A stretch of DNA of 41,217 bases from a virus. The stretch is taken from positions 1 to 41,217 of IMG/VR virus record IMGVR_UViG_3300011116_001286. One strand, given 5' to 3'. The translations under genes were made by a program, and so were the position numbers. Shown here piece by piece: positions 1 to 41,217 of this stretch (position 1 is the stretch's first letter; every line of letters begins with the position of its first letter). A model generated the notes under the pieces. The model was not told the DNA's origin, did not search any database, and worked only from the letters and a program-made list of their open reading frames with translations.

Positions 1-1115
1 GAAAGAGATTCTGGAAAAGCGGTCACTAAATTGCTAAATGTTCGCAGAGTTCCCGCATCTATGTTGTGCGTTATTCCTCCGCCCGATCTATAGGTGACAG
101 TTATTGAAGTATTTCGCGGTGAGATACCAAGCGTTTTTGTCCTTAGAAGTGTTCCTGGATCTAACGTGAAATCAGAGAAAGTCTTTCTCTGCCCATAGAG
201 AGGAACAGAGACTTCAGAAGGGTCAGGTATTATGTCATTGTCTAGAGTGTCTGCATCACCTGATCCGAACTGTATTGTCGTTAGACCTGTGTCGATGTCT
301 AGAGAGGAAGTAAATCTATAGGGTGCTGGCTGCAAAGATATGCTCTCTGGAACTGCATCTGTGTCACTGTCAGATCTAGAGACTCTTTTGTACACAACAT
401 CGTTCGTCAAAAAGTCGACTTCATAGTATTCGTTTCCCTCAGAATCTCTAACAGAGAGTATCTCAGTGACGTCAGCCAGATCAAGTGTTATTCTCCTGAA
501 TGGCACAAACGTGTCTGGTATAGAGTAAGTCTCTGATCTAGTCACAGAAGAAGTGAAAAGACCGGATCTCTTCACTAAGAAGGTTCTCGGATTTCCCCTT
601 GTATCCTGGGTAGCAGACTTATACTGCGCCTTAAGTTCACCGTCTTCGTCGACCTCAGCAAAATCAATATCTTCCAAGAGCTCAAAAACTATGCCAGTGT
701 TTGAAACTGCCTGTGTTCCAGACTTGACAACCGGAAGCTGCAGAACATTGGGTGTGTACACGTTTCCTGTGTTAGTCGCAGAGACTTGAAAGAATATGTC
801 TGCTGTAACTGTAGCAGGAGAAGCACCCGAGATTTTCACTCCAGCATTCCTGACAAGCCTTATAATGTTGGATCTCTCAACTGCAGTGGTAATATCAAGT
901 TCGTTGAACTGATGATCCATGTAGTATGACATGACGTCGCCAACGTAAGCAGCCATGTCAAGGAAGAGTCCACCGACTCCCGACTCACTGAAGTCTGATA
1001 TTCTATCAGAGTAGTATGTCTGTGCGTACTGCTGCAGCGCAGATCTTAGTGAGTCAAAATCTCTATTGAGATACGATCTCTGTCTTTTTGTGTTCAGCTG
1101 ATCTTTTATAGACAT
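1..1115 (-). CDS. Baseplate wedge protein, gp6-like (3' end outside window)
   Basis: The minus strand is open from an ATG at 1115 to the left edge, so the C-terminus is missing (about 371 codons visible). The N-terminus reads MSIKDQLNTKRQRSYLNRDF, followed by SGVGGLFLDMAAYVGDVMSYY and DHQFNELDITTAVERSNI. This arrangement is typical of the N-terminal part of T4 gp6-type baseplate wedge (J-like) proteins. In that family gp6 dimers link wedges around the tail hub. The gene lies just downstream of the gp25-like gene (3-base gap), matching the gp25-gp6 neighbourhood of myoviruses. An AGGATAGGAT stretch precedes the ATG. Family assignment rests on these motifs and context; the diagnostic C-terminal domain is not in view. 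Confidence 0.75.
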   Translation of the reverse strand, partial: MSIKDQLNTKRQRSYLNRDFDSLRSALQQYAQTYYSDRISDFSESGVGGLFLDMAAYVGDVMSYYMDHQFNELDITTAVERSNIIRLVRNAGVKISGASPATVTADIFFQVSATNTGNVYTPNVLQLPVVKSGTQAVSNTGIVFELLEDIDFAEVDEDGELKAQYKSATQDTRGNPRTFLVKRSGLFTSSVTRSETYSIPDTFVPFRRITLDLADVTEILSVRDSEGNEYYEVDFLTNDVVYKRVSRSDSDTDAVPESISLQPAPYRFTSSLDIDTGLTTIQFGSGDADTLDNDIIPDPSEVSVPLYGQRKTFSDFTLDPGTLLRTKTLGISPRNTSITVTYRSGGGITHNIDAGTLRTFSNLVTAFPESL

Positions 1116-1118
1116 ATC

Positions 1119-1586
1119 CTATCCTATGGCATAGATTTTGACTGTGAGCATGTTGTTTGTTGACGACAATCGAGGGACACTGTATTTAATGTTAAAAACA
1201 ACGATTGTACCAATCTGTGTGTTAGATCTGTCGTAGCTTACAGAAAAGTCTTCAAGAGAGACGTAAGGCATGTACTTAGATACGGAGTCCTGTATCTGAA
1301 GAACAGCACGCGATTCAATGTCGCCCGTAGATACGTCTGCTACAAGGGATCGTAATCCTGCCCCGTAATCAAACCTGCCCAACCTTTCGCCCTTGTTTGT
1401 CAGTAGAAGATTTCTCAAATTGTCTTTGATTTGATCTACTGGGCTAAAGTTCATGGCGACTATTCCAGACCTGTCTGTTCCTAGCGTCATTGGCGTCTTA
1501 ATGCCCACTGGGGGCAATATAGCCTGCTTCCTTGTTATGACTGGATCGCTTAGCTTCGTTCCAGAGCTTTTGAATTTGATTGCCAT
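1119..1586 (-). CDS. Baseplate wedge subunit, gp25-like
   Basis: Small protein of the gp25/GPW (lysozyme-like fold) family. In contractile tails it forms the core of the baseplate wedge and nucleates the sheath. The family signature is visible: a DRSG segment, then NFSPVDQIKDNLRNLLLTNKGERL and F-DYGAGLRSLV, the conserved R-N-L-L-T-x-GER block. The open frame reaches a TTG at 1619, which overlaps the upstream stop. The ATG at 1586 (starting MAIKFKSSG) is the more likely start and gives 155 residues, close to the usual family size. An AATACTTAG motif lies 5 bases before this ATG (see the motif entry). It is followed by the gp6-like gene and preceded by the gp5-like gene. Confidence 0.88.
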   Translation of the reverse strand: MAIKFKSSGTKLSDPVITRKQAILPPVGIKTPMTLGTDRSGIVAMNFSPVDQIKDNLRNLLLTNKGERLGRFDYGAGLRSLVADVSTGDIESRAVLQIQDSVSKYMPYVSLEDFSVSYDRSNTQIGTIVVFNIKYSVPRLSSTNNMLTVKIYAIG

Positions 1587-1591
1587 CGTCT

Positions 1592-1599
1592 CTAAGTAT
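1592..1599 (-). promoter_or_regulatory. ATACTTAG motif before gp25-like ATG
   Basis: ATACTTAG, preceded by GA, lies 5 bases before ATG 1586, the same spacing as at 33364-33371. The sequence ATTGAATACT matches 7 of 10 positions of the T4 late box TATAAATACT. It overlaps the upstream part of the open frame, so it may also simply be coding sequence. Confidence 0.3.
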
Positions 1600-1608
1600 T
1601 CAATAGCT

Positions 1609-2928
1609 CTACTCTCCAAAGATCACTAATGACTTAGCTCTTTCATGATTTGTTCGAACTACAGCCTTTAATGCCTGACCCAGGCCCTTCGCAGGAGGAG
1701 CAACAGAGGCAACAGCGCTGCATATGAGGTCTATTGTGTCAACAACAGCGTCTATCGTGTCTTTGTAGACAGAGTACTTGATGAACGGTTCTCTCGCAGA
1801 GGATTTACCAAGAAAAATATTGTTTCCCCTTATCTGGACATCTCCAGAAGAGTCGACAATCATACCCTCAGATCCGCCAGAAGAGTCTCTTAGTAGAAAG
1901 ATGCTGTTGTTTGCAACAAACCTTAGATTATCAGCTTTGCTAATGATAAGAGAGCCATCTGGAGCACTTTTCTTCGCACCGATTACACCGATGTTTCTCC
2001 AGTAATTCATCATGGAGTCTGTGGTGGTATCTGCCTGTGCACTCATAAACACAGAGATGCGAGCAGAATCAGTTCTCAGATCTCGTTCACCTTCTGTCGG
2101 ATTGGGAGTTCTCTTGTCAGTCTCTGCATAGTCCCTAGTGTTGACAGTCTCTTTTGCAGAATTTACGTTCTCTAAGTTTCCTCTTCCAACAACTATGTCA
2201 ATCAGTCCATTTTGTGATCTGGCAGGATTGATAAAGTTCTCACCCAGGCAGATCAGGGTATTATTGCTGCCCTGTATGGCGAGATCTGATCCTCTCCTGT
2301 TAAACCTGGGAACAGATTCACCTACAAAAGTCGCGTAATCAACAGATTCACTGACTATCACGTCATAGGAGGTGTTGTTAGGAAGGGTGCGATCACTAAA
2401 TCTAAATCCTCCTTCCGGAAATCCTGGAATTGATTTAGAGCTCTCCCAGGATTCTGCAGAACCTGCTTTCCTGTTGTCTATTCTGTCAATATGAGTGTAG
2501 TTTAGATCGTCAATGTCAATATTGGTAGACTTTCTGCAAAGCCAATATCCTAGTGCTGCACTGTCGCTAAAATCATCGTATATGACCCATATTTGCTCAC
2601 CCGCTTTCACGGGCATACAAAGATGACCAGAGAAAAAAGGATAGAAGATAGCAGGCTTTCCTGTCGCAGATGAGTCAGGAATAACATAAGCGATGACTGA
2701 GTTCATCGCCATCTTGTCTATGAACTGGCTATTCTGCACTTGCTCTCTGAGCGTTTCTCTCTCTGATTCTTCTAGTGCATCTACGTTTGATATGAAGTCT
2801 GAAACTACTGCAGTTGCTAGTCTGGTTCCTCTTGTGTCCAGGAGAGGGACAACAATGTCTGTTATGTCCCTGTTGCCACCTGGCGTTTGCATCCTCCTGC
2901 CAACGTTATCCAGCAGAGACCTTGACAT
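1609..2928 (-). CDS. Baseplate spike/hub protein with gp5-like OB-fold region
   Basis: A 439-residue protein between the gp25-like gene and a small coiled-coil gene. Residues about 100-150 resemble the OB-fold of gp5/VgrG-type spike proteins (MPVKAGEQIWVIYDD, then a GYWLCR segment). The C-terminal third has short beta-rich stretches ending in GSLIISKADNLRFVANNSIF and DVQIRGNNIFLG, as in beta-helical spike tails. In myoviruses such proteins sit at the tip of the tail tube and puncture the envelope. No lysozyme domain is evident, unlike T4 gp5. The start overlaps the upstream stop as TAATG. Assignment depends on the OB-like segment and the baseplate context, so the exact hub role is an inference. 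Confidence 0.65.
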   Translation of the reverse strand: MSRSLLDNVGRRMQTPGGNRDITDIVVPLLDTRGTRLATAVVSDFISNVDALEESERETLREQVQNSQFIDKMAMNSVIAYVIPDSSATGKPAIFYPFFSGHLCMPVKAGEQIWVIYDDFSDSAALGYWLCRKSTNIDIDDLNYTHIDRIDNRKAGSAESWESSKSIPGFPEGGFRFSDRTLPNNTSYDVIVSESVDYATFVGESVPRFNRRGSDLAIQGSNNTLICLGENFINPARSQNGLIDIVVGRGNLENVNSAKETVNTRDYAETDKRTPNPTEGERDLRTDSARISVFMSAQADTTTDSMMNYWRNIGVIGAKKSAPDGSLIISKADNLRFVANNSIFLLRDSSGGSEGMIVDSSGDVQIRGNNIFLGKSSAREPFIKYSVYKDTIDAVVDTIDLICSAVASVAPPAKGLGQALKAVVRTNHERAKSLVIFGE

Positions 2929-3281
2929 TATTTCTTTCCTATCTTGTCGAATATCGTGTCTGCATCTACTTCCTGATTCTCTTCAGCTTCGATCATCTCT
3001 ACGAGTTTGGTTATCTGATCGTTTGCCTTAGAAATTCTCTCCATGTACTTAGCAAGTATTGGTCCATAGACAGCGTGATGAGCGATGTTCCCTACGACCT
3101 GCATCTTAAGATCTAGAAACAAAACGTATGAGTTCTCTCTGTCCTCTATGGCGTTCTCATAGATCTCCATCCACAGCGTCTTCTTCTTCTCATCCACTTC
3201 ATCGAGCCTTCCTATGAGAGTCTTGAACTTCTCGACTTTCTTTTCCGCCTCTTTCAGCCTCTCTAGAGTTACTTTTGACAT
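2928..3281 (-). CDS. Small coiled-coil phage protein
   Basis: 117 residues, almost entirely helical by composition. Residues 1-45 are rich in Lys/Glu heptads (LERLKEAEKKVEKFKTLIGR), and a second charged helix covers residues 80-115. There are no cysteines and no membrane segment. The gene has a good AGGTGGTGAC ribosome site before ATG 3281, and its stop overlaps the start of the spike gene, so it is translated with the baseplate genes. A small structural or assembly factor for the baseplate would fit the context, but I do not recognise the family. Confidence 0.6.
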   Translation of the reverse strand: MSKVTLERLKEAEKKVEKFKTLIGRLDEVDEKKKTLWMEIYENAIEDRENSYVLFLDLKMQVVGNIAHHAVYGPILAKYMERISKANDQITKLVEMIEAEENQEVDADTIFDKIGKK

Positions 3282-3289
3282 GTCACCAC

Positions 3290-4069
3290 CTAGAAGAATA
3301 TATCAAAGTCATCTCTTTTCACAAGATCCTTGTAGTGCTTCCTTATAGAGGACATAGAAGCAGAAAGCTGCTTGGGTGTCAAATTAGAGAGATCTCTCAT
3401 GTAGACGAATATTGCACGCTTGTTTAGAAGATCTAGATCATCAATGCTGTTAAAGAGCTTCACTATTGCATCCATGCAAGAAATCTCATTCTCATTCGTC
3501 AAGCGCACTCTGATTTGGTCAAAAAGCTGCAACAGCCCCTCTATGTTGTGCTTCTTATTGTAGATGTCTGCCTGACTATTCTTCTCGTTGAACTCTTGGA
3601 TGCTTAGCCTTTCAAGATCTGCTATTGAGTCCTTGTCATTTATGCTAACAGTTTTCTTTGTAACCTTTGACCGCTGCTTGCTCTTGATGATTAGCCAGTT
3701 CTTGGCAACAACGTTGAAATAGGAAAATGCTTTCGTACCTCTCCCTGCATCAAACTTATGAAGTGTCTCATACAAAAATGATATGCAATCATTCTTGAGA
3801 TCTTCATAGGACCCATAGATATTAGAAAATCCATGCATGAAAATGAGATTCTCAACCAGCTTATCAAAAGCAGGTAGAATCTCATTCACGTATATGTCTT
3901 CCCTTGTGGCTCTATCATGGATGTCGCAACTCTGGAACTTGACTATTGCATCATGAGTCCCAGAGTGAAAGTAGAGGTTTGAAGCTGGCCTTTTAGGTGC
4001 CCTCTTTATCGTCCCGATCTTCTTCTTCAATTTCTTTAATCTCCGCCTGTATGTTCGAGACGAGGACAT
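3290..4069 (-). CDS. Late-transcription RNA polymerase sigma factor, gp55-like
   Basis: Resembles the gp55 group of minimal sigma-70 family factors, which direct host RNA polymerase to phage late promoters. The core region-2-like block lies around residues 95-140: a YEDLKNDCISFLYETLHKF stretch, then DAGRGTKAFSYFNVVAKNWL and a basic IKSKQRSK tail. The remaining C-terminus is helical and ends DDFDIFF, an acidic/aromatic tail such as gp55 uses to contact the sliding clamp (inference). The frame also opens at TTG 4075; ATG 4069 is listed. The N-terminus is very basic and overlaps the upstream membrane-protein gene by about 80 bases, which is unusual here and may mean the true start is further in (for example TTG 4030). 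Confidence 0.8.
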   Translation of the reverse strand: MSSSRTYRRRLKKLKKKIGTIKRAPKRPASNLYFHSGTHDAIVKFQSCDIHDRATREDIYVNEILPAFDKLVENLIFMHGFSNIYGSYEDLKNDCISFLYETLHKFDAGRGTKAFSYFNVVAKNWLIIKSKQRSKVTKKTVSINDKDSIADLERLSIQEFNEKNSQADIYNKKHNIEGLLQLFDQIRVRLTNENEISCMDAIVKLFNSIDDLDLLNKRAIFVYMRDLSNLTPKQLSASMSSIRKHYKDLVKRDDFDIFF

Positions 4070-4313
4070 TTGCAATCCGTAGAATGCTGTCTCTCGTGAT
4101 TGCTATCTCCTTTATCACCTGCCGAACTTCGGGAGAGTCAAAGAAGACTGGCTTTGCTAGGATTGCAGACATGGCGGCATATCTCTTGTCAAGAGAATCT
4201 AGTGACTCCTCTACTGCGTCCTCAATTCTAAGTACTGTCATTGCAAACTTGTAGTTGAAGTAAAGAGAGACACCCAGACAGACAGCCAAAAATGCAATCG
4301 CAAGATAAATCAT
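3993..4313 (-). CDS. Single-pass membrane protein, N-terminal anchor
   Basis: 106 residues. Residues 2-23 form one hydrophobic membrane segment (IYLAIAFLAVCLGVSLYF), followed by a helical, charged cytoplasmic region and a very acidic C-terminus (EIEEEDRDDKEGT). There is no signal-peptidase motif, so it is probably anchored. Its ATG overlaps the stop of the glycosyltransferase gene upstream (TAATG). Its 3' end overlaps the late sigma gene by about 80 bases in another frame. I do not recognise the family. Confidence 0.65.
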   Translation of the reverse strand: MIYLAIAFLAVCLGVSLYFNYKFAMTVLRIEDAVEESLDSLDKRYAAMSAILAKPVFFDSPEVRQVIKEIAITRDSILRIANVLVSNIQAEIKEIEEEDRDDKEGT

Positions 4314-5458
4314 TAGAAAAGATCTCCTAAGGCTCTATCGTACTGCTTATTCACAGAATCTGTTGAGAACTTATCTCGGGCTTTCTTGCCCAGATCAGAA
4401 GCCCACTGTCTGGGAACATCAAAACTATTTCGAAACTTTTTGATCCGCTTCTTGAAGTCATCTTCAGAGGGCTCTGCCCACCTTAGTCCCTTTACGAATA
4501 TACGTCCGTCAACTCGACTCTCAGGAATCTCTCTTAAAGAATAATCAACTGTAACGTATTTCCCAAGGCCCATGAAATCTAAGTGTCCAGACCAATTTGT
4601 CGCAACAACGGGAAGATCATTACAAGCAGCCTCAAGAAGAGGAAGACCAAATCCCTCTCCTCGAGTGAGGCTTATAAGTGCCTTAATCTTTGGATGTCTG
4701 TAAAGTGCACCTATTTCACTTGTACTCATGTCCCCATGTATGAAGTGAATCTTTGGAAAAGGACCTCTCCTCACCTCTTTGAGCATCTTTGCCAGAGTGC
4801 TACGAGTGTTCATTCTGTCGATGTCAGTAGCTCTTCCAAGATTAGTCTTTATGACTATCCCGACGTCTTTATCGTCTGCAAATGATTCGCAGAGCCACTT
4901 GATAGTATTGAATATGTTTTTTCTATCTGTCGATGGTTCGATGCTCGTTAGCTGACTAACAACAAGGAAATTGAAAGGAGTACTCAGATCTAGATCTAGC
5001 TGATTTGTTCCCAGGATTTCATCGTCGTAAGCTTCACTAACGACTGACACTGGTTTGATGATGCCACCAGTTCCCCTGATGACACCCTCAGTAAATCGTG
5101 AGGGAACAAGAACTCTGTCCATAGCATTGCAGCAAGTTATCCATGCAGGATTGCACTTGTCTGTTTCAACAGCTGCAGTGATTCCAACATTCGTTTTAGC
5201 GAGGTTGGGATCCCACTCATCTGGAAGCTGTATCTGAAGAGAGACGTCAAAGTCTTTCTTTGTTGCATTAGAATCCGTCATGATACTCTTGACAGTCTCG
5301 TCTGCATCTGGGTTTATCATGAAAGTTGTATTACCCCAGGGGGTAATCTGCGCGGTTACATCAACGTTCTGAGACTTCAGCCACCTGTAGACCTGCCTTG
5401 CATGCACTCCATATCCACTTATAGAGAGCAGTGGGCCTCTTATGACGACGCTCTTCAT
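4313..5458 (-). CDS. Glycosyltransferase, GT4-like (GT-B fold)
   Basis: 381 residues. It shows the C-terminal donor-binding half of GT4-type retaining glycosyltransferases: SLTRGEGFGLPLLEAAC has the EX7E pair (E268 and E276 from ATG 5458), followed by PVVATNWSG. The N-terminus starts SVVIRGPLLSISGYGVHAR, the glycine-rich acceptor-side loop common to GT-B enzymes. The reaction would move a sugar from a nucleotide-sugar to a glycan acceptor in the cytoplasm; donor and acceptor cannot be read. The frame extends seven codons further, but ATG 5458 overlaps the upstream stop as TAATG and has GGAG eight bases before it, so it is preferred. It is the last gene of the glycan island before the baseplate block. 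Confidence 0.85.
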   Translation of the reverse strand: MKSVVIRGPLLSISGYGVHARQVYRWLKSQNVDVTAQITPWGNTTFMINPDADETVKSIMTDSNATKKDFDVSLQIQLPDEWDPNLAKTNVGITAAVETDKCNPAWITCCNAMDRVLVPSRFTEGVIRGTGGIIKPVSVVSEAYDDEILGTNQLDLDLSTPFNFLVVSQLTSIEPSTDRKNIFNTIKWLCESFADDKDVGIVIKTNLGRATDIDRMNTRSTLAKMLKEVRRGPFPKIHFIHGDMSTSEIGALYRHPKIKALISLTRGEGFGLPLLEAACNDLPVVATNWSGHLDFMGLGKYVTVDYSLREIPESRVDGRIFVKGLRWAEPSEDDFKKRIKKFRNSFDVPRQWASDLGKKARDKFSTDSVNKQYDRALGDLF

Positions 5459-6702
5459 TATATTGTCTCCATGTTCCATGTCTTACGACGACTTTTCCAG
5501 TTATCGATGAGATCTGTCAGGGTTCTATCCCACTCGTCAACAGTCTTCTGATAAGAGAACTCAGAGGTAACGTAGTCTCTAACTTTCTTACGTAGAGAGG
5601 ATTTCTTTTCCGCGGGCATCTCGTACATTTCCATCATTTTTTGCGCTACAGTCTCGCATGAAACGTAGTCTTCGTAGATGTAAGGAACTTGCTGCGATCC
5701 AACTAGCGTTCGAAGTTCTACAGGAAGAGCTAGTCCGTTTTCGCTTCCGTCCCTGTGATCAACAACCTGTCTAGTAAGACCACCCGTTTTAAGAGCAATG
5801 ATAGGCGTACCAGATTGCATAGCTTCAAGAGTTCCTAGTCCGAAACCTTCAGCAAAACTAATATTCAGGCAAAAATCTGATATGTTGTAGAGAGCGTTGA
5901 CCTTCTCAAACTCAAGTCTGTCTTTCGAAAAGAAGACGTTATCAACTATCCCGAGCATCTCAGAAGTGGCGAAAAGATTTGGCCCTTCTGAATCGAGGGG
6001 ATCAGTGTGCATTATCATGCTTGCATTTCTGTGTCCATGCTTCTTCTGCAATTCATCTAGGAATAACTTCCATGCTAAGAGAACGTCGTTGGGACGCTTC
6101 CTCTTGGCGTTTCTGTTTATCCACACGCCGACGAAGTGATTCTCCCTGTTCTTCCCGAGAAGCTGAACTTTCAGCCTGTTTCTCTCGTGATCAGTCAGGG
6201 GTGTAAACAGAGAATCAGGAACAGCATGTGGAATAAAGTGCGTCTTATCAGGGTGCGTCTTGGAGACGTTCTGGTACGTGTGATAAGAGTGGCAATTTAT
6301 GAGATCGGTTCCGTCATAGAGCACGTTATTAAATGCAGGACTTGGATCATTGTCCCAGACGTGCCACCACGCAATAGGGCAAACCTGATGCACCTCATCT
6401 ATCATCTCAAATAACCAGATAAAGAATCTGGGATCTGTGAAGATGAGGATTGCATCAGGTTTCTCTGTGGCGAGTGTAACTCTTATAAGTTCTCTGTCGC
6501 CAAACCCGTCAATCGGCTTGATAATGAAGTCTTCATTGACTACCATCGTTCGGTAGTCAGTGTGCTTCATTGCAGCGCCAAACTGTCTAAATGTGTACTT
6601 TTTCTTCTCGAGCAAGCCCATTATAAGGTGTCTTGTCTGAGTACCAACACCTGATGTTGAGAGAGCGTGATCCGAAATAACTAGTATCTTTTTCTTCTGC
6701 AT
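5458..6702 (-). CDS. Glycosyltransferase, GT4 family
   Basis: About 414 residues of GT-B fold. The N-terminal KKILVISDHALSTSGVGTQT segment is a typical acceptor-domain glycine loop. The donor-domain signature is SFAEGFGLGTLEAMQSGTPI (E286 and E294, the EX7E pair, counted from the GTG at 6705), followed by ALKTGG. The cytoplasmic retaining transferase role follows from the family; the sugar is unknown. A GTG at 6705 and the ATG at 6702 are both possible. Unlike most genes here it is not overlapped by its upstream neighbour. Its start codon lies in an 8-bp inverted repeat (6701-6728), which suggests translational control (inference). It is coupled by TAATG to the next transferase. Confidence 0.88.
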   Translation of the reverse strand: MQKKKILVISDHALSTSGVGTQTRHLIMGLLEKKKYTFRQFGAAMKHTDYRTMVVNEDFIIKPIDGFGDRELIRVTLATEKPDAILIFTDPRFFIWLFEMIDEVHQVCPIAWWHVWDNDPSPAFNNVLYDGTDLINCHSYHTYQNVSKTHPDKTHFIPHAVPDSLFTPLTDHERNRLKVQLLGKNRENHFVGVWINRNAKRKRPNDVLLAWKLFLDELQKKHGHRNASMIMHTDPLDSEGPNLFATSEMLGIVDNVFFSKDRLEFEKVNALYNISDFCLNISFAEGFGLGTLEAMQSGTPIIALKTGGLTRQVVDHRDGSENGLALPVELRTLVGSQQVPYIYEDYVSCETVAQKMMEMYEMPAEKKSSLRKKVRDYVTSEFSYQKTVDEWDRTLTDLIDNWKSRRKTWNMETI

Positions 6703-6728
6703 CACTCCGAAATCTAAATTGGAGTGAT
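6701..6728 (-). promoter_or_regulatory. Inverted repeat covering a start codon
   Basis: Perfect 8-bp arms, ATCACTCC (6728-6721) and GGAGTGAT (6708-6701) on the minus strand, with a 12-base loop. The 3' arm contains the GGAG and the first two bases of the ATG at 6702, so the folded RNA would hide the initiation region of the glycosyltransferase gene. No T-run follows, so it is not a typical terminator. Confidence 0.45.
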
Positions 6729-6741
6729 AATTAGTAAATGT

Positions 6742-7524
6742 TCACGTGCAGTGTGGCGTACCTTTGTATTCGCAATAAGTGCACGATAGACGGTTCTTGA
6801 TAGCTATTCCTCTTCTGACAGAGGCTATCATGTCAGTCATGAGCTTCGCTGCTTTCTCCATAACTTTTGGACCAGCACTCATCTCAATAAGCTGACAGGT
6901 CTTCCCCGGCTTTGCACCTTTCTTCAGCAGAACAAATCCACAGGCAATGTCCTTGGATTCAAGATTATTCTTCTTTGACCAGTGATGCTTGTACAGTGCA
7001 AGCTGTGCCTGGACTAGAAAATCTCTCTGCTTTTCAACTCGCCAACCTGCAGGACCTGACGTCTTCCAGTCAATCATCCAGTACTTATGCTTCTCTCCCT
7101 TTACAGGGACGCGCAGGATACCGTCAACAAATCCCTTGAAGTGCATATCATGTGTAGTTACAGATTCATACAGAGCCTCTTCTGCGCTGACGCATTCCCA
7201 TCCTGGGAAAGTCTCGTCAAGAAATGCTGGGATATCAGCCATGATATTTTGTGCATGACTGATCCACTCGTCTAGTCCCTCAAAGTTATTATTCTTCCAT
7301 GCCTCTCGAATTGATTCAAGTGCGATTTCAGAATGCATGACCCTTGTCTTGAGATACTCTTCACAGGCGGCGTGAACTATTGTTCCAAAGAAGAGGAAAG
7401 GAGAAGGAGTGCTTAGATCAATCTTGTCAATATGAAGCTTCTTGTGCTTCCAGGAGCACTCCTTCCAGGTGCGAATTTCAGAGTAAGATACGTGAGGTTT
7501 GCCAGTGGGAAAACTATTGTTCAT
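6742..7524 (-). CDS. Cas4/RecB-like PD-(D/E)XK nuclease with Fe-S cysteines
   Basis: About 260 residues with the full PD-(D/E)XK motif order of the RecB/Cas4 clade: YSEIRTWKEC near the N-terminus, H53 in GTIVHAACEEYL, D136 in FVDGILRV, D154-x-K156 in MIDWKTSG, and the QAQLALYKHHW helix (Q174, Y180), numbered from TTG 7530. One N-terminal cysteine (C25) and a C-terminal CTYCEYKGTPHC cluster (C250, C253, C261) match the four-cysteine iron-sulfur arrangement of Cas4 and AddB. Such enzymes cut or trim DNA ends. A role in phage recombination, genome processing or host DNA breakdown is inferred. It is odd that it sits inside a glycan operon. ATG 7524 is chosen, with no clear ribosome site. Confidence 0.8.
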   Translation of the reverse strand: MNNSFPTGKPHVSYSEIRTWKECSWKHKKLHIDKIDLSTPSPFLFFGTIVHAACEEYLKTRVMHSEIALESIREAWKNNNFEGLDEWISHAQNIMADIPAFLDETFPGWECVSAEEALYESVTTHDMHFKGFVDGILRVPVKGEKHKYWMIDWKTSGPAGWRVEKQRDFLVQAQLALYKHHWSKKNNLESKDIACGFVLLKKGAKPGKTCQLIEMSAGPKVMEKAAKLMTDMIASVRRGIAIKNRLSCTYCEYKGTPHCT

Positions 7525-7531
7525 AAACAAT
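7516..7531 (-). promoter_or_regulatory. Small hairpin with start codon in its loop
   Basis: Minus strand ATTGTT-TATG-AACAAT forms a 6-bp stem with a 4-base loop that carries the ATG at 7524 of the nuclease gene. It may tune initiation of this gene, which lacks a clear Shine-Dalgarno. It is short enough to arise by chance. Confidence 0.25.
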
Positions 7532-7569
7532 CATAACTCAATGGCAATCATTTTTACCCGCAAGTATCC

Positions 7570-8451
7570 TTAGATGTTTCTGAGATAATCTTCAAGTTTT
7601 ACTTTTGGAACCCAGTCAAGCTCTTCTCTTGCGCGTGTATTGTCTGCTAGAGTTTCTCTTGTCTCTCCTACTCTCTCTGGGATGTGCGTGCTGTCGCCGC
7701 CTATCATCAGGGCTATTTCATTTATCGAAAAACTAAACCCTGTCCCAATATTCACAGCACCAGTAACGCTATGCTTCTCAGCAGCCATCAGGTTTGCCAA
7801 AACAACGTCGTCAATGTGAGTGAAATCCCTTCGCTGTTTGCCGTCTCCGACAATTGTCAATTGTTGGCCTGCAGATTTTTGTCTTTTAAAGAGTCCCATA
7901 ACAGGAGCATACTGGCCTCTCAAGGGTTCTCGAGGACCGTAGACGTTGAAGTATCTGAGAGAAATAGTAGAAAGACTATATAGCTTTGTGTAGAGATCAC
8001 AGACCTCCTCTCCTTGCCACTTGGAGAGAGAATAAGGGGTTGCGCATCCCTTGGGTGCATTCTCAACAAAGGGAGGCTTTGAAGCATGTCCGTAGTAAGA
8101 GGAAGAAGCTGAATAAACGACGCGCTTCACACCAGAAATCCTGCTTGCTTCAAGAACCTCTTGTGTTCCAATTACGTTAACAGAGAAGCATTCAGAAGGG
8201 CTATTGACAGTCGGTTGAATCCTAGAGCGTGCTGCAAGATGAAATACAACATCAACATCAGCGTAGTATTTTCTGAGATTCTCATCCCTAATGTCGTCAA
8301 AGATGTTTTGTGCTGATTGGTTCCAGTAGAACGTGTCGTTCTGTGGCGCCGATTGATTATCAATACAGATGACATCATCGCCGCGTGAGATTAGTGCATC
8401 AACAATATGAGAACCAATAAAGCCAGCTCCTCCAGTTACAAGTGCTTTCAT
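7570..8451 (-). CDS. NAD-dependent nucleotide-sugar epimerase/dehydratase
   Basis: 293 residues of the extended short-chain dehydrogenase family (GalE/UDP-sugar epimerase or decarboxylase type). The N-terminus carries the Rossmann GxxGxxG (ALVTGGAGFIGSHIVDAL), then VFHLAARS, and the catalytic YxxxK in ATPYSLSKWQGEEV, with FNVYGPRE and DFTHIDDVV segments typical of this group. It would epimerise or dehydrate a UDP- or dTDP-hexose in the cytoplasm to feed the glycosyltransferases. The ATG at 8451 overlaps the stop of the upstream dehydrogenase as ATGA, and is preferred to the frame opening at 8496. The pairing with a UDP-glucose dehydrogenase-like enzyme suggests a uronic-acid branch (dehydrogenase, then epimerase or decarboxylase); the exact product is not readable. 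Confidence 0.85.
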   Translation of the reverse strand: MKALVTGGAGFIGSHIVDALISRGDDVICIDNQSAPQNDTFYWNQSAQNIFDDIRDENLRKYYADVDVVFHLAARSRIQPTVNSPSECFSVNVIGTQEVLEASRISGVKRVVYSASSSYYGHASKPPFVENAPKGCATPYSLSKWQGEEVCDLYTKLYSLSTISLRYFNVYGPREPLRGQYAPVMGLFKRQKSAGQQLTIVGDGKQRRDFTHIDDVVLANLMAAEKHSVTGAVNIGTGFSFSINEIALMIGGDSTHIPERVGETRETLADNTRAREELDWVPKVKLEDYLRNI

Positions 8452-9422
8452 TGTTGTCTCTTCTTGCTCACAGCGCGCCCGATCTGCTTTTCCCAATCAC
8501 GATCAACGGGATTTCTTACTTCTAGATTTTTTTCCCAGGCTGCCTGCATGACTTTTGGCTCTACACCATAGTGACGAGCAACGCTCATAAGAGCATTAAT
8601 GTCTTTCGGGAAGCAGTGCCCACCGAAACCGCGAACGTAACGACCATCATGCGTCGGAACAGGCCCGGGAACAGACCAGTGAGTCTCACCTAATCTTCGA
8701 TCGAACTTCGCGTACTCAACTACTTTATCATAGTCGATATTGAGACCATCAGCATCAAGCGCTTCACAGATTTGCGCGACCTCGTTGGCAAACGAGACTT
8801 TTACTGAGAGAAGACAATTGGTCACGTACTTGACCATCTCAGCAGTTGTTGCGCTTGTCTTGATGATAGGGACTTTTGGAAAAGCTCTCTGGAATATATT
8901 GCGTACTGTATTGATGTAAGGACGCGGACCGCCCAGCACAATGCGATTCTGTTCACGCATGTCATTTACAGCATTTGCTTCTGTGAGAAACTCTGGGTTA
9001 AACACAGCATAAAGTCCACGATCATTGAACATGCTATTCCAGCGCTCTGTAGAGCCTGGCGGAACAGTAGACTTTATAACAGCAATCCTTTGAAGAGAAT
9101 CAGCATTGTATGGCGCGTTGCATATTAGCTCTAGAACATCTTCAACGATTGAAGTATCAGGTGATCCATCTTCGTACATGGGAGTTGGAACACAGACAAA
9201 GAAAACGCCAGAGAAGCCAGATACTCCTTCGCACTCTTGCACAAAGTCAGATATAGACTTTGGGTAGATTACATCTCTGGTGATATCGCGAACGAAGCTG
9301 TTCGTTCCGCCAGCAGCTGTCTTGCCAGCCTTGTCGTAAACATAAACTTTCTCACCTCTCTCAGCCAAGACAGTGGTAAGGCTGCCACCAACAAAACCCT
9401 GACCAATAACAGCTATCGACAT
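8448..9422 (-). CDS. UDP-glucose/GDP-mannose dehydrogenase family, short form
   Basis: 324 residues. The N-terminal NAD domain has GxGxxG (AVIGQGFVGG), VFFVCVPTPM and KSTVPPGST. The central domain has NPEFLTEANA, VKYVTN (K198, N202) and GGHCFPKD with the catalytic Cys270. These are the signature blocks of enzymes oxidising UDP-sugars to UDP-uronates in two NAD-dependent steps. The protein ends about 50 residues after the catalytic Cys, so most of the C-terminal UDP-sugar-binding domain found in the usual 400-450-residue enzymes is absent. Short phage forms may dimerise or bind substrate differently (inference). It is followed with an ATGA overlap by the epimerase. A GAGAGGG ribosome site precedes ATG 9422, and this is the first minus gene left of the divergent intergenic region. 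Confidence 0.85.
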   Translation of the reverse strand: MSIAVIGQGFVGGSLTTVLAERGEKVYVYDKAGKTAAGGTNSFVRDITRDVIYPKSISDFVQECEGVSGFSGVFFVCVPTPMYEDGSPDTSIVEDVLELICNAPYNADSLQRIAVIKSTVPPGSTERWNSMFNDRGLYAVFNPEFLTEANAVNDMREQNRIVLGGPRPYINTVRNIFQRAFPKVPIIKTSATTAEMVKYVTNCLLSVKVSFANEVAQICEALDADGLNIDYDKVVEYAKFDRRLGETHWSVPGPVPTHDGRYVRGFGGHCFPKDINALMSVARHYGVEPKVMQAAWEKNLEVRNPVDRDWEKQIGRAVSKKRQQ

Positions 9423-9538
9423 CTAGACAGCCCTCTCTGTTCTCTCTGGTATTTCAAATCTCTTGATTAGCACAAGACTAAATTTGATTCTCATTTGCTC
9501 TCCTTTACTTTATGATAAGGAGGGATGATTTTTTGTTA
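9423..9538. promoter_or_regulatory. Divergent intergenic region (probable promoters)
   Basis: 116 bases between the minus-strand dehydrogenase and the plus-strand mutase, so at least one promoter must lie here for the mutase. It contains the AAGGAGGG ribosome site (9517-9524) and AT-rich stretches, but I see no convincing -35/-10 pair or T4-late box. Confidence 0.4.
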
Positions 9539-10636
9539 ATGTACGACTATCTTGTTGTTGGTGCTGGGCTGTTTGGCAGCGTTTTCGCGCACGAAGCTCT
9601 CCGAAAGGGTAAAAGCGTTCTTCTAATTGACAGCAGGAGACACATAGGTGGAAATTGCTACAGCGAGAGACGCGACGGCATAGACGTTCACACGTACGGT
9701 CCGCACATATTCCACACTTCCGACGATAGAATCTGGAAGTTTATGAATCAATTTACTGAGTTTAATAACTTCGTGCTTCGACCAAAAGTCAAGTACAAAG
9801 ACAAGATGTACTCGTTTCCTATCAACCTGATGACCCTTCATCAGGTGTGGGGAGTCAACACTCCCGATGAAGCGATGAGAGAGCTTGAGGCTGTTCGTAT
9901 TCCTTGTGAGAATCCTGCTAATCTAGAGGACTGGATTCTCTCTCAGGTCGGTCCTGAGATTTTCGATATCTTCATCCGCGGTTACACGATGAAGCAATGG
10001 ATGCGTGATCCAAAAGATCTTCCAGCTTCAATCATCAAGCGCCTTCCTATCAGGTTGACATTTGACGATAACTACTTCAACGATACGTACCAGGGAATCC
10101 CAAAAGAGGGATACACGAACATCTTCAACAACATGTTGCAAGGTTGTGAGATCGCTCTCGGTGAAAACTACTTCAGCAATCGTGAGAAGTGGAATTTGAT
10201 GGCGAAGAGAGTCGTATACACTGGAAAGATCGATGAGTTTTTCGATTACAAGTTCGGCGATCTGGAGTATCGCTCTCTTCGTTTCGAAGAAGAAAGAAGA
10301 GACGGAGACTTTCAGGGAAATGCCATCATAAACTACAGTGATGTATCAGTGCCTTACACTAGAATCACTGAGCATAAGCATTTCACGCCCGAGAGGCTTG
10401 ACAAGCTGAAGAGCACGATCTACACTAAAGAATATCCGATAGCCTGGGATCGCAGTGCAACTCCGTACTATCCAATTGGGGACGAGAAGAACTCTGAAAT
10501 TTATCGAAAGTACAAGGAAGCTGCAGATCTTGAATCGAATGTACTGTTTGGCGGTCGATTAGCTGAGTACAAGTACTACGACATGCACCAGGTCGTAGGT
10601 TCTGCATTGCAAAAATCTAGAAAGCACATAGACTAA
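9539..10636 (+). CDS. glf: UDP-galactopyranose mutase
   Basis: 365 residues, very close to bacterial Glf. This flavoenzyme interconverts UDP-galactopyranose and UDP-galactofuranose, the donor for Galf residues. The FAD-binding start is YDYLVVGAGLFGSVFAHEAL, followed by HIGGNCY, a YGPHIFHT segment, ELPA-like KDLPASIIKRLPIR, FQGNAIINYSD, VPYTRITEHKH and the C-terminal GGRLAEYKYYDMHQV, which holds the substrate-binding arginine and tyrosines of the family. A strong AAGGAGGG site at 9517-9524 lies 14 bases before ATG 9539; an in-frame TTG at 9533 would be better spaced. It is the only plus-strand gene in the glycan island and has its own transcription unit, so Galf supply may be regulated separately. 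Confidence 0.95.
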   Translation: MYDYLVVGAGLFGSVFAHEALRKGKSVLLIDSRRHIGGNCYSERRDGIDVHTYGPHIFHTSDDRIWKFMNQFTEFNNFVLRPKVKYKDKMYSFPINLMTLHQVWGVNTPDEAMRELEAVRIPCENPANLEDWILSQVGPEIFDIFIRGYTMKQWMRDPKDLPASIIKRLPIRLTFDDNYFNDTYQGIPKEGYTNIFNNMLQGCEIALGENYFSNREKWNLMAKRVVYTGKIDEFFDYKFGDLEYRSLRFEEERRDGDFQGNAIINYSDVSVPYTRITEHKHFTPERLDKLKSTIYTKEYPIAWDRSATPYYPIGDEKNSEIYRKYKEAADLESNVLFGGRLAEYKYYDMHQVVGSALQKSRKHID

Positions 10637-10657
10637 GCTTGCTATGAAAAAACAATT

Positions 10658-11569
10658 TCAAGGAAGGTCTTTCAAGGAGAACCATCCTTCTCTTGATCTA
10701 ATCAATTCTACAGAGTGTCTAATTTTTTCTTTTGTTTCATCTGGACGAGAAAGCGCTCTCTCGACTAACTCAGGAACCTCTGATAGTTCTCTGTATGTCA
10801 TTATAGATGGAATTTCATCGACAAAGTATGACTCAAGTCCTGGCTCATACATTCTAATTGAGACTGTGCCCCTGGCAGCTATCTCTATTTCCTTTGCCCA
10901 CGTCGTGTACTTCAAGCCCAGCGGAAATTGCTCACCATTGATAGTCCACTTCTCACCTGATTGTTCATTCAGAAAGAACTGAATTCTATTCAGGTCTACG
11001 AGGAAGTCATCATAGCTTCCCATTGGGAGTATTGTAACATCTAGACCCATCTTGCTAAGGTCTTGGAATGCTTGCTTCCTGTGAGGATGAAGCGTCCCCT
11101 TAAATCCGAACTTGATCTCTCTCTTTTCCCAGTCTGGTCCAACATTGCAGTATTGCTTGAGAGGCCACTGTCTTGCAAATATAGACTTGAATCCACGCTC
11201 ATTTAGGAAGTCTGTCCACCACTTTGAAGTGTTTATGAAGCACCTCACGTTCATCTTGCTAACAATTGTCTCGTAAGCGCCCTTGAAGCTTGCTGTATCT
11301 ACAAAAGACTCCCATGGGTCTTGATCATAAACATAGATCTCTCTACCGTCAAGCAGTGCACCTAGCTGAGTAGAAATCCTGTATATTGTGCGAAGCTTTA
11401 GAGTACTCAGGATGACGTCGCATCTTGGTATGCTAACTCCTGCATTAATCTCAGCGACAGTTATGTCAACGTATTCGGTGCACTGATCAACGAGGTTGGC
11501 CAGGAGCATGTGTTGAAAGCAATTTGTTCTAACGTAGTTTCTATCGTCTATTAAGTGAACAAGTTTCAT
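10658..11569 (-). CDS. Glycosyltransferase-like protein (GT-B type, family unclear)
   Basis: 303 residues. The N-terminal half (MKLVHLIDDRN, then DVILSTLKLRTIYRI and EIYVYDQDPWESF) and the C-terminal half (IKFGFKGTLHPHRKQAF, then an EIEIAARGTVSIRMYEPGLE segment with a DEIPSIMTY follow-up) look like the two Rossmann-like domains of a GT-B transferase. The region near IAARGTVSIR occupies the place of the donor-binding glycine region. A clean EX7E motif is not visible, so it may belong to a divergent family. Its ATG overlaps the upstream stop as ATGA, placing it in the same operon as the formyltransferase-like gene. It is convergent with the mutase gene, with 21 bases between stops. Confidence 0.6.
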   Translation of the reverse strand: MKLVHLIDDRNYVRTNCFQHMLLANLVDQCTEYVDITVAEINAGVSIPRCDVILSTLKLRTIYRISTQLGALLDGREIYVYDQDPWESFVDTASFKGAYETIVSKMNVRCFINTSKWWTDFLNERGFKSIFARQWPLKQYCNVGPDWEKREIKFGFKGTLHPHRKQAFQDLSKMGLDVTILPMGSYDDFLVDLNRIQFFLNEQSGEKWTINGEQFPLGLKYTTWAKEIEIAARGTVSIRMYEPGLESYFVDEIPSIMTYRELSEVPELVERALSRPDETKEKIRHSVELIRSREGWFSLKDLP

Positions 11570-12240
11570 CTCTTCCTCTTGTATGAAACCCTGTTAAAGT
11601 ACAGTATTCCATCTTCATCCTCAATGAAAGCATTAGGATAGGGTGATTCTAACATTCGAATCTTGTCATAAAGTCTAGCAGTGCCAAGCGTGGAAAGCTC
11701 TTCAAGAGAAATCTTGCTATCGACTGGCTTCCTAGGAGTGCGATAAGTTTCTGACTTTGGCCACTGTCTCCATTCGAAATTCGGAAAATCGTCAAGGAAT
11801 CTAGTGTAAATTGTCTTTGCTGTAGATCTCATCTCACCAAGAATGTCGTCCATGTTTCCCGTGAGATTCATGTCGACTTCATGATTAGGAGAGTAGAGTC
11901 TCTCTCCTAGTTCTGGATAGCCTATCTTGACGACCCTGTGCTTTGTTCTAGTAATTCCGTCATCTATCTGTCCCTGCAGCGGAGTTCCAAGAGAATAATC
12001 ATCGAGATAAGCAGGATGCTCTGAGACTACGAGGATCTTAGAGAGCAAACCCTGTGAAACCTGCCAGCTCCAACCGCAGAGCATTACCATGTCAAAATGC
12101 TCGTTTGTGTTCTCGATAAAGTCCTCAAGCTCTCTTATGCTTCTAACGTGATGCACGTGAGAGACGTTCGGATGAGACTTAATAGCGGGCAGCACATCGA
12201 GCGCCCAATCTCTGTAGGCTGCAAAAACAATTCTCAGCAT
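11566..12240 (-). CDS. Formyltransferase-like protein (Formyl_trans_N type)
   Basis: About 224 residues from ATG 12240, which follows the TGA of the upstream gene. After RIVFAAYRDWAL it has DMVMLCGWSWQVS and the segment SEHPAYLDDYSLGTPLQ, the equivalent of the NxHPSxLPxYRGxxPxQ signature of methionyl-tRNA and sugar-nucleotide N-formyltransferases. These enzymes move a formyl group from N10-formyl-tetrahydrofolate to an amine, for example a 4-amino-4,6-dideoxy sugar. The His is kept but the catalytic Asn two residues before it appears to be Ser, and the usual DxG-D motif after it is not clear, so activity is uncertain. The aminotransferase and dehydratase in the same island would supply an amino-sugar substrate (inference). 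Confidence 0.65.
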   Translation of the reverse strand: MLRIVFAAYRDWALDVLPAIKSHPNVSHVHHVRSIRELEDFIENTNEHFDMVMLCGWSWQVSQGLLSKILVVSEHPAYLDDYSLGTPLQGQIDDGITRTKHRVVKIGYPELGERLYSPNHEVDMNLTGNMDDILGEMRSTAKTIYTRFLDDFPNFEWRQWPKSETYRTPRKPVDSKISLEELSTLGTARLYDKIRMLESPYPNAFIEDEDGILYFNRVSYKRKR

Positions 12241-12241
12241 C

Positions 12242-12934
12242 TCATACCTCAAATGGGTTATTCTCATACCACCAGTGTGGATGAGTAGATAGACAGATAG
12301 ACTTACCAGTCATTATTGCATCCTCTGGGATCAACTTTCTCCACCCCAGCTTCTGCTCAGCAGTCTCATTCACGTACAGGATATTATCCATAATCTTAGA
12401 ATCATAAGCTTCATACTTAAGCCCAAGAGATCCATGGATTTCTTCCCAGTTTTCCTGTAGCCAGGGAAGAGAATTGTATGCGTAGTTGAGATCTCTATGA
12501 CACGCTATGGATCGAATATCTCCGAAGAAAGCTCTAATGCATTGCATCTCAGCTCTGAGAACTTTTTCAGGAGAGAGACTGTGGAATCTCGCAAACTCAA
12601 CAAAGTTGGAGTGGAGCCCTATCTCAAATCCGTCTCTCTGGGCATCTCTGATAACTGGAAACGTCCTATAATCAAACGGATTGTAGGTGTTAGTTGTTAC
12701 CCTGACATAGACTGTGGAAACTACGCCATTAGACCTTTCTACGTCTAGTATTCTCTTTAACGTAGGGGCGTTCGTGTCTAGATCATGGCGAAGGACAAAC
12801 CTCCCTTCGCCAGGGCAACCATCGTCCCAAAACTTCTCCATGGTGGAGAACTCATATCCCTTCTTAATTGCTGATTTGAGGATTGAGTCGTAGTACGCAA
12901 GTGTGAAATTATTCTCTTTGCTGTTGTCTGACAT
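12242..12934 (-). CDS. Polysaccharide-deacetylase-like protein (NodB fold)
   Basis: About 230 residues. FVLRHDLDTNAP matches the first metal-binding Asp motif of the LPS-associated branch of NodB-type deacetylases; GFEIGLHSN is the second motif and LSTHPHWW a late histidine motif. The canonical HxxxH of motif 2 is not complete (H-S-N-F-V), so metal binding may differ from classical deacetylases. The likely role is removing an N- or O-acetyl group from a sugar in the glycan pathway. ATG 12934 (MSDNSKENN) is preferred over 12958 because it shortens the overlap with the HAD gene to 26 bases. It is translated just before the formyltransferase-like gene, a sensible order for deacetylation then re-acylation (inference). 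Confidence 0.65.
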   Translation of the reverse strand: MSDNSKENNFTLAYYDSILKSAIKKGYEFSTMEKFWDDGCPGEGRFVLRHDLDTNAPTLKRILDVERSNGVVSTVYVRVTTNTYNPFDYRTFPVIRDAQRDGFEIGLHSNFVEFARFHSLSPEKVLRAEMQCIRAFFGDIRSIACHRDLNYAYNSLPWLQENWEEIHGSLGLKYEAYDSKIMDNILYVNETAEQKLGWRKLIPEDAIMTGKSICLSTHPHWWYENNPFEV

Positions 12935-13547
12935 GATCGATAATACCGACCAGTTCACTCAAGTTTATAATGATGTGATCGGGACGATACTTGCTAATAG
13001 TCCCTTTGTCTCTTATTCCCGTGTCAACTGCGACAGAGATAGATCCAGACTCCCTAGCTGCTCTAATATCATTCTCAGTATCTCCAACCATGATGACGGT
13101 CTCTCCGTCCTTCATCGTAGAGATTACTTTTCCCTTCTTTTCAGCAGAAGAGACAGCGACTATTGATCGAAAATATTGGGTGAGATTCATCTCATCACAT
13201 TGATTTTTTAGTGCTTTCTCGTCTTTTCTAGCGCTTAGTATGTAGCACTTGTATTTCGAGCTTATCTGTGATAGCGAACCATGTACCCCCTGCAAGACAG
13301 TATCGTGCTGAAGGTATACAGGGTCCTCCATCAGTATCTCCCTCTTTTCTAGAAAGGTCTCCCTAAACTCTCTGTATGCAGGGTGGGTTAGGGCGAGGAT
13401 ATCATCAATATTTGTCTTCTTTCTTCTCAGAGCTACGTATTTTGAGAAGTCTAGGGCATTGGCATCAGGAAGAGAATCACAGTAGACCCTGTAATCTCTC
13501 TTCATTATTTCAACAAGCGTTCCATCAAAGTCGAAGAATATCTTCAC
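12909..13547 (-). CDS. HAD-superfamily phosphatase
   Basis: 212 residues with all four haloacid dehalogenase motifs: FFDFDGTLV at residues 4-12 (nucleophile D6, acid D8), the ILSARKD serine motif, a conserved Lys in EKKGKVI, and VMVGDTENDIRAA near residue 155. It resembles phosphoglycolate-phosphatase-like enzymes and probably dephosphorylates a small metabolite, such as a sugar phosphate intermediate of the glycan pathway. The start is a GTG at 13547 that overlaps the upstream stop (GTGA). It is flanked by the ATP-grasp gene and the deacetylase-like gene in the same operon. Confidence 0.82.
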   Translation of the reverse strand: MKIFFDFDGTLVEIMKRDYRVYCDSLPDANALDFSKYVALRRKKTNIDDILALTHPAYREFRETFLEKREILMEDPVYLQHDTVLQGVHGSLSQISSKYKCYILSARKDEKALKNQCDEMNLTQYFRSIVAVSSAEKKGKVISTMKDGETVIMVGDTENDIRAARESGSISVAVDTGIRDKGTISKYRPDHIIINLSELVGIIDHVRQQQRE

Positions 13548-14464
13548 TTGAAGAAGTATCCGTCGAAGTAACGAACTAGCTTCATGCCCCAGTCTGGTTC
13601 AAGATACTCTACTCTCTCACCCATTATCGATCGTAGCCACATTTGCGGCATGTTGACACCTGCGTTGGTAGATAAATCCATTCCGCTACCTGGTCGAGGA
13701 TTTATCTCGAAAAAATAACATCCGTTATCGTCGTAGATGCACTGCATGCAGTTTATGCCAGTAAGCTTCAAAGATGAGACTATCTTTTTTGTCTCTGCTA
13801 TGACATCCTGATTGTTGACAACCTCAGCAAAATGCACCATGCCTGCTCTCACTTCTCTGCGGAGCCTAGGCACAATAGACATGACACGTGAGTTACTGTC
13901 TGATACCACGTCAATCGTGTATTCTTCGCCAGGGTGATATCGCGTAATGACAGCGCTAGCCCAATCATTTTCTGATATGCTACTCCTGTCATCCTCGTTT
14001 TTCACAATGTAAGTGAATTTTTTAGATCCACCGACAGTCTCTTTCCTGACTACGAAAGGAAGTTTGCTATCCCTTTTCAGAATCTCAGGAGTAGGGATGC
14101 TGTGATCATTGAAGATCTCAGACGTCTTTCTTTTGTCTAGACAGTGTAGTGCGTATGGGTAATCTGCATTGAGGTGTACACCCCTTTCAATCAAGTCTCC
14201 CTTCATGTTGAGAAGCGCTCTAGCATCGTGATCATTTGAAGGGATTATGGCAAAAATTTTCTCGCTATCGATCAGATCACAAACTCTCTTGCGATACCCT
14301 GGATCAGTAGTCCTGGGAAAGACGTGATTTCTGCAAAACATGTCTGCTGCGTTGATGTTCGTCATATCGTAGCCAATAAGATCAGCGTGATCCTTGAGAG
14401 ACCTGATTATGTTGAGACCTGTTATATTTGCCGATCCTGCGACTAGAACTTTGATTCTATCCAT
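13544..14464 (-). CDS. ATP-grasp domain ligase
   Basis: 306 residues of the carbamoyl-phosphate-synthase-like ATP-grasp group. An N-terminal Rossmann-like pre-domain starts KVLVAGSANITGLNIIRSL, followed by CLDKRKTSEIFNDHSIPTPE, the ATP-binding VVRKETVGGSKKF lysine region, GEEYTIDVV, and the metal-binding FFEINPRPGSGMDLS near residue 270. Such enzymes join a carboxylate to an amine or thiol using ATP. In sugar islands they often build an amide or amino-acid decoration (inference). The ATG overlaps the upstream stop as TAATG. The substrate cannot be predicted from sequence. Confidence 0.82.
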   Translation of the reverse strand: MDRIKVLVAGSANITGLNIIRSLKDHADLIGYDMTNINAADMFCRNHVFPRTTDPGYRKRVCDLIDSEKIFAIIPSNDHDARALLNMKGDLIERGVHLNADYPYALHCLDKRKTSEIFNDHSIPTPEILKRDSKLPFVVRKETVGGSKKFTYIVKNEDDRSSISENDWASAVITRYHPGEEYTIDVVSDSNSRVMSIVPRLRREVRAGMVHFAEVVNNQDVIAETKKIVSSLKLTGINCMQCIYDDNGCYFFEINPRPGSGMDLSTNAGVNMPQMWLRSIMGERVEYLEPDWGMKLVRYFDGYFFK

Positions 14465-15168
14465 TAGATCTCCCCTATCACTATATCGTAATCTCTAGAG
14501 AACCTATCGAACGAATCGTTGAAATCCTTATCTGAGTAATTGTACGCCCTACACTCTGTTGCAAACTTGAATCCAATAAGAGCCATTCCTCTCACTCTGT
14601 CTCTTCCATTTGACTTCCACGCCTCATAGACTCTGTTTCTTATATCTTGCTGATTCTTAAGGCTTCTGTGAACTCCATAGCGAAAAGCCTGAATTTCAGA
14701 CGCAAAGTGACAATGTGATCCTGCAGGATTGATGCTATCGGGCAGGTTGTCTCCTCTGACAATAATGTCGTGCCCTGAGTCTACCCTGTCATAGTAGAGG
14801 CTGTCTTTCCTTGTGACAACTGACACGTTATTTCTTATGCATGTCAGGCCAAATATCTTGCTATCGGTCATGAAATCGTGAAGCCACGCCTGAACTCCGG
14901 TCAGCCTCTGTTCTTTCTCAAAGAGTTCAACGTAGCATGAAATGACTCTGTCATGTCTAAGAACTGTATCAGCGTCAACTTTTAGAAAGAGATCGAAGTC
15001 CTTCTTTCTCGCATTCCACTCATCATAGAGTGCGATATGTGCATCTCTCTCAGTTAGCCCACTTACAATGTAGTGGTGAAAATCAGCTCCATTTTGCTTC
15101 TGTATTGCTTCCTGGCATCGGGCCCAGTCATTCTCCCCGCTTTCCATCGTTCCGACGAAAACTCTCAT
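14464..15168 (-). CDS. Glycosyltransferase-like protein, GT-A type
   Basis: 234 residues. An N-terminal nucleotide-binding half (RVFVGTMESGENDW, then FDLFLKVDADTVL) carries a DAD metal motif at residues 65-67, as in GT-A/GT2 enzymes. A GVQAWLHDFM segment and a His/Asp-rich YYDRVDSGHDI stretch follow. The protein is shorter than usual GT2 proteins and lacks a membrane segment, so it should act in the cytoplasm. The ATG overlaps the upstream acetyltransferase stop as ATGA. Donor and acceptor are unknown. Confidence 0.65.
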   Translation of the reverse strand: MRVFVGTMESGENDWARCQEAIQKQNGADFHHYIVSGLTERDAHIALYDEWNARKKDFDLFLKVDADTVLRHDRVISCYVELFEKEQRLTGVQAWLHDFMTDSKIFGLTCIRNNVSVVTRKDSLYYDRVDSGHDIIVRGDNLPDSINPAGSHCHFASEIQAFRYGVHRSLKNQQDIRNRVYEAWKSNGRDRVRGMALIGFKFATECRAYNYSDKDFNDSFDRFSRDYDIVIGEI

Positions 15169-15680
15169 TGATTTTTCCAGTCAGACTCTAGCATGTACAT
15201 CGAAATAGCATCGTGATATTCTCCGTCACGATAGTGACAGTGCTTTATGATACCCTCTTCCTTAAATCCGATACCATAGTATACCTTCTTTGCTATCTCA
15301 TTGTAGTCCATCGTTGATAGACCAACCCTGTGAAGAGAGAGATCATTGAAGCAGTAGTCAAGCATTAAAGACCACATCTTCTTAGCGTAGCCATTGCCTC
15401 TGTAAGAAGGATGAATATCAGCACCTAGAATGCAGTGCCTGTTGTAGAAGTCTATAGAGTAAAATTTTGTGAAACCAACTCTTTGTCCATCTACACAGAA
15501 GATTAATCTCCTCTCCTTTGAATTTCCTTTGACACTATTCCACCATCGAAGGTGACCATCAAGCGTAATTGGACGAGGATCCCGGGTGTTATTCAGAACT
15601 TCTGGATCATTGTGAAGCTCTACAAGCCATTCGTGATCATCATCTGAAACTGCTCTCAGAGAAAACTTTGCTGTCTCCAT
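15165..15680 (-). CDS. GNAT acetyltransferase (RimJ/PseH-like)
   Basis: About 171 residues. The acetyl-CoA-binding motif A is ADIHPSYRGNGYAKKMW (R-G-N-G-Y-A), followed by YCFNDLSLHRVGLSTMDYNEIAKKVYY and GFKEEGIIKHCHYRDGEY. This is the normal layout of RimJ/RimL-like GNATs, including sugar N-acetyltransferases such as PseH. With the dehydratase and aminotransferase 2-4 kb away it could acetylate the new amino group of a UDP-4-amino-sugar (inference). ATG 15680 overlaps the upstream stop (TGATG); the GTG one codon before is less likely. Confidence 0.85.
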   Translation of the reverse strand: METAKFSLRAVSDDDHEWLVELHNDPEVLNNTRDPRPITLDGHLRWWNSVKGNSKERRLIFCVDGQRVGFTKFYSIDFYNRHCILGADIHPSYRGNGYAKKMWSLMLDYCFNDLSLHRVGLSTMDYNEIAKKVYYGIGFKEEGIIKHCHYRDGEYHDAISMYMLESDWKNQ

Positions 15681-16480
15681 CACTTCATCCTGGAAAGATA
15701 GTTGTCACACGCATCGTAGAACGTAGAAGAGAGAGGATGAGATCTAAATGCTTTGCTCATAGATCCTCGCTGGTGTGCAACGAATGGTGTACCATCATTC
15801 AGCTGATACTCTGTGTGATAATCTTGCCCAGTTAGAATTGCCTTTGCATCTCCTGATGTGGGCCTCACAAACTTGAGAGGAAGGTGCCTGATATTGTTTT
15901 CCCTTATGTAGACTGGTAATCTCCAAATCGGCTCTCTGAATAGATTGTATCCGATCGGGAGATTGAAAGTCTCAGAAAGCTCTTGCGTGTCAATTTGCAG
16001 GTTGTTATGCTTGTCGCAAGATGCGTCGAATTTCCAGTCATACTCAGGCGATAGTGCAACCCAGGTAAAGTTTGGGATCCTCTTGAAAGTCTGCGTGAGA
16101 CTGTCTCCAGAGCTGAATCCGCCTATGTCCTCATAAGTGGTTCCAACAATCTTGTACTCCTTCATGAGGTCATTCAGTATCGTATCCCAGCCCTTCACCA
16201 AAAGTACACAGTCAGTGTCAGTGACAACATTGATCTCACCTGGCGAAAGATTTGCCAGAATTGACTGGATGCCAACTGCATGTCCTCCTGATCCTCTTCC
16301 GCCCTGCGTCTTTATCGCGCTTTGTCTATCGTTTTGCTCAATGCTGTGATAAGACTCGGCATCAAGGCAGTGTGATACGAACGAGAGCTTCTCAGGATGA
16401 TCAGCTAGGGAAATGTGGTTATCAATACAGTAAGCATGATATCCTTTCGTCTCGATGCTTGTGACTAAGTGAATTTTCAT
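15680..16480 (-). CDS. Glycosyltransferase-like protein, GT-A type
   Basis: 266 residues. EINVVTDTDCVLLVKGWD places a DTD metal motif at residues 88-90, as in GT-A enzymes, and GGRGSGGHAVG lies just before it. A second half starts NFTWVALSPEYDWKFDASCD. The His-rich C-terminus (TGQDYHTEYQLN, then FVAHQRGSMSKAFR) resembles the acceptor region of small phage and marine-bacterial transferases. There is no membrane segment. A GAGGT ribosome site precedes ATG 16480, eight bases after the upstream stop. Sugar specificity is unknown. Confidence 0.65.
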   Translation of the reverse strand: MKIHLVTSIETKGYHAYCIDNHISLADHPEKLSFVSHCLDAESYHSIEQNDRQSAIKTQGGRGSGGHAVGIQSILANLSPGEINVVTDTDCVLLVKGWDTILNDLMKEYKIVGTTYEDIGGFSSGDSLTQTFKRIPNFTWVALSPEYDWKFDASCDKHNNLQIDTQELSETFNLPIGYNLFREPIWRLPVYIRENNIRHLPLKFVRPTSGDAKAILTGQDYHTEYQLNDGTPFVAHQRGSMSKAFRSHPLSSTFYDACDNYLSRMK

Positions 16481-16487
16481 GTGAACC

Positions 16488-17267
16488 TCAGGTTTTTGGA
16501 GTAAATCTTCCCTTGTAGGACGTTAGCCAAGAGAAGAACTTGACCTCTATAGGAGACAATCTCTTGGTGTAAGTCCTTGTGTTAACGTCAATGTATGTCT
16601 TATCTGGGTGCATTTCAGCTGGAAATCCGTTGCAGGGAACGATCATCTCTCTGCACTCTTTCTCATGATCTGGGAATTTTAGATTAAACTCATGTAGACG
16701 CCTCGAAAGCATACCGAGTTTCTCCAGATAATTTTTGTCTGACCAGGGTTGTCCTAGTTTTGCAGTAACATCTACAGCAGGATTTCCAGAATAGACTCTG
16801 TTCTCATGCATGTCTTTGATGATTACTGCACCCAGCATTGCCACAGACTTTCTCTGTGCGTGTATCGGCGAGAGGAAACACTGACCTACGAGCCATACGT
16901 CGTCCTCAAGTATCAGCGACTTATTTCCATAGAGATTACATCCCTCGATAGTGTCACCATGGGCTATGTGAGAGTAAAGCTGGGAAGCTATGCCTACTCC
17001 AACGTTATTACCCATTCTGAGCATCCCTCTTCCATCGATCACTGACCTCTCTCCAATCCAGCAGTTGTGTCCCATTGACACAGATCCCCCGTCAAGATTT
17101 ATGAATGATCCAGCGTGTATCTTGCAGTAATCTCCGATCTTGATTTTTCCGCTTCCAGCAATCTTAACCCCGGGCCCAATGTATGAGCAATCTCCAACAG
17201 AGATCTCAACTTCGCCAAAGATCTTGACAGAGTCATCTATCTTTGAGTTAAAGCCCAGGGATATCAT
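16488..17267 (-). CDS. Left-handed beta-helix (hexapeptide) acyltransferase
   Basis: 259 residues. Residues 10-140 hold repeated hexapeptide units of the [LIV]G-type turn: VKIFGEVEISVGDCSYIGPG, IKIGDYCKIHAG, VSMGHNCWIGE, LRMGNNVGVGI and LILEDDVWLVGQCF. The last part reads VYSGNPAVDV, the usual LbH O-acetyltransferase exit. These trimeric enzymes acetylate sugar hydroxyl or amino groups using acetyl-CoA. The C-terminal 90 residues form an extra tail not typical of the minimal family. The ATG overlaps the aminotransferase stop (TAATG), so it is co-translated with the amino-sugar genes. Confidence 0.85.
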   Translation of the reverse strand: MISLGFNSKIDDSVKIFGEVEISVGDCSYIGPGVKIAGSGKIKIGDYCKIHAGSFINLDGGSVSMGHNCWIGERSVIDGRGMLRMGNNVGVGIASQLYSHIAHGDTIEGCNLYGNKSLILEDDVWLVGQCFLSPIHAQRKSVAMLGAVIIKDMHENRVYSGNPAVDVTAKLGQPWSDKNYLEKLGMLSRRLHEFNLKFPDHEKECREMIVPCNGFPAEMHPDKTYIDVNTRTYTKRLSPIEVKFFSWLTSYKGRFTPKT

Positions 17268-18427
17268 TACTTCGAATCCTTCACAATAGAATCAATGCAC
17301 GATGTAAGCGTCGAAAAGATCCTCGAAATGTCATTTTCATCTAACCACCACCCGCAAGGGAGAGAAAACTGTCTGGAGAAGAAGGCATCGACTCCGGGTA
17401 GCTCTCTCATCTCACCCTTGAAGCAGGTGTAATGATGATTGGGAACGTGTACAACTCCAGCACTCACTCCCATCTCGTTCATCTTCTCAAGAATCTCATC
17501 TCTGTGGTGTGCTATGTTCTCGTCAAGAACGATAGTGTAAACCCAGCTAGATCCAGATGACCTTGTTGATTTTGAGGCCGGTTTTGCATGGGGATATGAA
17601 GCGAAAAGGAAGTCATACTCTCTAGAGTTCTTTCTATGAGCACTAACGGCTGACTGTATCTTGTCTATTATTGAAAGTCCAATTGCCGCTGAGACGTTGT
17701 TCATGTTGAACTTGTGGCCAATACAGTCAATGTCTACGTCCCACTGCTGTCCCTTCCAGTTTCCCTTCTCGTCCTTCGCCTTATCCCTATCGAGACCAAA
17801 CCACTTCATCTTCTTAACAGCTGCGAAATCATTACTGTCTTTGCAGTAGATTGCTCCACCGTCTCCTGTTGTGAAGTGCTTAATGGCTTGGAAGCTATAG
17901 CAAGTGAAGTCTGAGTATTCGTGAACCTTTCTTCCGTTGAACTCAGCTAGAAATCCGTGTGCTGCGTCTATGATAAGCTTGACACCGTTTTGCTTGCACA
18001 AGCTATAGATCATGTCAAGTTCAGGGACATTTCCCGCCCAGAGAACGAGTATGACAGCTTTGGTATTTTTTGTCAGAGCCTGAGAGATAGTGCTAGAAGT
18101 GAGCATTCCGCTAGCAGGATTGACATCTGCCCAGACGATATTGCTTCCTACGTTCTTGATAGGCATGTTAGTTGCAACGCACGTCATTGAAGTGGTAACA
18201 ACATCGTCGCCGTAAGATGCACCTGATAGCTCTAGGGCAAGAGTGAGTGCAGATGTGCAGCTGTTGACAAGCGCCACGTTTTCTGTATCAAGCAGGCTCT
18301 TCACTCGGTCTGTGAGAAGAGTTACCTGCACTCCCTCGTTTATGAAACCAGACTTGAGTACAGACTCAATCTCCTTGAGAGCTGCATCTGTGTCGATGAG
18401 CGGCTTAAAAAGATGCAACTTTTCCAT
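17267..18427 (-). CDS. DegT/DnrJ/EryC1/StrS sugar aminotransferase
   Basis: About 386 residues of the PLP-dependent fold-type-I group that aminates keto-sugars. Visible are SGFINEGVQV, NSCTSALTLALELSG, the PLP-contacting IIDAAHGF Asp/His loop, and YSFQAIKHFTTGDGGA with the Schiff-base lysine (K183 from ATG 18427). The C-terminal half has HKFNMNNVSAAIGLS, matching family members such as PseC. It would transfer an amino group from glutamate to a UDP-4-keto-6-deoxy sugar made by the adjacent dehydratase. ATG 18427 overlaps the upstream stop as TGATG. Confidence 0.92.
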   Translation of the reverse strand: MEKLHLFKPLIDTDAALKEIESVLKSGFINEGVQVTLLTDRVKSLLDTENVALVNSCTSALTLALELSGASYGDDVVTTSMTCVATNMPIKNVGSNIVWADVNPASGMLTSSTISQALTKNTKAVILVLWAGNVPELDMIYSLCKQNGVKLIIDAAHGFLAEFNGRKVHEYSDFTCYSFQAIKHFTTGDGGAIYCKDSNDFAAVKKMKWFGLDRDKAKDEKGNWKGQQWDVDIDCIGHKFNMNNVSAAIGLSIIDKIQSAVSAHRKNSREYDFLFASYPHAKPASKSTRSSGSSWVYTIVLDENIAHHRDEILEKMNEMGVSAGVVHVPNHHYTCFKGEMRELPGVDAFFSRQFSLPCGWWLDENDISRIFSTLTSCIDSIVKDSK

Positions 18428-19428
18428 CACTTTTTAATCTCCTCTATGCTCTTTCCGATAAAATTAGAGAGGTTTCCCTCAAATATCCCAAGACCATCTA
18501 GATACCTGTCAAGCTGACCTTTCTCAAGGTTGTCATTCTCAGAGGAGTACTCAAACATCTTGTATCCCTCTTTAACAGTAGCGTGAGAAGGATCGAGATA
18601 GTACCTGTCTCCAACGTCTACGGCGCGGATAGATTCTGCATGAGAGATGAGAGCCTCATGAAGCTTCTCTCCTGGTCTGATGCCGATGATCTTGACATCC
18701 TTCGAATATCGAGTAGAGAAAATCTCTGCAAGATCTGAGATCTTCATAGAGTTGAGCTTTGGAATCCAGGTCTGCCCAGTCTCTCCCTTCTCGAGGGCAT
18801 GCATAATGAGATCAACGCTCTCATCTAGAGTCATGACAAATCGTGTCATATCAGGATGCGTGACCGTCAAACAGTCTGAATTTAGCGCTTGATACTTGAA
18901 GAGAGGAATGATGCTTCCTCTGCTCTCTAGAACGTTTCCGTATCGAGTTGCAACGAACTTAACATTCTTGTTGCTGTGAAGAGATCTACTGAGGACTACT
19001 CTCTCGGCGATTGCCTTGCACATTCCATAGACGTTGACAGGTGAGCAAGCCTTGTCTGTGCTCACCATGCAAACTCTCATATTGTCGTGCTTGGAATTCT
19101 CAACTGCATCGACAACGTTCTGGATTCCAATAATGTTCGTCTTGATGCTCTCTCCTGGAGAAAGCTCACAAGTATCAACTTGCTTGAGAGCAGAAGCGAT
19201 GATAATGTCATCTGGCCTGTAGGTGTCAATAACATCAAGGACTCGAGAGTAATCCCTTATGTCTCCTACAAAAAATCTGACATTGTATCCCTTGTACTGA
19301 TTCTTGATAGTCCAGTGCTTCTCCTCGTCTCGAGAAAAGACTGCAACCTCATTGTCGATAGCAAGGCGCTTGATAAGTGTCTTGCCAAGGGATCCTGTCC
19401 CTCCAAAAACTATAATCTTTCTAGCCAT
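18427..19428 (-). CDS. UDP-GlcNAc 4,6-dehydratase-type enzyme (PseB/CapD/FnlA group)
   Basis: 333 residues, the length of soluble PseB-type enzymes. The Rossmann motif is IIVFGGTGSLGKTL; the catalytic triad region is MVSTDKACSPVNVYGMCKAI (T124, D125, K126, Y134, K138). It continues with ATRYGNVLESRGSIIP, VTHPDMTRFVMTLDESVDLI and IRPGEKLHEALIS, all family signatures. The reaction removes water from UDP-GlcNAc to give a 4-keto-6-deoxy sugar, the substrate for the next gene. The stereochemistry (inverting or retaining at C5) cannot be read. There is no membrane domain, unlike the large CapD/WbpM forms. The ATG overlaps the upstream transferase stop by 8 bases. Confidence 0.9.
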   Translation of the reverse strand: MARKIIVFGGTGSLGKTLIKRLAIDNEVAVFSRDEEKHWTIKNQYKGYNVRFFVGDIRDYSRVLDVIDTYRPDDIIIASALKQVDTCELSPGESIKTNIIGIQNVVDAVENSKHDNMRVCMVSTDKACSPVNVYGMCKAIAERVVLSRSLHSNKNVKFVATRYGNVLESRGSIIPLFKYQALNSDCLTVTHPDMTRFVMTLDESVDLIMHALEKGETGQTWIPKLNSMKISDLAEIFSTRYSKDVKIIGIRPGEKLHEALISHAESIRAVDVGDRYYLDPSHATVKEGYKMFEYSSENDNLEKGQLDRYLDGLGIFEGNLSNFIGKSIEEIKK

Positions 19429-20239
19429 TCTTTTCTCCGAAAGTCTTTACTTCAAACCCTTCTACAATTGTATCATTGCCTGATGCTTTATATGGCACAC
19501 CAGAGGGTATGCTTTGAATTCTACATCCTGCAATTGCTCCTTCTCCAGCGCTTGTGTTGAATATTCCTCCATCTAGCTGAGCATTGTCCTTGTAGAGGGA
19601 AATCATCTCTCTCTGGAAATCAACCTCAGTGATGTTCTTTGTCTTGACAAGATTATCAAAAACCTTTGATATCGCCTCTGTCCTGTTGAGACCACACAGA
19701 ACTGGTATAAAATTCGTCTTATAAATCTCACCATCGGGGTCCCAGAAACGAACAGATTCACCTGTGAAAGAGTTTGTCATCCTGTATTTTGTCCACTTAG
19801 TGGAATCAGGAAGATTTCGTGATTTATCGAATCTGTGAGATTCACCAACCAGGAATTCCTGTGTTCTTACCATCCCAATGTCAGGATTTTTATCTAGGAA
19901 TTGTGCGCACAGAGAGATCTTATCCATTGACCAGTGAATGCAATCTGACTCAATGATGTAGATGTACTTCTTCTCGTCCATGAACTTGGTGTAGTTCTTA
20001 GAGATCCAGTTCACAGCAGACCAATAGCCTACATTTTCCTTGCTTCTAACAACATGCTGAAATTGTTCGAGCCTCGACATTGTCAGAGGTTGATTAGATC
20101 CGTTGTCGAAAACGATAGTCGAATCCTTCATACTTTCCCACTCAGGTAGAGACAAGATGTTATCAGCAACCTTGTCAAAGGCTGCGTCTCTCGTAGGCTC
20201 TACAGAGCACGTGACTATCGCAAAAGCAATATCTTCCAT
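19421..20239 (-). CDS. Glycosyltransferase-like protein, GT-A type
   Basis: About 272 residues from ATG 20239 (MEDIAFAIVTCSVEPTR), which has an AGGA site eight bases before it; the frame opens 17 codons earlier but would overlap the upstream gene. A GT2-like first half includes STIVFDNGSNQPL, KENVGYWSAVNW, and IYIIESDCIHW with an ESD acidic motif at residues 97-99. The second half has NFIPVLCGLNRTEAI and a long GG-containing tail. It is probably a cytoplasmic transferase working on a glycan precursor. The substitution of DxD by ESD is unusual. Confidence 0.65.
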   Translation of the reverse strand: MEDIAFAIVTCSVEPTRDAAFDKVADNILSLPEWESMKDSTIVFDNGSNQPLTMSRLEQFQHVVRSKENVGYWSAVNWISKNYTKFMDEKKYIYIIESDCIHWSMDKISLCAQFLDKNPDIGMVRTQEFLVGESHRFDKSRNLPDSTKWTKYRMTNSFTGESVRFWDPDGEIYKTNFIPVLCGLNRTEAISKVFDNLVKTKNITEVDFQREMISLYKDNAQLDGGIFNTSAGEGAIAGCRIQSIPSGVPYKASGNDTIVEGFEVKTFGEKNG

Positions 20240-20279
20240 GAGGTCTTCCTGAGAAATTATACGGGAAGACTTTCGATCG

Positions 20280-21365
20280 TTACCTGACACGGTCTAGAAA
20301 GTCTTTCCAGCTACCATCTAGATTGTGATCTAGGCTGCTGCAAAGCTGAGTCATGTTCACGCTCATCTGTGCCCAATCATTTCTTTGCAGTGATGCGAGA
20401 TAATCATTTTGATCATTTACCCAGACAGAGTTGTACCCGTCAATCAGATACTTCGCAGACCTAGTTCGTTCAGCGTATTTTCTGGTGATGATAACAGGAG
20501 TTCCTGTAGAGATCGATATTATTGGAACTCCTCCACCCCAGTCATTTGACTTGAGGTGGACAACTGCAAGAACTGACGCGTTCTTCTGAGCTGCATGTAT
20601 GGGATTTAGGGTAGTAAATCCTGATCCTGATCCACTGTATCTAATGTCTGCTCCCTGCCCTCTCGTATTTCCACCGTAATTTGGAACAACTTCATGTCCA
20701 TCTCTTGCTAGAGACATGTTCACCTCGTTAAAGATCTGGAATTCAGCAGGCTGTCTAACACTGTAGTTGTGGTTAAAGGAAGCAAAACCTTGTCGATTAA
20801 CGTCCTTGACTCCCAGGAATCTCTTTAGGTGTTCTGAAGAGACAAGGTCAAAGGAGTTCTGGTAGACAGCAGCCTCATACGACGCAGGGAGTATCTTGCA
20901 CACGTTGGCGGGCTTCATCCCGAAAGGGTCGTGATCGTAGTCTGAGATTGTTGATGATACCCACTTCGCGTATGGCATTAAGCTTCTAGCACGTTGAACA
21001 ATCTCACTCAGTCTACCGATGTGCTCTCTAGTTGTGTGGAAAACGTCTATTGTCTTTCCTGTCTCTCTTATGTCTTCTACTGTTACACAGGCATCAGGGT
21101 GTCCAACTCCTGCAAACTCTGCAGGGTCAGAGTCTATAAGGAAAGAATCCTCTCCGAAGTCTAGTGGGAGAGAGATATCATCAGAAATCTTCTTTCCTGT
21201 CCTGTTGTTTGTCATGAACGTAACTGGCCACACACAGATGTCGCACAGGTCATTAGGCCACGATTCTCTTGAAGGATAAACTACCTCGTATCCTGCACGG
21301 TTGTAGAGAATAGTGAGCAGAATTGTTGCTGGTCTATCTTTTGATGGAATGATCAGAGCTCTCAA
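20280..21365 (-). CDS. Glycosyltransferase-like protein, GT-B type (divergent)
   Basis: 361 residues. The N-terminus starts RALIIPSKDRPATILLTILY. A central segment is rich in Tyr/Asp (WVSSTISDYDHDPFGM). The C-terminal half shows KNASVLAVVHLKSNDWGGGVPIISISTGTPVIITRKYAE, arranged like the glycine-rich donor site of GT-B transferases, with WGGG replacing the usual EGF block. The family is not one I can name. The start is a TTG at 21365 overlapping the upstream stop (TTGA), with a GAGGA site just before it. It is flanked by two other transferase-like genes. Confidence 0.55.
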   Translation of the reverse strand: MRALIIPSKDRPATILLTILYNRAGYEVVYPSRESWPNDLCDICVWPVTFMTNNRTGKKISDDISLPLDFGEDSFLIDSDPAEFAGVGHPDACVTVEDIRETGKTIDVFHTTREHIGRLSEIVQRARSLMPYAKWVSSTISDYDHDPFGMKPANVCKILPASYEAAVYQNSFDLVSSEHLKRFLGVKDVNRQGFASFNHNYSVRQPAEFQIFNEVNMSLARDGHEVVPNYGGNTRGQGADIRYSGSGSGFTTLNPIHAAQKNASVLAVVHLKSNDWGGGVPIISISTGTPVIITRKYAERTRSAKYLIDGYNSVWVNDQNDYLASLQRNDWAQMSVNMTQLCSSLDHNLDGSWKDFLDRVR

Positions 21366-22309
21366 GCATTCCTCGCTGGGAAGTCATATTTAGAGGATTC
21401 GATCTTCTCTATAGTTTCGCGCACTCGCTTTGTCAGTTCGTGATTTTCTTCTAAGAAATCCCTGTATCGATTGATTCTGCTGGTGAGAGAAACTTTGTCG
21501 TGAAGAGCTTCTTCTGTCATCCTGACTATCTCGGCGCTGCTGTGATCTTCAGTTATCTCGATCATCTCGCGTCGCAGTTCATCGGGCATAAAGCTCGGTG
21601 CATCCCCTATTGGAAGGCAGCATCCCTTGCCGAACTCGATGTATTTGGCAAGAAGACGATCACACCACCCGGCCTTGCAAGTTATTCCAATCCAACACTG
21701 TGATGCTGCCCTAACATAGTCTCCACCAAATATCTGCCCAGGATTCTGGCTAATGGAATAACCGGGGAATGGTATGAAACCGATCTTAAACTTCTTAGAC
21801 TCGATAACTGCTGTTGCAATCCTGTGCCTGATCGGGTAGTAGCTAGGCGTGAGATTACCACTCACTAAGATGTCATAGTTCTTGTTGAAATTTCGAGTCA
21901 TATCTTGATAATGCAGGCTGTGCATCATCGAGATAACATTGATCTCATCTTCAACTAGTGATTTGACATTTCTCTCAGAAGGGAAGGGAGTGATTACAGC
22001 TTCGAATCCGAGTCGCTTTGCATAGTCTCTCTCGGTTCTGAATAGGACCCTATCGGGCTTTGATTCATCAACTCCCCAGATTATCTTTCGATTTTTAAGC
22101 TGCGCCATTCTCTGCTGGTTTGACTCATTCTTTAGAGAAATGTGCACCAATATCACGTCATCAGGTTTAACCAGGCTGTGCCCAGCTGCGTCGAATGATG
22201 TCTCTGAATGTAGTTTGCAACCTTGCTTTTCAAATTCCCGCAGGATATCACCAGCTATGGTGACGTTGTTGAAATCCCAGACATCGTCTCTGTGGATTAC
22301 GTGGATCAC
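21362..22309 (-). CDS. Glycosyltransferase-like protein (divergent, family unclear)
   Basis: 315 residues. The N-terminus, IHVIHRDDVWDFNNVTIAGD, is followed by DDVILVHISLKN and KIIWGVDESKPDRV, as in the acceptor domain of GT-B enzymes. The C-terminal part, KIGFIPFPGYSISQNPG, then CWIGITCKAGWCDRLLAKYIEFGKGC, recalls the donor domain of CgeB-like proteins, where a conserved tyrosine/glutamate face replaces EX7E. Function is probably sugar transfer but not certain. The start is a GTG overlapping the methyltransferase stop (GTGA). Confidence 0.5.
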   Translation of the reverse strand: MIHVIHRDDVWDFNNVTIAGDILREFEKQGCKLHSETSFDAAGHSLVKPDDVILVHISLKNESNQQRMAQLKNRKIIWGVDESKPDRVLFRTERDYAKRLGFEAVITPFPSERNVKSLVEDEINVISMMHSLHYQDMTRNFNKNYDILVSGNLTPSYYPIRHRIATAVIESKKFKIGFIPFPGYSISQNPGQIFGGDYVRAASQCWIGITCKAGWCDRLLAKYIEFGKGCCLPIGDAPSFMPDELRREMIEITEDHSSAEIVRMTEEALHDKVSLTSRINRYRDFLEENHELTKRVRETIEKIESSKYDFPARNA

Positions 22310-23043
22310 CAGTCACCCAGGAATTCGCTAGGATTGAAGAACGGGCTTGTGATAAGAACTTGTCCGTAATCGATCTGATCATCAGGAATGCGCCTATCAT
22401 CGAAGAAGATGCGCCTATCCATGATTATCAGCTTCTTATCTAGTCCCGTGATGCTGTCTATGACTGTTGCACAGTCTATGTCTTTCTCAGACTTTGTGGG
22501 GAGGTGATAGTCATCGAACAGGATGAACTTGTTGAACTTGTTCCTGCAATTCTGCCAGTCAGCCATGACAGCGTCGTAGCGATGATCTCCGTCAACGTAG
22601 ATCATGTCAAACTTCTCGTTTATTGCAGGGATAGCAGTTGCGGAATCCTGCTTGACAAACCTGATGTTCTTGAGGTACTCATGCGGAATTCCACGAGCAA
22701 TCTCGTTGAGGAGGTCTTCAGAGAGAGCAGGGTCGATGGTCGTGACTGTTCCGTTGATCCCTGCATCAATCATAGCTTTTGAAGCGCACACTGCAGAATA
22801 ACCTCTGCCGAAACCTATCTCGAGATAGCTCTGAATCTTGAACTTCTTGATCAAGCTGTAGATTAAGATTCCGCGTTCGTAGTTTGGTCTGAAGAAGCTT
22901 CCCGCAGACTTATAGAGGGGGCTGCTCTTATCTCTTGACTTCTTTGCAGTGAATTCGCCAATGTGATCAAAATCGCCAAGAGAGATATCAGAGAGATTAA
23001 CCTCGATATCTGACAAGAATTCGACGATGTGCTTCTTTTCCAT
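22306..23043 (-). CDS. SAM-dependent methyltransferase, class I
   Basis: 245 residues. Motif I is SYLEIGFGRGYSAVCASKAM (SAM-binding glycine loop); TTIDPA is the ribose-binding acidic motif; FDMIYVDGDHRYDAVMADW and FILFDDYHLP are typical of the Methyltransf_24 group, which methylates sugars or small metabolites. It probably adds an O-methyl group to a sugar of the glycan, often a capping step that ends chain growth (inference). A GGAG sits before ATG 23043, which directly follows the upstream stop. The metal-binding DGDH motif is present. Confidence 0.85.
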   Translation of the reverse strand: MEKKHIVEFLSDIEVNLSDISLGDFDHIGEFTAKKSRDKSSPLYKSAGSFFRPNYERGILIYSLIKKFKIQSYLEIGFGRGYSAVCASKAMIDAGINGTVTTIDPALSEDLLNEIARGIPHEYLKNIRFVKQDSATAIPAINEKFDMIYVDGDHRYDAVMADWQNCRNKFNKFILFDDYHLPTKSEKDIDCATVIDSITGLDKKLIIMDRRIFFDDRRIPDDQIDYGQVLITSPFFNPSEFLGDW

Positions 23044-23964
23044 TTAGATCTCCTTGAATACTTTTCTAAAAATTTCTACACCAGCGGGCATGAAAAGATC
23101 CTTCACCTTCTCATAAGCGTGATCGACGTCTGTTGCATGGCTGACAATATCGATCATGTTGTCCGGGTATATGATGTCATTCGCTGACAGTATCTCTGGT
23201 GATACTCCGACATTTGTCGAAATGATCGGCGTGCGAGACGCTGCGCACTCAAGAACTGCCTGCGGACCTCCCTCGTATCGAGAAGTTACAAGGTAAAGAT
23301 CAAGCCAGTTGTACATCTCGTTTAGCCTATTGAAATCAGGCAACTCTGCATAGTAATAAGGCACCTTTGCGTCCTTGAGGCGGTTTATAACGTACTGTCG
23401 TCTCCAACCAGCAAGTACAGGAACTATTCTCTGGTCTCTCTTGTAGGCTTCTATCACTATGTCGCAGAATACATCGGGCCCCTTCTCAAGCTTTGGAGAC
23501 TTGAGATCAGACCCCTCTGTGTCTCTCTGAAAAGAACCGATGAGAAATCTGTCGTCAGGTATGCCGTGCCTGCGTCTCGCTTCCCTCCTGTTCATAGGAA
23601 ACCAGATGTTCTGATTTACCCAGAACGGTCTAACGAAAACGGGCTTGCTAGTCAAAGACTGTATTTGTCTCTGAGTTGCTAGACAGGGAACGTGGTAGAG
23701 GTCTACGTACTGATCTCTGTCAGAGAATTCTTTGCGAGAAGCTTCTGAGAATTTCTCAGGAACAATGTGATGAACAGTGCAAACTACGTGCTTCTTGGAC
23801 AAGATATCCCTGGGTATTTGATTCCAGCACCAGTCAGCCAAAAGCCAAATGACGGAAGCTTCACTAGGATCTTGTACGAACGTGTCGGGATTGGACTCGT
23901 TCCACTCAGAGACGAATCTATCGCAAATCCACTTTTCTCCCGCCTGCAATGTGAATATTTTCAT
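23044..23964 (-). CDS. Glycosyltransferase, GT4-like
   Basis: 306 residues, shorter than usual GT4 proteins. The donor domain is clear: YLVTSRYEGGPQAVLECAA has the EX7E pair (E231 and E239), followed by RTPIISTNVG. The N-terminal domain is reduced (MKIFTLQAGEKWICDRFV). It acts on a nucleotide-sugar in the cytoplasm; specificity is not readable. The ATG overlaps the upstream stop as ATGA. This and the next two genes form a run of compact GT4-like genes. Confidence 0.8.
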   Translation of the reverse strand: MKIFTLQAGEKWICDRFVSEWNESNPDTFVQDPSEASVIWLLADWCWNQIPRDILSKKHVVCTVHHIVPEKFSEASRKEFSDRDQYVDLYHVPCLATQRQIQSLTSKPVFVRPFWVNQNIWFPMNRREARRRHGIPDDRFLIGSFQRDTEGSDLKSPKLEKGPDVFCDIVIEAYKRDQRIVPVLAGWRRQYVINRLKDAKVPYYYAELPDFNRLNEMYNWLDLYLVTSRYEGGPQAVLECAASRTPIISTNVGVSPEILSANDIIYPDNMIDIVSHATDVDHAYEKVKDLFMPAGVEIFRKVFKEI

Positions 23965-24863
23965 CCTGTTAGTACCTTTGCGTATGCGTCTGCAACCAGC
24001 TTTATGTCAAGGTGACTACTGTCAACAGCAGGACGAGGAGGAAGCACCACATCCAGATTTAGATCTGGTGGTTGATCATAATCAAGTAGCTGGAAATCGT
24101 ATTTGAAGGATTCTCTTATCACTAATCCTGAGTTTTTGACAATCTCGTGTGTTCCGCCTGAGTCTGTACAGATTACAGGGCAACCCACAGAGAGAGCTTC
24201 TACTACAACATTGGGACAGTGATCAAGCCATCCAAGATGTATCATCCAGTCTGCATTACCATAAATTGATAGACAGGTTTCGTGTGAGAGAGATCCCGTG
24301 TATCCTATTCTGGGATGACTGACGTAATGGTCCGGGTTTGATCCCATCACTATCAAAAACCCATTAATCCCTCTCTGGATAAAATTTAGAAATAGCTGAA
24401 TTGTCTCTTTCAGCCTTTTCTGTCTGTGCCAGTTTGCTGAAGTTACGAATATTGTGTCGTATTTCTTTCTGAGGTCATCGAGTCCTGCATCTCTTAATTT
24501 TTCGAAGAGACGTATGCCATTGTTAATGACAGTGCCTTTTCTCTCTCCCCAGTGACGAGAAGTCATAGTCTTGTCGAAATTTGACTGCCAGACAATGTGA
24601 TCTGCAGAGTCGTAGACCTGCTTGATCAACCTGTTCTTGACTTCAAACTCTTCTGGTTTAAACCAGATTCCATCAAGCCTCTGGACTATACGCTTTCCTG
24701 GAATGATTCTAGTAGAGGGCTCAATGAACACAAGACATGAATCATAGTCTTTGTCATCGACTATCTCGAAACCCTTCTCTGTGAGTTCAGAGGCTAGCCT
24801 GTGAGCGAAGGTGTTCGGGCCGGTTCTTGACCCAAAATTGACATTAGAGAAGTGTATTCTCAT
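23961..24863 (-). CDS. Glycosyltransferase, GT4-like
   Basis: 300 residues from ATG 24863 (RIHFSNVNFGSRTGPNTFAH), which overlaps the upstream stop as ATGA; the frame opens 13 codons earlier. The SRTGPNTFAHRLASEL segment is the acceptor-side glycine loop. The donor side is LDHCPNVVVEALSVGCPVI followed by CTDSGGTHEIV, the usual GT4 PNVVxEA signature, with Asp in place of the first Glu of EX7E. Role as for other GT4 enzymes; sugar unknown. Confidence 0.85.
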   Translation of the reverse strand: MRIHFSNVNFGSRTGPNTFAHRLASELTEKGFEIVDDKDYDSCLVFIEPSTRIIPGKRIVQRLDGIWFKPEEFEVKNRLIKQVYDSADHIVWQSNFDKTMTSRHWGERKGTVINNGIRLFEKLRDAGLDDLRKKYDTIFVTSANWHRQKRLKETIQLFLNFIQRGINGFLIVMGSNPDHYVSHPRIGYTGSLSHETCLSIYGNADWMIHLGWLDHCPNVVVEALSVGCPVICTDSGGTHEIVKNSGLVIRESFKYDFQLLDYDQPPDLNLDVVLPPRPAVDSSHLDIKLVADAYAKVLTG

Positions 24864-25738
24864 GCAGACTTCCTGAGAAATTCGTTGATGCAACTTTTCC
24901 AATCACCGAACGGGTCATGATTTGGTTTTGCATCCTGAATCTTACTCAGGAGATCGTCAAAATTATCGTAAATCCAGTCTTGCCCTACGAATTCACAGGC
25001 TCCTCCTCCGTCCCTTATCGCGAAAGTAGGAATACCCGATGCTATCGATTCAATTACGTGATTGGGTCCTGGATCGAACAAAGACGCGCTAACATAGACG
25101 TCGTACTTGCTCAGCTCTTCACCTAGGTCTGTTCCAAAGAGAGGCTGTACAACTCGGGTATTTTTGAAAGAACCCCTATCCCTTCCAATGTACGTGAATG
25201 TGAACCTGTCATCATTTCCTACGAGAGAATCTAGCTTTTCGTAGATATCAAAACCCTTCATGGGGTTGTTTGACCAGTGGTGGGTAACAAGATTAATCTT
25301 TCCGTTTTCTAGACGAGGTCTCTTCTTAAAGATGTTCCTGTCGACACCATTATAAGTGAAATCGATTGACTTGCACTTCCAGCCCTTTGCCAGGTGATAG
25401 TCCATCATCCACTTAGAGACGAAGATAGTCTTGCTGCAGTAGTTAGATACGTTAGAAAGGAATTCGTCAAGACCGCTAGTTCCTTTTCTTGCATCACACT
25501 CGTTTATACGAATTGTTATAGGAGCATTCCTGCTCATGCTATACGTTATCAGACTCTGTATATCATCGAAACCATTCTCAGGTCTAGGATCTACTACGAT
25601 GATCTTGTCTATGTTCTGAGTGATATTGTGCACTACCTCGTGTCCGCTTGCTGTCAGCGTATCACACAGGGCACGCACGAACAAATTTCCACCTCCCCAG
25701 GGACCAGAAACAGGTCTTCGATTTACCAGAACCCTCAT
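24860..25738 (-). CDS. Glycosyltransferase, GT4-like
   Basis: 292 residues. The start RVLVNRRPVSGPWGGGNLFV has the acceptor-domain glycine run. The donor site reads VSASLFDPGPNHVIESIASG then IPTFAIRDGGGACEFV, a GT4-like signature with Asp replacing the first Glu of EX7E. It resembles the neighbour at 23961 in length and layout, so the two may derive from a duplication. The ATG overlaps the upstream GT2 stop (ATGA). Confidence 0.82.
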   Translation of the reverse strand: MRVLVNRRPVSGPWGGGNLFVRALCDTLTASGHEVVHNITQNIDKIIVVDPRPENGFDDIQSLITYSMSRNAPITIRINECDARKGTSGLDEFLSNVSNYCSKTIFVSKWMMDYHLAKGWKCKSIDFTYNGVDRNIFKKRPRLENGKINLVTHHWSNNPMKGFDIYEKLDSLVGNDDRFTFTYIGRDRGSFKNTRVVQPLFGTDLGEELSKYDVYVSASLFDPGPNHVIESIASGIPTFAIRDGGGACEFVGQDWIYDNFDDLLSKIQDAKPNHDPFGDWKSCINEFLRKSA

Positions 25739-26454
25739 CTAACGAATCTCCTAGCCCTGAGATATTCAGCTTCTGCTTTTTGAAATTTCGCATCATCTGT
25801 GTGAAAATTCTGAGGTGCTAGATCGATGGTGTAGTGATAAGCAACGATCGGCTCATAGTGCCACCCAGATGACTTTGCTAAAACTGGAAGGTATATTGCT
25901 TGATCACCTATGCGCTTGAAATACTTCCCATCAGGTCCTCTAAAGTTCTCGTCATGGACGCCCGTTATAACAGACTTTCTAAAAGTCTTCAAATGAGAGG
26001 ATACCCATGGATGGACGTAGGGGTCTGATCCCCTGGGAAGGTGCCCTGATATGTTCATGTCAGTGAAGCTCCACCTGTGAGAAGTCCACAAGACGTCAAT
26101 AGGCAGACGATTGTACCTGTCATTTATTATTGCAAGAGCATCGTTGTCGCAGAGCCAATCGTCTGCATCGAGACGACAAACAATCTCGTCTTCATCGCAG
26201 AGATTGATACCCATCAGAACATTCTCTACTTCCCACTTCTTCTCAGCATTCCTAATGAGAGTGATTCTATCAGATATCCCTATTGACTGGCAGAACATCT
26301 CGATCACGTCTGGAGTTTTATCAGTAGAGATGTCGTCTATGATGATGGCCCGCCAGTGTGGGTAGCACTGTGCTACCAGACTCATTAGCATCTGACAGAC
26401 TGTTTCCCTTGCGTTGTACGCAGGTATGACGAAAACGAACTTATTTCTTTGCAC
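25735..26454 (-). CDS. Glycosyltransferase, GT2 family
   Basis: 239 residues, a textbook small GT2: FVFVIPAYNARETVCQMLMS at the N-terminus, IIIDDISTDKT as the nucleotide-binding loop, and VCRLDADDWLCDND carrying the DADD metal motif at residues 96-99, followed by a segment ending GPDGKYFKRIGDQA. An inverting transfer from a nucleotide-sugar is expected. The start is a GTG at 26454 with GAGAGGG upstream, overlapping the end of the upstream gene by 14 bases. Confidence 0.9.
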   Translation of the reverse strand: MQRNKFVFVIPAYNARETVCQMLMSLVAQCYPHWRAIIIDDISTDKTPDVIEMFCQSIGISDRITLIRNAEKKWEVENVLMGINLCDEDEIVCRLDADDWLCDNDALAIINDRYNRLPIDVLWTSHRWSFTDMNISGHLPRGSDPYVHPWVSSHLKTFRKSVITGVHDENFRGPDGKYFKRIGDQAIYLPVLAKSSGWHYEPIVAYHYTIDLAPQNFHTDDAKFQKAEAEYLRARRFVR

Positions 26455-28357
26455 GAACCCTCTCTATCCAGCCCGACATTACAGCGGGATGCGACTTCTT
26501 TATCTCAATGTGGGGAGTAGCTCGGCTGAGATCTACACGACTGTGGAAGATCCACCCTCCTGTCTTTTGCTCTATCTCATCTGCCACCTGATTGATATCT
26601 TCCTGCGTAATGTCAGCCCACCTCTTGTTGGTGAAAACATTGTTCTCGGGAGTATCTTCGTACTTCTTGCTGTAGAGAGAGCACCAGAACCGAGACCAAT
26701 GATCCCTGTAGTTCTCCATCTTTCTTCTAATGTCAAACCAAGAGTAATGGTAGACACCGGGAATAGTCTCGACGACATTGTTAAACCAGTCCTGATACTG
26801 CTGACGAACAGGGTGATCAGGATCCTGAAGTATCGCAGCTCTAGCACTCTCAGACTCTACGCTGACAAAGGTCACGAACTGTACGGGCTCCAGCGTTCCG
26901 TTATTGATGTAGTCACATCCATCGGTTCCTGGCAGTGCATAGACGTCTCCTTCGTCATCGTGCCTGCGAAGAGACCCAGGTATCCCGTGAGTGATATGAG
27001 ATTTGTTCCTGCTTATTCTCCACTTCCACGGATTGACATCTATTCTCACCTTTCCATTTGATCCCCAGAACTCGGTGACAGGTAGTCCTACTAGGTCGAC
27101 CTGTGGGGGCATAGATCTAGCGAGCGATCTAATCTTCTCGTAGTCGTCCTCGTGGACGATCTCATCGACGTCTTGCTGCCAGCAGATGTCGCCCGTACAA
27201 AGAGACCTTGCACGGGCCTTAAGCATGCCATCAGATTCGTAAGCAAAAGTCTTTGAATTCCAATCGACAGGAAGGATGTGAACTTTCAGGCGATTGTCTC
27301 TCTCAGATATCTCTTTGAGCTTTTGAATAGTCGCATCGTCAGATCCTGCATCAACTACGACAACCTCGTCGCAGAATCCCAATAACGACGTGATAGACTC
27401 AACGAAAGGGTATCCGCGCGTTGCACAGTTGTGCGTGGTTGTGTAACCGGAGATCTTTGGTGTGTAACTCATATCGTGCTTGACAGCATTCCAGAAGCGT
27501 TCCCGCGCAGCGTAGAGATATGACTCGGTGTCAAGAGGATCATCTGATGCAAACCACTCTTCGTCTTTGTGCTGTACGAAGTCATTAAGGTGCAGTTTGC
27601 ATCCTAGCAACTTCGCTTCAATGACCATTCTTGGGCAGGTGTCGAATCCCCTTGGAAGGTAGACGAAACCTTCTGACCGAGAGAGTTTCTTCAGAAGATC
27701 GTTGTACGGAAGATTCCACACAACCTCATAGTCTTTTTCGTTGTCTTTGCACCACTGCTCTGCAAGATCAAATCCCTTGATCCATGAATTTGACCCAAGG
27801 ACAATCCAACCCTTTCTTTCCTTTGTCTCAGAATTGAGTAGCTTCACATCTGCAAAGAACTTCTCATCAAAAACAGAACTCAGCACTACGTTGGGTACAT
27901 TCTGCAGAAACGGAAAAGTCTTGAGGTAGATCTTCTGCTGTCCTTCTGACATCCACCAGAGAGACTTGGCGCCGTAATAGAACGCAGAGATAAGCTTTCC
28001 ATGAGCGTGATCCCTGCAGTCACACGGCAGACCAGTCTCAGACTGATGTTTCTCTGGAGACCTGTATCTGCAGAACTTATAGTCATATTCGAGTATCGCA
28101 TACTTGAGATTCGCTATGACAGTAGGAATCAAGTCAACATTCAGGCTAGAGAAGTTTCCGAATATCCAAAACTTATCGTGACCTGATTCAAGCGTCTTCA
28201 TGTCCACTCTTGAAGCGTGGACTTTGAGAATTCTGAGCGGACTTGATCCAATAAGTGCCTCTGATGTTAGTTCGGCACCTCCGACATAGTTCTCGACGAA
28301 CATGTCTGATACGAAAACGACTTCACAGTCTCTTGGAATGGTTTGAAAGTTAGACAT
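26441..28357 (-). CDS. Two-domain glycosyltransferase (GT-B-like + GT2-like)
   Basis: 638 residues, the largest gene of the island and its first minus-strand gene. Residues 1-290 look GT-B-like (CEVVFVSDMFVENYVGGAEL, WIVLGSNSWIKGFDLAEQW, FDTCPRMVIEAKLLGC with the donor-site Glu), with a cysteine/His group at C112-C114 (PCDCRDHAHG). Residues 300-500 are GT2-like (KISGYTTTHNCATRGY, EVVVVDAGSDDATI, ICWQQDVDEIV with a DVD motif at 396-398). Two transferase folds in one chain suggest two sugar additions in sequence, or one active and one binding domain. The upstream terminator at 28405-28430 means it probably has its own promoter in 28358-28395. Confidence 0.82.
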   Translation of the reverse strand: MSNFQTIPRDCEVVFVSDMFVENYVGGAELTSEALIGSSPLRILKVHASRVDMKTLESGHDKFWIFGNFSSLNVDLIPTVIANLKYAILEYDYKFCRYRSPEKHQSETGLPCDCRDHAHGKLISAFYYGAKSLWWMSEGQQKIYLKTFPFLQNVPNVVLSSVFDEKFFADVKLLNSETKERKGWIVLGSNSWIKGFDLAEQWCKDNEKDYEVVWNLPYNDLLKKLSRSEGFVYLPRGFDTCPRMVIEAKLLGCKLHLNDFVQHKDEEWFASDDPLDTESYLYAARERFWNAVKHDMSYTPKISGYTTTHNCATRGYPFVESITSLLGFCDEVVVVDAGSDDATIQKLKEISERDNRLKVHILPVDWNSKTFAYESDGMLKARARSLCTGDICWQQDVDEIVHEDDYEKIRSLARSMPPQVDLVGLPVTEFWGSNGKVRIDVNPWKWRISRNKSHITHGIPGSLRRHDDEGDVYALPGTDGCDYINNGTLEPVQFVTFVSVESESARAAILQDPDHPVRQQYQDWFNNVVETIPGVYHYSWFDIRRKMENYRDHWSRFWCSLYSKKYEDTPENNVFTNKRWADITQEDINQVADEIEQKTGGWIFHSRVDLSRATPHIEIKKSHPAVMSGWIERVRAKK

Positions 28358-28394
28358 AGTCGCATCTTAGTCAAAACTTTTCGCAGGTGTACGT

Positions 28395-28430
28395 CTTAAA
28401 AGAAGAAAGCCACCCCGAAGGGTGGCTTTC
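28395..28430 (-). terminator. Intrinsic terminator after the tail-fibre gene
   Basis: Perfect 11-bp stem, GAAAGCCACCC paired with GGGTGGCTTTC (28405-28415 and 28420-28430), with a 4-base loop that reads TTCG on the minus strand, followed on that strand by TTCTTTT. It ends the tail-fibre transcript before the glycan island. Confidence 0.9.
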
Positions 28431-28450
28431 AGCCTAGGCTTAACTAAAGA

Positions 28451-30529
28451 CTAGATCTCCTGTAGAACGAACTTGTAGCGACGTCCATCGAGGTTGTTTG
28501 TGATCGAGAGGTAATCAGCCTCCTCTATGATTGTCCAGCTACCACGATCGTTTCGCAGGTGCAAGTCACCTGTGTACATGTTTTTCCATCTAAGAGCAGG
28601 TGAACCTAGATCGTAGGTGACGTCAGCAGAGGGAAGGAAGTTAGAAGCTGCCCTTGCTGTGTATGTCACTGTATCTGTGGTTGCATCACCAAGTGTTGTG
28701 TTGCCGTTGACTGTGAGAGAACCAGATACAACAGTCAATCCACCAGAAGCACCAATGCCAACGTTCGTCGCTGCACCTGCAAAGTTCACTGTTGTAGCAG
28801 TTCCGTTAACGAGGTTGAAGGTTGATGCAGAAGTGGTTATGTCACCACCGTTGACAGAAATATCTCCAGCAGCTACAACGTTTCCGCTAAGCCAGAGCGT
28901 AGCGTTTTTAATGTAAGCATTGCCAGAAGTTGAACCAATGCTGATATCTGTTCCTGCACCTGCGAGGTTCAGTGTTGTGACGATGGTGTTGAGGACGTTA
29001 GCAGTGGTAAATCCAGAACCGCCAGCATTTATCTGAATGGTGTTCAGAGGAGCATTGCTGTTAAGTGTCAGGAATGTCGTGTCTGTTCTCTGGAACGAGA
29101 ACAGAGATGACCCAAGGGTCATTCCGGTAGTTCCAGAAAGGATTAGATCTGTTCCAAGAGAAGAAGAAGCAAATGATGAAGCAGCCGCAGCTATTCCACC
29201 TAGCTGGAATGCACTAGCCCTGACTGGAACATAGTTCGTCAGAGAAAGTGATCCAATCCCTATTGCTCCATCCTGAACGTCAGCCTGTGCTGCTGCAAGG
29301 AAGTTTCCTCCAACAACTCCTGCAGCACCGAAAACCAGAGAGTTAGTGCCTCCTGATGATCCTGATGCGAACGCTATCACTGACTTGGAGTCTGCTGCGT
29401 TTGATCCTGATCCGATCAGGACTATAGGATCTTTGACCCTGAGGTTTGTGGTGTCGACAGCAACGGTTGTTCCTCTTACTGTGAGATTTCCTGCGATCGT
29501 AACATTGTTGTTGTCGAAGGCTGTTCCCTCAATAATCACCTGTCCGTTAGTTGATGTGATTGTTAGGTCACCCGTTCCTGTCTGGGTTATTGTCTGAGCT
29601 CCTGCCCCATCAAGCGTGATGGCACCCGCGATGTTTGCAGTTCCATTTGTGTCGAGGTTTCCAGCAACAGCAACAGTGGATGTGTTCTGTCCAAGTGTAA
29701 GAGTGTTTGCACCGATCGTACCAAAGATTGTCTTTGACTCAGCAGTGTCGGCAACGATATCACCGGCGACGTTTATGTCACCACCGACGAAAATTGCACC
29801 AGATCCGCTGATTACCCCAGCATTTCCAAGTGAAACTGCTGGTCTACCAAACGAATCCTTGACAGCGATGGTACCGGATGTGATAAGCCTTCCACCAAAG
29901 AGAGCACTGTCGCTTCCTGCGGCAGTAGAACCAGAGACATAGAAGAATAGATCTGTTCCCTTGTCAGTTGGGCTGAAGATGTTATTCGAGTAGTCAGCGC
30001 CTGTGCCAACAAATGCCACAGATCCTGTCGTGTAGACCTTTGCATTCCCATCAGTGTCGTAGAAGAAGTTCGCACCTGAACCTCCTCCTCCCGCTGCTGT
30101 AGAGCTTATCCTGACCTGCCCGTTAGACTGGGAAACAATTGTGATATTGGATCCTGCAACGAGGTAGCTTACGCCGCCAGCAGTCTGCTGGAGAGATCCT
30201 GTTAGTCCACCATCAGCGATGAATGCTGTTGTCGATGGTATGCTGAATCCTGCGCTAGCAGTTATCGGTGATCCGATGTAGAGAGGTGATCCACCGAAAA
30301 GCGTACCGCTGATGACTACGTCACCGCCGAAAACCGTTGTTCCTCTGACGCTGTAGTCAGGTGAAGACGAGGGCTTCGCAGAGATGTTTCCTGATACGAA
30401 GAGTGTTACGTCGCTTCCTGGAAAAGAAGGAAAAGTGTTGATGCCAGGGTTCGCGATGATGAGAGATCCAGTAATGCCAACGGTATTACTAGTACCACCT
30501 GAACCCGATATATTACCGACCAATGCCAT
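28451..30529 (-). CDS. Tail-fibre-type structural protein with repeated modules
   Basis: 692 residues, rich in Gly, Ser, Thr, Ala and Asn and almost free of Cys and Trp, as in beta-helical fibre shafts. It contains GDVVISGTLFGG-type strands, a VSYLVAGSNITIV-SNGQVRISS module (also present three times in the next gene), and a C-terminal block RWKNMYTGDLHLRNDRGSWT that is conserved in the next gene. Such proteins form the distal fibres that contact the host. An AGGAG site seven bases before ATG 30529 and an AATACTTAG motif 22 bases upstream suggest its own late promoter. Its Ser/Thr/Asn content makes it a possible acceptor for the glycan made by the neighbouring island (inference). Confidence 0.75.
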   Translation of the reverse strand: MALVGNISGSGGTSNTVGITGSLIIANPGINTFPSFPGSDVTLFVSGNISAKPSSSPDYSVRGTTVFGGDVVISGTLFGGSPLYIGSPITASAGFSIPSTTAFIADGGLTGSLQQTAGGVSYLVAGSNITIVSQSNGQVRISSTAAGGGGSGANFFYDTDGNAKVYTTGSVAFVGTGADYSNNIFSPTDKGTDLFFYVSGSTAAGSDSALFGGRLITSGTIAVKDSFGRPAVSLGNAGVISGSGAIFVGGDINVAGDIVADTAESKTIFGTIGANTLTLGQNTSTVAVAGNLDTNGTANIAGAITLDGAGAQTITQTGTGDLTITSTNGQVIIEGTAFDNNNVTIAGNLTVRGTTVAVDTTNLRVKDPIVLIGSGSNAADSKSVIAFASGSSGGTNSLVFGAAGVVGGNFLAAAQADVQDGAIGIGSLSLTNYVPVRASAFQLGGIAAAASSFASSSLGTDLILSGTTGMTLGSSLFSFQRTDTTFLTLNSNAPLNTIQINAGGSGFTTANVLNTIVTTLNLAGAGTDISIGSTSGNAYIKNATLWLSGNVVAAGDISVNGGDITTSASTFNLVNGTATTVNFAGAATNVGIGASGGLTVVSGSLTVNGNTTLGDATTDTVTYTARAASNFLPSADVTYDLGSPALRWKNMYTGDLHLRNDRGSWTIIEEADYLSITNNLDGRRYKFVLQEI

Positions 30530-32736
30530 GTGAGAACTCCTGTGCTCTCATCTAAGTATTGGACCTAAACTATTTTAATGCGGAGATTTTACTTCTCATC
30601 AAACTCTGGCGCTGCCTCGAGCAAGAACCTGTAGCGCTTTCCTGTCTTGTTAAACCTGATGGTGAGGCAGTCCTCTTCCTCTATCAACGTGTAGTCTCCT
30701 CTCTCGTTCCTGAGGTGGAGGTCACCAGTGTAGATGTTGGCGAAGCGTGCAGTGTCTGATCCCAGGTTTCGAGTCCTATTGCCGTCTGGGATAATATCGG
30801 ATCCTAGCCTTGCTGAAACATAGAGAGTATTTGCAGAGGAGTTTCCGATGTATGTAGATCCTGAGACGAGGAAGTCTCCTCCGACTACTGTTGTTCCTCC
30901 AGAGGATCCATTCTTGGTGTTTGGTGCACCGCCTATGAAGAAGCTCGTATCTGAGGAGTTGAAAGGGTTTGCGGGCCCTGCGAAAACGCTAGGCAGTATC
31001 GCAACTTTTGTGTTGACTGCCATACCGTTGGGTCTTACGTCTAGGAAGTTGACTGTGTTTCCAATCGACGTATTGACGCTTGCAACAAGCTGTCCCGCTA
31101 GAGATCTATTCCTTATGGAGAGATTCCCGCTATTCTGATTGATCTGGGTGTAACCTGATGAATCTTCTAGAAAGATAGATCCAGAAGTTACAACGTCTCC
31201 ACCAAAAAGAGCTATTTTGCTAGACTTGACAGAAGTTGTCCCAATGTTTCCAGAGACGAAGAGGTATACACCTGTTCCTGCATTTGTTGCGACATAGCTT
31301 GTACCGAGTGTACCTGCGAGAGCTAGGGAGCCAGTTGCATTTATCTGTGAATTTGACGGATCCGTAAACAGTGACCTAGATGATCCTCCGCCACCTGTCG
31401 AGCTTATTGTTACTTGTCCATTAGATGCAGAAGATATCGTTACGTTGGATCCTGCTACAAGATATGATCTTCCGTCTGTGAGCTGTGTTAGCGATCCTGA
31501 GATACCGTTTGGTGTTTTGACGCTTCCTGATATAATCGTAGCGCCTGATCCAGTTCCCATTGTCAGACTTGTTGCAACAGTTGCGAAGCTTACTGTAGAG
31601 ACAGTCGATGAGAGAAGAGAGAAAGAGGAGGCACTTGTGTTGAGATATCCGCCGTTTACGTCAAGTCCTCCGACAATTACGACGTCGTCGTTTGCAGTTA
31701 TTTTCTGTACTGTTAGTCTACTTACACCCGAATCATAGGTGAAAGTTGCATCGGAGTCAAACCCACCTGCTCCGTTGTTGAATTGAACTTCTGTAGATAC
31801 GCCAGCAGCACCGGCATTGGGTGCGCTGAATCTTACTTGTCCATTGCTTCCTGATTCTATGACAATATTAGAACCTGCAACAAGGTAAGATCTTCCATCA
31901 ACAAGCTTCGTAAGGGAACCGGTTAAACCCAGTACAGCAGATATAGATCCCGATGCTAGAACGTCACCTCCGAAAACAGAAGTGCCCCTATTTGAAGTTC
32001 CTCTAGAGCCAATCGCTCCTGAGACAAACAGGTAAGAATCATTGCCCGGATGAGGTGGTAGTCCGCTTGTGGCAGTCGAAGAACTTCCTATCCTGACATC
32101 TGATCCCGTTATTGCGACAGGTGCTGATGTACTTCCAAGCCTGAGCCCTATTGATCCAGGTACTAGGCTGATGAAGCTTCCCCCACCCGAGTAGAGGATA
32201 ACATCTTGTCCGCTGGACGATGTTAGAGCAGCTGATGATCCGCCGATATCGTATTTACTTGCCCTGATCGGCACCAGGGTCATGCTAGTGAGATCTGTGA
32301 CAGTACCCGCTGTTACATCGAGTCTTCCTGCTCCCCACGTGTCAGTCGCAACCCTTCCCCAGACAAGGGCCTGACTTGCAGTCGAAGATCCTGATGCGAT
32401 CGCAATGCCACCATTCGTATTTGAAGACGGTGACCCAGATGCAATGTAAAGAACGGGATCAGATATCACCAGATTTGATGAGCTGACCGATGTGATCGTT
32501 CCTGTGACAGAGAGGTTCGTTACTACGAGTGTCTTGGTAGTCTTGTTGTATGTGAGACCGCTGTCTCCTCCGAAAGATCCACCGTCATTGAACTGAACAT
32601 AGGCGTCAGATCCACCCGGCGATCCGCTTCCTCCTGCAGAGCTTATTCTTACCTGACCATTCGATCCGGTAACGATGGTGACGTTAGATCCAGCAACGAG
32701 ATAAGAGACGCCCGTGTCAAGCTGTGTCAGCGATCC
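30100..32736 (-). repeat. Dispersed coding repeats in the two fibre genes
   Basis: Four copies of a module of about 35 codons (GSL.Q...SYLVAGSN.TI..SNGQV.IS) are seen: near 30100-30200 in the first fibre gene and near 31400-31500, 31820-31925 and 32635-32736 in the second. The copies differ in codons as well as residues, so they are old. They could still promote recombination between the genes. Confidence 0.6.
30552..30559 (-). promoter_or_regulatory. ATACTTAG motif, candidate late promoter
   Basis: ATACTTAG on the minus strand, 22 bases before the ATG of the tail-fibre gene at 30529, with the ribosome site between them. The same 8-mer occurs before two other structural genes (1592-1599 and 33364-33371). 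It overlaps the last part of the T4 late consensus TATAAATACT, but TATA is not conserved. Confidence 0.35.
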
Positions 32737-33012
32737 GGATATCTTGCTCGCGAAAACTGATCCCGATGCAACTACGTCTCCCCCAAAGAGGGTGACACCT
32801 TTTCCACCTGCTGACCCTTTTGAACCAGCTGACCCACTAACGAAAAGAAATACGTCTGAGCCTACACTCGACGTCATCGCTGATGAGAAGCCGCCTGTGT
32901 TGTTTGTGGCAGAACTTGACCCATACAAAAGTATTGCGGCACCACTTCCATTGCTTCCAGATGCAATGATCTGCGTGGTGCGTATCTGTTTTGCCTTGAA
33001 GTCGTTTGCCAT
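30589..33012 (-). CDS. Tail-fibre-type structural protein, paralogue with three repeats
   Basis: About 807 residues, paralogous to the gene at 28451-30529. Three copies of a module SYLVAGSN(V/I)(T/V)I..SNGQV(R/T) occur near residues 94-127, 365-400 and 510-545. Between them lie FVSGS..GGDVVASGS strands and long Gly/Ser/Thr runs. The C-terminus, ANIYTGDLHLRNERGDYTLI, matches that of the paralogue but with a longer acidic tail (EFDEK). Repeats of this sort build trimeric beta-helical shafts. ATG 33012 has AGGAG seven bases before it. The upstream stop at 33023 sits in the same ribosome site, so it is translated after the small structural protein. Confidence 0.75.
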   Translation of the reverse strand: MANDFKAKQIRTTQIIASGSNGSGAAILLYGSSSATNNTGGFSSAMTSSVGSDVFLFVSGSAGSKGSAGGKGVTLFGGDVVASGSVFASKISGSLTQLDTGVSYLVAGSNVTIVTGSNGQVRISSAGGSGSPGGSDAYVQFNDGGSFGGDSGLTYNKTTKTLVVTNLSVTGTITSVSSSNLVISDPVLYIASGSPSSNTNGGIAIASGSSTASQALVWGRVATDTWGAGRLDVTAGTVTDLTSMTLVPIRASKYDIGGSSAALTSSSGQDVILYSGGGSFISLVPGSIGLRLGSTSAPVAITGSDVRIGSSSTATSGLPPHPGNDSYLFVSGAIGSRGTSNRGTSVFGGDVLASGSISAVLGLTGSLTKLVDGRSYLVAGSNIVIESGSNGQVRFSAPNAGAAGVSTEVQFNNGAGGFDSDATFTYDSGVSRLTVQKITANDDVVIVGGLDVNGGYLNTSASSFSLLSSTVSTVSFATVATSLTMGTGSGATIISGSVKTPNGISGSLTQLTDGRSYLVAGSNVTISSASNGQVTISSTGGGGSSRSLFTDPSNSQINATGSLALAGTLGTSYVATNAGTGVYLFVSGNIGTTSVKSSKIALFGGDVVTSGSIFLEDSSGYTQINQNSGNLSIRNRSLAGQLVASVNTSIGNTVNFLDVRPNGMAVNTKVAILPSVFAGPANPFNSSDTSFFIGGAPNTKNGSSGGTTVVGGDFLVSGSTYIGNSSANTLYVSARLGSDIIPDGNRTRNLGSDTARFANIYTGDLHLRNERGDYTLIEEEDCLTIRFNKTGKRYRFLLEAAPEFDEK

Positions 33013-33022
33013 CAATTATCTC

Positions 33023-33358
33023 CTAGGATACGGGTGACACGTGAACGTGCACCTGCCCAGTGAATTTCTCAGAAGCAGTCACGGTGACGGATGTCAACGA
33101 TATTGCAGTAACAGTAATGGAGACATTAGTGTCACCATTACCACCGCTATCGACTGTTGAGACAGTGACAGCGGGTATCGAAGCGTAGCTCTTGACAAAC
33201 GTGTATGTACCGGAGTCTGAGTCCGTGAACGTTATCTTCCCAGCTTCCATCGAATCTCCCGCGATAGCATCGTAAACATAGGCATACTTAGGCGCTGCCC
33301 GCTTATAGGGATACACCTTCCTAAATCTATTGAGATCGCGTAGTCTGTAGTTTGCCAT
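33023..33358 (-). CDS. Small beta-rich structural protein
   Basis: About 111 residues. The first 35 are basic and aromatic (YRLRDLNRFRKVYPYKRAAP, then YAYVYDAIAG); the rest is a compact Thr/Val/Ser-rich beta domain (ITFTDSDSGTYTFV, VSITVTAISLTSVTVTASE) ending in VHVHVSPVS. This resembles small phage adaptor or lectin-like fibre-attachment domains, but the family is not identified. The GTG at 33361 or ATG at 33358 may be the start; neither has a ribosome site. An ATACTTAG motif lies 5 bases before ATG 33358 (2 bases before the GTG), so a leaderless message is possible. It precedes the large fibre gene. Confidence 0.55.
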   Translation of the reverse strand: MANYRLRDLNRFRKVYPYKRAAPKYAYVYDAIAGDSMEAGKITFTDSDSGTYTFVKSYASIPAVTVSTVDSGGNGDTNVSITVTAISLTSVTVTASEKFTGQVHVHVSPVS

Positions 33359-33363
33359 CACAA

Positions 33364-33371
33364 CTAAGTAT
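33364..33371 (-). promoter_or_regulatory. ATACTTAG motif, candidate late promoter
   Basis: ATACTTAG lies just after the PhoH stop and immediately before the small structural gene (5 bases to ATG 33358). A start site just downstream would give a nearly leaderless transcript. Confidence 0.3.
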
Positions 33372-33375
33372 GATG

Positions 33376-34665
33376 CTACAGGATTCTTGACGCCACTGTT
33401 GCAAGACTAGATCGCTCTCCCTTGTTTAAAGTCATATGACCTGCTAGGGATTCTGTCTTAAACTTCTCAACGACTATGGTCAGACCATTAGAGAGGCTGT
33501 CGATATAGGGCGTATCTATCTGCTCTATGTCGCCCAGTATCACTATCTTTGATCCTTCACCAACTCGCGTTATGACAGTCTTTAGCTCGTGAATTGTAGT
33601 GTTCTGTGCTTCATCAACGATGATGAATGTGTTTGAGAAAGTTCTTCCTCTTATAAAAGACAGAGGACAGAGCTCAATGACACCCTTGTCCTGCATAACC
33701 TGGAAGTATGCAAGGTCTTTGAATGCGTACCTGAAGTTGTCAGCGATGGGACCTATCCATGGCTCCATCTTCTCCTTCACAGTGCCCGGAAGATAACCAA
33801 TCTCTTTTCCGACTGGCTGGATCGAACGAGTGATTATGATTCTCTCGTACTTCTTCGAGCTTATTCCAGATAGACCCGCCATAAGCGTCAGGAATGTCTT
33901 TCCTGATCCAGCAAGTCCTGTCAGAGTGACTAGAGGAATATCATCTCGGGTAAGGAGGTCAAGTGCGAACTTTTGCTCCTTGTTCTTGGGGCTAACTGCT
34001 ATTGTAGCATTCAAAAAGTTGGACAGAGGAACGATGTCGTCTCCCTTGACTACACCTAGAAACGACTGAGAATCGCACTTCACACAGACGTACTGGTTAG
34101 GAAGAAGATCTTCAGATACGTGATTTTTGCTAACTTTCCCAAGTCCGTAGAATTCTGATATTATCGAAGGTTCATCGACGTGGATCTCCTCGTAACCCGA
34201 GTAGATACTGCTCTCTGACGCAACGACCCTGTCCTTGTAGTAATCTTGAGAGTAAATCTTCAGAGCATCACACTTGACCCTGAAGTTGATGTCCTTGGTC
34301 ACAAGTATGACAGGATTTGTCGATCTCTTAGCGATCTCCTGTGTGAGGCCTATTATGAGGTTGTCTGTGACTGAAGGATCAAGTCCTTGTGGGCAGACGT
34401 TTCCAAACTCAATCTCAACCCTAACCGTCTGATCATTCTCGAGACAGATTCCCTCGTGAAGATTTCCCTTCTCACGAAGTTTGTCAAGGAATCTATTGAC
34501 GTATCTTGCTGACTCGCCGAGGAGACCGGGCTTTCCCTTAAATCTGTCGAGCTCATCAAGCACAGAGAGCGGAATGACTAGATCGTTTCCCGGAAATGAA
34601 TGTATCGAGCATCTGTCGTAGAGTAGCACTGATGTGTCTACTATGAATGTCTTTCTTTGTCCCAC
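33376..34665 (-). CDS. PhoH-family ATPase with N-terminal PIN domain (PhoH2)
   Basis: 429 residues from GTG 34665, which has AGGAG five bases before it; the frame opens further up, at a TTG that runs into the divergent gene. The N-terminal PIN domain shows KTFIVDTSVLLYD, PLSVLDELDRFKG, SVTDNLIIGL and LVTKDINFRV (the acidic nuclease residues). The C-terminal PhoH ATPase has TLTGLAGSGKTFLTLMAGL (Walker A, 250-257) and FIIVDEAQN (Walker B, 348-354) with VILGDIEQID. PIN-PhoH proteins act as RNA helicase/ribonuclease partners in bacteria. Phage copies are common in marine myoviruses, and their role in infection is unsettled. It diverges from the small regulator gene at 34731. Confidence 0.92.
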   Translation of the reverse strand: MGQRKTFIVDTSVLLYDRCSIHSFPGNDLVIPLSVLDELDRFKGKPGLLGESARYVNRFLDKLREKGNLHEGICLENDQTVRVEIEFGNVCPQGLDPSVTDNLIIGLTQEIAKRSTNPVILVTKDINFRVKCDALKIYSQDYYKDRVVASESSIYSGYEEIHVDEPSIISEFYGLGKVSKNHVSEDLLPNQYVCVKCDSQSFLGVVKGDDIVPLSNFLNATIAVSPKNKEQKFALDLLTRDDIPLVTLTGLAGSGKTFLTLMAGLSGISSKKYERIIITRSIQPVGKEIGYLPGTVKEKMEPWIGPIADNFRYAFKDLAYFQVMQDKGVIELCPLSFIRGRTFSNTFIIVDEAQNTTIHELKTVITRVGEGSKIVILGDIEQIDTPYIDSLSNGLTIVVEKFKTESLAGHMTLNKGERSSLATVASRIL

Positions 34666-34730
34666 GAAATCTCCTATCCAATAATATAAGTGACTCACAC
34701 CAGTTAAATTATCATTGAGGAGAACTATCA
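34666..34730. promoter_or_regulatory. Divergent intergenic region between PhoH and sigma-like gene
   Basis: 65 bases that must hold the promoter of the plus-strand gene and may hold one for phoH. It contains TATAAG around 34685-34690 and a GAGGAG ribosome site eight bases before ATG 34731. No clear -35 element is visible. Confidence 0.4.
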
Positions 34731-34967
34731 ATGAAATGTTTTGAGAAACAGGAGGCGGAAGGAATATCTTGTGAAGACAAGGGGTGCAGATACTGGATCA
34801 ATCACGAAGGATCTAGGTGTTGTACCATCCTTGCAGCAAAGAGCGGACCAATGACCCTTCAGGAGATAGGCGACATATTCGGAGTAACCCGGATGAGAGT
34901 CTGCCAGATAGAGAAGAAGATCATGAAGAAGATGGTTGATAGCGTCGGTAAAGACATCTCTCCCTAG
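34731..34967 (+). CDS. Small Cys-rich DNA-binding protein with sigma-region-4-like HTH
   Basis: 78 residues. The C-terminal half reads MTLQEIGDIFGVTRMRVCQI followed by EKKIMKKM, the helix-turn-helix of sigma-70 region 4.2 (which binds -35 elements). The N-terminal half holds C3, C14, C19, C30 and C31 with a conserved H25, spaced as in a zinc-binding knot. No region 2 is present, so it is not a whole sigma factor. It may act as an adaptor or repressor that borrows the -35-binding module, or combine with the gp55-like protein (inference). It is transcribed alone, away from PhoH, with a strong ribosome site and its own terminator. Confidence 0.78.
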   Translation: MKCFEKQEAEGISCEDKGCRYWINHEGSRCCTILAAKSGPMTLQEIGDIFGVTRMRVCQIEKKIMKKMVDSVGKDISP

Positions 34968-34985
34968 GTTCTCCCAGAGATAGTC

Positions 34986-35020
34986 GAACCGGAGGCTTTT
35001 GGCCTCCGGTTCTTGTTTTC
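34986..35020 (+). terminator. Intrinsic terminator after the sigma-like gene
   Basis: Perfect 11-bp stem, GAACCGGAGGC and GCCTCCGGTTC (34986-34996 and 35002-35012), with a 5-base loop, followed by TTGTTTT. No T-run lies on the other strand, so it works for the plus strand only. Confidence 0.88.
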
Positions 35021-35039
35021 CCTTCAGCGGGAGAGGATT

Positions 35040-35249
35040 TTACTCCTCGGCAGTCTGCTCGTCGCCAGTCTCAAGAGAGGACTTGACAAGGTCGGAAGCA
35101 TTCTTCTTCAGAAGCCTAAGTCCCTTTCTGGTGCGAATTCCAGCAGACTTGTTGCCACGTGCACCCTTGTGCACATCGATCTCGAGGCTCTCAACTAGAA
35201 CCTTGAGTGCAGTCCACTTCTCAATCAGATCGCTATTCACGTTTGACAT
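35040..35249 (-). CDS. Histone H1/Hc1-like DNA-binding protein
   Basis: 69 residues with EKWTALKVLVESLEIDVHKG, then the basic GNKSAGIRTRKGLRLLKKNA segment, the conserved GNK(A)AxxRxRK block of Chlamydia Hc1 and of Bacteroidetes histone-H1-like proteins, and a short acidic end. These proteins compact DNA by binding its backbone. In a phage this could condense the phage or host genome or affect transcription during infection (inference). A perfect AAAGGAG site lies six bases before ATG 35249. It has 69 residues, as in the short bacterial forms, and lacks the long Ala/Lys-rich tail of Hc1. Confidence 0.72.
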   Translation of the reverse strand: MSNVNSDLIEKWTALKVLVESLEIDVHKGARGNKSAGIRTRKGLRLLKKNASDLVKSSLETGDEQTAEE

Positions 35250-35260
35250 ATTGTACTCCT

Positions 35261-35482
35261 TTAAGTAAGTAGCCCAGCAGCCTTGCTCTCTTCAAGGAGT
35301 CCATCAATTGTCTCCTTTATGATGACAAGCTTCTCTCTATCTTCAAGTTCGAGGGCCATGAGCTGTATTATTTGAAGCTTTTGACGCTCGTTTACGCCAA
35401 AATCAATGATAGTTCTTACTATCTGACGACAGCGAAGACTACCCTCTGCATCTCTCTCAGCTTGAGTTTTTCCAACGTTCAT
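35261..35482 (-). CDS. Small conserved phage protein, unknown function
   Basis: 73 residues, helical: EGSLRCRQIVRTIIDFGVNE then LQIIQLMALELEDREKLV. The layout recalls small helical proteins seen in T4-like marine phages, but no function is known to me. It is followed within 11 bases by the histone-like gene and shares its transcript, so early or accessory expression with it is likely. Confidence 0.55.
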   Translation of the reverse strand: MNVGKTQAERDAEGSLRCRQIVRTIIDFGVNERQKLQIIQLMALELEDREKLVIIKETIDGLLEESKAAGLLT

Positions 35483-35490
35483 CTATTCAC

Positions 35491-35961
35491 CTATTTTTTG
35501 ACTATCTCATCGTTCCTCGTCTCGACTCGAAGCCTGACCCTGTCTTCGGCGAGAATCTCGAGAACTTTGACCTGCACGAAACCCCCAACTTCCTCTTGCG
35601 AGATATTGAGGATTGACCCCCAGAGATTGTTCTCGACGATAAAAAGAACGTGTTCCCACACGGGAAGATCACACTCGTGTGCATCGAGAAGTCCTGAGAT
35701 GTTCTTGTGAAGATTCTCTGATATCTGCTCTTTTGTCATGAGAGACTTTAGGCCCTCATTACCAACAGCTATCTCAGATCTGCATATGTCGATGACCTTG
35801 TGAGTCACTCCGCAGTTGTTGCACGAGACAAGCTTTGGAATGACTTGATCTGATTCATCTATCACAGAGAAGACTACAAACTTATGAAATATGGGTTCCT
35901 GCATCTTCCTGAATTGAGGAAGTATGCAGTGGCACTGAACTAGATGTCTAAACCCTGTCAT
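35491..35961 (-). CDS. Conserved phage protein with CxxC motif
   Basis: 156 residues. The N-terminus, MTGFRHLVQCHCILPQFRKM, is followed by FHKFVVFSVIDESDQVIPK and SCNNCGVTHKVIDICRSEI, a likely zinc-binding cysteine set (C-x2-C, then a later Cys). The middle is acidic and the C-terminus is a beta domain (GGFVQVKVLEILAEDRVRLR). I recognise the layout from T4-like marine phages, where it has no assigned function. It is co-directional with the small genes on either side. Confidence 0.6.
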   Translation of the reverse strand: MTGFRHLVQCHCILPQFRKMQEPIFHKFVVFSVIDESDQVIPKLVSCNNCGVTHKVIDICRSEIAVGNEGLKSLMTKEQISENLHKNISGLLDAHECDLPVWEHVLFIVENNLWGSILNISQEEVGGFVQVKVLEILAEDRVRLRVETRNDEIVKK

Positions 35962-35967
35962 GCTAAA

Positions 35968-36210
35968 TCACGGCCTGAGTGCGCTGTCAATCTCTCCAGA
36001 GCTCCTGGTGAATCCCTCTTCGATTGAACCGTTTACCAGCGCAACTATCTGGCGGAGCTGATCTGCATTCACATCTATTCTCTTGGTTCGTGCTGCCTCA
36101 ACGAGGTTGTTGGCAGTGCTCTCCTTGATGTATGAGACGATGTTAGAGACAGCGTTTCTCACGTCCCTGTCTCTTCTGTTGTTGACCTGTGCAACTGGTG
36201 CAGATTTCAT
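35968..36210 (-). CDS. Small phage protein downstream of the chaperonin-like gene
   Basis: 80 residues from ATG 36210 (MKSAPVAQVNNRRDRDVRNA), which overlaps the upstream stop as ATGA; the frame extends 35 codons upstream but this would run over the chaperonin-like gene by more than 100 bases. It is largely helical with a basic N-terminus and no cysteines. Because it is translationally coupled to the chaperonin-like gene it may act with it (a co-chaperonin has not been excluded, but no GroES signature is visible). Confidence 0.5.
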   Translation of the reverse strand: MKSAPVAQVNNRRDRDVRNAVSNIVSYIKESTANNLVEAARTKRIDVNADQLRQIVALVNGSIEEGFTRSSGEIDSALRP

Positions 36211-37526
36211 GTTTTTACTATTGCTCCTGTCGCGATTAAATCGACCAACAGTTGCTGCGTAAAACGCACTAGACATAGAAACGAAGAAGCCGGTAATATC
36301 TCTGGCAAGCTGCATGATTCGATTCCCTTGAAGATGTTGATGCTCTGCATATCATCAATCATGTCTTCTCGTGTGAAGTATCCTGAAGAGATGTAAGCGC
36401 TAAGTTTCCTGAAGAAGGCGTCTATCTCTTCCATTGCACCAGTATTCGTTCGCAAAGCATCTGAGCCCACATCTATCTGCACAACATCAGACATCAGTGA
36501 CGACAACCTCTTCTCGAGATACTGGGCGACTAGAGGGTCTGACTCGTTCATCTTCCCTTCTATCCTTAGCCTATGATCTAAGACTGATTTCATAGATCTA
36601 GAATTGAATATTGTCGTACAAGAATCTGAAGCTGAGACCCTATCAACTGTCGCAACCTTTGACAGAGCGCTGCTTATTAGGTCTCCCTGAAGTGAAGATA
36701 CTACATCGCACCCAGCGCACACAGCTGCATCAACCAGGAGATTCGCACGAACCTCATCGTAACCGAAGGTGACAAGAGAGACATCTATCGTTCCCCTGAG
36801 GTTGTTGTGTCGAATTGTTGTCCTTACATCTCCAATTGCGTCGCGACAGATTATGCACAGAGGGCGCTTAGATGCGCTGTACGTCTCAAGCAGGTGGTGT
36901 AGTTCTGACACTTTCTCTATGATACCGTCTATGACTACGACGTCGCAGTCTCTTCTACTCCATGCACCAGATTTACCAGTCATTGCCGTTACGGGTGAAT
37001 CTACGTAGAAGTTGTATCCATCTCGCTTAGAGACAGATGAAACCTCTAAATTAGAGCGCTGCGTCTTAAACGTGCTGAATGGGTTCCCTACGTCTAAGGC
37101 TCTCTCGACAAGCGGCTTAACCTCAGGGCACAGCTTCTCAACTTCTAGTTGGATAATTTCCCTGCAAGTTTTCCTAGCAAAAAGAATCCTTTTCTCGTCA
37201 AGATTTCTCCTCAAATCTTTGACTTGGTTTACTTTTTGCTTAAAGTTAAAAGCGCTAGAAGCTAAAGAATTTCTCAGGATAATTGGAAAAATTTCCAGCA
37301 GGATATCTGCACTGCCCGGACCAAGCTTCTCACTTCTGAAGCACGCACCCAGTATCATGCTCTTTATGACGCTGCTATCTCCTGACAGGACATATCTCTG
37401 GACGAGTGAGCGTGATGTAGCTCTTCCTCCCAGAAGTACGTCTCCGCTCCTAGAAATGCTGTCTATCCGTGCAGCTTCAGCACGGAGCATAGACGTGACG
37501 CCCGACTCTGTGATCAGCTCTGCCAT
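36207..37526 (-). CDS. Diverged GroEL-like chaperonin protein, ATP motif eroded
   Basis: 439 residues. The middle matches the apical domain of GroEL closely in order: RDGYNFYVDSP (GroEL GMQFDRGYLSP), CDVVVIDGIIEKVSELHHLLE, KRPLCIICRDAIGDV (GroEL KPLLIIAEDVEGEA), NLRGTIDVSLVTFGYDEVRA (NLRGxxKVAAVKAPGFGDRR), and LVDAAVCAGCDVVSS. Then EKRLSSLMSDVVQIDVGSDA (ERxAKLxGGVAVIKVGxxT) follows near residues 338-357. The N-terminal GPGSADILLEIFP sits where GroEL has DGTTTATVLAQAI, so the nucleotide-binding residues are replaced. The usual 550-residue length is cut to 439, and most of the C-terminal equatorial domain is missing. A role in folding a phage protein, without classical ATP cycling or with help from host GroEL, is an inference. 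Confidence 0.65.
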   Translation of the reverse strand: MAELITESGVTSMLRAEAARIDSISRSGDVLLGGRATSRSLVQRYVLSGDSSVIKSMILGACFRSEKLGPGSADILLEIFPIILRNSLASSAFNFKQKVNQVKDLRRNLDEKRILFARKTCREIIQLEVEKLCPEVKPLVERALDVGNPFSTFKTQRSNLEVSSVSKRDGYNFYVDSPVTAMTGKSGAWSRRDCDVVVIDGIIEKVSELHHLLETYSASKRPLCIICRDAIGDVRTTIRHNNLRGTIDVSLVTFGYDEVRANLLVDAAVCAGCDVVSSLQGDLISSALSKVATVDRVSASDSCTTIFNSRSMKSVLDHRLRIEGKMNESDPLVAQYLEKRLSSLMSDVVQIDVGSDALRTNTGAMEEIDAFFRKLSAYISSGYFTREDMIDDMQSINIFKGIESCSLPEILPASSFLCLVRFTQQLLVDLIATGAIVKT

Positions 37527-37609
37527 CTTAACTCACACCTTCAGCACTATTAATCAGGAACTGCATCACGTATATCGCAGCCTTTGCATGTGAGGTAATA
37601 GTTATCAAA
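37527..37609. promoter_or_regulatory. Divergent intergenic region
   Basis: 83 bases between the chaperonin-like gene (minus) and the basic phage protein (plus), so it must carry a plus-strand promoter and probably one for the minus strand. A GAGGTAA ribosome site precedes ATG 37610. No clear -10/-35 pair is seen. Confidence 0.35.
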
Positions 37610-38230
37610 ATGGAAGAGAAGAAAAAATACAAGGGTAGCCCTAGCTACTACAAGGGCCTAGACAAAGATACGAAGGCTGCAAGGTCTCGCGACATCGAGC
37701 GAAAGAGCAAGATGAGCACCAAAGACCCGAAGGCTTACGAGCCTATGCCCGGAGACGAAAAGGAGCCAAAGAAGCAGTCTGTCTATAACGACAAATTCAG
37801 AAAGATGTTTGGCTCATTGGACGAAGAGGAAGACGACATATCATACGAAGAATACATTGACAGGATGGATTCTCTTCTAGAGTCTAGCCCGGGCAGGAGA
37901 AACATAGGACTGTACAGCCTCCTAGAGGAATCCAAAGATGTCGACTGGGACAGGCACAGGATCATAAGGGAAGGTGATGATTCTGAAAAAGCTCTGCGAA
38001 ACAAAGCAAAGCTAGCAAATGCTCCTCTGGGCGCACTCAGGGCAATATACGACAAAGGCCTGGCTGCATACAGGACAGGTCATAGGCCAGGTGCTAGCCA
38101 GCACGCATGGGCGATGGCCAGGGTCAACTCAGTACTTACAGGTGGTCCTGCAAGGAGAGTTGACGCTGCACAGTGGAAGCAGATACAGGACTATCGTAAG
38201 AAGCACAAGAAGAGAAAGAAGAAGAAGTGA
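37610..38230 (+). CDS. Phage protein, DUF5824/DUF5872-like
   Basis: 206 residues. The N-terminus (SPSYYKGLDKDTKAARSRDI, then DPKAYEPMPGD) is followed by a Lys/Tyr-rich linker and KFRKMFGSLDEEE. The C-terminus, GLAAYRTGHRPGASQHAWAM then ARVNSVLTGG, is the conserved block of proteins seen near phage structural genes and often annotated as DUF5824 and DUF5872. The extreme C-terminus is a run of Lys/Arg. Function is unknown; nucleic-acid binding is possible from the charge. It is convergent with the next gene, with no gap between the two stop codons. Confidence 0.65.
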   Translation: MEEKKKYKGSPSYYKGLDKDTKAARSRDIERKSKMSTKDPKAYEPMPGDEKEPKKQSVYNDKFRKMFGSLDEEEDDISYEEYIDRMDSLLESSPGRRNIGLYSLLEESKDVDWDRHRIIREGDDSEKALRNKAKLANAPLGALRAIYDKGLAAYRTGHRPGASQHAWAMARVNSVLTGGPARRVDAAQWKQIQDYRKKHKKRKKKK

Positions 38231-38788
38231 TCACCACCAGCTAGGCGCTCTTCCCTCTGGCCACTTCGCAAACCTGATCTTGTCTCCCTTATAGTAGTTC
38301 CTGTAACTTTGAACGGCATCACCTAGAACTTTGTATTGATCTGGCATGCAGACAGCGAAGGGAGTTGTACCGACAGGATTTTCGACTGTTGATTCGAATG
38401 TGGGCGGTATGTGACGGTTAAGCCATCTGTGATAGTCGTGAGACTTGTGCTCTCTCCCGTACCTTACCTTGTACTCCTCGCACAGCGCAAGACCGAGACG
38501 ACTGTGCCACATGTAGTTTCCCCAGACTCGCTGAGTCCATTGAGTGCAAGGGTGTCCGACGTGAGTCATTTTCCACAGCGGCTGGAGATCTGCGGGCACC
38601 TCTTTTTGCAACCACGCCTGAAGATCTCTCTTCTTCAGATCAGAAGGTGGCTTCAGCATCCTCTGCCACCCGATCCAGTGGGCTGCTGAGAGCATCTGTC
38701 CGCTCTCAAGTATCATCTTGCAGATGTGCTTGTTGCAGTGTTGCTGCGCTGCCTTGACAGGATCTTGATCGAGAACGAAGATGTTCAC
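38231..38788 (-). CDS. Conserved phage protein (HCNKH family), unknown function
   Basis: 185 residues from GTG 38788, which overlaps the upstream small gene as GTGA; the frame extends 18 codons earlier. The sequence NIFVLDQDPVKAAQQHCNKH then ILESGQMLSAAHWIGWQ carries conserved Asp, His and Cys residues, and MTHVGHPCTQWTQRVW, ALCEEYKVRYG and TPFAVCMPDQYK follow. This is a family common in T4-like phages without an established function; a repair or nucleotide role is only suggested by its position downstream of the UV endonuclease. The AGGTG before the GTG is a possible ribosome site. Confidence 0.65.
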   Translation of the reverse strand: MNIFVLDQDPVKAAQQHCNKHICKMILESGQMLSAAHWIGWQRMLKPPSDLKKRDLQAWLQKEVPADLQPLWKMTHVGHPCTQWTQRVWGNYMWHSRLGLALCEEYKVRYGREHKSHDYHRWLNRHIPPTFESTVENPVGTTPFAVCMPDQYKVLGDAVQSYRNYYKGDKIRFAKWPEGRAPSWW

Positions 38789-38964
38789 TGTGCACCTATT
38801 GTGTCTAGGATTGATGAAAGTAGAAGCATGAGTGACATGCAAACCATGCAGAGAGACATGCTAGTCAGCATATTCGCATCGATCTTTCCCTTCTTGTCCA
38901 TCGATGAGAAAATGAAGGAAGCCAACGTGAAGAGGAAGAGAAGAACTGAAGTGCGGTCAGACAC
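38785..38964 (-). CDS. Small two-pass membrane protein
   Basis: 59 residues from GTG 38964 (SDRTSVLLFLFTLASFIFSS, then DKKGKIDANML and SMSLCMVCMSLMLLLSSI). Two hydrophobic segments of 17-18 residues are separated by a short basic loop. Its GTG overlaps the end of the UV endonuclease gene (GTG five bases before that stop), and its own stop overlaps the next start as GTGA. An AGGG lies nine bases before the GTG. Coupling on both sides supports a real gene. The function is unknown; small phage membrane proteins of this size include holin-like and lysis-inhibition factors (inference). Confidence 0.6.
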   Translation of the reverse strand: MSDRTSVLLFLFTLASFIFSSMDKKGKIDANMLTSMSLCMVCMSLMLLLSSILDTIGAQ

Positions 38965-39859
38965 TGTGGTAATCCCTGAGCTGCTTGACGACTGCAATCT
39001 CTTTCATCTTCGCTTCGATGACACAATCAAATTCTAGCCCGTAATCTTGAATTTTATCGTAGACAAGATCGCTGTGAGCTGTCGGATTTACCTTCTTTCC
39101 TTCACGCGTCGCAGACTCTGAGTAGTGTGTGCAGGGTCTTACACCGTCTGGCCACGTAGAGAAAGCGAGATTAAGAGCTTCTTCCTCTGTCAGCCCTCCG
39201 TCGCAGAACTTGTGATGGTGATAGTCGAAGACGACTGGGCAACCCGTCCTATCGCTCACACGCTTCAGATCTACAACGCTGAAGCATGATGCCTTGTCAT
39301 CATTCTCAAGAGTTAGACGTGATCGAACAGATTCGTCGATTCTCTCGAAATTCTTGCACCACTGATCGATGGCAGCGTCCTTGTTGCCAAAAGATCCACC
39401 GAGGTGGATGTTGATCTTAGAAGATGGGCTTCTAGGCAGATTCATAACATCCATCAGCTGACCGTGCAATTCAAGGTCTCTCAGACAGTTTGCTACAACT
39501 TTCTCGTTAGAGGAAGTGAGGCAGTTGAATTGACCGGGATGGAAGGATAACCGCTGGTTGCCCTTATCTGCTATCTTCGCTGCAGTCTCAAGGTTAGCCC
39601 TGATCTCTTGCCAGTCAGGAAGATCCTCGTATGAGTACTCAGAAGCCCACGGGAACATCGTAGAAGACATCCTGTAGACCTTGATACCGTACCTGTTGTT
39701 CCAGGAGATGATGCCGCAGAGCCTGCGGGAGTTCTCTAGTCCTATCCTCGACGCGTGGTCGATGCCCTTCTCTAGCCACGTCTTCTTTATCATCGATCGG
39801 AAGCCGCCTTCATCCCCCAGGGTCGTATTAAGGCATGCGTAACCGAAACGGATTGCCAA
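38957..39859 (-). CDS. uvsE: UV damage endonuclease (UvdE/UVDE family)
   Basis: 300 residues, a TIM-barrel UV-damage repair enzyme that nicks 5' of pyrimidine dimers and 6-4 photoproducts. RFGYACLN starts the barrel. The metal ligands are visible in order: LSFHPGQFN, INIHLGGS, LTLENDD, VVFDYHHHKF and the late VIEAKMKE glutamate. The family's conserved layout is complete, so it is likely active. The start is a TTG at 39859 with GAGGTGG four bases before it. It is followed by the overlapping membrane protein gene and the HCNKH protein. It suggests a phage exposed to sunlight, such as in surface water (inference). Confidence 0.92.
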   Translation of the reverse strand: MAIRFGYACLNTTLGDEGGFRSMIKKTWLEKGIDHASRIGLENSRRLCGIISWNNRYGIKVYRMSSTMFPWASEYSYEDLPDWQEIRANLETAAKIADKGNQRLSFHPGQFNCLTSSNEKVVANCLRDLELHGQLMDVMNLPRSPSSKINIHLGGSFGNKDAAIDQWCKNFERIDESVRSRLTLENDDKASCFSVVDLKRVSDRTGCPVVFDYHHHKFCDGGLTEEEALNLAFSTWPDGVRPCTHYSESATREGKKVNPTAHSDLVYDKIQDYGLEFDCVIEAKMKEIAVVKQLRDYHSV

Positions 39860-39943
39860 TTTCCACCTCTTCTAATAGATGGTATTAATGTTGCATATTC
39901 CATTACACGAAGAGGAAAATACCTATTTGTACAAGGTAGAAAG
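39860..39943. promoter_or_regulatory. Divergent intergenic region
   Basis: 84 AT-rich bases between the UV endonuclease (minus) and the metallopeptidase (plus). It should hold a promoter for each; no clear consensus is visible. AATACC occurs on both strands here, but that is too short to name. Confidence 0.35.
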
Positions 39944-40336
39944 ATGAGAAAGCTATTCATTGCAAGCGATCTAGACCTAGACGACGAGAGAGTTCACTAC
40001 CTCGGAGACTTTATAAATTACTGCTGTGAAGCCCTGCCCATAAGATGCGATTTCGAGATACACATCGTATCAAAAAGGGACGAGGGTATGACGACAGGAG
40101 TCTACATGGCGGGTGACAGGTTCATCAAGGTGTACGCAAAGGGAAGAGCGCTCGCTGATGTTATGCGATCTGTCGCTCACGAGATGACTCACATGATGCA
40201 AGACCAGAGCGGACTGATAACGGGCCCAGTGCAGGATGCAGGGGGATTCCACGAAGATCAGGCAAATGCTCGCGCTGGCGAGTACCTGAAGACTTACGCC
40301 CGCGCTAGAGGAGACAAGCGCTTCTACGACCTGTAG
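39944..40336 (+). CDS. Small zinc metallopeptidase (HEMTH)
   Basis: 130 residues. SVAHEMTHMMQDQSG is an HExxH zinc motif, and HEDQANARAGEYL downstream supplies a likely third ligand Glu, as in gluzincin and SprT/ImmA-like proteins. The N-terminus is short (RKLFIASDLDLDDERVHY). It could cleave a host or phage protein during infection, or act in virion maturation. Ribosome site AAGG seven bases before ATG 39944. Its last 13 bases overlap the convergent gene. Confidence 0.65.
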   Translation: MRKLFIASDLDLDDERVHYLGDFINYCCEALPIRCDFEIHIVSKRDEGMTTGVYMAGDRFIKVYAKGRALADVMRSVAHEMTHMMQDQSGLITGPVQDAGGFHEDQANARAGEYLKTYARARGDKRFYDL

Positions 40337-41217
40337 GATCCCTGCAGTATCTGCCTCACCATTTTCCTAACGGCGAGATCGTAGGACTCCTGCATTCCCC
40401 CGGACGTCCACCTCGTGAAGTTGGTTATCGCTGGTATCCTGTCATCTCCGATTCCGCAAGCATCAAGCTGGGGAAGGAATAACCTGACATCCTGCACGAC
40501 CCTGCGAAGTATCGGAAGCATAGCAGCAATTCCCTGGGGATTATCGACTGTCTGCCTGTAGGATCCGCTCTGCAAGCTAATCCTTATCTTGGAGATCGCA
40601 CGCGGGTTGTTGTAGTCGAGGAGATTATCACCTTCGGTAAATACCTCAACCCTGTCATCAGACGTATAGATGAAGTGCCTCCAGCCGCCGCCTTTCCTCT
40701 GGATTCCCCTAGAGTAACGACCAACCGATCCCGTGTACTCTGGGCTAGGGAGGTAGAACTTATCCTCTTCGCTTGAATTAACGCCGTTAGGAGATCTGTT
40801 GTCGATGTAGTCATCTTTGTAGCAGCTAAATACCAGCCTATCAGGCTCATGGCAGCACGGCTTGTCTCCCAGGGTAACTTCTAGAGAGTCTGCGTTCGGT
40901 GTGTCGTCATCGGCAGGTGTATCTTTCTCGTCGCCGCCTTCGTCAGGCGGTTTGTCGGGACTAGGTGGAGTATCAGGTCCTACTTTTGGTTCTTCTCCGG
41001 GAGGAAGATCTGTTTCACCAGGATGTCCCTTCAGGTAATACCACAGCTCTTCGAATGTGTATCTTAGTAGATTAAGATGCTTGTTATCTATTCCTTCTGG
41101 CTTGGACCCAGACCAGGATCCGTCTGACCAGATCACAAGATCCTTGTAATCGTAGTCTCTACTGTGACCCAGCTCTTTCTTCTGGTCGAACGTGTCACTG
41201 ACAACCTTAAAATAAAC
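40324..41217 (-). CDS. Structural-type phage protein, 5' end outside window
   Basis: The frame is open to the right edge (the first visible residues are VYFKVVSDTFDQKKELGHSR), so the N-terminus is missing; about 297 residues remain. A Pro/Asp/Glu-rich linker (near GETDLPPGEEPKVGPDTPPS) sits between two folded parts. A cysteine/His pair (KPCCHEPDRLVFSCY) and a C-terminal helical region (ITNFTRWTSGGMQESYDLAV) follow. The family is not identified; a virion or host-targeting protein is possible. It converges with the metallopeptidase gene. Confidence 0.5.
   Translation of the reverse strand, partial: VYFKVVSDTFDQKKELGHSRDYDYKDLVIWSDGSWSGSKPEGIDNKHLNLLRYTFEELWYYLKGHPGETDLPPGEEPKVGPDTPPSPDKPPDEGGDEKDTPADDDTPNADSLEVTLGDKPCCHEPDRLVFSCYKDDYIDNRSPNGVNSSEEDKFYLPSPEYTGSVGRYSRGIQRKGGGWRHFIYTSDDRVEVFTEGDNLLDYNNPRAISKIRISLQSGSYRQTVDNPQGIAAMLPILRRVVQDVRLFLPQLDACGIGDDRIPAITNFTRWTSGGMQESYDLAVRKMVRQILQGSYRS

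Follow-up and report, generated by a model that had tools for sequence, protein, structure and literature searches.

The window, a 41,217-base stretch of DNA that is an entire virus record and probably a fragment, contains a phage-encoded glycan locus at positions 4313–28357. It is a single allele of a region that is polymorphic throughout a lineage of aquatic tailed phages and in which a conserved rim surrounds a swappable interior, an organization that is new here. We estimate with a probability of roughly 0.55 that its enzymes work in the cytosol, without a lipid carrier, to glycosylate an acceptor that the phage itself encodes, which would most likely be a virion protein.

Both ends of the locus coincide exactly with gene ends: the first GT4 gene ends at position 4313, and the gene of the 638-residue glycosyltransferase starts at position 28357 (Table 1). 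The locus is flanked by baseplate-wedge genes on one side and by fibre-like genes on the other. Twenty-two of the 23 genes between the two anchors are encoded on a single strand, most of them with short overlaps, and the grouping of the glycan genes is therefore not due to chance. Families were assigned by Pfam and NCBIfam profile matches, with PHROG used for phage genes, and these matches together with the gene boundaries bear out the phage glycan-gene island described by the first-pass annotation.

Table 1. Features of the window (positions in bases)
Feature	Position	Strand	Evidence and occurrence
Left flank as a whole (baseplate gp6-like, gp25-like and three conserved proteins)	3–4075	-	
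Baseplate wedge gp6-like	3–1115	-	PHROG 219/43 matches (listed jointly with gp25-like)
gp25-like	1119–1619	-	PHROG 219/43 matches (listed jointly with gp6-like)
Conserved left-flank proteins	1609–2928, 2928–3281, 3290–4075	-	Kept in 25/31 relatives
Rim GT4a, GT4-type glycosyltransferase	4313–5479	-	Pfam PF00534; 29/31 relatives
Rim GT4b, GT4-type glycosyltransferase	5458–6705	-	Pfam; 29/31 relatives
PD-(D/E)XK nuclease	6742–7530	-	PF12705, 6.5e-20; PHROG exonucleases; 27/31 relatives
NAD-dependent nucleotide-sugar epimerase	7570–8496	-	PF01370, 2.6e-55
UDP-sugar dehydrogenase, Ugd-like	8448–9422	-	PF03721/PF00984; TIGR03026 above cut-off
UDP-galactopyranose mutase Glf	9512–10636	+	NCBIfam equivalog TIGR00031, 379 bits (cut-off 304)
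Variable interior, 18 genes	10658–25738	-	Pfam/NCBIfam and inspection
HAD	12909–13547	-	Pfam/NCBIfam
ATP-grasp	13544–14464	-	Pfam/NCBIfam
GNAT acetyltransferase, PseH-like	15165–15683	-	Pfam/NCBIfam
Hexapeptide acyltransferase	16488–17267	-	Pfam/NCBIfam
DegT aminotransferase, PseC-like	17267–18430	-	NCBIfam TIGR03588/TIGR03589 pair, sub-equivalog
4,6-dehydratase, PseB/FnlA-type	18427–19428	-	NCBIfam TIGR03588/TIGR03589 pair, sub-equivalog
Methyltransferase	22306–23043	-	Pfam/NCBIfam
GT4-type	23044–23964	-	Pfam
GT4-type	23961–24902	-	Pfam
GT4-type	24860–25738	-	Pfam, weak, under cut-off
Semi-conserved rim GT2	25735–26454	-	PF00535, 5.7e-20; 15/31 relatives
Rim two-domain glycosyltransferase, 638 aa, first gene of locus	26441–28357	-	PF00535 at 308–419
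Terminator-like hairpin, boundary of fibre and glycan genes	28405–28430	-	11-bp stem, T-rich tail
Two Ser/Thr-rich fibre-like proteins and H-type-lectin-like small protein	28451–33361	-	PHROG 6002/4527
H-type-lectin-like small protein	33023–33361	-	H_lectin match below cut-off
PIN-PhoH protein, right-hand border	33376–34731	-	PF02562, PF13638, phrog_2765

The earlier count of about a dozen glycosyltransferases combines seven genes with Pfam support and six (10658, 14464, 15680, 19421, 20280, and 21362) that resemble glycosyltransferases by inspection only, without a family match. The six lie in the interior, which also encodes a HAD protein, an ATP-grasp enzyme, a GNAT and a hexapeptide acyltransferase, an aminotransferase, a 4,6-dehydratase, a methyltransferase, three GT4-type enzymes, and formyltransferase-like and deacetylase-like proteins. 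All five proposed nucleotide-sugar enzymes (epimerase, UDP-sugar dehydrogenase, Glf, 4,6-dehydratase, and aminotransferase) have family support. The epimerase is GalE-like, under the equivalog cut-off, and contains a YSLSK motif; the dehydrogenase is a short form that stops after the central domain and retains the catalytic GGHCFPKD. The Glf gene is oriented opposite to all its neighbors and is inverted and relocated relative to the gene order in relatives; its dS to relative G001 is 0.84, while the neighboring genes are saturated. The PseC-like and PseB/FnlA-like genes probably form a UDP-4-amino-4,6-dideoxy-HexNAc branch, judging from their family matches. The proposed tailoring functions stand for the acetyltransferase, methyltransferase, ATP-grasp, and HAD genes, but the formyltransferase candidate has a weak, sub-threshold match to the C-terminal domain alone, and the deacetylase candidate has an HDLD-like motif only, with no family match. 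No nucleotidylyltransferase was identified among the locus genes; the sugar set, previously called complete, is thus incomplete, and the UDP-sugar precursors must be supplied by the host. The PD-(D/E)XK nuclease gene, although located inside the locus, is not a sugar gene, and is a constant neighbor of the GT4 pair.

The cluster comparison proposed by the first-pass annotation revealed the conserved rim around a swappable interior, which is invisible from a single sequence. In 23 records, including the window, the border genes surround 2 to 35 variable genes. The border consists of two GT4 genes, the nuclease gene, and usually the epimerase and Ugd genes, and then the two-domain glycosyltransferase gene. 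The GT4 pair is present in 29 of the 31 compared records, many of which were found through GT4b, and the system, which had been supposed to be uncommon, is thus nearly universal within the lineage. GT4b is the most conserved enzyme of the locus, with 56–71% identity in close relatives, compared with 46–56% for GT4a; the two-domain glycosyltransferase is 50–60% identical in 13 close relatives. Ten interior genes of the window have no homologue in any of the 31 relatives, and the remaining ones occur in 1 to 11. The flanks of relatives G001 and G002 are approximately 93% identical, whereas 5 of 13 and 5 of 17 of their interior genes are common at 60% identity or more, an overlap of about one third.

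This recurrence makes it very improbable that the locus is an assembly chimera or an integrated fragment of a bacterial O-antigen locus without phage function. The GC content inside the locus is slightly below that outside in all 23 records, and Glf is inverted, both of which would fit such an origin. However, the same gene arrangement is found in more than 20 separate records, related clusters occur in annotated phage isolates, and the baseplate genes are contiguous with the locus. Furthermore, the interior genes of one relative pair are under purifying selection, with a median dN/dS of 0.087 over 22 genes; they are therefore not inactive remnants, which the earlier annotation had considered a possible objection.

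The layout without flippase, polymerase, or ligase genes was described correctly from the single sequence, and the absence extends to 14–29 related records of up to 322 kb. Among the 447 interior proteins, not one is predicted to have more than a single membrane segment, whereas nine and six segments were predicted for the controls, Wzx and Wzy of E. coli. Profile searches, which included positive controls, identified no Wzx flippase (PF01943) in 20 related records, no Wzy_C polymerase/ligase (PF04932, which also covers PglL-type transferases) in 29, and no STT3 (positive control matched in archaea only), initiating phosphoglycosyltransferase (PF02397, Bac_transf, or PF00953, Glycos_transf_4), or ABC-2 membrane exporter (PF01061, ABC2) in 14 each; PF02397 is also absent from the window. 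The window and all its uncultured relatives may be fragments, and export genes could be located in missing parts or come from the host. The locus resembles an O-antigen or capsule locus in its clustered nucleotide-sugar enzymes, several glycosyltransferases, conserved borders, and variable interior. Nevertheless, it lacks the flippase, polymerase/ligase, and initiating transferase of Wzx/Wzy-dependent loci, the exporter of ABC-transporter-dependent loci, and the STT3/PglB or PglL-type transferase of Pgl-type systems. With virus-encoded glycosyltransferases and sugar enzymes but neither lipid-carrier nor export genes, the locus corresponds to an autonomous glycosylation cluster, as far as can be judged from possibly incomplete records of relatives. 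Because all the enzymes are predicted to be soluble, and no gene for a lipid-carrier enzyme, flippase, polymerase, ligase, or oligosaccharyltransferase was found in these searches, glycosylation of the acceptor is probably direct and takes place in the cytosol.

Alternatively, the glycosyltransferases could act on the undecaprenyl-linked glycan or lipid A-core of the host, with the host flippase, polymerase, and ligase completing the product, and the altered O-antigen or capsule stopping superinfection or grazing. The O-antigen-like layout with lower interior GC agrees with such remodeling, as does a weak match of the rim GT2 to a GtrB-like PHROG, and the 24 LPS genes of phage P-SSM2 have been interpreted in this way (PMC2984593). 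We nonetheless consider it unlikely, since the locus lacks an initiating transferase and a GtrA/GtrC-type membrane partner, and maintaining up to about 35 genes would be costly for a lytic phage if their product did no more than protect a dying cell. Moreover, the GT4 pair is kept in phages whose hosts have unrelated envelopes. Among cultured relatives, Flavobacterium phage immuto and Microcystis phage Mel-JY01 come closest, with approximately 30% identity, and the tandem GT4b/GT4a pair is also present in Rhodothermus phage RM378. The recurrence of the pair across hosts with such different surfaces favors an acceptor encoded by the phage. The relationships also make the initial label "T4-like" a loose one. 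Bases 1–25000 of the window had no match in a nucleotide search of phage isolates, and the window contains no sites of the T4 late promoter TATAAATA. Matches above 35% in cellular genomes are a handful of contigs, mostly from marine MAGs; three at 63–64% have the baseplate synteny of the window phage, and the remaining ones reach at most 27% when the alignment is long.

The AlphaFold2 model of the two-domain glycosyltransferase has a pLDDT of 90. Its C-terminal part has a GT2/GT-A fold, which in Foldseek is closest to the peptide glycosyltransferases SunS/ThuS, and the closest sequence is GmaR (E 0.0014), a flagellin transferase; the N-terminal part is GT-B-like by inspection. The model of GT4b (pLDDT 88.6) has a generic GT4 fold. 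The best sequence relative of GT4b with a solved structure is the virus-encoded B736L of chloroviruses, which ranks only eighth by structure, below several bacterial GT4s, and was therefore retained as a sequence hint rather than as a specific relative. The similarities to SunS/ThuS, GmaR, and B736L lend weak support to protein glycosylation.

The constant association of the nuclease with the GT4 pair could also indicate that the glycosyltransferases modify bases of the phage DNA as a protection against restriction, with the nuclease clearing unmodified DNA. Some phage glycosyltransferases are known to attach diverse glycans to DNA (Pyle et al. 2024, as cited in PMC12619734), and phage immuto has 7-deazaguanine genes. 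However, the thymidylate synthase/dCMP hydroxymethylase family (PF00303), present in immuto, was found in one of nine uncultured records of 137–322 kb. A glycan requiring a dozen glycosyltransferases is implausible on packaged bases, and replacement of the whole sugar set resembles antigenic diversification more than anti-restriction. We regard DNA modification as improbable.

The two fibre-like proteins are the most Ser/Thr-rich proteins, with 24–26% Ser+Thr compared with a median of 12.5%. Phage fibres are in general Ser/Thr-rich, and this composition is therefore a weak hint of an acceptor. Ser/Thr-rich tails considered as acceptor sites yielded no convincing candidate. A fibre acceptor could be argued from joint transcription of the fibre and glycan genes, but the terminator-like hairpin between them weakens this argument; hairpin-like sequences are visible in several relatives as well. 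Co-variation of fibres and glycan genes was not seen in the one informative pair, the close strains G021 and G022, which differ mainly in the fibres: their interiors are about 100% identical, and the fibres have diverged. The sugar cluster of phage immuto does not adjoin fibre genes.

We propose that in cytosolic glycosylation of the virion, GT4a, GT4b, the two-domain glycosyltransferase, often GT2, and the epimerase, Ugd, and Glf would use UDP-sugars of the host to assemble a shared core, in which hexuronic acid and galactofuranose are probable constituents. The interchangeable interior would add strain-specific modified sugars, which in the window phage may be a 4-amino-4,6-dideoxy-HexNAc, open to acylation, formylation, or ATP-grasp coupling, plus methylation. 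Their transfer in the cytosol directly onto the phage-encoded acceptor would give the particle an exchangeable coat. The sequences themselves show the gene content with its open frames, the kept rim, the exchanged interior, selection on interior genes in relatives, and missing export genes among the relatives; the chemistry, assembly order, and acceptor in this scheme are inferred.

Virus-encoded glycosylation clusters are already known. Prochlorococcus phage P-SSM2 has 24 LPS biosynthesis genes in two clusters, described as unique to one cyanomyovirus genome (PMC2984593). It is likewise a marine contractile-tailed phage with a large surface-sugar gene set of putative function, but belongs to another lineage, and a GT4b profile search identified no homologue in it; the locus of the window occurs throughout its lineage, with constant rims around an interior that is exchanged. 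Megavirinae have clade-specific clusters of 6–33 genes, and bacterial-type amino sugars (PMC10117803), and autonomous chlorovirus glycosylation produces a conserved core glycan with virus-specific decoration (PMC9614988). The giant viruses share with the window phage virus-encoded nucleotide-sugar enzymes and glycosyltransferases, and a conserved core with virus-specific variation. However, they infect eukaryotes, and their glycans were demonstrated chemically on the particle; evidence of common descent is limited to the one GT4 family match to B736L. Mycobacteriophage glycosyltransferases modify structural proteins (Freeman et al. 2023, as cited in PMC12363180 and PMC12619734), which is the mechanism proposed here; the citing passages describe single glycosyltransferases per phage and do not mention a large exchangeable sugar locus.

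In moraphages, which are aquatic jumbo phages, four core orthogroups are glycosyltransferases, and baseplate gp6/gp25 and PhoH are also core; the same paper reports unexplained variable genomic islands that it neither dissects nor ties to glycosyltransferases (PMC12619734). Moraphage sizes overlap those of the large relatives of the window phage (242–322 kb). Phages immuto and Mel-JY01 have a PD-(D/E)XK gene near the GT4b–GT4a pair, together with a sugar-gene cluster, but they and RM378 differ in their identity of approximately 22–31% and in an interior that is smaller or absent. The rfb locus of E. coli K-12 also clusters Glf, dehydratase, acetyltransferase, and glycosyltransferase genes, and additionally has a flippase and polymerase with 6–9 transmembrane segments, neither of which is encoded in the window locus. 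Bacterial O-antigen loci have a variable interior flanked by fixed borders.

More broadly, and tentatively, at somewhat less than even odds, such regions may be phage serotype loci: dedicated, recombinationally exchanged loci of 4–32 kb, maintained by an entire phage lineage, that provide phage particles with variable glycans. These would be made in the cytosol of the bacterium without lipid carriers, with the result that phages circulating together would differ in their glycan coats as bacteria do in O-antigen. In that case it would be clear why such lineages have glycosyltransferases among their core genes, and the variable islands of aquatic jumbo phages would have one candidate explanation. 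In addition, the locus supplies many soluble glycosyltransferases that lack annotation. Virion glycosylation is directly testable, since the cultured phages immuto, Mel-JY01, and RM378 all have the conserved GT4 pair. If the product is on the particle, phages would have their own antigen-like diversity of glycans, with possible consequences for adsorption, non-specific binding, grazing, and decoy vesicles, and for how host defences recognize the phage.

The glycosyltransferase genes of the window belong to a glycan locus that is flanked by baseplate and fiber genes, in a viral sequence of 41,217 bases of which ~97% is occupied by open reading frames. Scans with Pfam, NCBIfam, and PHROG recovered much of what first-pass annotation had read as a 24-kb glycan-biosynthesis island: GT4-type glycosyltransferases and two GT2-containing genes; an epimerase, a UDP-sugar dehydrogenase (Ugd), UDP-galactopyranose mutase (Glf), a PseB/FnlA-like 4,6-dehydratase, and a PseC-like aminotransferase; and a tailoring set of PseH-like GNAT, hexapeptide acyltransferase, methyltransferase, ATP-grasp, and HAD enzymes. 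The proposed formyltransferase gave only a weak match, and the deacetylase had no family match. DxD or ExD motifs occur in three of the six glycosyltransferase-like genes recognized by inspection.

Features of the glycan locus and its surroundings in the window
Feature	Position	Strand	Remarks
Left flank			gp6/gp25-like baseplate wedge
Glycan locus	4313-28357	all (-) except Glf	genes mostly with short overlaps
GT4a	4313-5479		rim glycosyltransferase
GT4b	5458-6705		rim glycosyltransferase
PD-(D/E)XK nuclease	6742-7530	-	embedded among sugar genes
Ugd	8448-9422		UDP-sugar dehydrogenase
Glf	9512-10636	+	opposite strand to other locus genes
Six GT-like genes	10658, 14464, 15680, 19421, 20280, 21362		by inspection only
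Two-domain GT	26441-28357		638 aa
Right flank			fiber-like proteins, lectin-like protein, PhoH
439-aa protein	36207-37526		weak GroEL PHROG match, residues 161-355
Right end	37610-41217		synteny of closest relatives lost

The glycan locus is polymorphic across related phages. Relatives were retrieved from IMG/VR via Glf and GT4b, and the comparison set of 31 comprised 29 uncultured records, in part or whole, and stretches of two isolates. GT4a and GT4b are present in 29 of the 31, a count that is partly circular for GT4b, via which many of the records were retrieved; 27 contain the nuclease, 23 contain Ugd, and 18 contain the two-domain glycosyltransferase. Gene order is largely kept, running from baseplate through GT4a, GT4b, nuclease, and (Glf, epimerase, Ugd) to the variable genes, and from these through (GT2), two-domain glycosyltransferase, and fibers to PhoH. 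Of the window's 18 interior genes, ten lack a homologue throughout the 31, and the other eight occur in 1 to 11. The anchor-to-anchor span is 3.6–31.9 kb (4–37 genes) in the 23 records with both anchors, and in all 23 the GC content is lower inside the locus than outside. The interior is nearly nil in records G034 and G039, which retain only GT4a, GT4b, Ugd, nuclease, epimerase, GT2, and the two-domain enzyme. Backbone proteins of records G001 and G002 are ~93% identical, and only 5/13 and 5/17 of their interior genes are shared at an identity of at least 60%. Pfam matches among 113 scanned interior proteins of relatives were to epimerases/dehydratases, GT2, GT6, GT10, methyltransferases, aminotransferases, and cytidylyltransferases. 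Some relatives have a small, 138-aa CTP_transf_like gene beside Ugd (L091:4073-4489, L086:10213-10629), which suggests CDP-linked precursors in their glycans.

The genes of the locus are not inactive remnants, as dN/dS for 22 interior genes in the pair G033/G024 has a median of 0.087 and a maximum of 0.24, and catalytic motifs are present in the window (Ugd GGHCFPKD, epimerase YSLSK, dehydratase YGMCK); a simple motif search for the lysine of the aminotransferase gave no match there. The phage Ugd homologues of the window and 23 relatives are all short (279–374 aa, mostly 282–331). That of the window retains the catalytic cysteine motif and shows no match to the C-terminal UDP-binding domain; the phage enzyme is probably a conserved minimal UDP-sugar dehydrogenase. 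Glf of the window and of G001 share 87% nucleotide and 94% amino acid identity. Since its dS is 0.84 while neighboring genes are saturated, and since it is inverted and moved relative to relatives, Glf was acquired horizontally between phages after the neighbors had diverged. The epimerase and Ugd are likewise more similar to relatives' copies than their neighbors are, and the Glf/epimerase/Ugd sub-module therefore seems to have been exchanged.

The reported absence of flippase, polymerase, and ligase genes extends to the relatives. None of 447 interior proteins has two or more hydrophobic segments, as counted by a procedure that gave 9 for RfbX, 9 for WzxC, 6 for WbbH, and 0–1 for soluble enzymes of E. 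coli K-12. Family searches detected no Wzx in 20 records, no Wzy_C/ligase in 29, and no STT3, Bac_transf, ABC2_membrane, or Glycos_transf_4 in 14 records of up to 322 kb. Positive controls were detected in the export-family searches, that for STT3 only in archaea. Gene content thus argues strongly for a lineage that lacks export genes, if not absolutely, because all searched records may be incomplete. Remodeling of the host surface by phage glycosyltransferases, put forward for P-SSM2 (PMC2984593), would need the host's flippase, polymerase, and ligase, and we consider it less likely than glycosylation of a virion protein.

The GT4b/GT4a pair occurs at 22–31% identity in Flavobacterium phage immuto, Microcystis phage Mel-JY01, and Rhodothermus phage RM378. 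Hosts this far apart would hardly have a surface polysaccharide in common, and the simplest reading is therefore that the acceptor is phage-encoded. Immuto and Mel-JY01 have a sugar cluster as well as the nuclease, which in these phages, as elsewhere, is the constant neighbor of the GT4 pair. This association would fit DNA hypermodification, but the thymidylate-synthase/hydroxymethylase family is missing in 8/9 uncultured records of 137–322 kb, and we disfavor that explanation. We prefer a virion protein as the acceptor. The GT2 domain of the two-domain glycosyltransferase (AlphaFold2 pLDDT 90) has the peptide S-glycosyltransferases SunS/ThuS as its nearest folds, with low TM scores, and GmaR as its nearest sequence (E 0.0014). 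GT4b has an ordinary GT4 fold; among solved structures its best match by sequence is B736L of a chlorovirus (E 1.4e-14), an enzyme whose own acceptor is unproven (PMC9614988). Of all proteins encoded in the window, the neighboring fibers are the richest in Ser/Thr. A fiber as the acceptor is not established, because a terminator-like hairpin separates the fiber and glycan genes, and because records G021 and G022 have the same interior with diverged fibers. G021 (L204/L332) and G022 (L207/L331) are close strains, ~99–100% identical in nucleotides over 36 kb; their fiber genes are built of many internal repeats and differ strongly. In this pair, the fibers have evolved rapidly, and independently of the glycan locus.

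Towards the right end of the window, the 439-aa protein reaches only 27–30% against relatives. For 38231-38842 and 38957-39859, the sole matches are in record G012 (~45%), which lacks the GT4 pair, and the end is probably a rearrangement or an assembly junction. Contigs of this phage lineage (L250, L251, L252), with the same baseplate-GT4 synteny, were binned into metagenome-assembled genomes labeled Halobacteriovorax and Methylococcaceae TMED69, the contig with the latter label having 305,838 b. Host labels of bins with such phage contigs are not to be trusted.

The phage locus has the layout of a bacterial O-antigen locus but lacks the export features that define one. It would work like the giant-virus glycosylation clusters, which are clade-specific and contain 6–33 genes (PMC10117803); in chloroviruses, the glycans combine a conserved core with virus-specific decoration (PMC9614988). 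Phage virion glycosylation is known from mycobacteriophages (cited in PMC12363180). Moraphages have four core glycosyltransferase orthogroups and unexplained variable islands (PMC12619734), and it is plausible that, if the lineages coincide, the glycan locus accounts for these islands.
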